64,000 bases of DNA from Procambarus clarkii. Its lineage: Eukaryota > Arthropoda > Malacostraca > Decapoda > Cambaridae. The notes below the pieces were generated by a model that had not been told where the DNA came from, ran no database searches, and saw only the letters and a program-made list of their open reading frames with translations. The stretch lies in the NCBI RefSeq assembly GCF_040958095.1, contig NC_091152.1:22567998-22631997 (forward strand), read 5' to 3'. Position 1 is the first letter of the stretch. The number at the start of each line of letters is the position of its first letter. This document shows positions 1 to 64,000 of this stretch, one piece after another. Made by a program: the position numbers and the translations under genes.

Positions 1-804
1 GAAAAAGAGAAAACCAGAATAAGGGAACTGGAGTTGGAACAGGAGAAAGAAAAGAGAAAACAAATGCAGATAGAAGCAAATAGGACTCTGGCTGAGCGAA
101 GGATCGAACATGGGTTGCCAGAGAGCACCACCCAGGTATCACACTCACCAGATGTTAGGGTTAGGGAGAAGGACATTCCCTTGTTTGTTCCCGAAGAGGC
201 AGAGAGCTTTTTCGAGCACTTTGAAAAAGTAGCCAGCATCAAAGAGTGGCCACAAGAGGAATGGGCCCAGCTGGTCCAGTTAAGATTGACCGGTGCAGCC
301 AAGGAGGCATACACCCAATTGTCACTGGAAGAGTGCCAGGATTATGCCACAGTAAAGAGCAGCATATTGCGCTCGTTTCAGCTAACCCCAGAAGCTTATA
401 GGAAGCGCTTCAGAGAGATGATCAAAGTTGGAGTGTGTACTTTTGCTGAGACAGCAAGGGATCTGGAAAGACGATTCCAGAAGTGGATTGAGGCTGCTGG
501 AGTTGGATCTTACGCTGACCTGAAGCAACTGATGGTCATGGAGAAGTTCTTGGAGATGATGCATCCCGAAACAAAGTTCAAGATCCAAGAAGCAGGGATA
601 AAGGAGGTGAAAGATGCCGCAGATAGGGCGGATATGATTACTGAAGCATATAACAGCTTGAGGGAGAACAGAGTGAGAAGCGAGGTGAGACGCAACAATG
701 GCAGACCCAGTGGAGTCTGGGGAGGAAGAAATTACGAAAGACCCAGAAGAGTCTGGGGTGAGAAGAATTTTGATAAATGGGCAGATAAAAGTAAGTACCC
801 TTAA
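1..804 (+). CDS. Gag capsid region (5' partial, closed by an in-frame stop)
   Basis: The frame is already open at base 1, so the true start lies upstream. The N-terminal part is a Glu/Lys/Arg-rich coiled-coil-like stretch (bases 1-90). The capsid part (about bases 170-680) has the order seen in Gmr1-like and SCAN-type Gag proteins: a FFEHFEKVA helix, EWAQLVQLRLTG, an ILRSFQLTPEAYRKRF helix and a KQLMVMEKFLEM helix. Gag would assemble the cytoplasmic particle that packages element RNA. The frame stops with TAA at 802-804 but stays open in the same frame after it, so the stop either splits one Gag-protease frame by mutation or is a read-through point. A GTAAGT just before it (791-796) could be a splice donor, but nothing else supports that. 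Confidence 0.7.
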   Translation, partial: EKEKTRIRELELEQEKEKRKQMQIEANRTLAERRIEHGLPESTTQVSHSPDVRVREKDIPLFVPEEAESFFEHFEKVASIKEWPQEEWAQLVQLRLTGAAKEAYTQLSLEECQDYATVKSSILRSFQLTPEAYRKRFREMIKVGVCTFAETARDLERRFQKWIEAAGVGSYADLKQLMVMEKFLEMMHPETKFKIQEAGIKEVKDAADRADMITEAYNSLRENRVRSEVRRNNGRPSGVWGGRNYERPRRVWGEKNFDKWADKSKYP

Positions 805-2463
805 ACTCAGAAGAGTAGGTCGCGCACTTCGTCTGAAAGTGAAGATGGAGGAGCTAAACGAGAAACTAATCGTGATCCAGGAAATCAAGAGTCCAGTAAA
901 GCCCCACAGAGTGCAGGTAGTGTACCTGGCCCGAGGAACTCTCATGTGAGTGGACAAAGTCAGAGCCACTCTGGTGCATATAGAAGAGACTTTTCCCAGG
1001 TGAGGTGTTACAATTGTAACGGATTGGGTCACGTGATGCGAGATTGTCGGCAGGGCAAGAGAGTTGTGACCCTGGCCATGTGTGACCCCCGAGGTAAATA
1101 TGCCAATGTGTTCCAAGACAAACCACAGAGATCAAACTTAGTGAACGAGAGGTATAGGCCGTTCATGAGCAAAGGTTGGATCAGTATAGGAGGCCAACCT
1201 GAAGTAGAAGTTGGTATCTTAAGAGATACTGGAGCAAATCAGAGCTTGATTACGAGAAGCCTGATTGGGAATGATCGACGATTAGCTGGCAGTGGGAAGA
1301 TGAAAGTATATGGGTTATTGTCTGAGAGTGACATGCCCGTTTGTACTGTCCAGCTAAGGTCGGAATATGTGTCGGCAGAGGTGATGTTGGGAGTGTGCCC
1401 CAACATACCTGTTCCAGGAGTCCAAGTGATCCTGGGAAATGACTTGTGCGGGACAAAGGTGTTGCCGAGAGTCGTAGCGGAGAATGTGCCAGAGGAGTGC
1501 CCAGGAGGCGACGGCACGGGTGGGACACCTGAGAGTGTGAACCTGACTGACATCCGAGGAGATGAGTCAGGAGACCGCCAAGCCATTGAAAACCCTGTCT
1601 CGGTAGTGATGAAGGCAGAGGTGGCCGATGAGGAAGACACTGGAGAAAGAGAGACAGTGTCGATTCAACCAGTAGAAGATATCGACGTAGATATAGTGTG
1701 GCTGTTTGATGAAGGTCCAGCCCAGGAAAATGAAGTCTCGGTGAGGTCAAAAGTGAAGATGGCCCAGCTGAAGAAGAATCATGTGAAGAGAGCGGACCCG
1801 AGAAGACCCCAGACCGCTGAAATTAAGGGTCGGAAGGTGAATGCAACTGTGCTGAGTAGGAATAAGGAAAGATGTGGACATACTGAGGACGAGAGTAGAG
1901 CGTCAAGTGGTCCACGAGCACAGAGGTATATGGATAGTGGAGTTAAGTTGTTGGAGATGTCAGGAGTTGACATGTTTCACAGAAAACGTGGAGGAGAGAT
2001 AGTGAAGAAGAGTAAGAGCCGAGGAAATGAAAGAGGAAGAGACAGTATGTGTGGAGAGACGCTGATGAGCACTCTTGGAGAGTTAGAGCGACATGTACAG
2101 TCGAGTGCTGTTGGATGTAGTACAGTGCCCGAAGAAACTTTTAGGGAACGAAGAAGAGTTGAAGGAGAAGAAAGGGAGTTGTATAGAGGTGAGAAGTGTG
2201 GGAAGAGGATGATGATGCAAGCATGGATGAATAGAAGAAAGCCGAGGACTCGATGGAAGTCAAACAGGATGAGGTCTCGGATATATGAGGAGACGAAAGG
2301 AAGGATCGTCGGTGAAGACGAGGGAGTGAAGTATGATGACAGGAGACGGAAGTATAATGGCAGTAGATGGAAGTGTGAAGACGACAGAGGAGGTACAGAC
2401 AGCAGATGTCTGACTCTGGACTTGAAGAGAAGAACACGAGGTAACGGAGGGTGGAAACAATAA
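805..2463 (+). CDS. Gag zinc knuckle, aspartic protease and basic C-terminal extension
   Basis: This continues the frame of the preceding Gag segment after its TAA. There is no convincing ATG near its start, which supports one original reading frame. A Ser/Gly-rich linker leads to a CCHC zinc knuckle at 1006-1047 (spacing C-x2-C-x4-H-x4-C), which binds element RNA. A retropepsin-like protease follows: the active-site triad DTG is at 1225-1233 and a VILGNDLCG motif near 1426-1452 marks its C-terminal part. After about base 1500 the frame runs on for roughly 960 bases as a purine-rich, Arg/Lys/Glu/Gly-rich tail with no similarity I recognise to integrase or reverse transcriptase. An intact frame of this length in an element lacking polymerase suggests either recent deletion or a retained Gag-like function in a non-autonomous element. 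Confidence 0.65.
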   Translation, partial: TQKSRSRTSSESEDGGAKRETNRDPGNQESSKAPQSAGSVPGPRNSHVSGQSQSHSGAYRRDFSQVRCYNCNGLGHVMRDCRQGKRVVTLAMCDPRGKYANVFQDKPQRSNLVNERYRPFMSKGWISIGGQPEVEVGILRDTGANQSLITRSLIGNDRRLAGSGKMKVYGLLSESDMPVCTVQLRSEYVSAEVMLGVCPNIPVPGVQVILGNDLCGTKVLPRVVAENVPEECPGGDGTGGTPESVNLTDIRGDESGDRQAIENPVSVVMKAEVADEEDTGERETVSIQPVEDIDVDIVWLFDEGPAQENEVSVRSKVKMAQLKKNHVKRADPRRPQTAEIKGRKVNATVLSRNKERCGHTEDESRASSGPRAQRYMDSGVKLLEMSGVDMFHRKRGGEIVKKSKSRGNERGRDSMCGETLMSTLGELERHVQSSAVGCSTVPEETFRERRRVEGEERELYRGEKCGKRMMMQAWMNRRKPRTRWKSNRMRSRIYEETKGRIVGEDEGVKYDDRRRKYNGSRWKCEDDRGGTDSRCLTLDLKRRTRGNGGWKQ

Positions 2464-2602
2464 GTAGAATGGACCGATGGAGTGCAGGCGTCCTAGGAGG
2501 ACAGCCTAGCCAAGAGGTGCCAGAGAGGTCAAATCATTTATGAGAAGATTATGTTTCTGGAGAGTTGTGAGCCAGATGTTGCAAGGAGCAACGAACTAAT
2601 TG
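2464..2602. other. Internal region between extension ORF and RNase H remnant
   Basis: No open frame or motif is recognisable. It is still purine-rich like the preceding tail. It probably contains the junction where the integrase-RT core was lost. Confidence 0.4.
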
Positions 2603-2710
2603 TAGACTCCTAAGGGAGTACATAAGCAGATCAACCGGTCGAACCAGTCGGTTGAAGAACGAGACAGTGTGGTGGCGGATGTATTATCCCGAGCTTTGCC
2701 ACTGGAATAA
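2603..2710 (+). pseudogene. Remnant C-terminus of RNase H/pol
   Basis: A short frame bounded by a TAG at 2603-2605 ends at the TAA at 2708-2710. Its last residues include VVADVLSRALPLE. The motif (V)VADALSR closes the RNase H domain of many Ty3/gypsy Pol proteins, where it follows a G-x-x-N stretch. That stretch is not clear here, so only about the final 20 residues are convincing. The position right before the polypurine tract suggests RNase H was the last domain of the original Pol. Confidence 0.5.
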
Positions 2711-2721
2711 CTCTCAAAAAT

Positions 2722-2734
2722 AAGGGGAGGGGAG
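2722..2734 (+). promoter_or_regulatory. Polypurine tract of the LTR element
   Basis: A 13-base uninterrupted A/G run (AAGGGGAGGGGAG) directly precedes the TGTTAT start of the LTR. This is the position and composition of the plus-strand DNA priming site used in reverse transcription. Confidence 0.75.
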
Positions 2735-4857
2735 TGTTATGCTCTCAGCCTGCAGGAGAAACGATTCTTCCCCCTTGAGAGTTATTCAGCAAGCCTGACC
2801 TAACCAGAAGGTCTAAGAAATATAGAGGTGATAACACAGATGTAAAATAGTTTGTTGGATTTAAATAACAATTTTAGATTATGGGCAGTGAAGAAGAAAA
2901 CAGATAAATGACTGGCTTGGAGATGTGGACATTTTGCTGGAGGCGTGAGGCTCGCTTCTGGAGGGCTTTGACCTCACTTGAGGCCAGACATCGCAGGGGG
3001 AAAGCCGTGCTCCGTTGAGCTCCCGTCAGAAGGGAACCCCTAGTGATATATCTCGAAGAGAAGAGAAGTGTGCAGACGTACCAGCTGTGGAATCGAGCTG
3101 GGGAAGTGTGGTCTCAAGTCCTGGGCGACGAGGATTGTTTATTAAACCGCCCAGAGACATTTTCGTGGGCTGTGTGGAACGCCCTGACCAGGCTCCGTCA
3201 GAGGGAGGAGCGCCCTTGACGAGACAATCTGTGGTAAGCACGATTTAAGCCAGTTCATAGTGATTGCTTGTAGTTGGTCATGTGCCCAGCGACAGTAGCG
3301 ATGTTTATTTATAAGTTAGACATGTTTTGATAAGGCAGAAGGCCTAAAATAAGAGAGTGGAGAGGGAGGAACACGGAGCGACATCGTCCCCTCTGAGCGC
3401 TGGCAGGCAACTGAGGGAGCCCGGCTCCTGACAGCGGATGACCCTCCCAGCGTGAGCGAGGACCACCGCCGGGCAAGGTGGAGCATGAACCCGCCCAACG
3501 GGGGAGTCCACTCTCACAGTATGTAGAGGACAGATAGAGGTTGGAGGCAAACATATTGTGTGATTATTTTTGTTTATGTGTTAAAGGGGAAACATTTTTA
3601 TTGGAGTGTCGATGGGTTGCAGGTTTGTCTTTGGGGAAGAAGTTGCTGAGAACTTCGAAGCCAGCACATATGAAGAAGTTGATGAGACTCCAAGGTAGTG
3701 GAGCAGAGGACCTCGAGCTGTGAGGAGAAGCAGTGAAGAGGAGTGTCACGTGCTTCTGTAGAGGTGATAAAGCACCATAGTTGCTCGAGGGAACTTCATG
3801 GTGTACAGCCAAGAGAGCTGTGGAGGACCCTAGCAGAAGGGTGAAGCACCGTAGTTGCTCAAGGAAACTTCATGATAGCAGCCTGGAGAAGCTGCAGAGG
3901 ATCCTGGTAGTTAAGCCCGGAAGAACCTAAAGATATCAGGGTAGTGAACTTCCAGAGGTGGAAGGGAAGTTCTGGTGGATTACTTGTAGGGAGTTGATAG
4001 TGTTTGGTTGTCATTAGCGTGCAAGACGCAGTGAGAGGTGAGTGATTGTTTGCATTCTTATGTCAAGGAGTGTTTTATACTGAAGTTTAGAGTTACAATC
4101 GTAGGCTGGATTACCTACAGATGTATGCGTTCTAGGACTGATAGAGTGATCGATTGATCATTGTTGTGTATCAATGAACATTTATACTGATATATGTTAT
4201 TGCATTCAAATGCTGATTTTCTTTGTACACATTTATAGATACATATATATATTCTCTTGCTGATGGTGCAACAGTGTATGTAGACTTGATCAACTTGAGG
4301 AAGTTGATAGTATTAGGTGGGGAATCAGAAGATAGGATACCACTTAATAAGCTGATGATAGAGTTCTAATGGTGTTGGAGTGCAACCTGATTGTAATAGT
4401 ATAGAGTATAGGATTCATTATTATTATATGTGTGTAGGTATTGTGTCCAGTAAATGTATTCCAATTTGCTGGTGCTTGCCCTTGTCCTAGTGAGGCTTCC
4501 CATGAAATAGTACAGGAGGAGAGAGAGAGAGAAAGAACCAAGAACCACTGCTGTGGACAGGGTAGAAGGTAATACTAATAAGTCAAAGGGGGATTGAGGA
4601 GATCATATCACCTAAGGAGAGAGTGGGGAGTCACAGCGGCTCGAGTGGGTGTGTGCACGTGACAACGAGGCTAAGTGTTGGAGCCGCATCCCTTAAACGT
4701 GTGACGTTGAGCCCCTCTCCAAGAGCCAGAAGCGCCAAAGGTGATCTCCTGAAGAGGTATAAGCACTCTACCGAGTTGTGGGTTGGGTTGTCCGTAGAGA
4801 AGGATCAACACGACAACACCACCGACACCAACCCACACTATAATAATAGCAATAACA
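2735..4857 (+). repeat. 3' LTR (2,123 bp)
   Basis: Its start is set by the polypurine tract and by the first shared base with the second copy at 26,651. Its end is set by the inverted terminal motif (TGTTAT at the start, ATAACA at the end) and by the first base of LINE-B sequence on the right. The LTR is long for gypsy elements. It contains an internal degenerate tandem duplication of about 77 bp (around 3760-3910, with GAAGCACC..TAGTTGCTC in each copy) and short GA runs near 4520. I see no protein-coding region in it; short open frames are incidental. Compared with the copy at 26,651-28,771 it has many substitutions left of about 4475 and none that I can see from 4476 to its right end. Confidence 0.85.
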
Positions 4858-6560
4858 AGTAATTCTTTGAGAATTCTTTGGAGACAATTCCTAACCTATA
4901 CTTCTTCTCAAGGTCATGTTTTTTATTAATGGATTTAAGTATTCCCTTTGTAAGCCAGGGATTGTTAAACCTTTTGGTTGTGACTTGTTTTGTAAGCATA
5001 GGACAGTGGGTGTTATAAAGGCTAAGAGTTTTTTGAAGAAAAGATTGCACTGCTAGGTTGATGTCCCCTATGTTACCTAACTCGGACTCCCAGTTGACAT
5101 TATCAGCAGCAGTTATAAAATTGTCTATAGCAGTTTCATTGTGCAGCCTAAAACTTAACTTCCTTGACTCTAGAGGTGGTTTGCTAATGTTAGTTAAGAG
5201 AAATGTGGGGTAATGGTCTGTAGTGCTATCGGTGATTATACCTGAAGTAAGCGGAGAGGTTATGTTTGTCCAGATGTGATCTAGAGTCGTGGCAGTACTA
5301 TCAGTGATTCTAGTAGGTCTAGTGATTAAGGGTATGAGGAAGCAGGAATTCATACAGTTAAGGAAGCTAACAGCAGTAGGGTGTTCAGGCTCGCAGAGGT
5401 CAATATTAAAGTCCCCTGCGATAATTAGGTGGTTTTTGTTCAGTCTGTTATCGAGTATTAGATTTCTAAGGTTTGAGTTGAATTCGGACACATCGGTGTT
5501 AGGAATTCTATAGACTGCACCCACAGACAGGACAGACTCGGCACCCTTGACTGAAGCTGGCGAAGATATACTCCCCACAGCAGTCTCTAGTTCTAACTAC
5601 TTTTAAGCATGTTAGTTCTTGGTGGTAGTAAAGAGCAGTGCCACTACCTCTCTGAATTTGACGACAGTTGTGAATTGCCGAGTAGTTAGGCATGTTAAAG
5701 AGTTGAGTACTATCCTCTTTCAACCATGTTTCAGTAAGTATAATAAAAGATAATTTGTTGTCAATAGTTTCAATCAAGGCACTAACATCATCGAAGTATT
5801 AACCTGGGGATCTAACATTCAAGTTGATTACAGAGATATTGTGATTATGTGTTAATACATTGTTTACATCATGTGCTGCAAAATATCTGCAATTTAGATC
5901 ATTAAAGTGATGATTGTCATAAATAGTGGATAAGAGGTTTAGTTCTAGGTCTATACTTGTCTGCATAAAAAAAGCTGGTTGCAGGAAAACAAGGCAAGAA
6001 AGGCAAATTACAAAGTAGAATTAAGCTATAAAAGGGGGAAAAATATATAAACAATACTATACAAAACAAACACAAAATGAACAACAAAAGAAAAAAATGA
6101 GGTAGCTTACAAGGGGCTTACAGGGGTACAATGGAGTAAGGGAGTATGGCGAGGCTAGGCAACCTAGGTAATAAATGAAATCAAAGAAAAAACATATAAA
6201 CATGGACTATACAAAACAAAAGATATAGATATACAAAACAAAGATATAAACAAGACTATACAATACAAAAACAAATTGAGCAAAAAAAGAAAAATGAGGT
6301 AGATTGCTTACAAGTACTCTCAGGTACACTGTAAGTAACAATTTGCAATTTGAAATACAGGCAAAGCCAGGGGTACAATGGAGTAGGGGAGTATGGCGAG
6401 GCTAGGCAAACTAAATAATAAATGAAATCAAAGAAAAAAGTTGAACAATAAACATAGGCAAATTTAAGCTAATGATTATTAACTATAAATAGTTCAGTTA
6501 TGACTGTATAATTAATAAGACTTAAGGAAATATTAATGCACTCAATTAATTAAGTTCAGT
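4858..6560 (-). mobile_element. LINE-B 5' half (endonuclease region), copy 1, interrupted by the LTR
   Basis: This is the minus-strand 5' part of a non-LTR retrotransposon: an A-rich untranslated leader (about 5990-6560) and an APE-type endonuclease in two frames (about 5990-5508 and 5578-4858). Endonuclease motifs in order are LNVRS, LTETWL, VYRIPN, AGDFNIDL (GDFN at residues 55-58 of the second frame), LDHIW and TDHYP. The enzyme would nick target DNA to prime reverse transcription. The frame is broken near 5510-5580, and copy 2 (28,772-30,482) has the same break, so the two share one ancestor. The reading ends where the LTR begins; the reverse transcriptase half is not next to this copy. 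About ten substitutions in 1.8 kb separate it from copy 2. Confidence 0.8.
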
Positions 6561-6696
6561 AAATGACAAGTGAAGAGTAAGTTCTAGATGTTACTACTGC
6601 TCGGCTTAGACTCAGTTACAAGTATCTCTGGGAATTATCATTATCTGTTGATGTAGACCTGAACAAATGTAAACTGTGTCAACAAAACTATTCGCA
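6561..6696 (+). pseudogene. RNH-LINE C-terminal fragment, copy 1
   Basis: The plus strand reads VLDVTTARLRL, then YKYLWEL and the start of a Cys/His cluster (CKLCQQNYSH), matching the C-terminal gag-knuckle-like region of an RNase-H-bearing LINE. The same sequence flanks LINE-B copy 2 at 30,483. Similarity between the two copies stops after the first histidine at about 6696, where a different part of the same LINE type is joined. That marks a rearrangement breakpoint. Confidence 0.65.
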
Positions 6697-7172
6697 CAAC
6701 TCCATCACCCGGGGAGGATGGAGTTACTGACGGCATACTGCATATGCTTCTGCTAGTTCCAAGGAATACCTTTCTTCAATTGTATAATTGAGCTATTAAC
6801 TGGGGAGCTTCCTAAGTCATGGACCAACAGTGTTATTATTCCCATTCCTAAACCTCACCAGCCGAGTGCTTTATGCCAAGTCTCCCTCACTAGTTGTCTC
6901 TATAAGTGTCTTGAGAGGATGTTCTCAACCGTCTCCTTTACAAAATTAATAATATGATGTCTCCCCAGATATATGGCTTTATGCATGGAAAGAGTGTACA
7001 TCACTGTATTACTACATTCTTCACCCTGCATACTGATAGGTCATATACCACTTTCCTAGATCTTAAGTCAGCCTTTGACATTGCTAACCCACACGTCATT
7101 CTGAGAGAACTTGCTAAAATGAATGTTGGAATGTTAATGTTAAAAATTGTTCAAACTGAAATAAATATATAA
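6697..7172 (+). pseudogene. RNH-LINE reverse transcriptase fragment
   Basis: The plus strand, with frameshifts, reads PGEDGVTDGILH, then PKSWTNSVIIPIPKP, SLTSCLYKCLERM, IYGFMHGKSVHHCITT and TFLDLKSAFDIANPH. These are consecutive RT blocks from the fingers to the first catalytic aspartate (block A, FLDLKSAFD). The second catalytic motif (xxDD) is absent and similarity ends after KMNV near 7125. It is a dead fragment. The block order suggests an I/Jockey-like LINE, the group that often carries RNase H, but the clade is not certain. Confidence 0.65.
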
Positions 7173-7373
7173 CACTGTACGGTACAGTTGTGTTTAATTA
7201 TGTTTTGCGATTCCTTTGGAAAAGGTATTTGTGCACCAAGTACTACTAGGTCATTATGAGATATGCTGAATGTTGTCAATATACCATCTGAATACGCTTC
7301 ACTTTCCGTTAATCATTGGACGTCCTAATGATTAAGGTCCCCAAAAGGACTTAATCAGACCTCAGTGGATAAT
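7173..7373. other. Unassigned sequence before assembly gap
   Basis: I recognise nothing in it. It contains no open frame worth noting and ends at the run of Ns. Confidence 0.5.
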
Positions 7374-7873
7374 NNNNNNNNNNNNNNNNNNNNNNNNNNN
7401 NNNNNNNNNNNNNNNNNNNNNNNNNNNNNNNNNNNNNNNNNNNNNNNNNNNNNNNNNNNNNNNNNNNNNNNNNNNNNNNNNNNNNNNNNNNNNNNNNNNN
7501 NNNNNNNNNNNNNNNNNNNNNNNNNNNNNNNNNNNNNNNNNNNNNNNNNNNNNNNNNNNNNNNNNNNNNNNNNNNNNNNNNNNNNNNNNNNNNNNNNNNN
7601 NNNNNNNNNNNNNNNNNNNNNNNNNNNNNNNNNNNNNNNNNNNNNNNNNNNNNNNNNNNNNNNNNNNNNNNNNNNNNNNNNNNNNNNNNNNNNNNNNNNN
7701 NNNNNNNNNNNNNNNNNNNNNNNNNNNNNNNNNNNNNNNNNNNNNNNNNNNNNNNNNNNNNNNNNNNNNNNNNNNNNNNNNNNNNNNNNNNNNNNNNNNN
7801 NNNNNNNNNNNNNNNNNNNNNNNNNNNNNNNNNNNNNNNNNNNNNNNNNNNNNNNNNNNNNNNNNNNNNNNNN
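7374..7873. other. Assembly gap (500 N)
   Basis: Exactly 500 consecutive Ns followed at once by a CT microsatellite. A round number suggests an arbitrary scaffold gap, probably caused by the microsatellite, so the true distance is unknown. Confidence 0.95.
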
Positions 7874-8083
<210 letters not shown>

Positions 8084-8089
8084 TTATTA

Positions 8090-8340
8090 ACACATGTGGT
8101 ACACGCACAAGGGGACACAGGTGGAAGCTGAGTACCCAAATGAGCCACAGAGAGATTATAGAAAGAACTTTTCAGTGTCAGAGTAGTTAATAAATGGAAT
8201 GCTTTAGGCAGTAATGTGGTGGAGGCTGATTCCATACACAGTTTCAAGTGTATGGAAAGTGTATGTATTCAAGTGGCGGGACCAAAGAGCCAAAGTTCAA
8301 CCCTTGCAACCACAACTAGGTGAGTACATACATACATACA
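8090..8340 (-). repeat. Dispersed repeat with LINE-like tail (same family as in each macrosatellite unit)
   Basis: The reverse complement contains GGCGTCAGCC-like, CACCACAT and ACTGAAAAG segments that reappear in plus orientation at 32,248-32,480 and in every later macrosatellite unit. In translation it resembles the F-S-V-R-V-V-x-x-W-N tail found after the RT of several LINEs. The right end reads CTAGGTGAGTAC followed by TACA repeats, the same motif that builds the 139-bp satellite at 9,931. Confidence 0.6.
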
Positions 8341-8786
8341 TAAGATATAAAACAGTGGAGGATTCCCAGGTAGAACAATCAACCACAATGCCCATTACCC
8401 CTTTACCCTGATGTCCTTAACTACACAACTATACAGAGTCATTAACACGTGTAATGGCTGATCCCCCATCACGATAGCATAAAGACCAATTGCTTGACCC
8501 GCAGTCTGTCTTGCTCCTCAAATAATTTTCGGGTTAACATGAAAACGTCTCTCGAGTTTATCTTTCTAATGTGTTTTCCCATCTTTCATTTTATCAGCTT
8601 AGTTCCTTTATTATGCCCAATTACTCATCCTTGAGCGTAGTTAAACTGAACCCAAATTTAAAAAAAGTTCCTTGCTAAGCAAGCTACAGTCTTGATAAGT
8701 CAGATATATTGTTTGTTAACACATTTTCAACAATGAACAGTCAGTTTTATCAAGCTAACATATATATTAGATTATACTGGTATAAT
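8341..8786. other. Unassigned AT-rich sequence
   Basis: No recognisable gene, RNA or repeat. Confidence 0.5.
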
Positions 8787-8843
8787 TATATATATATATA
8801 TATATATATATTATATCTATATATATATATATATGTATTATAT

Positions 8844-8913
<70 letters not shown>

Positions 8914-8935
8914 TATATATATATATATATATATG
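8787..8935. repeat. (AT)n microsatellite
   Basis: Nearly pure alternating AT with a few TGTA and TTA interruptions. All open frames here are artefacts of the dinucleotide. Confidence 0.95.
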
Positions 8936-8954
8936 TATGTATGAGTGTGTGTGT

Positions 8955-9115
8955 ACATGTATACAACATTAATAATTTTGTAACTAGCGTCAAACATTGT
9001 TATTTGCTTAGCTAAACGAACTAGAGGCTTCCGGTCCTGAACCGATTATGTGCCTCTGTAATCCTTTACAACACGGCCCACGGGATGGGTATGGGGTGCA
9101 TAATAAAGAAAGCAA
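8955..9115 (+). repeat. RNH-LINE 3' untranslated fragment
   Basis: It contains TTGTAACTAG, TTGCTTAGCTAAA, ATTATGTGCCTCTGTAA and a GGGGTGCATAATAAA end, the same order as at 30,930-31,075 downstream of the RNH-LINE C-terminus. It is a truncated 3' end without coding sequence. Confidence 0.6.
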
Positions 9116-9216
9116 TAGAAGAAATTGAAATTGCATAATACGGTTATTGACATTCAATAATAGTAAGATAAAGCAATGAGGACCAAATGGAGACCAGTGA
9201 TCAGTGTCTTGTATCC

Positions 9217-9345
9217 CCTGCAATACCTCAAATCCTACGTACCTCACTGACAGGCTCCAGTATGTTTCTGTGAATAATCAATTTCTCCCACCTACCATCA
9301 ACATTGGTGTTCCTCAGGGCAGCATACTTGGCATACTTGGGTATC
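9217..9345 (+). pseudogene. LINE-B reverse transcriptase fragment
   Basis: With one frameshift the plus strand reads LQYLKSY, then [12 protein letters not shown] and [12 protein letters not shown], matching the RT palm of LINE-B at about 25,735-25,830 (minus strand). Only about 40 codons remain. Confidence 0.7.
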
Positions 9346-9930
9346 CTTTGGAGGTGCTTATCCAGTTCTCACTTGAACACTGTGGGGGATTGCCAGTTAT
9401 GCCATGCAGTTATGCAATGTATGAATCTATCTATAAGTCCACCAATCTTTGTAAAAATTTCTTGTATGGATGTACCTTACCTAAATAAACATTTATTATT
9501 ATTATTTTTATTTAGGATTCATCAACTGCCAAAGATATTCACATGTCAGTATAATTCTGGCGAGAGAGAGGTTTGGGAAAAGCCGTTATACCAACTAGTC
9601 AGCAATAAGGGTGATATTTGTGGGGCACAGGCACACTCGGCCTGGCCCATTAACCCCCAACTGACACTATAACTACTAGCTACTAGGTACATGAACATAA
9701 TTACATAATTTACGTACGTAATTTAAGGTACATAATTACTAGGTACATGAGGACTGGCCATTGTACATATAGACCTGAAAAAGTGTAACTTAGCGACAAC
9801 AAGAAAATATTGAATCACAAGACCAACGACGACCATTCCCTTACCCTGCCATAAACACTGAAATTTGACACCCTACCTCTGGAGCCACCCTGACCACAGG
9901 TCCACCAACTACATTTCCCTCCCTCCAACA
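9346..9930. other. Dispersed-repeat fragment and unassigned sequence
   Basis: 9346-9490 has the look of a common dispersed repeat (TTATCCAGTTCTCACTTGAA) but has no second copy in the window. The rest, with a short ATT run and TACGTACGTAA palindromes near 9710, is not recognised. Confidence 0.35.
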
Positions 9931-11216
9931 AGTTAGTACACCCAGAAACAAGATATACTAGGTGAATACACACATACAAGGTATACTAGGTGAGTACTAG
10001 TTGAGTACTTACACACGATATTCTAGGTGAGACTAGGTGAGTATACACACACACGCAACATATACTAAGTTAGTACACCCAGAAACAAGAGATACTAGGT
10101 GAATACACACATACAAGGTATACTAGGTGAGTACTAGTTGAGTACTTACACACAAGATATTCTAGGTGAGACTAGGTGAGTATACACACACACGCAACAT
10201 ATACTAAGTTAGTACACCCAGAAACAAGATATACTAGGTGAATACACACATACAAGGTATACTAGGTGAGTACTAGTTGAGTACTTACACACAAGATATT
10301 CTAGGTGAGACTAGGTGAGTATACACACACACGCAACATATACTAAGTTAGTACACCCAGAAACAAGATATACTAGGTGAATACACACATACAAGGTATA
10401 CTAGGTGAGTACTAGTTGAGTACTTACACACAAGATATTCTAGGTGAGACTAGGTGAGTATACACACACACGCAACATATACTAAGTTAGTACACCCAGA
10501 AACAAGATATACTAGGTGAATACACACATACAAGGTATACTAGGTGAGTACTAGTTGAGTACTTACACACAAGATATTCTAGGTGAGACTAGGTGAGTAT
10601 ACACACACACGCAACATATACTAAGTTAGTACACCCAGAAACAAGATATACTAGGTGAATACACACATACAAGGATACTAGGTGAGTACTAGTTGAGTAC
10701 TTACACACAAGATATTCTAGGTGAGACTAGGTGAGTATACACACACACGCAACATATACTAAGTTAGTACACCCAGAAACAAGATATACTAGGTGAATAC
10801 ACACATACAAGGTATACTAGGTGAGTACTAGTTGAGTACTTACACACAAGATATTCTAGGTGAGACTAGGTGAGTATACACACACACGCAACATATACTA
10901 AGTTAGTACACCCAGAAACAAGATATACTAGGTGAATACACACATACAAGGTATACTAGGTGAGTACTAGTTGAGTACTTACACACAAGATATTCTAGGT
11001 GAGACTAGGTGAGTATACACACACACGCAACATATACTAAGTTAGTACACCCAGAAACAAGATATACTAGGTGAATACACACATACAAGGTATACTAGGT
11101 GAGTACTAGTTGAGTACTTACACACAAGATATTCTAGGTGAGACTAGGTGAGTATACACACACACGCAACATATACTAAGTTAGTACACCCAGAAACAAG
11201 ATATACTAGGTGAATA
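9931..11216. repeat. 139-bp satellite, about 9.2 copies
   Basis: Copies of AGTTAGTACACCCAGAAACA start at 9931, 10068, 10207, 10346, 10485, 10624, 10762, 10901, 11040 and 11179, so the period is 139 bp with occasional 137-138-bp units. Each unit holds four or more variants of CTAGGTGA(G/A)TAC plus a short CA run. Units are nearly identical, implying recent amplification. The core motif equals the end of the dispersed repeat at 8310-8330, so the satellite probably grew from such a repeat tail. Confidence 0.95.
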
Positions 11217-11634
11217 CCCTAACACCAACCTCCTACAGTACACAACACCAACCTCCCACAGTACACCTCCCACAGGTAACCCCAACACCAACCTCCCACA
11301 GTACACAACACCAACCTCCCACAGTACACCTCCCACAGGTAACCCCAGCACCAACCTCCCACAGTACACAACACCAACCTCCCACAGTACACATCCCACA
11401 GGTAACCCCAGCACCAACCTCCCACAGTACACAACACCAACCTCCCACAGTACACATCCCACAGGTAACCCCAGCACCAACCTCCCACAGTACACAACAC
11501 CAACCTCCCACAGTACACCTCCCACAGGTAACCCCAGCACCAACCTCCCACAGTACACCTCCTACAGGTAACCCCAACACCAACCTCACACAGTACACCT
11601 CCCACAGTAACCCCAGCACCAACCTCCCACAGGT
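11217..11634. repeat. 63-bp minisatellite (about 6-7 copies)
   Basis: Consecutive CACAGGTAACC landmarks are 63 bases apart (11276, 11339, 11402). Each unit contains two to three copies of the shorter core ACACCAACCTCCCACAGTAC. Because 63 is a multiple of three and the units lack stops in several frames, long open frames appear on both strands; they are not genes. It abuts the 139-bp satellite directly. Confidence 0.9.
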
Positions 11635-12124
11635 ACAAAATGAAGCCATGAGAATTATCTTAGGATGCCCAAGAAATGCTATGATTGAGAAAATCAGGAT
11701 GGAGTTGAATCTGCAGAGTATTGGGGATAGAATTGCAGAGATAAATGTAGCTTCTGCCATTAGATTAATGAGAGGTGGGGGAGCTAATGAATTGGTCCTC
11801 TCAGTTCAAAAGGTGGGAAGTACTGAACAATGTATGATGAAGAAAAGAGCATATATGAATACCTTATGTTCTAATGTTATTAAGTATGATGTTATTTCAG
11901 AGTGTATTGCTGTGCCCAAGAGAAAATTTACACCACCATGGGAGGATTGTAATGTAGATGTAGTAATTACTCCCTTGCAAAAGAAAAAAAGTATGTATGA
12001 AATAGGAGAGCTGAGGGCAACATATGATTGTATAATTAGAAAATTGCCTACAGAAAACACTCTACTACATGTATATTGTGATGGGTCAGTAGCTAGGGAT
12101 GGGAAGGCAGGATGTATATTGTGA
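11635..12124 (+). pseudogene. RNH-LINE Pol fragment: post-RT connection and start of RNase H
   Basis: From the edge of the minisatellite an uninterrupted plus-strand frame of about 160 codons reads VQNEAMRIILGCPRN, ELNLQSIGDRI and then LLHVYCDGSVARDGKAGC. The last is the first catalytic-aspartate motif of an RNase H type I domain (D in YCDGS). In such LINEs the RNase H follows the RT and degrades the RNA template. The domain is cut off after this motif; the rest of a related RNase H lies at 24,029. The apparent ATG-like start of the larger frame is within the minisatellite and is meaningless. Confidence 0.7.
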
Positions 12125-12199
12125 TGGGTCAGTAGCTAGGGATGGGAAGGCAGGATGTATATTGTGATGGGTCAGTAGCTAGGGATGGGAAGGCAGGAT
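12071..12199 (+). repeat. 43-bp RNase H motif in three tandem copies
   Basis: The block GTATATTGTGATGGGTCAGT... recurs at 12071, 12114 and 12157, an exact 43-bp spacing, with a fourth copy at about 13,709 on the far side of the LINE-A/LINE-B insertion. Since 43 is not a multiple of three, the duplication breaks the RNase H frame. Confidence 0.9.
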
Positions 12200-12205
12200 G
12201 TATAT

Positions 12206-12924
12206 GTTCTTAACATTCTGAAACCTATATTGTTTGCTGATGATACTACACTCATCTACTCCAACCCCAACCCACATACACTAAATACTGTAATGTTGTT
12301 AATAATGAACTAAAAAAAGTCCACTTATGGATGTCAACCAACAAACTAACACTTAACATAGAAAAGACCTACTACATCTTATTTGGAAGCAAATCTACAA
12401 ATGCAATTCAGCTTCAGATGACAATGTAAACATTAGCAATAACAATGATGGAAAGTTTCTTGGTCTATTCTTAGACAAGAGACTCAACTTCAGTACCCAC
12501 ATACAATACATAACTAAGAAAGTCTCTAAAACAGTTGGTATACTCTCCAAAATCAGATTATGTACCTAACCCTGCTCTCATCTCTCTATATTATACACTA
12601 ATCTATCCCTATCTCAACTATGGTATCTGTGCATGGGGTTCAACCACTGCAAACCACCTCAAGTCCATCATCACCCAGCAAAAATCTGCTATCAGAATAA
12701 TATCAAATTCTGCTTTCAGACAACACACAGCCCCCTTGTTTAACTCCCTAAACATGCTAAACATAATCTCACTCCATAAATTCTCTTGTGTCAACTACAT
12801 TTACAAAACCCTGTTCTTAAATGCAAATCCTGCTCTGAAACTCTTCCTGGACAGATGTAATAGGACCCATTATCACCACACCAGAAATAAATATCTCTTT
12901 GATATCCCCAGAGTTAAACTTGTA

Positions 12925-12927
<3 letters not shown>
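12206..12927 (+). pseudogene. LINE-A reverse transcriptase C-terminal fragment
   Basis: The frame-shifted plus strand reads LFADDTTLIYSN (the catalytic xxDD box), LWMSTNKLTLNIEK, KFLGLFLDKRLNF, NYGICAWGSTTANHL and CNRTHYHHTRNKYLFDIP. This is the same family as 22,366-24,028. It is interrupted at 12,928 by a minus-strand LINE-B 3' end and resumes as a 3' tail at about 13,546, with several hundred bases of untranslated region missing. Confidence 0.75.
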
Positions 12928-12957
<30 letters not shown>

Positions 12958-13545
12958 TCAGGTAAGGTACATACATACAAGTAATGTTACATTAATGGAT
13001 CGATATATAGATAGAGCTAGTACATACAATGCCTAAAGCCACTATTACGCAACGCGTTTCGGGCAGGAAAAACATTAATATCTAGAACTTAATACTAATT
13101 GAGCATAAAGAATAAAATGTGTTGAGAACAAATACAAATAAAGATAAAAAAAAGAGGGAACATGACTGAAAAAGCAGCACAAATACAATAGGTTGACAAA
13201 CAGTGTTGATTAAAAAAAAAAAAAAAATAACAGACATGGGTTGACAATAGAGGGGTGGGTAAGGTAGGTTAGTGAATTTATTAGGTAGTGTTTAGTTTTT
13301 ATCTTAAACTGGTTGAGAGAGGTACAGTCTTTAACATGGTTGGGAAGATCATTCCACATTCTGGGTCCCTTGATTTGTAGAGCATTTCTAGTTTGATTAA
13401 GTCGTATTCTTGGAATATCAAAACTGTATTTTTTTCTGGTGTGGTGCTCATGGGTTCTGTTACAACCTTCAATGAAGCTTTTGAGCTTATATGTATGTAT
13501 TTGTAATGTATGTATGTAAACAATGTATTTATTATCATTTATCAA
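12928..13545 (-). mobile_element. LINE-B 3' end fragment
   Basis: On the minus strand the coding end reads LKSFIEGCNRTHEHHTRKK, then MWNDLPNHVKDC and FKIKTKHYLIN, followed by the 3' untranslated region, whose plus-strand form contains TACGCAACGCGTTTCGGGCA and a TAAA-rich tail at 12,928-12,950. It matches 24,496-25,090. It is 5'-truncated, as is common for target-primed LINE insertions. Confidence 0.75.
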
Positions 13546-13708
13546 TTCTGATAGAAATTACCTACTTAAAATTATCTGTTAGATTAAGGACCTGCCTGAA
13601 ACGCTGCGCATACTAGTGGCTTTACAAGATTGTAAATACTGTACTATTCAATGTATTCTCACAACCCCAATGTACCTACTTGTATATATATAAATAAAAT
13701 AAAATAAA
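13546..13708 (+). repeat. LINE-A 3' tail
   Basis: It contains AAATTATCTGTTAGATTAAGG, the motif CTAGTGGCTTTACAAGA and an end CTTGTATATATAAATAAAAT, matching 23,820-24,028. The same 3' motif closes the SINE in the macrosatellite. Confidence 0.7.
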
Positions 13709-14175
13709 ATATTGTGATGGGTCAGTAGCTAGGGATGGGAAGGCAGGATGCAGTATGCCAAACTGAATTCGTGCGCCCCTTGAGGGACTTGAAGTAGAGG
13801 GATAGGGATCACAGGATAAGTATGGGTTGCACAAACTACTGGTAACAGGATGAGTATGGGTTGCACAATTAATTACTACAAAGTGGTTGAGTATGGGGTG
13901 CACGTAAATGAAGACTCCCAAGAAGCAAATCAGAGATCAGCCCAAGCTTCATCTTGAGGCAAAGCTCAATGCCTTAAGCCATATTGATGCTCTGTCCACA
14001 GAGCATTCTCTCTCTCAAATCATAATAGTACACTAATGGTTCCCTACACCACCCCTCAGGTGCAGCTGCAGCAGGCTTGGGTGACATGATGACTATGGGG
14101 TGCACAATAAACTAACACTCACAGAATGAGTATGGGCTGCACAATAAGCTACCTCTCACAAGATTAGTAATAAAG
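13709..14175. repeat. Fourth RNase H 43-bp copy and dispersed TATGGGTTGCAC repeat
   Basis: The segment starts with the 43-bp RNase H motif seen at 12,071 and passes into sequence with repeated GAGTATGGGTTGCAC-like motifs (about 13,820, 13,850, 13,890, 14,095, 14,130), often followed by AATAAA or ATTA. This looks like the 3' end family of the RNH-LINE. No open frame. Confidence 0.5.
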
Positions 14176-14571
14176 AAACATTAATTTTTTGGGTAGGGTG
14201 ACTGAAACTCATCCTGGGGTAAAAATGTTTATTTAAATTTATTATAGTTAAATGAATTTAGTAAATTATTCCCTATATTGTATTATAAGTGAATTGACAC
14301 TAAACTATAAATGATACTAATAAGGTTTTAAAAATGAAAAACAGTAAAAATCCTTCATGTAAGATATGGAAGTGAAAAGTAAATTAACTGTAAACTAAAT
14401 TATAAACTGTAGACATAATATAAAGTATTATAAGTAAAATACCTATAAACTACCAAATAATGTGTAAGGAACCATTTCTATTGTTTGTCCTTTTTTACCT
14501 GTTTCCTCAGGTATTTTAAAATTCCCATTCCGTTGTTACTACACTGTTTTCCTGGTGTAGTTCCCTGTGGT
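14176..14571. other. Unassigned AT-rich sequence
   Basis: Very AT-rich with no recognisable feature. Confidence 0.5.
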
Positions 14572-14781
14572 TCAAATTTTACTACTTGTACTTCTTGCTG
14601 TTTCTGAAGGATTTGCTAATGGTAGCCCTTGTTGCACCGGCGGAACTTTTTGTAAATGTTCCACCTGCGGAACTTTTTGTAATTGTTGAATTTCTTGCAC
14701 CTGCGGTACTTTTTGGACTTTATGCACCTGCTGCACTTGTAGCTCGTCAGGATTTTTTTTCCAGGGCATTATCGCTATCAC
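14572..14781 (-). CDS. Short ORF of Gln/Val/Pro repeats (doubtful)
   Basis: A 69-codon minus-strand frame consists mostly of a degenerate repeat QKVPQVQ/HKVQKVPQV, encoded by imperfect CACCTGCGGAACTTTTTGTA-like units on the plus strand. It has no signal peptide, domain or neighbouring exon that I recognise. It may be a minisatellite with accidental coding potential or a piece of a low-complexity host or transposon protein. No function assigned. Confidence 0.2.
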   Translation of the reverse strand: MIAIMPWKKNPDELQVQQVHKVQKVPQVQEIQQLQKVPQVEHLQKVPPVQQGLPLANPSETARSTSSKI

Positions 14782-14884
14782 CTTCTGATCCTAATGTAAG
14801 TTTATCTGCATCAAGCTTCCTTGTGCATGCTGGAAAAAAATAAAAATAAAAAATAAAAAATTTTGAAATGGAAGATCCTGTGTA

Positions 14885-15290
14885 ACAAATTTAATCAGTT
14901 ACTATGATCGAGCCGCAGAAATTTTACAGGAAAGATATGGTTGGGTTGACTGCATCTATCTGGACCTAAAAGAGGCATTCAATAGAATTCCACATAAGAG
15001 TTTTGTTCTGGAAACTGGAACATATTGGAGGGGTGACAGGTAAGCTTCTAACATGGATTAAAAAATTTCAAACTGATAGAAAAATGAGGGCAGTAATCAG
15101 AGGCAATGTATTGGACTGGAGAAATGTCACGAGTGGAGTACCACAGGGTTTAGTTCTGGCATTCATGGATAAATAATAAATAAATTGTTCATGATTTTTT
15201 TAGACAAAAGCTAGAATATGCAGCAGTTGTATGGTGCCCATATCTTAAGAAGTACATGTACAAACTTGAAATGATACAAAGACGTCATGG
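14885..15290 (+). pseudogene. Reverse transcriptase fragment of a third LINE lineage
   Basis: The plus strand reads FYDRAAEILQERYGWVDCI, YLDLKEAFNRIPHKS (catalytic aspartate in YLDLKEAF), IKKFQTDRKMRAVIRGN and VTSGVPQGLVLA, then after a deletion near 15,165-15,200 LEYAAVVWCPYLKKYM. The xxDD box is missing. The sequence differs clearly from LINE-A, LINE-B and RNH-LINE, so it is a separate family, also broken. Confidence 0.7.
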
Positions 15291-15442
15291 GTGTCATAGG
15301 GGCACCAGCACACTGGTTTGCTAAAGGGCCCTTAATGCTGTCGAGACCTTATGGGCCCTTGGACCCATTACGTTAAGACATAGTGCTGTATTGGGCCACA
15401 CACTTTTTGCCATATACATCAACGACAGAGATGATTGAATTG

Positions 15443-15642
<200 letters not shown>

Positions 15643-15900
15643 GAGAGAAAATAATAGGTGGTGATATATTTATATATTATGTGAACTACTTACACAAAAG
15701 AAGTTAGTGGTGAAGATCTTCTTGTCCTCTTCTTGTATTACGTTGTTTGGTAAAATACATGTGTCACCCGTGCTGGTCCTTTCTTGTAATAGATAACGAT
15801 TGATTCATACCCACAGCCACGCAGATATGTTAGCTGAAAAGCAAATAATATTTAAACAATAACACTATCTGGGAAAATGCAACAAAATAAATGTTTGAAG
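15643..15900. other. Unassigned sequence
   Basis: No recognisable feature. Confidence 0.5.
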
Positions 15901-16380
15901 CATAGCTGGGCATGTGCAATAGAACCCATAATAGAATCACAATACCAGAAATAAATATCTTGATATCCCCAGAGTCAAAGTTATTCTGTGTAAATACTCT
16001 ATGCAAATAAAGGGACCTTGTCTATGGAACTAACTTGCTAACAAATTTAAAAACTGTCCAACTTCTGCCATTTTAAAAAAATAAAACCAAAAAGTACCTA
16101 AATTTTTTCTTGATAGTTTCCTAACTAGTGTATTAAACTCGCACTGTATCTTATGAAATCCAATGCCAGAATATATGTGCCTAAACCATACAACTTTTCC
16201 ATTGTAATCATTGCTATCACCTTATATCATGATTGTTATATTGAATGCATATCTTACTATATTATACCTTGAAATATTCCTCAAATTATGCCTACAATTT
16301 ATATGTTGATAACCCTCAAATTTTACTTTAATGTACATAGTAATCTTTGTGATACTTTCTTACAATGTACCAGCCAATAA
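15901..16380 (+). repeat. LINE-A C-terminus and 3' untranslated fragment
   Basis: It collinearly matches 23,260-23,770 of the better LINE-A copy: a decayed NRTHNR..PEINI segment, then GATATCCCCAGAGTCAAA, CGCACTGTATCT, CATACAACTTT and TCTTACAATGTACC. It carries many substitutions and indels, so it is an old copy. Confidence 0.65.
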
Positions 16381-16640
16381 ACCTCCTCACTTTTGGGACA
16401 TGGTAACATGGTACTCAGATAAAGGGTTTCCGGTGGATGTAGTATACATGGATTATGCTAAAGACTTTAATAAGGTACCACATGGAAGACTAGCAAGGAA
16501 ATTACAGGTTCATGAAAAAAATTGTAAAGTGCACAAAACAATAGTTAAAACAAAGAGAGCAAAAGGTCATACTAAATGGGAATGAATATGAAGAAATGTG
16601 TTAAGTTGAGTACCTCAGGGGTCCATTTTTAAGTCTAAAA
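16381..16640 (+). pseudogene. Fourth LINE-type RT fragment
   Basis: A frame of about 60 codons reads WYSDKGFPVDVVYMDYAKDF, NKVPHGRLARKL and, after a frameshift, QKVILNGNEYEEMC. VVYMDYAKDF is the first catalytic block of an RT (YxDxxKAFD-like). It resembles but is not identical to the fragment at 14,885. Broken and short. Confidence 0.6.
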
Positions 16641-16734
16641 TATTTTTCATATATTGAACATCTATGATATAGAAAAGAATATAATCTAATCAACCACATC
16701 CTCATATTTGCAAATGCCTGGCATTTCACGAGCA

Positions 16735-16815
16735 CTTTGTCCGGGGTTTATATTCTAGCCGGGGAGGATTTACTGGGTTAGGCTAACCTAACCTAACTTA
16801 ACCAAACCAAACCAA
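16735..16815 (+). repeat. SINE fragment followed by a short CCTAA/CCAAA run
   Basis: GGTTTATATTCTAGCCGGGG and AGGATTTACTGGG match the B-box-proximal part of the SINE at 34,121. It is followed by about three CCTAA units and two ACCAA units. Fragment only. Confidence 0.5.
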
Positions 16816-16819
16816 GTAT

Positions 16820-16990
16820 CTCAAGTTACAAATATCTCTGGGAATTCATATTATCTGCTGTTGTAGAATTGACAAAATGGACAGTGTCAACAAAATTATT
16901 GTCCCTGACAGGGACAATTCTGTAACAAATGTTCTAGCATAAAACTTTGTACAGTTTAGTAATTCCTTACCATTTGATGTACTAGGTAGA
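16820..16990 (+). pseudogene. RNH-LINE C-terminal fragment, decayed
   Basis: Shares AGTTACAAATATCTCTGGGA, CAGTGTCAACAAAA and GACAATTCTGTAAC with 30,520-30,690, but the Cys/His cluster is disrupted by deletions. An old copy. Confidence 0.55.
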
Positions 16991-17535
16991 TCCATGTTTG
17001 GTGAAGTTTTATAGCTGGAGCTGGAAGATCCTGTCGAGATGACTTCTTCAAAGAGAATAGCTTCAACACATTGTGTCTTGAGTCTTCCAGTACTTGGCTA
17101 CAGTTACCAGATCTGATTTACAGAAACTAGTGAACTATGGAGATAAGATTGTTAATAATATACTTTTTTTGAGATTCATATGACTTGCAGCTTAAAAACC
17201 AATCTTATTTTAAAATAGTACACTAAAGTACATAGCAAATTGCGAAATTCGTAGTTTTTTAACTACTTTAAAGCTAAATTCTCAAGCTTTGAAAATAAGC
17301 ACAATTTGCTATTTTAAGCGGAATCTGGCAACTCTGATTTAGCATGTAAACATTGACTTGCATTCACAATGTAGTTATTTATTTTTCAACAATTTAAAAC
17401 GAGTTATGAAAATACACACATTGGTACATTATTGCAAAGGCACTATACTATATATATATATATATAAATTGTTGCAAGTCGAGCAACAAATATTTTACAT
17501 TGAACAACAAATGAGATTGGAAAAGCAGTATTGCC
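16991..17535. other. Unassigned sequence
   Basis: AT-rich, with a short TATA run at about 17,450; nothing else recognised. Confidence 0.5.
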
Positions 17536-18515
17536 AAAATAGACCCCAGACACACCCTGTGGGTAGTAATGGACCCCCATACCGACCCTATGAGGGGTAG
17601 TGGACCCCATAATAACACTATGGGCGATAGTGGATACTATACAAACACTATGGGCGGTAGTTGACTTCATAGAGACCCTGTGGGCGGTAAGGGACCCCCT
17701 ATCGACCCTGTGGGCGGCAGTGGACCCCCTATCGGTCCTGTGGGCGGCAGTGGACCCCCTACCGACCCTGTGGGCGGCAGTGGACCCCTACCGAACGTGT
17801 GGGCGGCAGTGGACCCCCTACCGACCCTGTGGGCGGCAGTGGACCCCCTATCGATCCTGTGGGCGGTAGTGGACCCCCCCCATATCGACCCTGTGGGCGG
17901 CAGTGGACCCCCTATCGATCCTGTGGGCGGCAGTGGACCCCCTACCGACCCAGTGGGTGGCAGTGGACCCCCTGCCGACCCTGTGGGCGGTAGTGGACCC
18001 CTACCGACCCTGTGGACGGTAGTTGACTTCATAGCGACCCAGTGGGCGGTAGTGAACCCCATACCGACCCTGTGGGTGGCGGTGGACTCCATACCGACTC
18101 TGTGGGCGGCAGTGAACCCTATATACTAATCCTGTGGGCGATACTGTACCCTATAGTCATCCTGTGGGGGCAATGGATGCCATACATATCCAGTGGGTGT
18201 TATTGTACCCCATACTTATTCTGTGGGTGGTTGGAGCCCCATACCCATCCTGTGGGTTATAGTGGACCCCATACTCATCCTGTGGGTGGTATTGGACCCC
18301 ATACCTATCCTGTGGGTGGTTGTGAGCCCATACCCATCCTGTCGGTGGTAGTGGACGCAATACACATCCAGTGGATGGTATTGGATCCCATACCCTTCCT
18401 GTGGGTGGAAGTGATCCCCATACCATTCCTGTGGGTGGATGTGACCCCCATACTCATCCTGCGGGTGTTATTGGACCCCTTACCCACCTAACAGGTGGTA
18501 GTGGACCCTAATCCT
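17536..18515. repeat. 30-bp minisatellite, about 33 copies
   Basis: The unit is close to CCTGTGGGCGGCAGTGG plus ACCCCCTATCGAC, 30 bp. The left two-thirds (to about 18,110) are GC-rich GGGCGG variants. The right third shifts to GGGTGGTATTGG..CATACCCAT variants, a gradient of unit divergence along the array. A 30-bp unit keeps frame, so open frames on both strands, including Gly/Pro-rich ones, are by-products. Confidence 0.95.
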
Positions 18516-19035
18516 ATAGTTTCCAATAATCCACACCATACCATCCTGTTTGCAGTAGTTTACCCTATATACATTCCAACATAACATCGTTTTCTGTTAG
18601 CGTTCCTACAAAACATTCTTTAAAGATTTCTAAAGCACAAACTATAGTATATAATATTGATTGGTGAAGCACTTATTCTATGTAATAATTTATTGTGCTT
18701 ATTATAATTTACTAAGAACAACTAATATTTCTCAAAACAAAACTACGAGCCTTCAATAGGATGTAGCTGATCTGTAATATTATAAGAGCATGGACAATAG
18801 TAGGTGAATTTCACAACCCATGTGGGACCTGAAAACTACAATTTTCGTTATAATTGAACCAATCACGACTATTCAGCTATCTACGTTGATGGACGAGTAC
18901 TGTGAGACGTAAATTGGTACGTGAGGAAGAGTTTGAGCCTTGGTAAAAAAGTTAACTGGGAATATATCACATATGTAATAAATCACATTCCACATATTGA
19001 CTTTAAGCACTAGTCATATATGTACTGTCTTGTGT
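18516..19035. other. Unassigned sequence
   Basis: No gene or repeat recognised. Confidence 0.5.
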
Positions 19036-19568
19036 GAGAACGGGTTGGAATTTTACGAGGTAGGAATAGAGCTGTTTGTAAATAATTTTTTCAAATATTT
19101 TTGATAGAATGGGTAGATTTGATATTGGTCTATAATTGTTTATGTCCGCCGGATTGCCTCCTTTATGGACTGGCGTTACTCTTGCTTTTTTGAGGATATC
19201 AGGGAAGGTGTGACACTCTATAGATTTGTTGAACAGTAGTGCTATGGGTGGGGCAAGGGCATGGGAGGCTCTCTTGTACACAATGGACGGAATTTCACTG
19301 GTGTTCCCTGCCTTGGTTTTTAGAGAGTGTATGATGGACACAACATCTGCCGGGCTGAATGGTGAAAGGAGAAGAGAGTTTGGATAGCTGCCTGAGAGAT
19401 ATGTGTTAATATGTGTCTGAGTCTGTGGGATTTTACTGGCAAGATTAGCACCAACCGATGAAAAGAAACTATTAAATTCATTTGCCATTTCTAAATCAGT
19501 TGACGGTATATCCCCATCCTTGTAGAGTTTTATTTGGTTATGTGAGTGTTGTTTAGTTCCTAGGATAC
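19036..19568 (-). pseudogene. LINE-B-type linker and RT N-terminal fragment
   Basis: The minus strand reads EMANEFNSFFSSVGANLASK, then ADVVSIIHSLKTKAGNTSE, ARVTPVHKGGNPADINNYRP and SNLPILSKIFEKIIYKQL. These are the pre-RT linker and the first RT blocks, homologous to 26,100-26,548 but clearly diverged, so a subfamily of LINE-B. It stops before the catalytic aspartate block. Confidence 0.75.
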
Positions 19569-19606
19569 TAGGATACTAGTATCATCAACATTAGGGAAAG
19601 GGAACA

Positions 19607-21105
19607 TTAGGAATCAACAACATTAGGGAAAGGCAGGTATGAAGTGACTCCGACTGTACAAACACCCTTGTGGAAATCAGATTCCAGGGTAACCTTATGG
19701 AGGGGTACTGCTCGAGTATCACTAGTGACACCCTCGACCAGCACCACCTCTCCAGTGTCGAAAGTGTTGGCACTTTGCAACGCACTCTCTAAAATTAAAG
19801 TCTGGATGGCACCGGTGTCTCGGGAGATCACCACGTCCTTCCAGGAAGAACCCTCAGACAAAAGTAGTCTCCCTTTCGATAAGAATGGGGTAAGCAAGTC
19901 CAACCACTGTGGATTGGAGGTCTTACTCCCTAACCCTTCCGAAGGCCTCAAGCCCTGTGTCACAACTAGAGCATTGGGTCTTTTTTCCGGGTACAGTTGC
20001 CAACAATGGCTAATAGTGTGGTTTGGACGATTACAGTGACCACAAAAACGTCGGGGAGAAGAGATATTACTAACAGAATTACCCTTCAGTTCACCCTTAG
20101 GTGCCGTGGGGCTAGACACTTTAACAGGGTTAGTTATGTCTGAAACAGAAGGTGCATTAGTTAAAGGGTTAGAATGAGCTGGTCTGGACTGGCTGTGGGT
20201 ATAAGTTTTGCTACTCTGTGGGGTATAATTATTTTTATTGGGCCTTTTGCCCGCCAATTGGTAGTTTTCTGCCAACTTGGCCAAATCCCCTATTTTAGAA
20301 TTTGACTCTATCCTTCCTTTAATGTACTGTGAAACATTCTCTGGCATAATATCTATAAAATGCTCCATTAAAACTAAGTTCCTGAGAGCCTCGTATGTTT
20401 CGGCTTTCGCCGAGCGAATCCATCTATCAAACAATCTAATTTGATCACTAACAAATTCAGTGAGCGGTTGGTTGTGAGTAGGCCTAAGGTTGCGATAAAC
20501 TTGGCGGTGAGCTTCAGGAGTAATTTCATATGCCCGCAAAATACATTCCCTGACTTTATCATATTCAAAACACTCGTCGTCAGGCATGTTTATAAAAATA
20601 TCTTGTGCTTTACCCCTAAGTCTTCCTGTAGGATTTTCACCCACTCTTTCTTTGGCCAGTTCATGGACATGGCCAATCTCTGAAAATGGTTGAAAAACCT
20701 TTCAGGGTCTGACTCGGAAAATTCAGGCAAATTATGCTTTTTCTCATAATGCCTGGGGTTTGAATCCCCGGCAGGTGGAGGTCCAGTGGCATTCGCTCTA
20801 ATTCTAGCCTCCTCGGTTTTGAGTCTTTGCTCCTCTAATTTTATTCTTGCTAACTCTAGAGCTAATTCTCTATCCTTATGAGCTGCACTTTCTGCTTGGC
20901 TAGGCTGGCATAAAGGTGTATCACTTGCCAATAGTTCTTCATCAATACAATGTTGTAATATTTCATTCACCAAAGTCCACTTTTTATCCGCATCATTTAA
21001 TTCTAGGCCAAATTCCTTGCCTAACAATACTAAATTAGACTTGGTAAGTTTCTTTATCTCTACTGCTGAAGGCTCACCTGCTAGTCTCTGCATTTCAGAT
21101 GACAT
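19607..21105 (-). pseudogene. Gag-protease of a second Ty3/gypsy-type element, frameshifted
   Basis: The ATG is taken at 21,105-21,103 (MSSEMQRL). The N-terminal part is helical and Glu/Lys-rich. The capsid part contains FFNHFQRLAMSMNWPKKEW, the same SCAN-like arrangement as the element at base 1, followed by AYEITPEAHRQVYRNL. The frame shifts by one base near 20,600-20,640, inside the capsid. Downstream come a CCHC knuckle (20,044-20,003) and a protease with DTG at 19,819-19,811. The reading ends shortly after the protease flap; no RT or integrase follows. It is a different, 3'-truncated family from the element at base 1. The LINE-B-type fragment begins about 40 bp further left. Confidence 0.7.
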
Positions 21106-22365
21106 CACTAATAATTTTAGCTCCCAGCCAAAGAAAAAATTAAAAAATAAAAATTGGAAAAAAAACAAAAATTTGCACGGCCCCTAACACAAGGCCACAC
21201 TAACCTTAATCGTGAAGGGATCCAGCTGGGTGTCCAGTCAGTGCAAGAATGTCCTTTGCTAGAAGAGCTGGACCCTAGGCTAGCACACAACCGTTCTGCG
21301 GAAAACAAAAAATTTTAGTTTTGGCACTCAAGAATCTAATTTTTTACACTTATAATGTTCCTCCCGGACTGGCCAACAACTTGTTATAAATAATATGTGT
21401 GTGTGGCTTTTATGGGGGACTTGGTATTATTAAGGGGTAAGGGTAGTTAGAAGACAAGAGTATCAAATATGGGAGAGCTAAAAGGCCCGGCCTCCAAAAT
21501 AAACTATCCACAGTAGTAATAACTTGCTACTAGACCATATATGTTAGTCTAAGGGTTGATCAATGCACTCCCACAGAGGAAGAAGGGATACTCTGTAATT
21601 CATGTACTTATTTATTAACCCCTTAACAACCCCCCATATACACTCACACCAATAACAATAATAATAATAACTTTACCACACTATCGTACGTTAAAAGCCT
21701 TGGTCCACATAGGTAGGATACAAGGTTTACACTAATAACAAGCTAGGGTAAAGTACTACTGGATAAGCACTGAAGCTGGATGCAGCTTAGGGTAGTGAGA
21801 CCATGTGGTACCCTAATACAAAACACAACACTTAGGGTTACCCAAAACACTGGCAACTACTACCCCCAGGTCTCACCAATCGTTACTACCAGAGTAGGTA
21901 CACTTAGAAATCATACAATACTTAACTTAATGGTACAGGAACTTAAGGTAAGGGAAATAAGTAAGAGGAGAAGGGAGGAGAGTAGGGATGCAGCCACAGA
22001 GTAGGTCTCGTCCCACGAACACCAGCCAGAGAAGAACCTCCTAGCGACCAGCTAGGCCTCCCATGTCGTGGTGCCGGAAGGAGCCTAATTGATCGTGCAG
22101 CTAAGCACATTAAAGATCTTCCCCTATGCAACGTATTGTTACTTTACAAATGATTAGAAAGTATTAGTAAGCAAAGTTGGTGCCTATGTTATTATTTAAT
22201 AATCAACCCCCAGCTCAGTCTTTAAATGCTCTTTGAGAAACAATAATAGTCTTACGTCTGGCAGGGAAGATACAAACAATTGCCGCTCGTGATGCACTAA
22301 ACTGTACTACCAGAAAGTTTAATAGCTCAATTTTGACCTCTGGTTTCCACTGGAGAACCCAGGGT
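21106..22365 (-). other. Probable leader/LTR side of the second gypsy-type element, boundaries unresolved
   Basis: This is upstream of the Gag start and would be expected to hold the leader, primer-binding site and 5' LTR. I looked for a TG..CA-bounded terminal motif with a matching partner and could not define one. No open frame of note. The right part, from about 22,150, may be unrelated flank. Confidence 0.3.
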
Positions 22366-24028
22366 CGTAACAGTCTACTTGACTTAATCTACTCAGCCCT
22401 TGACAATAGGGAGTTTCATAACTACCTCTTACTTAAACTCAAGCATTATGGAATCCGAGGCGTTGCCCTGAACTATATCCGATCCTATCTTAGTGACAGA
22501 CACCAATATGTAGCCATCAATGATATAACCTCTCTCACTTTATCACTAACTGTAGGGGTGCCAAAGGGCAGCATCCTAGGACCCTCCTATTTCTTATATA
22601 CATCAATGATCTGCCTAATGTCTCTAACATGCATAAACCAATAATGTTTGCTGATGATACTACTCTCATCTACTCTGACCCCAACCCACTCATATTAAAT
22701 AATGTTGTAAAAAATGAATTAAAAAAAGTCCACTTATGGATGTTAACCAACAAACTCACACTAAACATAGAAAATATCTACTACATCTTATTTGGAAGCA
22801 AATCAACAAACGCAATTCAGCTTCAGATAGACAATGTTAACATTTACAATAACAATTATGGAAAGTTTCTTGGCCTATACTTAGACAAGAGATTCAACTT
22901 CAGCACCCACATACAACACATAACTAAAAAGGTTTCTAAAACAGCTGGTATACTCTCAAAGATCAAATATTATGTACCATACTCTGCTCTCCTCTCACTC
23001 TATTATGCACTTATCTATCCCAATCTTACTTATGGTATCTGTGCAAGGGGTTCAACCTCTGCAAACTACCTCAAGCCCATAATCACCCAGCAAAAATCTA
23101 TTACAGGACAATAAAAAACTCTGCTTTCAGACAACACACAGCTCCCTTGTTTATATCCCTAAATATGCTAAACATAAATTCACTCCATACATTCTCTTGT
23201 GTCAATTACATTTATAAAACCCTTTTCTTATGTGTAAACCCTGTTCTGAAACTCTTCCTGGACAGATGTAATAGGACCCATTATCACCACACCAGACATA
23301 AATATCTCTTTGATATCCCCAGAGTCAAACTTAATCTGTGTAAACACTATGCAAATAACGGGACGTAGTCTATGGAACTCACTCCCTAATGAATTGAAAG
23401 CTGTCCAACTTTTGCCTTATTCAAAAATAAAGCCAAAAAGTACCTAATTTCATCTTCATAATTTCCTACCTAGTGCTATAAGTCGCACTGTATCTAGTGC
23501 TATCCAATTCCCCAATATTTGTACCTAAGCCATATAACTTTACAATTGTAATCTTAGATATCATCTGATATCATGGTTGTTATTTTGATTACATATTCTA
23601 CTGCATTATTCCTTGAAATGATTCTCAAATTGTGCTTCACTGAACCAATGAATAACCCTGAATTGTTATCCTAATGTACTTAGTAATCCTTGTTCATTAT
23701 AGTGTATTGTTACTATTGTGTATTATTCCAATCTTTGTTTTTGTGTCAAAATGTCTTACAATGTACCGGTAACAAATTTTTATCAATTTTACTGTAATTT
23801 ATCTTCTTAAAATTATCTGTACCTGTAAAATAAAGGTGTAAAGTACCTGCAAACATTTTTTGTCAATTTTACTATCTAAATTTTTTGTAAATTATCTACT
23901 TATAATTATCTGATAGTTTAAGGATTTGCCCGACACGCTATGCGTTCTAGTGGCTTTACAAGAATGTAAAATCAACTTCATTTCTATGTTCTCTCTTAAC
24001 CCCACAATGTACCTTCTTGTATATAAAT
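22366..24028 (+). pseudogene. LINE-A, 3' half: RT, C-terminal region and 3' UTR
   Basis: This is the best LINE-A copy. The plus strand, in three frames, carries NSLLDLIYSALDNREF, YIRSYLSDRHQYVAIND, VPKGSILGP, MFADDTTLIYSDPNP (catalytic xxDD), LWMLTNKLTLNIEN, KFLGLYLDKRFNF, NLTYGICARGSTSANYL and CNRTHYHHTRHKYLFDIP. Frameshifts lie near 22,585 and 23,110-23,150. About 650 bp of 3' untranslated sequence ends CTTGTATATAAATG at about 24,028, where RNH-LINE sequence begins. It is 5'-truncated within the RT. The reverse transcriptase would have made cDNA at a nicked target site. Confidence 0.8.
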
Positions 24029-24495
24029 GTCCGTAAGTGAGGAGTCCGTAAAAACAACTGGGCCTCTACCCTTCAGACAGAACTACTTGCCTTGCTTCTT
24101 GCACTGAAATATGGACAAGTCTCCAAACTTGATACATTAATTGTAAGTGACTCCTTATCATCCTTAATTGCTCTCAACTGTTTAAGACATAACTGTAACA
24201 TGCTCGTGCCCGATACAAAAAAGATATTAAAGATGGTAACAGAGTCCATCTCATGTTGGCTCCGAATGCATGATAGAGTTGATGAGTTAGCCAAAGAATC
24301 TGTCTTTAAAGGAGAAATTGAGTGTAAGCTTGGATTGTCAATGAGCAATCTGAGAGCAGCAGTACACCGAGAACTTCAACAAAATCTTGTAGATCTGAGG
24401 CAAAGTGAAATCGACACCAGTAATTCCATCTATCATCATACTATCATGCAAGAGGAGCCACACATCTATGGTTCATCCAATACAATCAGCAGCAC
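24029..24495 (+). pseudogene. RNase H domain of RNH-LINE
   Basis: A plus-strand frame reads NNWASTLQTELLALLLALK (catalytic Glu in QTELLA), TLIVSDSLSSLIAL (catalytic Asp in VSDS) and DRVDELAKESV (the terminal His/Asp-Ala region of RNase H), then a tail ending SNTISSTS. The order and spacing fit an RNase H type I domain lacking its first strand; the YCDGS motif of a sister copy is at 12,080. LINE-B is inserted at 24,496; the same protein resumes at 30,483. Confidence 0.75.
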
Positions 24496-26650
24496 TTCTA
24501 AAATCAAATCAAATCAAATCAAATGTTTATTTAGGTAAGGTACATACATACAAGAGATTTTACAAAGAGTGATGGATTTATAGACAGTGCTAGTACATAC
24601 AATGCCTAAAGCCTCTATTACGCAAAGCGTTTCGGGCATGAAAAACTTAAATGACTAAAAGCTTAATACTAATTGAGCATAAAGAATAAAATGAGTTGAG
24701 AACAAATAAAAAAAGAGATAAAAAAGGGGGGAACACGGCTGAAAAAGCAGCACAAATACAATTCTGTCGACAAACAGCGCCATTTAAAAAAAAACAGACA
24801 TTGGTTGACAATAGAGGGGTAAGGTAGGTTACAGGGAATTTATTAGGTATAGCTTCGTTTTTATCTTAAACTGGTTGAGAGAGCTACAGTCTTTAACATG
24901 GTTGGGAAGGTCATTCCACATTCTGGGTCCCTTGATTTGTAGAGCATTTCTAGTTTGATTAAGTCGTACTCTAGGAATATCAAAACTGTATTTATTTCTG
25001 GTGTGGTGCTCATGGGTTCTGTTACAACCTTCTATGAAGCTTTTGAGGTCAGGATTGGCATTACAGTTCAGCGTTTTATATATGTATAATACACATGAGA
25101 GAATGTGCAGTGATTTAATGTCTAACATATTCAGAGATTTGAGTAGGGGTACCGAGTGATGTCTGGGGCCAGAGTTGGATATTGTCCTAATAGCAGCTTT
25201 GTGTTGAGTAATTAGAGGACGTAAATGATTTTGGGTAGTAGAACCCCAAGCACAAATACCATAGTTGAGATATGGATAGATGAGGGAGTAATAGAGAGTC
25301 ACTAGGGCAGGGCGGGTTACATAATATCTGATCTTAGAAAGAATGCCAACAGTTTTTGAAACATTTTTTGATATATTTAGAATGTGTCCCTGGAAATTCA
25401 GCTTGTGGTCAATGAGAATGCCAAGGAATTTGCCATCTAATTTGTTACAAATTTGGGTATTGTTTATTTTGAGATTTATTTGATTAGAGGATTTATTGCC
25501 AAACAGAATATAGAAAGTTTTGTCAATGTTAAGGGTGAGTTTTTTGGCAGTTAGCCAAAGATGGACTTTATTTAGCTCAGTATTTACTGTGGCATTTAGA
25601 GCAAGGGGGGTCAGGACTGGAGTAAATAAAGGTTGTGTCGTCAGCAAATAGAATTGGTTTGAGGTGTTGGGAGGCATTTGGAAGGTCATTAATGTAGATG
25701 AGAAAGAGGAGAGGGCCAAGTATGCTGCCCTGAGGAACACCAATGTTGATGGGTAGGGTGGGAGAAATTGAATTATTCACAGAAACATACTGGAGCCTGT
25801 CAGTAAGGTAGGATTTGAGGTATTGCAGAGAGTGTCCTCTGACTCTATAATGATGTAATTTAAGAAGAAGGTTTTGGTGGTTGACAGTGTCAAAAGCCTT
25901 ATGCAGGTCCACAAATAACCCAACAGGGAACTCATTTTTATCAAAAGCTGTATGAATCAAGTTAAGCATACTAAAAAGTGCATCGTTAGTGCTTTTTTTG
26001 GGTCTGAAGTTATATTGGTAAGAGCTAAGTATATTGTGTTTGGCTAGATAAGAGTAAAGCTGCTTGTAGATTAGTTTTTCAAAATTTTTTGACAAGTTAG
26101 GCAGGATTGATATAGGTCTGTAGTTGTTAACATCTGTGAGATCACCACATTTGTGTACAGGGGTAACTCGTGTTTTTTTTAGGATATCTGGAAAGGTTTG
26201 GAGTTCAAGTGACTTGTTGAAGAGCAATGCAATAGCAGGGGCTAAAGTTCTGGAGGCTTTTTTGTAAATTAAAGTTGGTATCTCCTCAAGGGCACTAGAC
26301 TTGGTTTTAAGGGAAAGGATTATCTCATTGACGTCAGTGGAATTAATAGGCTTTAGGTACAGAGACTGTGGATAGTTACCTGTGAGATAGTCCTTAACAT
26401 CAGTACTGGAAGATGGAATATCATTTGCAAGGGATGACCTAATGGAAGAGAAGAACCTATTGAACTCAATAGCAGAATCTGAGGCTGAAAGCTGACCATC
26501 GTTATTGGACAGGAGTGTTGGTTTGTTATTTAAAATCTTAGATCCCAATATTTGTGAAATTGTGCCCCAAGCTTTTTTAATGTTGCTCTTTATTTGGGTA
26601 AATTTATCTTCGTAGCATTTAGTTTTGGCTCGTCTAATTATCTTAGATAG
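24496..26650 (-). mobile_element. LINE-B 3' half: reverse transcriptase, C-terminal region and 3' UTR, copy 2
   Basis: Minus strand. Starting at the solo [15 protein letters not shown] and [15 protein letters not shown] linker, then RT blocks [29 protein letters not shown] (catalytic Asp), [20 protein letters not shown] and [12 protein letters not shown] (xxDD), a frameshift near 25,600, then LWLTAKKLTLNIDK, NYGICAWGSTTQNHL and MWNDLPNHVKDCSSL. The 3' UTR contains TACGCAAAGCGTTTCGGGCA (plus-strand form, about 24,617) and ends in a short (AATCA)n-type tail at 24,497-24,520. The RT motifs are intact but the frame is broken. I cannot fix the clade; the RT resembles the L2/Crack/Daphne-like group. 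Confidence 0.8.
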
Positions 26651-28771
26651 TGTTATGATCTCAGCCTGCAGGAGAAACGAGTCTCCCCCCTTGAGAGTTA
26701 TTCAGCATGCCTGACCTAACCGGAAGGTCTAAGAAATATAGAGGTGATAACACAGATGTAAAATAGTTTGTTGGATTTAAATAACAATTTAAGATTATGG
26801 GCAGTGAAGAAGAAAACAGATAAATGACTGGCTTGGAGATGTGGACATTTTGCTGGAGGCGTGAGGCTCGCTTCTGGAGGGCTTTGACCTCACTTGAAGC
26901 CAGACATCGCAGGGGGTAAGCCGCGCTCCGTTGAGCTCCCGTCAGAAAGGAACCCCTAGTGATATCTCGAAGAGAAGAGAAGTGTGCAGACGTACCAGCT
27001 GGGGAAGTGTGGTCTCAAGTCCTGGGCGACGAGGAGTGTTTATTAAACCGCCCAGAGACATTTTCGTGGGCTGTGTGGAACGCCCTGATCAGGCTCCGTC
27101 AGAGAGAGGAGCGCCCTCGACGAGACAATCTGTGGTAAGCACGATTTAAGCCAGTTCATAGTGATTGCTTGTAGTTGGTTGTGTGCCCAGCGACAGTAGC
27201 GATGTTTATTTATAAGTTAGACATGTTTTGATTAGGCAGAAAGCCTAAAATAAGAGAGTGGAGAGGGAGGAACACGGAGCGACGTCCGTCCCCTCTGAGC
27301 GCTGGCAGGCAACTGAGGGAGCCCGGCTCCTGACGGCGGATGACCCTCCCAGCGTGAGTGTGGACCGTCGCCGGGCAAGGTGGAGCATGGACCCGCCCAA
27401 CGATGGAGTCCACTCTCACAGTATGTAGAGAACAGATAGAGGTTGGAGGCAAACATATTGTGTGATTATTTTTGTTTATGTGTTAAAGGGGAAACATTTT
27501 TATTGGAGTGTCGATGGGTTGCAGGTTTGTCTTTGGGGAAGAAGTTGCTGAGAACTTCGAAGCCAGCACAGATGAAGTAGTTGATGAGACTCCAAGGTAG
27601 TGGAGCAGAGGAACTCGAGCTGTGAGGAGAAGCAGTGAAGAGGAGTGTCACGTGCTTCTGTAGAGGTGGTGAAGCACCATAGTTGCTCGAGGGAACTTCA
27701 TGGTGAAGCAGCCAAGAGAGCTGTGGAGAACCCTAGCAGAAGGGTGAAGCACCGTAGTTGCTCAAGGAAACTTCATGATAGCAGCCTGGAGGAGCTGCAG
27801 AGGATCCTGGTAGTTAAGCCCGGAAGAACCTAAAGATATCAGGGTAGTGAACTTCCAGAGGTGGAAGGGAAGTTCTGGTGGATTACTTGTAGGGAGTTGA
27901 TAGTGTTTGGTTGTCATTAGCGTGCAAGACGCAGTGAGAGGTGAGTGATTGTTTGCATTCTTATGTCAAGGAGTGTTTTATTCTGAAGTTTAGAGTTACA
28001 ATCGTAGGCTGGATTACCTACAGATGTATGCGTTCTAGGACTGATAGAGTGATCGATTGATCATTGTTGTGTATCAATGAACATTTATACTGATATAAGT
28101 TATTGCATTCAAATGCTGATTTTCTTTGTACACATTTATAGATACATATATATATTCTCTTGCTGATGGTGCAACAGTGTATGTAGACTTGATCAACTTG
28201 AGGAGGTTGATAGTATCAGGTGGCGAATCAGAAGATAGGATACCACTTAATAAGCTGATGATAGAGTTCTGATGGTGTTGGAGTGCAACCTTATTGTAAT
28301 AGTATAGAGTATAGGATTCATTATTATTATATGTGTGTAGGTATTGTGTATGTGCTTTGTCCAGTAAATGTATTCCAATTTGCTGGTGTTTGCCCTTGTC
28401 CTAGTGAGGCTTCCCATGAAATAGTACAGGAGGAGAGAGAGAGAGAAAGAACCAAGAACCACTGCTGTGGACAGGGTAGAAGGTAATACTAATAAGTCAA
28501 AGGGGGATTGAGGAGATCATATCACCTAAGGAGAGAGTGGGGAGTCACAGCGGCTCGAGTGGGTGTGTGCACGTGACAACGAGGCTAAGTGTTGGAGCCG
28601 CATCCCTTAAACGTGTGACGTTGAGCCCCTCTCCAAGAGCCAGAAGCGCCAAAGGTGATCTCCTGAAGAGGTATAAGCACTCTACCGAGTTGTGGGTTGG
28701 GTTGTCCGTAGAGAAGGATCAACACGACAACACCACCGACACCAACCCACACTATAATAATAGCAATAACA
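26651..28771 (+). repeat. Solo LTR (2,121 bp) inserted in LINE-B
   Basis: This is collinear with the LTR at 2,735-4,857 and has the same TGTTAT and ATAACA ends. LINE-B sequence abuts both sides (linker-RT on the left, endonuclease on the right) and no internal Gag sequence is present, so this is a solo LTR. I do not see a perfect 4-5-bp target duplication (GATAG on the left, AGTAA on the right). Relative to the other LTR it lacks a 13-bp segment corresponding to about 3085-3097 and has an 11-bp insertion near 28,347. Confidence 0.85.
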
Positions 28772-30482
28772 AGTAATTCTTTGAGAATTCTTTGGAGACA
28801 ATTCCTAACCTATACTTCTTCTCAAGGTCATGTTTTTTATTAATGGATTTAAGTATTTCCTTTGTAAGCCAGGGATTGTTAAACCTTTTGGTTGTGACTT
28901 GTTTTGTAAGCATAGGACAGTGGGTGTCATAAAGGCTAAGAGTTTTTTGAAGAAAAGATTGCACTGCTAGGTTGATGTCCCCTATGTTACCTAACTCGGA
29001 CTCCCAGTTGACATTATCAGCAGCAGTTATAAAATTGTCTATAGCAGTTTCATTGTGCAGCCTAAAACTTAACTTCCTTGACTCTAGAGGTGGTTTGCTA
29101 ATGTTAGTTAAGAGAAATGTGGGGTAATGGTCTGTAGTGATATCGGTGATTATACCGGAAGTAAGCGGAGAGGTTATGTTTGTCCAGATGTGATCTAGAG
29201 TCGTGGCAGTACTATCAGTGATTCTAGTAGGTCTAGTGATTAAGGGTATGAGGAAGCAGGAATTCATACAGTTAAGGAAGCTAACAGCAGTAGGGTGTTC
29301 AGGCTCGCAGAGGTCAATATTAAAGTCCCCTGCGATAATTAGGTGGTTTTTGTTCAGTCTGTTATCGAGTATTAGATTTCTAAGGTTTGAGTTGAATTCG
29401 GACACATCGGTGTTAGGAATTCTATAGACTGCACCCACAGACAGGACAGACTCGGCACCCTTGACTGAAGCTGGCGAAGATATACTCCCCACAGCAGTCT
29501 CTAGTTCTAATTACTTTTAAGCATGTTAGTTCTTGGTGGTAGTAAAGAGCAGTGCCACTACCTCTCTGAATTTGACGACAGTTGTGAATTGCCGAGTAGT
29601 TAGGCATGTTAAAGAGTTGAGTAGTATCCTCTTTCAACCATGTTTCAGTAAGTATAATAAAAGAGAATTTGTTGTCAATAGTTTCAATCAAGGCACTAAC
29701 ATCATCGAAGTATTTACCTGGGGATCTAACATTCAAGTTGATTACAGAGATATTGTGATTATGTGTTAATACATTGTTTACATCATGTGCTGCAAAATAT
29801 CTGCAATTTAGATCATTAAAGTGATGATTGTCATAAATAGTGGATAAGAGGTTTAGTTCTAGGTCTATACTTGTCTGCATAAAAAAAAGCTGGTTGCAGG
29901 AAAACAAGGCAAGAAAGGCAAATTACAAAGTAGAATTAAGCTATAAAAGGGGGAAAAATATATAAACAATACTATACAAAACAAACACAAAATGAACAAC
30001 AAAAGAAAAAAATGAGGTAGCTTACAAGGGGCTTACAGGGGTACAATGGAGTAAGGGAGTATGGCGAGGCTAGGCAACCTAGGTAATAAATGAAATCAAA
30101 GAAAAAACATATAAACATGGACTATACAAAACAAAAGATATAGATATACAAAACAAAGATATAAACAAGACTATACAATACAAAAACAAATTGAGCAAAA
30201 AAAGAAAAATGAGGTAGATTGCTTACAAGTACTCTCAGGTACACTGTAAGTAACAATTTGCAATTTGAAATACAGGCAAAGCCAGGGGTACAATGGAGTA
30301 GGGGAGTATGGCGAGGCTAGGCAAACTAAATAATAAATGAAATCAAAGAAAAAAGTTGAACAATAAACATAGGCAAATTTAAGCTAATGATTATTAACTA
30401 TAAATAGTTCAGTTATGACTGTATAATTAATAAGACTTAAGGAAATATTAATGCACTCAATTAATTAAGTTCAGTAAATGAC
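28772..30482 (-). mobile_element. LINE-B 5' half: endonuclease and leader, copy 2
   Basis: Minus strand. An A-rich leader (29,910-30,482) precedes an APE-type endonuclease in two frames, 29,907-29,422 and 29,492-28,772, with motifs LNVRS, LTETWL, VYRIPN, AGDFNIDL, LDHIW and TDHYP. The frameshift in the middle is shared with copy 1 at 4,858. The last residues before the LTR are EFSKNY. Together with 24,496-26,650 this gives a nearly full-length LINE-B of about 3.9 kb when the LTR is excluded. Confidence 0.8.
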
Positions 30483-31080
30483 AAATGAAGAGTAAGTTCT
30501 AGATGTTACTACTGCTCGGCTTAGACTCAGTTACAAGTATCTCTGGGAATTATCATTATCTGTTGATGTAGACCTGAACAAATGTAAACTGTGTCAACAA
30601 AACTATTCGCACACCCTCCGTTACTATGTAGTGGAGTGCAAAAAGATACGGGAAATCAGAGACAATTCTATAACCAATGTTCCAACGATGTGAAAATATT
30701 TCATTCAAAATTATCTGCTACCAGAAATTTTAGCCAAATATCCCCAGTTTTCTAACTGTAGGTAGTAACTAAGTAATTGTAACCTATCCACCGCTGCCCA
30801 CTGGATGGGGGCGGTGTGCAGGACAAACATATCAATTATGACACTAGCTCTCCACATATGTCAGTTGCTTAATTTAGAAACTGAATTTGTGGTCGATCTC
30901 GAACCCATTTATGATGTAACGACTTATACTGAATTTTGTAACTAGCTCATCAAGATTGTAACTTGCTTAGCTAAATGAATTGTGGGGTTCAGTCCCTGAG
31001 CCCATTATGTGCCTCTGTAACCCTTTCCACTACCCTTTATTATGCACTCCCTTGGGGTGCGTAATAAATGAACTAAACTA
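30483..31080 (+). pseudogene. RNH-LINE C-terminus and 3' UTR
   Basis: The plus strand reads VLDVTTARLRL, YKYLWELSLSV, then a Cys/His cluster CKLCQQNYSH..YYVVEC (C-x2-C-x5-H-x8-C, possible nucleic-acid binding) and LLPEILAKYPQFSNC after one stop. The 3' UTR carries CCACTGGATGGGGGCGGTG, TTAGCTAAATGAATTGTG and GGGGTGCGTAATAAATGAAC, ending near 31,080. It continues the RNase H reading that stops at 24,495, showing LINE-B landed inside this older element. Confidence 0.7.
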
Positions 31081-31228
31081 ACTATTGTACAGTGCATTTG
31101 TGAGATAAGAGATAGTGCTTATAATATGTAATCTAAACCTCACTCTCCACATAATCTTTAGTATAGATTTCTGTGAAAGTTGCATATACTGCATTTGCTT
31201 CTGTGAGGAAACCATTTATGAAAGGTAC
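31081..31228. other. Left flank of the macrosatellite
   Basis: No feature recognised. Similarity to later units begins at TTTTCTTTTTAAACC (31,229), so this is the last unique sequence before the array. Confidence 0.6.
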
Positions 31229-31245
31229 TTTTCTTTTTAAACCTT

Positions 31246-31759
31246 GTTGGTAAAGATGAATGAGGTTACTTAGTGTGAATTATTTAGACCAGGAGGATCT
31301 CTTGGTTGGTCCAATGGTTTTCTTTCGCTCCCAGGAAACTGATATTTCGGGTGGGTTTTTATTTATGTTATCTAATCTTCTAATTTGACTGCTTATTTGG
31401 CAGGTAGGAGATTTATATAATTTACAGTTTGTGCTTTAGGGTAATATTTGGGAGAGTCTGCTTAAGTCTCCTGCAAACAGGATTCTCTATTGGCGTCCAA
31501 GCCACGAAGTAGCCCCAGTATTATTACTTTAAACTACTAATATTAAGGATAATAAGGCCCAATTTAATGGGCCAAGAAAAAATTATTTAAGACTCATTGA
31601 GTTGTTCCCCTCCACGGAAATCTTTAGTAAAAGGCGAAAGATTTATGTGTTTTGAAGGGAAACCAGAGTTAAATAAGTGAGAAATTTAGCGATACCGCCG
31701 ACAGAGCGCTGAGGCGAAAGAGGTAAACTTATTTCGGGACTAGAAGGGCATGGACCGGT
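31246..31759 (+). repeat. Optional block, copy in unit 1 (514 bp)
   Basis: Sequence between ACCTT and AACTCT that is absent from units 2-6, where ACCTTAACTCT is contiguous, and present again at 59,190-59,717. It has no open frame or transposon hallmark and no target duplication at its ends, so its absence from the other units looks like a deletion rather than its presence like an insertion. Confidence 0.85.
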
Positions 31760-32082
31760 AACTCTTATAAACAGCAATTGTTTTATTCTTTGCAATATTT
31801 CTCTATTGTTGTGCTATCATCAGTTTCATTCTGTATCTTTACTGTTTGGATATATTTATAAGTGTGCATTGTTTTCATAACATAATTTGTGTTATCTGTT
31901 TGACACGTGCTAAAATATATGGTGATGATCCTTGATATGTTACATACGCCATCTGAAAGTTAAAACCTTAACCGTACTTTTATTTCATACTCGTGAAAAT
32001 AAGCAGCAAAAGCGTCGATATATGTTATCGATAGTATCTAAATAATGTAGTACTCGTTAACTTAATAATAACGCTCTATTAC

Positions 32083-32480
32083 TCTCTCATCTATCCTTAT
32101 TTCAATTATGGTGCTTGGGGTTCTACTACCCAAAATCATCTACATCTTCTAATTATACTCAACACAAATCTTCTATAGAACAATAACAAACTTTGGCCCC
32201 AGACAGCTCTCGGTAACCTTATTTAAATCTTTGAATATGTACTGCTGTCCTAGTTGTACTCACTTAGTTGTGTTTTCGGGGATTGAACTCTGGCTCTTTG
32301 GTCCCGCCTCTCAACTGTTGTACAGATTTCCGAGCCCTGTCATATCTACATTTGAAATTGTGTATGGCGTCAGCCTCCACCACATCACTGCCTAATGCAT
32401 TCCACCTGTTAACTACCCTGACACTGAAAAAGTTCTTTCTGAGGTTGGAAGAAAACGTGCTCAGATTGGGGACTTGTTTA
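32083..32480 (+). repeat. LINE-derived piece joined to dispersed repeat (in every unit)
   Basis: 32,083-32,240 reads LYYSLIYPYFNYG, then AWGSTTQNHLHLLITQHKSS in one frame, the post-RT region of LINE-B (compare 25,130-25,310), followed by decay. 32,248-32,480 is the dispersed repeat seen inverted at 8,090. The junction is conserved in all units, so it was part of the founding unit. A 130-codon open frame across this junction in units 2-7 is out of frame with the LINE protein and starts at TTG; I do not consider it a gene. Confidence 0.7.
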
Positions 32481-32493
32481 TTTTATAATGGTA

Positions 32494-32860
32494 AATAATA
32501 AATTAATATATAATAAATTAATATATAATAAATTAATATATAATAAATTAATATATAATAAATTAATTTATTATATAAATTAATAAATAATAAATTAATA
32601 AATAATAAAATTATTATTATATAATAAATAATAATAATAAATAGTATAATGATAAGCAATTATTTTTAATGAATCAAATAGCTAATTAGGATGAATGATA
32701 AATAATTATTGACTAGTGCATAACAATAAAGTATTAAGGAATAATTATAATGAATAATCCTTAATGATAAAGTAGAGATCAATTACAATTAATAACTACA
32801 TCCATAGGTAGTAAATGAAAGTTGCATTAATTAGACTAATTACAATTCATGGGAATATTT
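32494..32860. repeat. 15-bp AT repeat and AT-rich spacer (in every unit)
   Basis: About 4.7 copies of AAATTAATATATAAT (15 bp) at 32,500-32,571 followed by TAATAA-rich sequence. Copy number looks constant between units. Confidence 0.9.
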
Positions 32861-32879
32861 CTTAGCTATCTGCAGGCTT

Positions 32880-33610
32880 ATCACTTTGGGGGTTCCGGCG
32901 GAGCACCCCCAATCCCGCGAGGGCCAGCGGGAGAAGGGGTTCCTTACTCTTACTAGCATGTAGACTGGGCAAAGGATTAGCTGCGGACAGCGGGACACTT
33001 GGGGACCGGCGCTGCACCCCCACCGCAGGCCAGCTGGCCGGACCCCCCCCCCCCCCCGAAGGGCGAGGCCCGCTGGTCGCAAGGAGGCCTCAGAGTGGCA
33101 GTGCAACAACGTCCCGGACGTAGTCAGCTGGGTGTTCCGGCTGGTTGCTGGACCTGCCGTTAACTCCGATGGCTAGCCCGTCAAGAGAGCCGAGTGGCCC
33201 TGTCAATTCTAAAGGTAAGAGGGCGTGGTCGGCTGAAGGCGAGCCTAGCTCTGCGAGGGCGGCGCGAATTAATCGCCCTGAAGAAGTGTTGCCTGTTCAC
33301 TGGGCACGGGCCGGATAGAACTTGCCGGGGGGCGCTCGCTGGGCTAGGGTATGCGTGCGTCCTGCACTGCGCTTGCAGGATCCTAAGAGTGTTGATTCCT
33401 GACCATGTAAGCGATACCTGGTCCAGTCGGAGCGTGCGTCGATTTTTTGTCGCGTAGATCACCTCCCCCCGGGCTGAAAGATATAAGGCAGTAAGGGTGG
33501 GCAGAAGCGGCATGCAGTGTTATCGTGACAGGCAAGGGCACAGACGAGAGGGAAACCCTAGCTGAATCAATACGGAGACGAAAAACGGGGGGAGGGAGCC
33601 CGGCACAGGA
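32880..33610. other. CpG-rich core of the unit
   Basis: About 730 bp of GC-rich, CpG-dense sequence in an otherwise AT-rich array, including GGTTCCGGCGGAGCACC, a homopolymer C run of variable length (33,043-33,057 here) and GCGAGGGCGGCGCG. In animals such islands inside macrosatellites can act as promoters, but nothing here proves that. It includes the small open frame described at 37,938. Confidence 0.6.
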
Positions 33611-34120
33611 ATTAAGAGATTCCTTAATTAACAATCCTGGATGAATAAAGAGTTTTCCGAATAATTATACTGTAGCAATGAAGGGGGCTAACAATTCTAA
33701 GAATCTTCCAGCAAACGGAAGGGGGAAGTACCTTTGCTAAGAGCAAAGGTGGGAGAAAGCCAGTAGGAGAGCAGCAAAGAAGCACAAAGCAACTATAAAC
33801 AGGGATAATACGAAACACTATAAATCTTGAATATAAACAATACATATACCAAGAACGGGTATATACAACAAAGCAATATATACATAAACAATAAAATGGA
33901 ATAAGAACCAATTCTTAAAGCCAAATCTATAACATGCTTGTGTCCTAAGCGGATGTAGAATGTGAGCGGGGAACATTACCCTTCGTCTCCATCCCATCTC
34001 TGCTTCCAGACGGGTGATAGGGCTGGATAGAAGCCAAGGAGTCTGCCTTAAGTGGCCGCTGAGTGTAGTCTTGTGTTGTCAATGAGCGTCTGCAAGCCGC
34101 AGCTAGTACGCCGTGAACTT

Positions 34121-34407
34121 TAGCAGTCTCCGTGGTGTAGTGGTAAGACACTCGCCTGGCGTTCCGCGAGCGCTATGTCATGGGTTCGTATCCTGGCCGG
34201 GGAGGATTTACTGGGCGCAATTCCTTAACTGTAGCCTCTGTTTAACGCAACAGTAAAATGTGTACTTGGATGAAAAAACGATTCTTCGCGGCAGGGGATC
34301 GTATTCCAGGGACCATAGGATTAAGGACTTGCCCGAAACGCTACGCGTACTAGTGGCTGTACAAGAATGTAACAACTCTTGTATATATCTCCAAAAAAAA
34401 AAAAAAA
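34121..34407 (+). mobile_element. tRNA-derived SINE in unit 1
   Basis: The head is tRNA-like: TCTCCGTGGTGTAGTGGTAA at 34,127 resembles a tRNA-Val 5' half with the A box, and GGGTTCGTATCC at 34,182-34,193 is a B box. TCTCCG and CGGGGA can pair as an acceptor stem. These are internal RNA polymerase III promoter elements. The 3' part (34,318-34,390) shares TTGCCCGAAACGCTACGCGT and CTAGTGGCTGTACAAGAATG with the LINE-A tail, and a run of 17 A follows (overlapping the target duplication). The insert is flanked by the 5-bp duplication AACTT (34,116-34,120 and 34,408-34,412). Units 3-7 have the uninterrupted site GTGAACTTCGG, so this is a clean insertion. Not a functional tRNA gene: the anticodon loop is not canonical. 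Confidence 0.85.
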
Positions 34408-34816
34408 AACTTCGGCTACATCTTTTAGAACAGGGGCAAAGTGAAATCGACGGCAGGGAACCGTCATCCAGTAACTGTAATAAGGAATAATATTAAGAAT
34501 ACAATGTCGTAAATAATCGTACAATGTAAGAATACAATGTAATATCGTAAATAACCGATGACGGCAAGTGCCGCAGAATGGAAGAAATTAAGAAAGCAAC
34601 GCCAAACCATAATAACAATTTATATTTTTAATAAAATAATACTGGAATGACAGTAACGATACGGAATAATATTAATACTATCATATAGCCCAGCAAATAA
34701 GGGAAGATAATAGTATTAACGTAGGCCCTGGGCGGCTGCAACCCGGCACCGCTGCGTGTGTTGTAATGGTGATAAGAGGAATATCCGGCTCGCGTTCTCT
34801 TCCTCGCCGCAGTAGC

Positions 34817-34841
34817 TTTTTTTTTTTTTTTTTTTTTTTTT
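34817..34841. repeat. Poly-T tract (in every unit)
   Basis: 25 T here; by unit 25, 25, 27, 26, 24 and, after an A at the third base in units 6 and 7 (CTTATT), 23 and 24. It is followed by a short direct repeat TTTTTAGGCATGA. It could be the reversed poly-A tail of an old retroposon, but no body is recognisable. Confidence 0.8.
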
Positions 34842-35006
34842 AGGCATGAATTTTTAGGCATGAGGCAAAAGCAATGCTATAAATTGCGGAAGTAATACAA
34901 CTCATAACTGAAAGTCTAGCAGTCATAAGATATATTTTAAAATTGTTCACAAATAATATAAATTATAAATCACCAAAACGGCGTACCGCACGACGCCAGG
35001 GCGTCA

Positions 35007-35576
35007 AAGCTTAAGGTAGAGATAACCGAGACGGCGAGTAGCCACTCGCTCGGCCTAACTGGCCTTACCTAACAACTTAAACAAAGTCGAGCGAACAAGC
35101 ATAAAATTCCACCGGGAAGTAAAACCTGTAGCTGGTGTTGGGAGGGCATCAATTGAATTAAACTGTGATAGGGTAAATGTAAACATTTAGGCCGTAAATG
35201 ATAAACCACATAACATAACCAGGAGAAACAACAAATATGCCGCAAGGCTACCCGTAATAACAGTAATAATTTACAGAGGAAACTAAACATAAATGCAGGG
35301 CCTGAAACTTAAAGCAGGAGACAAGGGCCCGTAACACCGCGACTAGCACGTCCTAACTGACTTTACTTAATAACTTAAGGCAAAGCAAAAGTTAAACAAA
35401 CATACTGTAAACACAGTAAAAGACACGTGCAATAAAACAAAGCATCCTGAGCGGGAATAAAGTGAGTAGGCTAGTGGAAAATGCGAAGCCAGGGAAACTG
35501 AAGCAAGAGGCAAGAGGCCTGCGACACGGCAACTAGCACAACCTAGCTGGCTTAGTTAATAACTCAAATACAATAA
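35007..35576. repeat. Three degenerate internal direct repeats of about 85 bp
   Basis: 35,007-35,095, 35,304-35,390 and 35,493-35,576 share the order A-A-R-C-T-T-A-A, purine-rich segment, a CGACTAGCAC-like core (CGGCGAGTAGCCAC, CGCGACTAGCACG, CGGCAACTAGCAC), CCTAACTGGC-like and TTA.TAACTTAA. They are separated by 297 and 189 bp. The same triplet occurs in every unit, so the unit itself arose from an older, smaller tandem repeat. Confidence 0.65.
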
Positions 35577-35769
35577 GCACGGGATTTTTTATATGTTAAA
35601 GAATTATGCACGTGGGTAGTACCTGGACCTTAAACCCACATTAACGTAGCGTGTATAACACAAACACCAATAGTCAAAATTGTGCAAAATAATGGATCAA
35701 CTTAACGACCGTTGCCGAATGTTGAACTGCAAAATCCTGCCATCAGCGGCTGGAACATCGGGGCTGGGC

Positions 35770-36450
35770 ACCTGCAGCTGGACATCGACAGCTGGAGCAT
35801 CAACATCTGATAAAGGGAGGAAAATAGCGGCAACTGGCCACCAGGGAAGACCTTAGTGGTAAGTAGAGGGCCAGCTGCAAGACAATTTAGGCTTAAGACT
35901 GGAATATAACTGTCCTAGAAATAACGGGAACAATTCATGAAGCTGGGAAAGCGAGAATTACAAAACTGAAAAGAGTGTTAAATTGATGGGCGCAACGTCG
36001 GGTGGAACGCTTCAGCTGGAGGTTCATGACTGAAGCATCGGCTGCCGGGAAGCCTAAGATGGAACTGGGGCGTTAGCAGCTGTAACATCGTCTGCTGAAA
36101 CTAGCTGAATCTGCGAGGGCGCCCGCTGCAACAGCTACGGCCGAGCCACCAGCTGGCCCATCCTCTGCAGGAACAACACCGGCTGGGACGACGTCGTTGG
36201 AAAAGCCTAACAATGTAATAAATTATTATATGAATAATCGTAAATAAATGGTGTAAATAATAAAATTATAAACCAATTATAACTAATTATAAATAATTAA
36301 ATTGCAAAACAAAGTATGCTCAAAATAAAGCTGGACTATAACTCCTTAGAGAAACGGGATTAGCACTTTGAGCAGAGGTAAATACAACCAAATACATTAA
36401 CGAAAAGGAGTGAAAAAAAAAGACACTTCGGCTGGAAGGCTTCAGCTGGA
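35770..36450. other. CAGCTG-rich segment (in every unit)
   Basis: Seven CAGCTG hexamers occur at 35775, 35789, 35872, 36013, 36077, 36150 and 36443, where about 0.16 would be expected by chance at equal base frequencies. Many near copies (GGCTGGAACATC, GGCTGGGCAC) lie between, so this is probably a degenerate short tandem repeat. CAGCTG is also the E-box core bound by bHLH factors; whether it acts as such is unknown. Confidence 0.6.
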
Positions 36451-37937
36451 ACTTCGGCGTGGGAGGCGTTTTCTTCTCCACCTTCTCGGCGTTTTCTTTT
36501 TAAACCTTAACTCTAATAAACAGTAATTGTTTTATTCTTTGCAATATTTCTCTATTGTTGTGCTATCATCAGTTTCATTCTGTATCTTTACTGTTTGGAT
36601 ATATTTATAAGTGTGCATTGTTTTCATAACATAATTTGTGTTATCTGTTTGACACGTGCTAAAATATATGGTGATGATCCTTGATATGTTACATACGCCA
36701 TCTGAAAGTTAAAACCTTAACCGTATTTTTATTTCATACTCGTGAAAATAAGCAGCAAAAGCGTCGATATATGTTATCGATAGTATCTAAATAATGTAGT
36801 ACTCGTTAACTTAATAATAACGCTCTATTACTCTCTCATCTATCCTTATTTCAATTATGGTGCTTGGGGTTCTACTACCCAAAATCATCTACATCTTCTA
36901 ATTACTCAACACAAATCTTCTATAGAACAATAACAAACTTTGGCCCCAGACAGCTCTCGGTAACCTTATTTAAATCTTTGAATATGTACTGCTGTCCTAG
37001 TTGTACTCACTTAGTTGTGTTTTCGGGGATTGAACTCTGGCTCTTTGGTCCCGCCTCTCAACTGTCAATCAACTGTTGTACAGATTCCCGAGCCCTGTCA
37101 TATCTACATTTGAAATTGTGTATGGCGTCAGCCTCCACCACATCACTGCCTAATGCATTCCACCTGTTAACTACCCTGACACTGAAAAAGTTCTTTCTGA
37201 GGTTGGAAGAAAACGTGCTCAGATTGGGGACTTGTTTATTTTATAATGGTAAATAATAAATTAATATATAATAAATTAATATATAATAAATTAATATATA
37301 ATAAATTAATATATAATAAATTAATTTATTATATAAATTAATAAATAATAAATTAATAAATAATAAAATTATTATTATATAATAAATAATAATAATAAAT
37401 AGTATAATGATAAGCAATTATTTTTAATGAATCAAATAGCTAATTAGGATGAATGATAAATAATTATTGACTAGTGCATAACAATAAAGTATTAAGGAAT
37501 AATTATAATGAATAATCCTTAATGATAAAGTAGAGATCAATTACAATTAATAACTACATCCATAGGTAGTAAATGAAAGTTGCATTAATTAGACTAATTA
37601 CAATTCATGGGAATATTTCTTAGCTATCTGCAGGCTTATCACTTTGGGGGTTCCGGCGGAGCACCCCCAATCCCGCGAGGGCCAGCGGGAGAAGGATTAA
37701 GGAGAAGGGGTTCCTTACTCTTACTAGCATGTAGACTGGGCAAAGGATTAGCTGCGGACAGCGGGACACTTGGGGACCGGCGCTGCACCCCCACCGCAGG
37801 CCAGCTGGCCGGACCCCCCCCCCCCCGAAGGGCGAGGCCCGCTGGTCGCAAGGAGGCCTCAGAGTGGCAGTGCAACAACGTCCCGGACGTAGTCAGCTGG
37901 GTGTTCCGGCTGGTTGCTGGACCTGCCGTTAACTCCG

Positions 37938-38087
37938 ATGGCTAGCCCGTCAAGAGAGCCGAGTGGCCCTGTCAATTCTAAAGGTAAGAGGGCGTGGTCG
38001 GCTGAAGGCGAGCCTAGCTCTGCGAGGGCGGCGCGAATTAATCGCCCTGAAGAAGTGTTGCCTGTTCACTGGGCACGGGCCGGGTAG
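37938..38087 (+). CDS. Conserved 49-codon ORF in the CpG-rich core (doubtful)
   Basis: ATG in a fair initiation context (CTCCGATGG), protein starting MASPSREPSGPVNSKGKR and ending VLPVHWARAG, stop TAG. It is rich in Ser, Pro, Arg and Ala, with no domain recognised. The same frame lies at 33169-33318, 42712-42861, 47193-47342, 51659-51808, 56141-56290 and 61144-61293. The only difference I see is a silent GGA for GGG before the stop in unit 1. A donor-like AAAGGTAAGAG lies within codons 15-18, so it could be a first coding exon. Against it: the units are almost identical anyway, and longer open frames exist on both strands of this GC-rich stretch. No function assigned. Confidence 0.2.
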   Translation: MASPSREPSGPVNSKGKRAWSAEGEPSSARAARINRPEEVLPVHWARAG

Positions 38088-38889
38088 AACTTGCCGGGGG
38101 GCGCTCGCTGGGCTAGGGTATGCATGCGTCCTGCACTGCGCTTGCAGGATCCTAAGAGTGTTGATTCCTGACCATGTAAGCGATACCTGGTCCAGTCGGA
38201 GCGTGCGTCGATTTTTTGTCGCGTAGATCACCTCCCCCCGGGCTGAAAGATATAAGGCAGTAAGGGTGGGCAGAAGCGGCATGCAGTGTTATCGTGACAG
38301 GCAAGGGCACAGACGAGAGGGAAACCCTAGCTGAATCAATACGGAGACGAAAAACGGGGGGAGGGAGCCCGGCACAGGAATTAAGAGATTCCTTAATTAA
38401 CAATCCTGGATGAATAAAGAGTTTTCCGAATAATTATACTGTAGCAATGAAGGGGGCTAACAATTCTAAGAATCTTCCAGCAAACGGAAGGGGGAAGTAC
38501 CTTTGCTAAGAGCAAAGGTGGGAGAAAGCCAGTAGGAGAGCAGCAAAGAAGCACAAAGCAACTATAAACAGGGATAATACGAAACACTATAAATCTTGAA
38601 TATAAACAATACATATACCAAGAACGGGTATATACAACAAAGCAATATATACATAAACAATAAAATGGAATAAGAACCAATTCTTAAAGCCAAATCTATA
38701 ACATGCTTGTGTCCTAAGCGGATGTAGAATGTGAGCGGGGAACATTACCCTTCGTCTCCATCCCATCTCTGCTTCCAGACGGGTGATAGGGCTGGATAGA
38801 AGCCAAGGAGTCTGCCTTAAGTGGCCGCTGAGTGTAGTCTTGTGTTGTCAATGAGCGTCTGCAAGCCGCAGCTAGTACGCCGTGAACTT

Positions 38890-39176
38890 TAGCAGTCTCC
38901 GTGGTGTAGTGGTAAGACACTCGCCTGGCGTTCCGCGAGCGCTATGTCATGGGTTCGTATCCTGGCCGGGGAGGATTTACTGGGCGCAATTCCTTAACTG
39001 TAGCCTCTGTTTAACGCAACAGTAAAATGTGTACTTGGATGAAAAAACGATTCTTCGCGGCAGGGGATCGTATTCCAGGGACCATAGGATTAAGGACTTG
39101 CCCGAAACGCTACGCGTACTAGTGGCTGTACAAGAATGTAACAACTCTTGTATATATCTCCAAAAAAAAAAAAAAA
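38890..39176 (+). mobile_element. tRNA-derived SINE in unit 2
   Basis: Same site, same AACTT duplication (38,885-38,889 and 39,177-39,181) and same 17-A tail as in unit 1. This is one insertion copied by unit duplication, not two independent insertions. Confidence 0.85.
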
Positions 39177-41260
39177 AACTTCGGCTACATCTTTTAGAAC
39201 AGGGGCAAAGTGAAATCGACGGCAGGGAACCGTCATCCAGTAACTGTAATAAGGAATAATATTAAGAATACAATGTCGTAAATAATCGTACAATGTAAGA
39301 ATACAATGTAATATCGTAAATAACCGATGACGGCAAGTGCCGCAGAATGGAAGAAATTAAGAAAGCAACGCCAAACCATAATAACAATTTATATTTTTAA
39401 TAAAATAATACTGGAATGACAGTAACGATACGGAATAATATTAATACTATCATATAGCCCAGCAAATAAGGGAAGATAATAGTATTAACGTAGGCCCTGG
39501 GCGGCTGCAACCCGGCACCGCTGCGTGTGTTGTAATGGTGATAAGAGGAATATCCGGCTCGCGTTCTCTTCCTCGCCGCAGTAGCTTTTTTTTTTTTTTT
39601 TTTTTTTTTTAGGCATGAATTTTTAGGCATGAGGCAAAAGCAATGCTATAAATTGCGGAAGTAATACAACTCATAACTGAAAGTCTAGCAGTCATAAGAT
39701 ATATTTTAAAATTGTTCACAAATAATATAAATTATAAATCACCAAAACGGCGTACCGCACGACGCCAGGGCGTCAAAGCTTAAGGTAGAGATAACCGAGA
39801 CGGCGAGTAGCCACTCGCTCGGCCTAACTGGCCTTACCTAACAACTTAAACAAAGTCGAGCGAACAAGCATAAAATTCCACCGGGAAGTAAAACCTGTAG
39901 CTGGTGTTGGGAGGGCATCAATTGAATTAAACTGTGATAGGGTAAATGTAAACATTTAGGCCGTAAATGATAAACCACATAACGTAACCAGGAGAAACAA
40001 CAAATATGCCGCAAGGCTACCCGTAATAACAGTAATAATTTACAGAGGAAACTAAACATAAATGCAGGGCCTGAAACTTAAAGCAGGAGACAAGGGCCCG
40101 TAACACCGCGACTAGCACGTCCTAACTGACTTTACTTAATAACTTAAGGCAAAGCAAAAGTTAAACAAACATACTGTAAACACAGTAAAAGACACGTGCA
40201 ATAAAACAAAGCATCCTGAGCGGGAATAAAGTGAGTAGGCTAGTGGAAAATGCGAAGCCAGGGAAACTGAAGCAAGAGGCAAGAGGCCTGCGACACGGCA
40301 ACTAGCACAACCTAGCTGGCTTAGTTAATAACTCAAATACAATAAGCACGGGATTTTTTATATGTTAAAGAATTATGCACGTGGGTAGTACCTGGACCTT
40401 AAACCCACATTAACGTAGCGTGTATAACACAAACACCAATAGTCAAAATTGTGCAAAATAATGGATCAACTTAACGACCGTTGCCGAATGTTGAACTGCA
40501 AAATCCTGCCATCAGCGGCTGGAACATCGGGGCTGGGCACCTGCAGCTGGACATCGACAGCTGGAGCATCAACATCTGATAAAGGGAGGAAAATAGCGGC
40601 AACTGGCCACCAGGGAAGACCTTAGTGGTAAGTAGAGGGCCAGCTGCAAGACAATTTAGGCTTAAGACTGGAATATAACTGTCCTAGAAATAACGGGAAC
40701 AATTCATGAAGCTGGGAAAGCGAGAATTACAAAACTGAAAAGAGTGTTAAATTGATGGGCGCAACGTCGGGTGGAACGCTTCAGCTGGAGGTTCATGACT
40801 GAAGCATCGGCTGCCGGGAAGCCTAAGATGGAACTGGGGCGTTAGCAGCTGTAACATCGTCTGCTGAAACTAGCTGAATCTGCGAGGGCGCCCGCTGCAA
40901 CAGCTACGGCCGAGCCACCAGCTGGCCCATCCTCTGCAGGAACAACACCGGCTGGGACGACGTCGTTGGAAAAGCCTAACAATGTAATAAATTATTATAT
41001 GAATAATCGTAAATAAATGGTGTAAATAATAAAATTATAAACCAATTATAACTAATTATAAATAATTAAATTGCAAAACAAAGTATGCTCAAAATAAAGC
41101 TGGACTATAACTCCTTAGAGAAACGGGATTAACACTTTGAGCAGAGGTAAATACAACCAAATACATTAACGAAAAGGAGTGAAAAAAAAAGACACTTCGG
41201 CTGGAAGGCTTCAGCTGGAACTTCGGCGTGGGAGGCGTTTTCTTCTCCACCTTCTCGGCG

Positions 41261-44063
41261 TTTTCTTTTTAAACCTTAACTCTAATAAACAGTAATTGTT
41301 TTATTCTTTGCAATATTTCTCTATTGTTGTGCTATCATCAGTTTCATTCTGTATCTTTACTGTTTGGATATATTTATAAGTGTGCATTGTTTTCATAACA
41401 TAATTTGTGTTATCTGTTTGACACGTGCTAAAATATATGGTGATGATCCTTGATATGTTACATACGCCATCTGAAAGTTAAAACCTTAACCGTACTTTTA
41501 TTTCATACTCGTGAAAATAAGCAGCAAAAGCGTCGATATATGTTATCGATAGTATCTAAATAATGTAGTACTCGTTAACTTAATAATAACGCTCTATTAC
41601 TCTCTCATCTATCCTTATTTCAATTATGGTGCTTGGGGTTCTACTACCCAAAATCATCTACATCTTCTAATTACTCAACACAAATCTTCTATAGAACAAT
41701 AACAAACTTTGGCCCCAGACAGCTCTCGGTAACCTTATTTAAATCTTTGAATATGTACTGCTGTCCTAGTTGTACTCACTTAGTTGTGTTTTCGGGGATT
41801 GAACTCTGGCTCTTTGGTCCCGCCTCTCAACTGTCAATCAACTGTTGTACAGATTCCCGAGCCCTGTCATATCTACATTTGAAATTGTGTATGGCGTCAG
41901 CCTCCACCACATCACTGCCTAATGCATTCCACCTGTTAACTACCCTGACACTGAAAAAGTTCTTTCTGAGGTTGGAAGAAAACGTGCTCAGATTGGGGAC
42001 TTGTTTATTTTATAATGGTAAATAATAAATTAATATATAATAAATTAATATATAATAAATTAATATATAATAAATTAATATATAATAAATTAATTTATTA
42101 TATAAATTAATAAATAATAAATTAATAAATAATAAAATTATTATTATATAATAAATAATAATAATAAATAGTATAATGATAAGCAATTATTTTTAATGAA
42201 TCAAATAGCTAATTAGGATGAATGATAAATAATTATTGACTAGTGCATAACAATAAAGTATTAAGGAATAATTATAATGAATAATCCTTAATGATAAAGT
42301 AGAGATCAATTACAATTAATAACTACATCCATAGGTAGTAAATGAAAGTTGCATTAATTAGACTAATTACAATTCATGGGAATATTTCTTAGCTATCTGC
42401 AGGCTTATCACTTTGGGGGTTCCGGCGGAGCACCCCCAATCCCGCGAGGGCCAGCGGGAGAAGGATTAAGGAGAAGGGGTTCCTTACTCTTACTAGCATG
42501 TAGACTGGGCAAAGGATTAGCTGCGGACAGCGGGACACTTGGGGACCGGCGCTGCACCCCCACCGCAGGCCAGCTGGCCGGACCCCCCCCCCCCCCCCCC
42601 GAAGGGCGAGGCCCGCTGGTCGCAAGGAGGCCTCAGAGTGGCAGTGCAACAACGTCCCGGACGTAGTCAGCTGGGTGTTCCGGCTGGTTGCTGGACCTGC
42701 CGTTAACTCCGATGGCTAGCCCGTCAAGAGAGCCGAGTGGCCCTGTCAATTCTAAAGGTAAGAGGGCGTGGTCGGCTGAAGGCGAGCCTAGCTCTGCGAG
42801 GGCGGCGCGAATTAATCGCCCTGAAGAAGTGTTGCCTGTTCACTGGGCACGGGCCGGGTAGAACTTGCCGGGGGGCGCTCGCTGGGCTAGGGTATGCGTG
42901 CGTCCTGCACTGCGCTTGCAGGATCCTAAGAGTGTTGATTCCTGACCATGTAAGCGATACCTGGTCCAGTCGGAGCGTGCGTCGATTTTTTGTCGCGTAG
43001 ATCACCTCCCCCCGGGCTGAAAGATATAAGGCAGTAAGGGTGGGCAGAAGCGGCATGCAGTGTTATCGTGACAGGCAAGGGCACAGACGAGAGGGAAACC
43101 CTAGCTGAATCAATACGGAGACGAAAAACGGGGGGAGGGAGCCCGGCACAGGAATTAAGAGATTCCTTAATTAACAATCCTGGATGAATAAAGAGTTTTC
43201 CGAATAATTATACTGTAGCAATGAAGGGGGCTAACAATTCTAAGAATCTTCCAGCAAACGGAAGGGGGAAGTACCTTTGCTAAGAGCAAAGGTGGGAGAA
43301 AGCCAGTAGGAGAGCAGCAAAGAAGCACAAAGCAACTATAAACAGGGATAATACGAAACACTATAAATCTTGAATATAAACAATACATATACCAAGAACG
43401 GGTATATACAACAAAGCAATATATACATAAACAATAAAATGGAATAAGAACCAATTCTTAAAGCCAAATCTATAACATGCTTGTGTCCTAAGCGGATGTA
43501 GAATGTGAGCGGGGAACATTACCCTTCGTCTCCATCCCATCTCTGCTTCCAGACGGGTGATAGGGCTGGATAGAAGCCAAGGAGTCTGCCTTAAGTGGCC
43601 GCTGAGTGTAGTCTTGTGTTGTCAATGAGCGTCTGCAAGCCGCAGCTAGTACGCCGTGAACTTCGGCTACATCTTTTAGAACAGGGGCAAAGTGAAATCG
43701 ACGGCAGGGAACCGTCATCCAGTAACTGTAATAAGGAATAATATTAAGAATACAATGTCGTAAATAATCGTACAATGTAAGAATACAATGTAATATCGTA
43801 AATAACCGATGACGGCAAGTGCCGCAGAATGGAAGAAATTAAGAAAGCAACGCCAAACCATAATAACAATTTATATTTTTAATAAAATAATACTGGAATG
43901 ACAGTAACGATACGGAATAATATTAATACTATCATATAGCCCAGCAAATAAGGGAAGATAATAGTATTAACGTAGGCCCTGGGCGGCTGCAACCCGGCAC
44001 CGCTGCGTGTGTTGTAATGGTGATAAGAGGAAAATCCGGCTCGCGTTCTCTTCCTCGCCGCAG

Positions 44064-44094
<31 letters not shown>

Positions 44095-45742
44095 AGGCAT
44101 GAATTTTTAGGCATGAGGCAAAAGCAATGCTATAAATTGCGGAAGTAATACAACTCATAACTGAAAGTCTAGCAGTCATAAGATATATTTTAAAATTGTT
44201 CACAAATAATATAAATTATAAATCACCAAAACGGCGTACCGCACGACGCCAGGGCGTCAAAGCTTAAGGTAGAGATAACCGAGACGGCGAGTAGCCACTC
44301 GCTTGGCCTAACTGGCCTTACCTAACAACTTAAACAAAGTCGAGCGAACAAGCATAAAATTCCACCGGGAAGTAAAACCTGTAGCTGGTGTTGGGAGGGC
44401 ATCAATTGAATTAAACTGTGATAGGGTAAATGTAAACATTTAGGCCGTAAATGATAAACCACATAACGTAACCAGGAGAAACAACAAATATGCCGCAAGG
44501 CTACCCGTAATAACAGTAATAATTTACAGAGGAAACTAAACATAAATGCAGGGCCTGAAACTTAAAGCAGGAGACAAGGGCCCGTAACACCGCGACTAGC
44601 ACGTCCTAACTGACTTTACTTAATAACTTAAGGCAAAGCAAAAGTTAAACAAACATACTGTAAACACAGTAAAAGACACGTGCAATAAAACAAAGCATCC
44701 TGAGCGGGAATAAAGTGAGTAGGCTAGTGGAAAATGCGAAGCCAGGGAAACTGAAGCAAGAGGCAAGAGGCCTGCGACACGGCAACTAGCACAACCTAGC
44801 TGGCTTAGTTAATAACTCAAATACAATAAGCACGGGATTTTTTATATGTTAAAGAATTATGCACGTGGGTAGTACCTGGACCTTAAACCCACATTAACGT
44901 AGCGTGTATAACACAAACACCAATAGTCAAAATTGTGCAAAATAATGGATCAACTTAACGACCGTTGCCGAATGTTGAACTGCAAAATCCTGCCATCAGC
45001 GGCTGGAACATCGGGGCTGGGCACCTGCAGCTGGACATCGACAGCTGGAGCATCAACATCTGATAAAGGGAGGAAAATAGCGGCAACTGGCCACCAGGGA
45101 AGACCTTAGTGGTAAGTAGAGGGCCAGCTGCAAGACAATTTAGGCTTAAGACTGGAATATAACTGTCCTAGAAATAACGGGAACAATTCATGAAGCTGGG
45201 AAAGCGAGAATTACAAAACTGAAAAGAGTGTTAAATTGATGGGCGCAACGTCGGGTGGAACGCTTCAGCTGGAGGTTCATGACTGAAGCATCGGCTGCCG
45301 GGAAGCCTAAGATGGAACTGGGGCGTTAGCAGCTGTAACATCGTCTGCTGAAACTAGCTGAATCTGCGAGGGCGCCCGCTGCAACAGCTACGGCCGAGCC
45401 ACCAGCTGGCCCATCCTCTGCAGGAACAACACCGGCTGGGACGACGTCGTTGGAAAAGCCTAACAATGTAATAAATTATTATATGAATAATCGTAAATAA
45501 ATGGTGTAAATAATAAAATTATAAACCAATTATAACTAATTATAAATAATTAAATTGCAAAACAAAGTATGCTCAAAATAAAGCTGGACTATAACTCCTT
45601 AGAGAAACGGGATTAACACTTTGAGCAGAGGTAAATACAACCAAATACATTAACGAAAAGGAGTGAAAAAAAGACACTTCGGCTGGAAGGCTTCAGCTGG
45701 AACTTCGGCGTGGGAGGCGTTTTCTTCTCCACCTTCTCGGCG
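41261..45742 (+). repeat. Macrosatellite unit 3 (4,482 bp; no SINE, no block)
   Basis: Empty SINE site (GTGAACTTCGG near 43,658). Shares CACTCGCTTGGCC (44,297) and a shortened A run (GTGAAAAAAAGAC, 45,664) with unit 4. Poly-C 18, poly-T 27. Confidence 0.9.
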
Positions 45743-48700
45743 TTTTCTTTTTAAACCTTAACTCTAATAAACAGTAATTGTTTTATTCTTTGCAATATTT
45801 CTCTATTGTTGTGCTATCATCAGTTTCATTCTGTATCTTTACTGTTTGGATATATTTATAAGTGTGCATTGTTTTCATAACATAATTTGTGTTATCTGTT
45901 TGACACGAGCTAAAATATATGGTGATGATCCTTGATATGTTACATACGCCATCTGAAAGTTAAAACCTTAACCGTACTTTTATTTCATACTCGTGAAAAT
46001 AAGCAGCAAAAGCGTCGATATATGTTATCGATAGTATCTAAATAATGTAGTACTCGTTAACTTAATAATAACGCTCTATTACTCTCTCATCTATCCTTAT
46101 TTCAATTATGGTGCTTGGGGTTCTACTACCCAAAATCATCTACATCTTCTAATTACTCAACACAAATCTTCTATAGAACAATAACAAACTTTGGCCCCAG
46201 ACAGCTCTCGGTAACCTTATTTAAATCTTTGAATATGTACTGCTGTCCTAGTTGTACTCACTTAGTTGTGTTTTCGGGGATTGAACTCTGGCTCTTTGGT
46301 CCCGCCTCTCAACTGTCAATCAACTGTTGTACAGATTCCCGAGCCCTGTCATATCTACATTTGAAATTGTGTATGGCGTCAGCCTCCACCACATCACTGC
46401 CTAATGCATTCCACCTGTTAACTACCCTGACACTGAAAAAGTTCTTTCTGAGGTTGGAAGAAAACGTGCTCAGATTGGGGACTTGTTTATTTTATAATGG
46501 TAAATAATAAATTAATATATAATAAATTAATATATAATAAATTAATATATAATAAATTAATATATAATAAATTAATTTATTATATAAATTAATAAATAAT
46601 AAATTAATAAATAATAAAATTATTATTATATAATAAATAATAATAATAAATAGTATAATGATAAGCAATTATTTTTAATGAATCAAATAGCTAATTAGGA
46701 TGAATGATAAATAATTATTGACTAGTGCATAACAATAAAGTATTAAGGAATAATTATAATGAATAATCCTTAATGATAAAGTAGAGATCAATTACAATTA
46801 ATAACTACATCCATAGGTAGTAAATGAAAGTTGCATTAATTAGACTAATTACAATTCATGGGAATATTTCTTAGCTATCTGCAGGCTTATCACTTTGGGG
46901 GTTCCGGCGGAGCACCCCCAATCCCGCGAGGGCCAGCGGGAGAAGGATTAAGGAGAAGGGGTTCCTTACTCTTACTAGCATGTAGACTGGGCAAAGGATT
47001 AGCTGCGGACAGCGGGACACTTGGGGACCGGCGCTGCACCCCCACCGCAGGCCAGCTGGCCGGACCCCCCCCCCCCCCCCCGAAGGGCGAGGCCCGCTGG
47101 TCGCAAGGAGGCCTCAGAGTGGCAGTGCAACAACGTCCCGGACGTAGTCAGCTGGGTGTTCCGGCTGGTTGCTGGACCTGCCGTTAACTCCGATGGCTAG
47201 CCCGTCAAGAGAGCCGAGTGGCCCTGTCAATTCTAAAGGTAAGAGGGCGTGGTCGGCTGAAGGCGAGCCTAGCTCTGCGAGGGCGGCGCGAATTAATCGC
47301 CCTGAAGAAGTGTTGCCTGTTCACTGGGCACGGGCCGGGTAGAACTTGCCGGGGGGCGCTCGCTGGGCTAGGGTATGCGTGCGTCCTGCACTGCGCTTGC
47401 AGGATCCTAAGAGTGTTGATTCCTGACCATGTAAGCGATACCTGGTCCAGTCGGAGCGTGCGTCGATTTTTTGTCGCGTAGATCACCTCCCCCCGGGCTG
47501 AAAGATATAAGGCAGTAAGGGTGGGCAGAAGCGGCATGCAGTGTTATCGTGACAGGCAAGGGCACAGACGAGAGGGAAACCCTAGCTGAATCAATACGGA
47601 GACGAAAAACGGGGGGAGGGAGCCCGGCACAGGAATTAAGAGATTCCTTAATTAACAATCCTGGATGAATAAAGAGTTTTCCGAATAATTATACTGTAGC
47701 AATGAAGGGGGCTAACAATTCTAAGAATCTTCCAGCAAACGGAAGGGGGAAGTACCTTTGCTAAGAGCAAAGGTGGGAGAAAGCCAGTAGGAGAGCAGCA
47801 AAGAAGCACAAAGCAACTATAAACAGGGATAATACGAAACACTATAAATCTTGAATATAAACAATACATATACCAAGAACGGGTATATACAACAAAGCAA
47901 TATATACATAAACAATAAAATGGAATAAGAACCAATTCTTAAAGCCAAATCTATAACATGCTTGTGTCCTAAGCGGATGTAGAATGTGAGCGGGGAACAT
48001 TACCCTTCGTCTCCATCCCATCTCTGCTTCCAGACGGGTGATAGGGCTGGATAGAAGCCAAGGAGTCTGCCTTAAGTGGCCGCTGAGTGTAGTCTTGTGT
48101 TGTCAATGAGCGTCTGCAAGCCGCAGCTAGTACGCCGTGAACTTCGGCTACATCTTTTAGAACAGGGGCAAAGTGAAATCGACGGCAGGGAACCGTCATC
48201 CAGTAACTGTAATAAGGAATAATATTAAGAATACAATGTCGTAAATAATCGTACAATGTAAGAATACAATGTAATATCGTAAATAACCGATGACGGCAAG
48301 TGCCGCAGAATGGAAGAAATTAAGAAAGCAACGCCAAACCATAATAACAATTTATATTTTTAATAAAATAATACTGGAATGACAGTAACGATACGGAATA
48401 ATATTAATACTATCATATAGCCCAGCAAATAAGGGAAGATAATAGTATTAACGTAGGCCCTGGGCGGCTGCAACCCGGCACCGCTGCGTGTGTTGTAATG
48501 GTGATAAGAGGAATATCCGGCTCGCGTTCTCTTCCTCGCCGCAGTAGCTTTTTTTTTTTTTTTTTTTTTTTTTTAGGCATGAATTTTTAGGCATGAGGCA
48601 AAAGCAATGCTATAAATTGCGGAAGTAATACAACTCATAACTGAAAGTCTAGCAGTCATAAGATATATTTTAAAATTGTTCACAAATAATATAAATTATA

Positions 48701-50222
48701 AATCACCAAAACGGCGTACCGCACGACGCCAGGGCGTCAAAGCTTAAGGTAGAGATAACCGAGACGGCGAGTAGCCACTCGCTTGGCCTAACTGGCCTTA
48801 CCTAACAACTTAAACAAAGTCGAGCGAACAAGCATAAAATTCCACCGGGAAGTAAAACCTGTAGCTGGTGTTGGGAGGGCATCAATTGAATTAAACTGTG
48901 ATAGGGTAAATGTAAACATTTAGGCCGTAAATGATAAACCACATAACGTAACCAGGAGAAACAACAAATATGCCGCAAGGCTACCCGTAATAACAGTAAT
49001 AATTTACAGAGGAAACTAAACATAAATGCAGGGCCTGAAACTTAAAGCAGGAGACAAGGGCCCGTAACACCGCGACTAGCACGTCCTAACTGACTTTACT
49101 TAATAACTTAAGGCAAAGCAAAAGTTAAACAAACATACTGTAAACACAGTAAAAGACACGTGCAATAAAACAAAGCATCCTGAGCGGGAATAAAGTGAGT
49201 AGGCTAGTGGAAAATGCGAAGCCAGGGAAACTGAAGCAAGAGGCAAGAGGCCTGCGACACGGCAACTAGCACAACCTAGCTGGCTTAGTTAATAACTCAA
49301 ATACAATAAGCACGGGATTTTTTATATGTTAAAGAATTATGCACGTGGGTAGTACCTGGACCTTAAACCCACATTAACGTAGCGTGTATAACACAAACAC
49401 CAATAGTCAAAATTGTGCAAAATAATGGATCAACTTAACGACCGTTGCCGAATGTTGAACTGCAAAATCCTGCCATCAGCGGCTGGAACATCGGGGCTGG
49501 GCACCTGCAGCTGGACATCGACAGCTGGAGCATCAACATCTGATAAAGGGAGGAAAATAGCGGCAACTGGCCACCAGGGAAGACCTTAGTGGTAAGTAGA
49601 GGGCCAGCTGCAAGACAATTTAGGCTTAAGACTGGAATATAACTGTCCTAGAAATAACGGGAACAATTCATGAAGCTGGGAAAGCGAGAATTACAAAACT
49701 GAAAAGAGTGTTAAATTGATGGGCGCAACGTCGGGTGGAACGCTTCAGCTGGAGGTTCATGACTGAAGCATCGGCTGCCGGGAAGCCTAAGATGGAACTG
49801 GGGCGTTAGCAGCTGTAACATCGTCTGCTGAAACTAGCTGAATCTGCGAGGGCGCCCGCTGCAACAGCTACGGCCGAGCCACCAGCTGGCCCATCCTCTG
49901 CAGGAACAACACCGGCTGGGACGACGTCGTTGGAAAAGCCTAACAATGTAATAAATTATTATATGAATAATCGTAAATAAATGGTGTAAATAATAAAATT
50001 ATAAACCAATTATAACTAATTATAAATAATTAAATTGCAAAACAAAGTATGCTCAAAATAAAGCTGGACTATAACTCCTTAGAGAAACGGGATTAACACT
50101 TTGAGCAGAGGTAAATACAACCAAATACATTAACGAAAAGGAGTGAAAAAAAGACACTTCGGCTGGAAGGCTTCAGCTGGAACTTCGGCGTGGGAGGCGT
50201 TTTCTTCTCCACCTTCTCGGCG
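45743..50222 (+). repeat. Macrosatellite unit 4 (4,480 bp; no SINE, no block)
   Basis: Nearest relative of unit 3 by the shared CTCGCTTGGCC variant and short A run. Private GACACGAGC for GACACGTGC at 45,902. Poly-C 17, poly-T 26. Confidence 0.9.
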
Positions 50223-53200
50223 TTTTCTTTTTAAACCTTAACTCTAATAAACAGTAATTGTTTTATTCTTTGCAATATTTCTCTATTGTTGTGCTATCAT
50301 CAGTTTCATTCTGTATCTTTACTGTTTGGATATATTTATAAGTGTGCATTGTTTTCATAACATAATTTGTGTTATCTGTTTGACACGTGCTAAAATATAT
50401 GGTGATGATCCTTGATATGTTACATACGCCATCTGAAAGTTAAAACCTTAACCGTACTTTTATTTCATACTCGTGAAAATAAGCAGCAAAAGCGTCGATA
50501 TATGTTATCGATAGTATCTAAATAATGTAGTACTCGTTAACTTAATAATAACGCTCTATTACTCTCTCATCTATCCTTATTTCAATTATGGTGCTTGGGG
50601 TTCTACTACCCAAAATCATCTACATCTTCTAATTACTCAACACAAATCTTCTATAGAACAATAACAAACTTTGGCCCCAGACAGCTCTCGGTAACCTTAT
50701 TTAAATCTTTGAATATGTACTGCTGTCCTAGTTGTACTCACTTAGTTGTGTTTTCGGGGATTGAACTCTGGCTCTTTGGTCCCGCCTCTCAACTGTCAAT
50801 CAACTGTTGTACAGATTCCCGAGCCCTGTCATATCTACATTTGAAATTGTGTATGGCGTCAGCCTCCACCACATCACTGCCTAATGCATTCCACCTGTTA
50901 ACTACCCTGACACTGAAAAAGTTCTTTCTGAGGTTGGAAGAAAACGTGCTCAGATTGGGGACTTGTTTATTTTATAATGGTAAATAATAAATTAATATAT
51001 AATAAATTAATATATAATAAATTAATATATAATAAATTAATATATAATAAATTAATTTATTATATAAATTAATAAATAATAAATTAATAAATAATAAAAT
51101 TATTATTATATAATAAATAATAATAATAAATAGTATAATGATAAGCAATTATTTTTAATGAATCAAATAGCTAATTAGGATGAATGATAAATAATTATTG
51201 ACTAGTGCATAACAATAAAGTATTAAGGAATAATTATAATGAATAATCCTTAATGATAAAGTAGAGATCAATTACAATTAATAACTACATCCATAGGTAG
51301 TAAATGAAAGTTGCATTAATTAGACTAATTACAATTCATGGGAATATTTCTTAGCTATCTGCAGGCTTATCACTTTGGGGGTTCCGGCGGAGCACCCCCA
51401 ATCCCGCGAGGGCCAGCGGGAGAAGGGGTTCCTTACTCTTACTAGCATGTAGACTGGGCAAAGGATTAGCTGCGGACAGCGGGACACTTGGGGACCGGCG
51501 CTGCACCCCCACCGCAGGCCAGCTGGCCGGCCCCCCCCCCCCCCCCCGAAGGGCGAGGCCCGCTGGTCGCAAGGAGGCCTCAGAGTGGCAGTGCAACAAC
51601 GTCCCGGACGTAGTCAGCTGGGTGTTCCGGCTGGTTGCTGGACCTGCCGTTAACTCCGATGGCTAGCCCGTCAAGAGAGCCGAGTGGCCCTGTCAATTCT
51701 AAAGGTAAGAGGGCGTGGTCGGCTGAAGGCGAGCCTAGCTCTGCGAGGGCGGCGCGAATTAATCGCCCTGAAGAAGTGTTGCCTGTTCACTGGGCACGGG
51801 CCGGGTAGAACTTGCCGGGGGGCGCTCGCTGGGCTAGGGTATGCGTGCGTCCTGCACTGCGCTTGCAGGATCCTAAGAGTGTTGATTCCTGACCATGTAA
51901 GCGATACCTGGTCCAGTCGGAGCGTGCGTCGATTTTTTGTCGCGTAGATCACCTCCCCCCGGGCTGAAAGATATAAGGCAGTAAGGGTGGGCAGAAGCGG
52001 CATGCAGTGTTATCGTGACAGGCAAGGGCACAGACGAGAGGGAAACCCTAGCTGAATCAATACGGAGACGAAAAACGGGGGGAGGGAGCCCGGCACAGGA
52101 ATTAAGAGATTCCTTAATTAACAATCCTGGATGAATAAAGAGTTTTCCGAATAATTATACTGTAGCAATGAAGGGGGCTAACAATTCTAAGAATCTTCCA
52201 GCAAACGGAAGGGGGAAGTACCTTTGCTAAGAGCAAAGGTGGGAGAAAGCCAGTAGGAGAGCAGCAAAGAAGCACAAAGCAACTATAAACAGGGATAATA
52301 CGAAACACTATAAATCTTGAATATAAACAATACATATACCAAGAACGGGTATATACAACAAAGCAATATATACATAAACAATAAAATGGAATAAGAACCA
52401 ATTCTTAAAGCCAAATCTATAACATGCTTGTGTCCTAAGCGGATGTAGAATGTGAGCGGGGAACATTACCCTTCGTCTCCATCCCATCTCTGCTTCCAGA
52501 CGGGTGATAGGGCTGGATAGAAGCCAAGGAGTCTGCCTTAAGTGGCCGCTGAGTGTAGTCTTGTGTTGTCAATGAGCGTCTGCAAGCCGCAGCTAGTACG
52601 CCGTGAACTTCGGCTACATCTTTTAGAACAGGGGCAAAGTGAAATCGACGGCAGAGAACCGTCATCCAGTAACTGTAATAAGGAATAATATTAAGAATAC
52701 AATGTCGTAAATAATCGTACAATGTAAGAATACAATGTAATATCGTAAATAACCGATGACGGCAAGTGCCGCAGAATGGAAGAAATTAAGAAAGCAACGC
52801 CAAACCATAATAACAATTTATATTTTTAATAAAATAATACTGGAATGACAGTAACGATACGGAATAATATTAATACTATCATATAGCCCAGCAAATAAGG
52901 GAAGATAATAGTATTAACGTAGGCCCTGGGCGGCTGCAACCCGGCACCGCTGCGTGTGTTGTAATGGTGATAAGAGGAATATCCGGCTCGCGTTCTCTTC
53001 CTCGCCGCAGTAGCTTTTTTTTTTTTTTTTTTTTTTTTAGGCATGAATTTTTAGGCATGAGGCAAAAGCAATGCTATAAATTGCGGAAGTAATACAACTC
53101 ATAACTGAAAGTCTAGCAGTCATAAGATATATTTTAAAATTGTTCACAAATAATATAAATTATAAATCACCAAAACGGCGTACCGCAGGACGCCAGGGCG

Positions 53201-54688
53201 TCAAAGCTTAAGGTAGAGATAACCGAGACGGCGAGTAGCCACTCGCTCGGCCTAACTGGCCTTACCTAACAACTTAAACAAAGTCGAGCGAACAAGCATA
53301 AAATTCCACCGGGAAGTAAAACCTGTAGCTGGTGTTGGGAGGGCATCAATTGAATTAAACTGTGATAGGGTAAATGTAAACATTTAGGCCGTAAATGATA
53401 AACCACATAACGTAACCAGGAGAAACAACAAATATGCCGCAAGGCTACCCGTAATAACAGTAATAATTTACAGAGGAAACTAAACATAAATGCAGGGCCT
53501 GAAACTTAAAGCAGGAGACAAGGGCCCGTAACACCGCGACTAGCACGTCCTAACTGACTTTACTTAATAACTTAAGGCAAAGCAAAAGTTAAACAAACAT
53601 ACTGTAAACACAGTAAAAGACACGTGCAATAAAACAAAGCATCCTGAGCGGGAATAAAGTGAGTAGGCTAGTGGAAAATGCGAAGCCAGGGAAACTGAAG
53701 CAAGAGGCAAGAGGCCTGCGACACGGCAACTAGCACAACCTAGCTGGCTTAGTTAATAACTCAAATACAATAAGCACGGGATTTTTTATATGTTAAAGAA
53801 TTATGCACGTGGGTAGTACCTGGACCTTAAACCCACATTAACGTAGCGTGTATAACACAAACACCAATAGTCAAAATTGTGCAAAATAATGGATCAACTT
53901 AACGACCGTTGCCGAATGTTGAACTGCAAAATCCTGCCATCAGCGGCTGGAACATCGGGGCTGGGCACCTGCAGCTGGACATCGACAGCTGGAGCATCAA
54001 CATCTGATAAAGGGAGGAAAATAGCGGCAACTGGCCACCAGGGAAGACCTTAGTGGTAAGTAGAGGGCCAGCTGCAAGACAATTTAGGCTTAAGACTGGA
54101 ATATAACTGTCCTAGAAATAACGGGAACAATTCATGAAGCTGGGAAAGCGAGAATTACAAAACTGAAAAGAGTGTTAAATTGATGGGCGCAACGTCGGGT
54201 GGAACGCTTCAGCTGGAGGTTCATGACTGAAGCATCGGCTGCCGGGAAGCCTAAGATGGAACTGGGGCGTTAGCAGCTGTAACATCGTCTGCTGAAACTA
54301 GCTGAATCTGCGAGGGCGCCCGCTGCAACAGCTACGGCCGAGCCACCAGCTGGCCCATCCTCTGCAGGAACAACACCGGCTGGGACGACGTCGTTGGAAA
54401 AGCCTAACAATGTAATAAATTATTATATGAATAATCGTAAATAAATGGTGTAAATAATAAAATTATAAACCAATTATAACTAATTATAAATAATTAAATT
54501 GCAAAACAAAGTATGCTCAAAATAAAGCTGGACTATAACTCCTTAGAGAAACGGGATTAACACTTTGAGCAGAGGTAAATACAACCAAATACATTAACGA
54601 AAAGGAGTGAAAAAAAAAGACACTTCGGCTGGAAGGCTTCAGCTGGAACTTCGGCGTGGGAGGCGTTTTCTTCTCCACCTTCTCGGCG
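50223..54688 (+). repeat. Macrosatellite unit 5 (4,466 bp; no SINE, no block)
   Basis: Lacks the 13-bp ATTAAGGAGAAGG copy near 51,425, like unit 1, and has lost the A before the C run (CCGGCCCC at 51,528). Private CAGGACGCC for CACGACGCC near 53,187. Poly-C 17, poly-T 24. Confidence 0.9.
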
Positions 54689-57600
54689 TTTTCTTTTTAA
54701 ACCTTAACTCTAATAAACAGTAATTGTTTTATTCTTTGCAATATTTCTCTATTGTTGTGCTATCATCAGTTTCATTCTGTATCTTTACTGTTTGGATATA
54801 TTTATAAGTGTGCATTGTTTTCATAACATAATTTGTGTTATCTGTTTGACACGTGCTAAAATATATGGTGATGATCCTTGATATGTTACATACGCCATCT
54901 GAAAGTTAAAACCTTAACCGTACTTTTATTTCATACTCGTGAAAATAAGCAGCAAAAGCGTCGATATATGTTATCGATAGTATCTAAATAATGTAGTACT
55001 CGTTAACTTAATAATAACGCTCTATTACTCTCTCATCTATCCTTATTTCAATTATGGTGCTTGGGGTTCTACTACCCAAAATCATCTACATCTTCTAATT
55101 ACTCAACACAAATCTTCTATAGAACAATAACAAACTTTGGCCCCAGACAGCTCTCGGTAACCTTATTTAAATCTTTGAATATGTACTGCTGTCCTAGTTG
55201 TACTCACTTAGTTGTGTTTTCGGGGATTGAACTCTGGCTCTTTGGTCCCGCCTCTCAACTGTCAATCAACTGTTGTACAGATTCCCGAGCCCTGTCATAT
55301 CTACATTTGAAATTGTGTATGGCGTCAGCCTCCACCACATCACTGCCTAATGCATTCCACCTGTTAACTACCCTGACACTGAAAAAGTTCTTTCTGAGGT
55401 TGGAAGAAAACGTGCTCAGATTGGGGACTTGTTTATTTTATAATGGTAAATAATAAATTAATATATAATAAATTAATATATAATAAATTAATATATAATA
55501 AATTAATATATAATAAATTAATTTATTATATAAATTAATAAATAATAAATTAATAAATAATAAAATTATTATTATATAATAAATAATAATAATAAATAGT
55601 ATAATGATAAGCAATTATTTTTAATGAATCAAATAGCTAATTAGGATGAATGATAAATAATTATTGACTAGTGCATAACAATAAAGTATTAAGGAATAAT
55701 TATAATGAATAATCCTTAATGATAAAGTAGAGATCAATTACAATTAATAACTACATCCATAGGTAGTAAATGAAAGTTGCATTAATTAGACTAATTACAA
55801 TTCATGGGAATATTTCTTAGCTATCTGCAGGCTTATCACTTTGGGGGTTCCGGCGGAGCACCCCCAATCCCGCGAGGGCCAGCGGGAGAAGGATTAAGGA
55901 GAAGGGGTTCCTTACTCTTACTAGCATGTAGACTGGGCAAAAGATTAGCTGCGGACAGCGGGACACTTGGGGACCGGCGCTGCACCCCCACCGCAGGCCA
56001 GCTGGCCGGACCCCCCCCCCCCCCCCCCCGAAGGGCGAGGCCCGCTGGTCGCAAGGAGGCCTCAGAGTGGCAGTGCAACAACGTCCCGGACGTAGTCAGC
56101 TGGGTGTTCCGGCTGGTTGCTGGACCTGCCGTTAACTCCGATGGCTAGCCCGTCAAGAGAGCCGAGTGGCCCTGTCAATTCTAAAGGTAAGAGGGCGTGG
56201 TCGGCTGAAGGCGAGCCTAGCTCTGCGAGGGCGGCGCGAATTAATCGCCCTGAAGAAGTGTTGCCTGTTCACTGGGCACGGGCCGGGTAGAACTTGCCGG
56301 GGGGCGCTCGCTGGGCTAGGGTATGCGTGCGTCCTGCACTGCGCTTGCAGGATCCTAAGAGTGTTGATTCCTGACCATGTAAGCGATACCTGGTCCAGTC
56401 GGAGCGTGCGTCGATTTTTTGTCGCGTAGATCACCTCCCCCCGGGCTGAAAGATATAAGGCAGTAAGGGTGGGCAGAAGCGGCATGCAGTGTTATCGTGA
56501 CAGGCAAGGGCACAGACGAGAGGGAAACCCTAGCTGAATCAATACGGAGACGAAAAACGGGGGGAGGGAGCCCGGCACAGGAATTAAGAGATTCCTTAAT
56601 TAACAATCCTGGATGAATAAAGAGTTTTCCGAATAATTATACTGTAGCAATGAAGGGGGCTAACAATTCTAAGAATCTTCCAGCAAACGGAAGGGGGAAG
56701 TACCTTTGCTAAGAGCAAAGGTGGGAGAAAGCCAGTAGGAGAGCAGCAAAGAAGCACAAAGCAACTATAAACAGGGATAATACGGAACACTATAAATCTT
56801 GAATATAAACAATACATATACCAAGAACGGGTATATACAACAAAGCAATATATACATAAACAATAAAATGGAATAAGAACCAATTCTTAAAGCCAAATCT
56901 ATAACATGCTTGTGTCCTAAGCGGATGTAGAATGTGAGCGGGGAACATTACCCTTCGTCTCCATCCCATCTCTGCTTCCAGACGGGTGATAGGGCTGGAT
57001 AGAAGCCAAGGAGTCTGCCTTAAGTGGCCGCTGAGTGTAGTCTTGTGTTGTCAATGAGCGTCTGCAAGCCGCAGCTAGTACGCCGTGAACTTCGGCTACA
57101 TCTTTTAGAACAGGGGCAAAGTGAAATCGACGGCAGGGAACCGTCATCCAGTAACTGTAATAAGGAATAATATTAAGAATACAATGTCGTAAATAATCGT
57201 ACAATGTAAGAATACAATGTAATATCGTAAATAACCGATGACGGCAAGTGCCGCAGAATGGAAGAAATTAAGAAAGCAACGCCAAACCATAATAACAATT
57301 TATATTTTTAATAAAATAATACTGGAATGACAGTAACGATACGGAATAATATTAATACTATCATATAGCCCAGCAAATAAGGGAAGATAATAGTATTAAC
57401 GTAGGCCCTGGGCGGCTGCAACCCGGCACCGCTGCGTGTGTTGTAATGGTGATAAGAGGAATATCCGGCTCGCGTTCTCTTCCTCGCCGCAGTAGCTTAT
57501 TTTTTTTTTTTTTTTTTTTTTTAGGCATGAATTTTTAGGCATGAGGCAAAAGCAATGCTATAAATTGCGGAAGTAATACAACTCATAACTGAAAGTCTAG

Positions 57601-59172
57601 CAGTCATAAGATATATTTTAAAATTGTTCACAAATAATATAAATTATAAATCACCAAAACGGCGTACCGCACGACGCCAGGGCGTCAAAGCTTAAGGTAG
57701 AGATAACCGAGACGGCGAGTAGCCACTCGCTCGGCCTAACTGGCCTTACCTAACAACTTAAACAAAGTCGAGCGAACAAGCATAAAATTCCACCGGGAAG
57801 TAAAACCTGTAGCTGGTGTTGGGAGGGCATCAATTGAATTAAACTGTGATAGGGTAAATGTAAACATTTAGGCCGTAAATGATAAACCACATAACGTAAC
57901 CAGGAGAAACAACAAATATGCCGCAAGGCTACCCGTAATAACAGTAATAATTTACAGAGGAAACTAAACATAAATGCAGGGCCTGAAACTTAAAGCAGGA
58001 GACAAGGGCCCGTAACACCGCGACTAGCACGTCCTAACTGACTTTACTTAATAACTTAAGGCAAAGCAAAAGTTAAACAAACATACTGTAAACACAGTAA
58101 AAGACACGTGCAATAAAACAAAGCATCCTGAGCGGGAATAAAGTGAGTAGGCTAGTGGAAAATGCGAAGCCAGGGAAACTGAAGCAAGAGGCAAGAGGCC
58201 TGCGACACGGCAACTAGCACAACCTAGCTGGCTTAGTTAATAACTCAAATACAATAAGCACGGGATTTTTTATATGTTAAAGAATTATGCACGTGGGTAG
58301 TACCTGGACCTTAAACCCACATTAACGTAGCGTGTATAACACAAACACCAATAGTCAAAATTGTGCAAAATAATGGATCAACTTAACGACCGTTGCCGAA
58401 TGTTGAACTGCAAAATCCTGCCATCAGCGGCTGGAACATCGGGGCTGGGCACCTGCAGCTGGACATCGACAGCTGGAGCATCAACATCTGATAAAGGGAG
58501 GAAAATAGCGGCAACTGGCCACCAGGGAAGACCTTAGTGGTAAGTAGAGGGCCAGCTGCAAGACAATTTAGGCTTAAGACTGGAATATAACTGTCCTAGA
58601 AATAACGGGAACAATTCATGAAGCTGGGAAAGCGAGAATTACAAAACTGAAAAGAGTGTTAAATTGATGGGCGCAACGTCGGGTGGAACGCTTCAGCTGG
58701 AGGTTCATGACTGAAGCATCGGCTGCCGGGAAGCCTAAGATGGAACTGGGGCGTTAGCAGCTGTAACATCTTCTGCTGAAACTAGCTGAATCTGTGAGGG
58801 CGCCCGCTGCAACAGCTACGGCCGAGCCACCAGCTGGCCCATCCTCTGCAGGAACAACACCGGCTGGGACGACGTCGTTGGAAAAGCCTAACAATGTAAT
58901 AAATTATTATATGAATAATCGTAAATAAATGGTGTAAATAATAAAATTATAAACCAATTATAACTAATTATAAATAATTAAATTGCAAAACAAAGTATGC
59001 TCAAAATAAAGCTGGACTATAACTCCTTAGAGAAACGGGATTAACACTTTGAGCAGAGGTAAATACAACCAAATACATTAACGAAAAGGAGTGAAAAAAA
59101 AAGACACTTCGGCTGGAAGGCTTCAGCTGGAACTTCGGCGTGGGAGGCGTTTTCTTCTCCACCTTCTCGGCG
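54689..59172 (+). repeat. Macrosatellite unit 6 (4,484 bp; no SINE, no block)
   Basis: Shares CAAAAGATTAG (55,938), CTTATTTT (57,497) and AATCTGTGAGG (58,789) with unit 7. Poly-C 19. Confidence 0.9.
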
Positions 59173-62100
59173 TTTTCTTTTTAAACCTTGTTGGTAAAGA
59201 TGAATGAGGTTACTTAGTGTGAATTATTTAGACCAGGAGGATCTCTTGGTTGGTCCAATGGTTTTCTTTCGCTCCCAGGAAACTGATATTTCGGATGGGT
59301 TTTTATTTATGTTATCTAATCTTCTAATTTGACTGCTTATTTGGCAGGTAGGAGATTTATATAATTTACAGTTTGTGCTTTAGGGTAATATTTGGGAGAG
59401 TCCGCTTAAGTCTCCTGCAAACAGGATTCTCTATTGGCGTCCAAGCCACGAAGTAGCCCCAGTAATATTACTTTAAACTACTAATATTAAGGATAATAAG
59501 GCCCAATTCAATGGGCCAAGAAAAAATTATTTAAAAAAAATTATTTAAGACTCATTGAGTTGTTCCCCTCCACGGAAATCTTTAGTAAAAGGCGAAAGAT
59601 TTATGCGTTTTGAAGGGAAACCAGAGTTAAATATGCGAGAAATTTAGCGATACCGCCGACAGAGCGCTGAGGCGAAAAACGTAAACTTATTTCGGGACTA
59701 GAAGGGCATGGACCGGTAACTCTAATAAACAGTAATTGTTTTATTCTTTGCAATATTTCTCTATTGTTGTGCTATCATCAGTTTCATTCTGTATCTTTAC
59801 TGTTTGGATATATTTATAAGTGTGCATTGTTTTCATAACATAATTTGTGTTATCTGTTTGACACGTGCTAAAATATATGGTGATGATCCTTGATATGTTA
59901 CATACGCCATCTGAAAGTTAAAACCTTAACCGTACTTTTATTTCATACTCGTGAAAATAAGCAGCAAAAGCGTCGATATATGTTATCGATAGTATCTAAA
60001 TAATGTAGTACTCGTTAACTTAATAATAACGCTCTATTACTCTCTCATCTATCCTTATTTCAATTATGGTGCTTGGGGTTCTACTACCCAAAATCATCTA
60101 CATCTTCTAATTACTCAACACAAATCTTCTATAGAACAATAACAAACTTTGGCCCCAGACAGCTCTCGGTAACCTTATTTAAATCTTTGAATATGTACTG
60201 CTGTCCTAGTTGTACTCACTTAGTTGTGTTTTCTGGGATTGAACTCTGGCTCTTTGGTCCCGCCTCTCAACTGTCAATCAACTGTTGTACAGATTCCCGA
60301 GCCCTGTCATATCTACATTTGAAATTGTGTATGGCGTCAGCCTCCACCACATCACTGCCTAATGCATTCCACCTGTTAACTACCCTGACACTGAAAAAGT
60401 TCTTTCTGAGGTTGGAAGAAAACGTGCTCAGATTGGGGACTTGTTTATTTTATAATGGTAAATAATAAATTAATATATAATAAATTAATATATAATAAAT
60501 TAATATATAATAAATTAATATATAATAAATTAATTTATTATATAAATTAATAAATAATAAATTAATAAATAATAAAATTATTATTATATAATAAATAATA
60601 ATAATAAATAGTATAATGATAAGCAATTATTTTTAATGAATCAAATAGCTAATTAGGATGAATGATAAATAATTATTGACTAGTGCATAACAATAAAGTA
60701 TTAAGGAATAATTATAATGAATAATCCTTAATGATAAAGTAGAGATCAATTACAATTAATAACTACATCCATAGGTAGTAAATGAAAGTTGCATTAATTA
60801 GACTAATTACAATTCATGGGAATATTTCTTAGCTATCTGCAGGCTTATCACTTTGGGGGTTCCGGCGGAGCACCCCCAATCCCGCGAGGGCCAGCGGGAG
60901 AAGGATTAAGGAGAAGGGGTTCCTTACTCTTACTAGCATGTAGACTGGGCAAAAGATTAGCTGCGGACAGCGGGACACTTGGGGACCGGCGCTGCACCCC
61001 CACCGCAGGCCAGCTGGCCGGACCCCCCCCCCGAAGGGCGAGGCCCGCTGGTCGCAAGGAGGCCTCAGAGTGGCAGTGCAACAACGTCCCGGACGTAGTC
61101 AGCTGGGTGTTCCGGCTGGTTGCTGGACCTGCCGTTAACTCCGATGGCTAGCCCGTCAAGAGAGCCGAGTGGCCCTGTCAATTCTAAAGGTAAGAGGGCG
61201 TGGTCGGCTGAAGGCGAGCCTAGCTCTGCGAGGGCGGCGCGAATTAATCGCCCTGAAGAAGTGTTGCCTGTTCACTGGGCACGGGCCGGGTAGAACTTGC
61301 CGGGGGGCGCTCGCTGGGCTAGGGTATGCGTGCGTCCTGCACTGCGCTTGCAGGATCCTAAGAGTGTTGATTCCTGACCATGTAAGCGATACCTGGTCCA
61401 GTCGGAGCGTGCGTCGATTTTTTGTCGCGTAGATCACCTCCCCCCGGGCTGAAAGATATAAGGCAGTAAGGGTGGGCAGAAGCGGCATGCAGTGTTATCG
61501 TGACAGGCAAGGGCACAGACGAGAGGGAAACCCTAGCTGAATCAATACGGAGACGAAAAACGGGGGGAGGGAGCCCGGCACAGGAATTAAGAGATTCCTT
61601 AATTAACAATCCTGGATGAATAAAGAGTTTTCCGAATAATTATACTGTAGCAATGAAGGGGGCTAACAATTCTAAGAATCTTCCAGCAAACGGAAGGGGG
61701 AAGTACCTTTGCTAAGAGCAAAGGTGGGAGAAAGCCAGTAGGAGAGCAGCAAAGAAGCACAAAGCAACTATAAACAGGGATAATACGAAACACTATAAAT
61801 CTTGAATATAAACAATACATATACCAAGAACGGGTATATACAACAAAGCAATATATACATAAACAATAAAATGGAATAAGAACCAATTCTTAAAGCCAAA
61901 TCTATAACATGCTTGTGTCCTAAGCGGATGTAGAATGTGAGCGGGGAACATTACCCTTCGTCTCCATCCCATCTCTGCTTCCAGACGGGTGATAGGGCTG
62001 GATAGAAGCCAAGGAGTCTGCCTTAAGTGGCCGCTGAGTGTAGTCTTGTGTTGTCAATGAGCGTCTGCAAGCCGCAGCTAGTACGCCGTGAACTTCGGCT

Positions 62101-64000
62101 ACATCTTTTAGAACAGGGGCAAAGTGAAATCGACGGCAGGGAACCGTCATCCAGTAACTGTAATAAGGAATAATATTAAGAATACAATGTCGTAAATAAT
62201 CGTACAATGTAAGAATACAATGTAATATCGTAAATAACCGATGACGGCAAGTGCCGCAGAATGGAAGAAATTAAGAAAGCAACGCCAAACCATAATAACA
62301 ATTTATATTTTTAATAAAATAATACTGGAATGACAGTAACGATACGGAATAATATTAATACTATCATATAGCCCAGCAAATAAGGGAAGATAATAGTATT
62401 AACGTAGGCCCTGGGCGGCTGCAACCCGGCACCGCTGCGTGTGTTGTAATGGTGATAAGAGGAATATCCGGCTCGCGTTCTCTTCCTCGCCGCAGTAGCT
62501 TATTTTTTTTTTTTTTTTTTTTTTTTAGGCATGAATTTTTAGGCATGAGGCAAAAGCAATGCTATAAATTGCGGAAGTAATACAACTCATAACTGAAAGT
62601 CTAGCAGTCATAAGATATATTTTAAAATTGTTCACAAATAATATAAATTATAAATCACCAAAACGGCGTACCGCACGACGCCAGGGCGTCAAAGCTTAAG
62701 GTAGAGATAACCGAGACGGCGAGTAGCCACTCGCTCGGCCTAACTGGCCTTACCTAACAACTTAAACAAAGTCGAGCGAACAAGCATAAAATTCCACCGG
62801 GAAGTAAAACCTGTAGCTGGTGTTGGGAGGGCATCAATTGAATTAAACTGTGATAGGGTAAATGTAAACATTTAGGCCGTAAATGATAAACCACATAACG
62901 TAACCAGGAGAAACAACAAATATGCCGCAAGGCTACCCGTAATAACAGTAATAATTTACAGAGGAAACTAAACATAAATGCAGGGCCTGAAACTTAAAGC
63001 AGGAGACAAGGGCCCGTAACACCGCGACTAGCACGTCCTAACTGACTTTACTTAATAACTTAAGGCAAAGCAAAAGTTAAACAAACATACTGTAAACACA
63101 GTAAAAGACACGTGCAATAAAACAAAGCATCCTGAGCGGGAATAAAGTGAGTAGGCTAGTGGAAAATGCGAAGCCAGGGAAACTGAAGCAAGAGGCAAGA
63201 GGCCTGCGACACGGCAACTAGCACAACCTAGCTGGCTTAGTTAATAACTCAAATACAATATGCACGGGATTTTTTATATGTTAAAGAATTATGCACGTGG
63301 GTAGTACCTGGACCTTAAACCCACATTAACGTAGCGTGTATAACACAAACACCAATAGTCAAAATTGTGCAAAATAATGGATCAACTTAACGACCGTTGC
63401 CGAATGTTGAACTGCAAAATCCTGCCATCAGCGGCTGGAACATCGGGGCTGGGCACCTGCAGCTGGACATCGACAGCTGGAGCATCAACATCTGATAAAG
63501 GGAGGAAAATAGCGGCAACTGGCCACCAGGGAAGACCTTAGTGGTAAGTAGAGGGCCAGCTGCAAGACAATTTAGGCTTAAGACTGGAATATAACTGTCC
63601 TAGAAATAACGGGAACAATTCATGAAGCTGGGAAAGCGAGAATTACAAAACTGAAAAGAGTGTTAAATTGATGGGCGCAACGTCGGGTGGAACGCTTCAG
63701 CTGGAGGTTCATGACTGAAGCATCGGCTGCCGGGAAGCCTAAGATGGAACTGGGGCGTTAGCAGCTGTAACATCGTCTGCTGAAACTAGCTGAATCTGTG
63801 AGGGCGCCCGCTGCAACAGCTACGGCCGAGCCACCAGCTGGCCCATCCTCTGCAGGAACAACACCGGCTGGGACGACGTCGTTGGAAAAGCCTAACAATG
63901 TAATAAATTATTATATGAATAATCGTAAATAAATGGTGTAAATAATAAAATTATAAACCAATTATAACTAATTATAAATAATTAAATTGCAAAACAAAGT
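59173..64000 (+). repeat. Macrosatellite unit 7, truncated by the window end (block, no SINE)
   Basis: Carries the 528-bp block, empty SINE site and the variants shared with unit 6. Poly-C run only 10. The window ends about 200 bp before the CTTCGGCTGG segment that closes other units, so the array continues. Confidence 0.9.
59190..59717 (+). repeat. Optional block, copy in unit 7 (528 bp)
   Basis: Matches 31,246-31,759 with a few substitutions and a 14-bp tandem duplication of an AAAAATTATTTA segment near 59,520-59,548, which accounts for the length difference. Confidence 0.85.

Follow-up and report, generated by a model that had tools for sequence, protein, structure and literature searches.

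As reported, the human U2 snRNA genes at the RNU2 locus lie in a near-perfect tandem unit of 6.1 kb, which is present in 6–82 copies and contains Alu or LTR sequence (PMC3795722). Linked U2-U5 snDNA in fishes and snRNA linkages in Drosophila are described in PMC3464664, and titles cited in that article indicate tandem 5S-U1 units in an isopod crustacean. For crustaceans, we found no paper on U5 arrays in the open-licence literature, as judged by titles and abstract openings, and the term 'snRNA' is absent from the main text of a 2026 survey of crayfish satellites (PMC13130569). In this study, we analyzed a stretch of 64,000 nucleotides from Procambarus clarkii, hereafter the window (contig NC_091152.1 or C3, 22567998–22631997; assembly of 4.03 Gb), in which a first-pass annotation had described a homogeneous, recently amplified macrosatellite. 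Its sequence identifies this repeat as an array of U5 snRNA genes in tandem, in which a mobile-element-like spacer adjoins every gene; a run of copies within the window consists of the spacer without the gene.

We read 244 kb in all, comprising the window, 40 kb on its left and 140 kb on its right; positions are given in window numbering throughout. The landmark TTTTCTTTTTAAACCTT occurs at 31229, 36492, 41261, 45743, 50223, 54689, and 59173, and exactly reproduces the spacings of 5263, 4769, 4482, 4480, 4466, and 4484 bp in the first-pass annotation. These seven units, the last of which is truncated at the window end, are arranged head-to-tail, and each carries one landmark of the CpG-rich, AT-rich, and CAGCTG-rich parts that had been noted (seven occurrences of each in the window). 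Their pairwise substitution identity is 99.8–100.0%, and 20 of 5307 alignment columns are variable, so the units are as nearly identical as claimed. Similarly, the divergence among 12 units of the extended locus, one of them partial, is 0.04–0.38% (mean 0.21%), and the description as a homogeneous and recently amplified macrosatellite holds. The array continues beyond 64000 with U5-bearing units of approximately 5.0 kb. In the extended locus, the landmark marks 13 slots, the first at 31229 and the last at 116710. Later insertions interrupt the array between 79839 and 107449, and its downstream part holds three different insertions. The size of the array is that given by the assembly, and the single N run of the 244-kb stretch (7374–7873) lies outside it. 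Moreover, the search of the unit against its own genome gave five whole-unit matches (query 1–4482) among 29 scored candidates, all confined to the present locus.

U5 snRNA is defined by a loop I with CGCCUUUUACUA, an Sm site, and a 3' stem-loop. All three are present in the aligned copy and can be read in the other array copies. Two U5 genes lie in the window (Table 1), and the next 130 kb downstream contain seven further Rfam matches, of which six occupy array slots and one is inverted on the opposite strand. Relative to the commonest U5 sequence of the genome, the gene at the left edge carries a single change and that at 117.1 kb four substitutions, while the array copies at 79.5 and 112.1 kb match it exactly. 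The second gene of the window is a variant in which 14 nt of the Sm-site region are duplicated in tandem, so that AAATAATTTTTT occurs twice, and in which the 3' loop has one change. The doubled Sm region occurs in four of the eight array genes (59.6, 64.6, 69.6, and 74.6 kb), and a score of 94.9 bits is exclusive to these four among the 35 U5 matches of the genome. When folded alone, both forms keep the 3' stem, with an MFE of −33.9 (z −3.67) for the doubled-Sm form and −32.7 (z −4.24) for the plain form. Based on the four doubled Sm regions and the four substitutions at 117.1 kb, some of the array genes could be pseudogenes.

Rfam reports no other RNA family in 31000–37500 at an E-value of 1 and none but U5 across the window at curated cut-offs, and ARAGORN finds no tRNA gene in the window. 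An rDNA, 5S, or tRNA array is thereby excluded for the window. The first-pass annotation had not recognised the repeat as rDNA or 5S and had overlooked the U5 gene. Its proposal of a cluster of transcribed non-coding units came close, as the locus is an array of RNA genes; its choice of the CpG-rich core as the driver finds no indication here, and this core sits within a dispersed repeat present on many contigs.

Table 1. Features of the U5 array and its surroundings in window coordinates
Feature	Position	Strand	Basis
LINE-like stretch left of the U5 module	26649..30613	-	97.9% self-match to 2733-6698
Left-edge U5 module (gene and flanks), array start	31229..31791		95.7% match to 59173-59749; landmark at 31229
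U5 snRNA gene, left array edge	31555..31671	-	Rfam RF00020, 100.6 bits, cut-off 40
Dispersed-repeat copy, unit 1, SINE-like insertion within	32436..36456	+	5' end common to dispersed copies; landmarks
SINE-like insertion with A tail, unit 1	34121..34407	+	292 bases including doubled AACTT; filled and empty site read
Tandem-duplication junction: truncated repeat 3' end, ~35 bases of filler, left end of U5 module	36448..36508		61-base string
U5 deletion junction 1 of 5	36508..36509		junction string AAACCTTAACTC from 36502
Dispersed-repeat copy, unit 2, SINE-like insertion within	37194..41225	+	landmarks, genome search
SINE-like insertion, unit 2, same element	38890..39176	+	self-comparison, unit alignment
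U5 deletion junction 2 of 5	41277..41278		AAACCTTAACTC from 41271
Dispersed-repeat copy, unit 3	41963..45707	+	query 687-4431 of genome search
U5 deletion junction 3 of 5	45759..45760		AAACCTTAACTC from 45753
Dispersed-repeat copy, unit 4	46445..50187	+	landmarks
U5 deletion junction 4 of 5	50239..50240		AAACCTTAACTC from 50233
Dispersed-repeat copy, unit 5	50925..54653	+	landmarks
U5 deletion junction 5 of 5	54705..54706		AAACCTTAACTC from 54699
Dispersed-repeat copy, unit 6	55391..59137	+	landmarks
U5 snRNA gene, doubled-Sm variant	59499..59629	-	Rfam RF00020, 94.9 bits at 59516-59629; full extent from sequence
Dispersed-repeat copy, unit 7, extends beyond window	60403..64000	+	landmarks

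The AT-rich, CpG-rich, and CAGCTG-rich parts of the unit together form one dispersed repeat of approximately 3.7 kb without recognised coding sequence; five longer array frames gave no Pfam match at an E-value of 0.01. Among the 29 candidates scored from 9275 first-look candidates, six near-complete copies lie on other contigs (three on C37 and one each on C69, C15, and C17) at 96–97% identity, and many shorter matches start at query 684–687 or internally, with 90–98% identity among the larger ones. Furthermore, a genome-wide count of the 57-base 5' end with up to two mismatches gave 409 occurrences, array copies included, and none for the reversed control. All eight 5' ends that we fetched, chosen for beginning there, contain TTTTCTGA and are preceded by unrelated sequence. 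The repeat has a fixed 5' end, together with a 3' tail of short hairpin-like repeats. Additionally, two U5 flanks at the right edge of the array extend through the insertion point of the repeat without containing it. All 12 copies of the 61-base tandem junction across the extended locus, six of them in the window, are identical. As all joints are identical, a single founding duplication would be the simplest origin, and homogenisation could also have equalised them.

Variation in unit length is explained by a few discrete events. The SINE-like insertion is found in units 1 and 2 only and is missing from the other five of the seven window units; its likeness to a tRNA was judged by eye, and ARAGORN reports no tRNA in it. 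The 5263-bp slot therefore consists of a unit with both the U5 module and this 292-bp insertion, and the 4769-bp slot contains the insertion without U5. The last spacing, taken from landmarks across U5, is 5012 as opposed to 4484, as slot 59173 also carries U5. In total, U5 is present in eight of the 13 slots and absent from five, which are consecutive (36492 to 54689) and all inside the window. These five share one junction, at which 528 bp are missing relative to unit 6 (about 59190–59717) and one base is shared at the joint. The deletion extends to about −88 from the U5 start at 59629, so that the gene and the conserved block from −80 to −21 are gone while the distal block is kept. The "4.48-kb" unit is the product of this 528-bp deletion. 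The sequence on either side of the U5 module also occurs at U5 copies elsewhere, so the event was probably a loss of U5 rather than a gain. A reading at window size can overlook the gene where units without it take up most of the sequence. To the left of the array, the LINE-like stretch contains the endonuclease domains PF14529 and PF03372 in 28755–29510.

Across the genome, we scored 46 candidates and obtained at least 35 U5 matches, all above the cut-off, which is a lower bound (26 on C3, four on C4, three on C11, and one each on C8 and C70). The present cluster accounts for nine of the 35, the inverted copy included, and given the 26 outside, it may not be the main source of U5. One identical U5 sequence recurs in 15 of 30 fetched loci, from C3, C4, C11, and groups with differing flanks. 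We compared six groups by a single representative each, the array being represented by the copy at 112.1 kb; all were picked with the commonest, top-scoring U5 sequence, which partly accounts for their invariant gene. Their flanks share 28–59% pairwise identity, and the blocks from −240 to −161 and from −80 to −21 share 72–84%. This pattern fits selection or gene conversion that acts on both the gene and the blocks upstream of it.

We found no significant match for a promoter motif at −81 common to U5 and U1 or U2. Between U2 and U5, 14 of 21 positions agree for the array copy, which 7% of shuffles equal, and the other U5 groups agree less well; the only two comparisons that no shuffle matched concern AT-rich stretches near −120. 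The genome also contains 46 U2 matches from 46 scored candidates, on seven contigs and mostly at steps of 2.7–2.9 kb. For U1, there are 42 matches (34 above the cut-off), of which nine follow steps of approximately 4.9 kb on contig C50 and many others are scattered. As U2 and part of U1 are tandem, tandem snRNA genes are not peculiar to the U5 locus.

From the gene, the anatomy of the unit, the shared junctions, the shared deletion, and the dispersed repeat, we consider it highly probable that a tandem U5 array formed by repeat insertion, tandem duplication, expansion, gene loss, and spread. The dispersed repeat of approximately 3.7 kb would have inserted upstream of a single U5 gene, at a distance of approximately 0.8 kb. 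Tandem duplication of the gene, its flank, and the repeat would have followed and left a short filler between the copies. Unequal exchange and homogenisation could then have expanded the array. Intact units would be transcribed on the minus strand from their own snRNA promoter and would contribute to the supply of U5 RNA. Subsequently, one unit would have lost the gene and the proximal upstream block through the 528-bp deletion, and this gene-free unit would have been copied into five consecutive slots, which constitute the macrosatellite seen in the first-pass annotation. Thus, the gene-free run looks like a satellite arising from a gene array. A stronger version, in which satellite DNA arises from an essential RNA-gene array as gene-free units replace gene-bearing ones and, at the same time, the U5 with two Sm-type sites in several of the remaining units is expressed as a distinct isoform, seems to us quite improbable.

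Alternatively, the locus could be a satellite of a mobile repeat that carries U5 genes as passengers and has no role in snRNA supply. The dispersed repeat makes up most of the unit, the gene is missing from five of 13 slots, the Sm region is doubled in four of eight genes, and 26 of 35 U5 matches lie elsewhere, all of which would agree with such an origin. However, two array genes are identical to the commonest U5, the gene-bearing array copy that we examined retains the conserved upstream blocks, and U2 and some U1 genes are likewise tandem, which makes passenger genes an unlikely account. The near-identity of the units might also arise if the assembler had multiplied one or two of them, but the units carry shared and private marks, namely, the 20 variable columns among seven units, the insertion in two, the deletion in five, and the Sm duplication in four, and three different insertions break the downstream part; we regard an artefact as very improbable. 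Finally, long homogeneous units are also what a centromeric, heterochromatic, or sex-linked macrosatellite, as suggested in the first-pass annotation, would present without any tie to RNA genes. Such an identity is scarcely credible for a single short array at approximately 22.6 Mb of a 63-Mb contig in which eight of 13 slots carry U5. No finding here speaks for a centromeric or sex-chromosome function, though the array might have a second role of this sort beside its U5 content.

Interpreted as a U5 array with a unit-wise loss of the gene, the formerly anonymous macrosatellite acquires a readable history, from repeat insertion and founding duplication to gene loss, spread, and later insertions. 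The locus also offers a natural test of how an array of housekeeping RNA genes tolerates or purges gene-free units. Its nearest known counterpart is human RNU2, as described in the source cited above, where an snRNA gene likewise lies in a multi-kilobase, near-perfect tandem unit; in contrast to RNU2, the crayfish gene is U5, a single dispersed repeat makes up most of the unit, and the gene is absent from five units in a row. With the U2-U5 snDNA of fishes, as far as that account goes, it shares U5 within repeated gene units, whereas unit 1 of the crayfish array holds no second Rfam family and measures approximately 5 kb instead of approximately 1 kb. The isopod 5S-U1 units, known here by title, similarly represent tandem snRNA units in a crustacean, but they combine U1 with 5S, while the crayfish array contains U5. 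Within the same genome, the tandem U2 and U1 genes also stand at regular steps. Collectively, these comparisons indicate that the kind of locus is already known, as in human RNU2, and that the unusual features are the gene-free run and the doubled-Sm U5 variant in four units.

Beyond the tandem array of U5 snRNA genes, nine more U5 copies (L029, L030, L036-L039, L045, L047 and L048) lie on the same contig, C3, between about 4.8 and 56.4 Mb. These nine share roughly 0.66-3.1 kb at 95-99.97%, and in several of them direct repeats of 360-420 bp, with a spacing of about 1.45 kb, surround the gene. Carried within a larger repeat, U5 appears to have multiplied along this one chromosome.

The left edge of the array also has a copy on contig C8, which spans the LINE-like flank, the first U5 gene and the beginning of the dispersed repeat that makes up most of each array unit. 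This copy reflects either a recent duplication or an assembly effect. The LINE-like stretch occurs twice in the window, the two copies being 97.9% alike, and the second contains an endonuclease domain. Separately, the window holds a clean minisatellite.

Positions of repeats and copies (window numbering unless a contig is named)
Feature	Position	Size	Details
Minisatellite	9930-11217	139-bp unit	9.3 copies, 99% matches
LINE-like, first copy	2733-6698	4 kb	
LINE-like, second copy	26649-30613	4 kb	
Left-edge copy (L051)	G000:C8:14873000-14881999, positions 1-6950		matches 26567-33516, 99.8% identity, 6956 aligned columns
First insertion		~11.2 kb	terminal repeats at least 1674 bp, mutually identical
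Second insertion		16.3 kb	ends CCCAGCA...TGCTGGG
Third insertion		7.2 kb	987-bp terminal repeats, 99.2% alike
Doubled 5' end	C2:8075317 and 8075686		
Doubled 5' end	C20:13004644 and 13005328		

Among the genomic matches listed for the 5' end of the dispersed repeat, some come in pairs spaced about 370 or 684-731 bp apart, of which the table gives examples; this looks as though the repeat carried tandem 5' monomers. Finally, three later insertions interrupt the array outside the window (79840-107448 and 117533-124721); read by eye, the first and third belong to the LTR-retrotransposon class.
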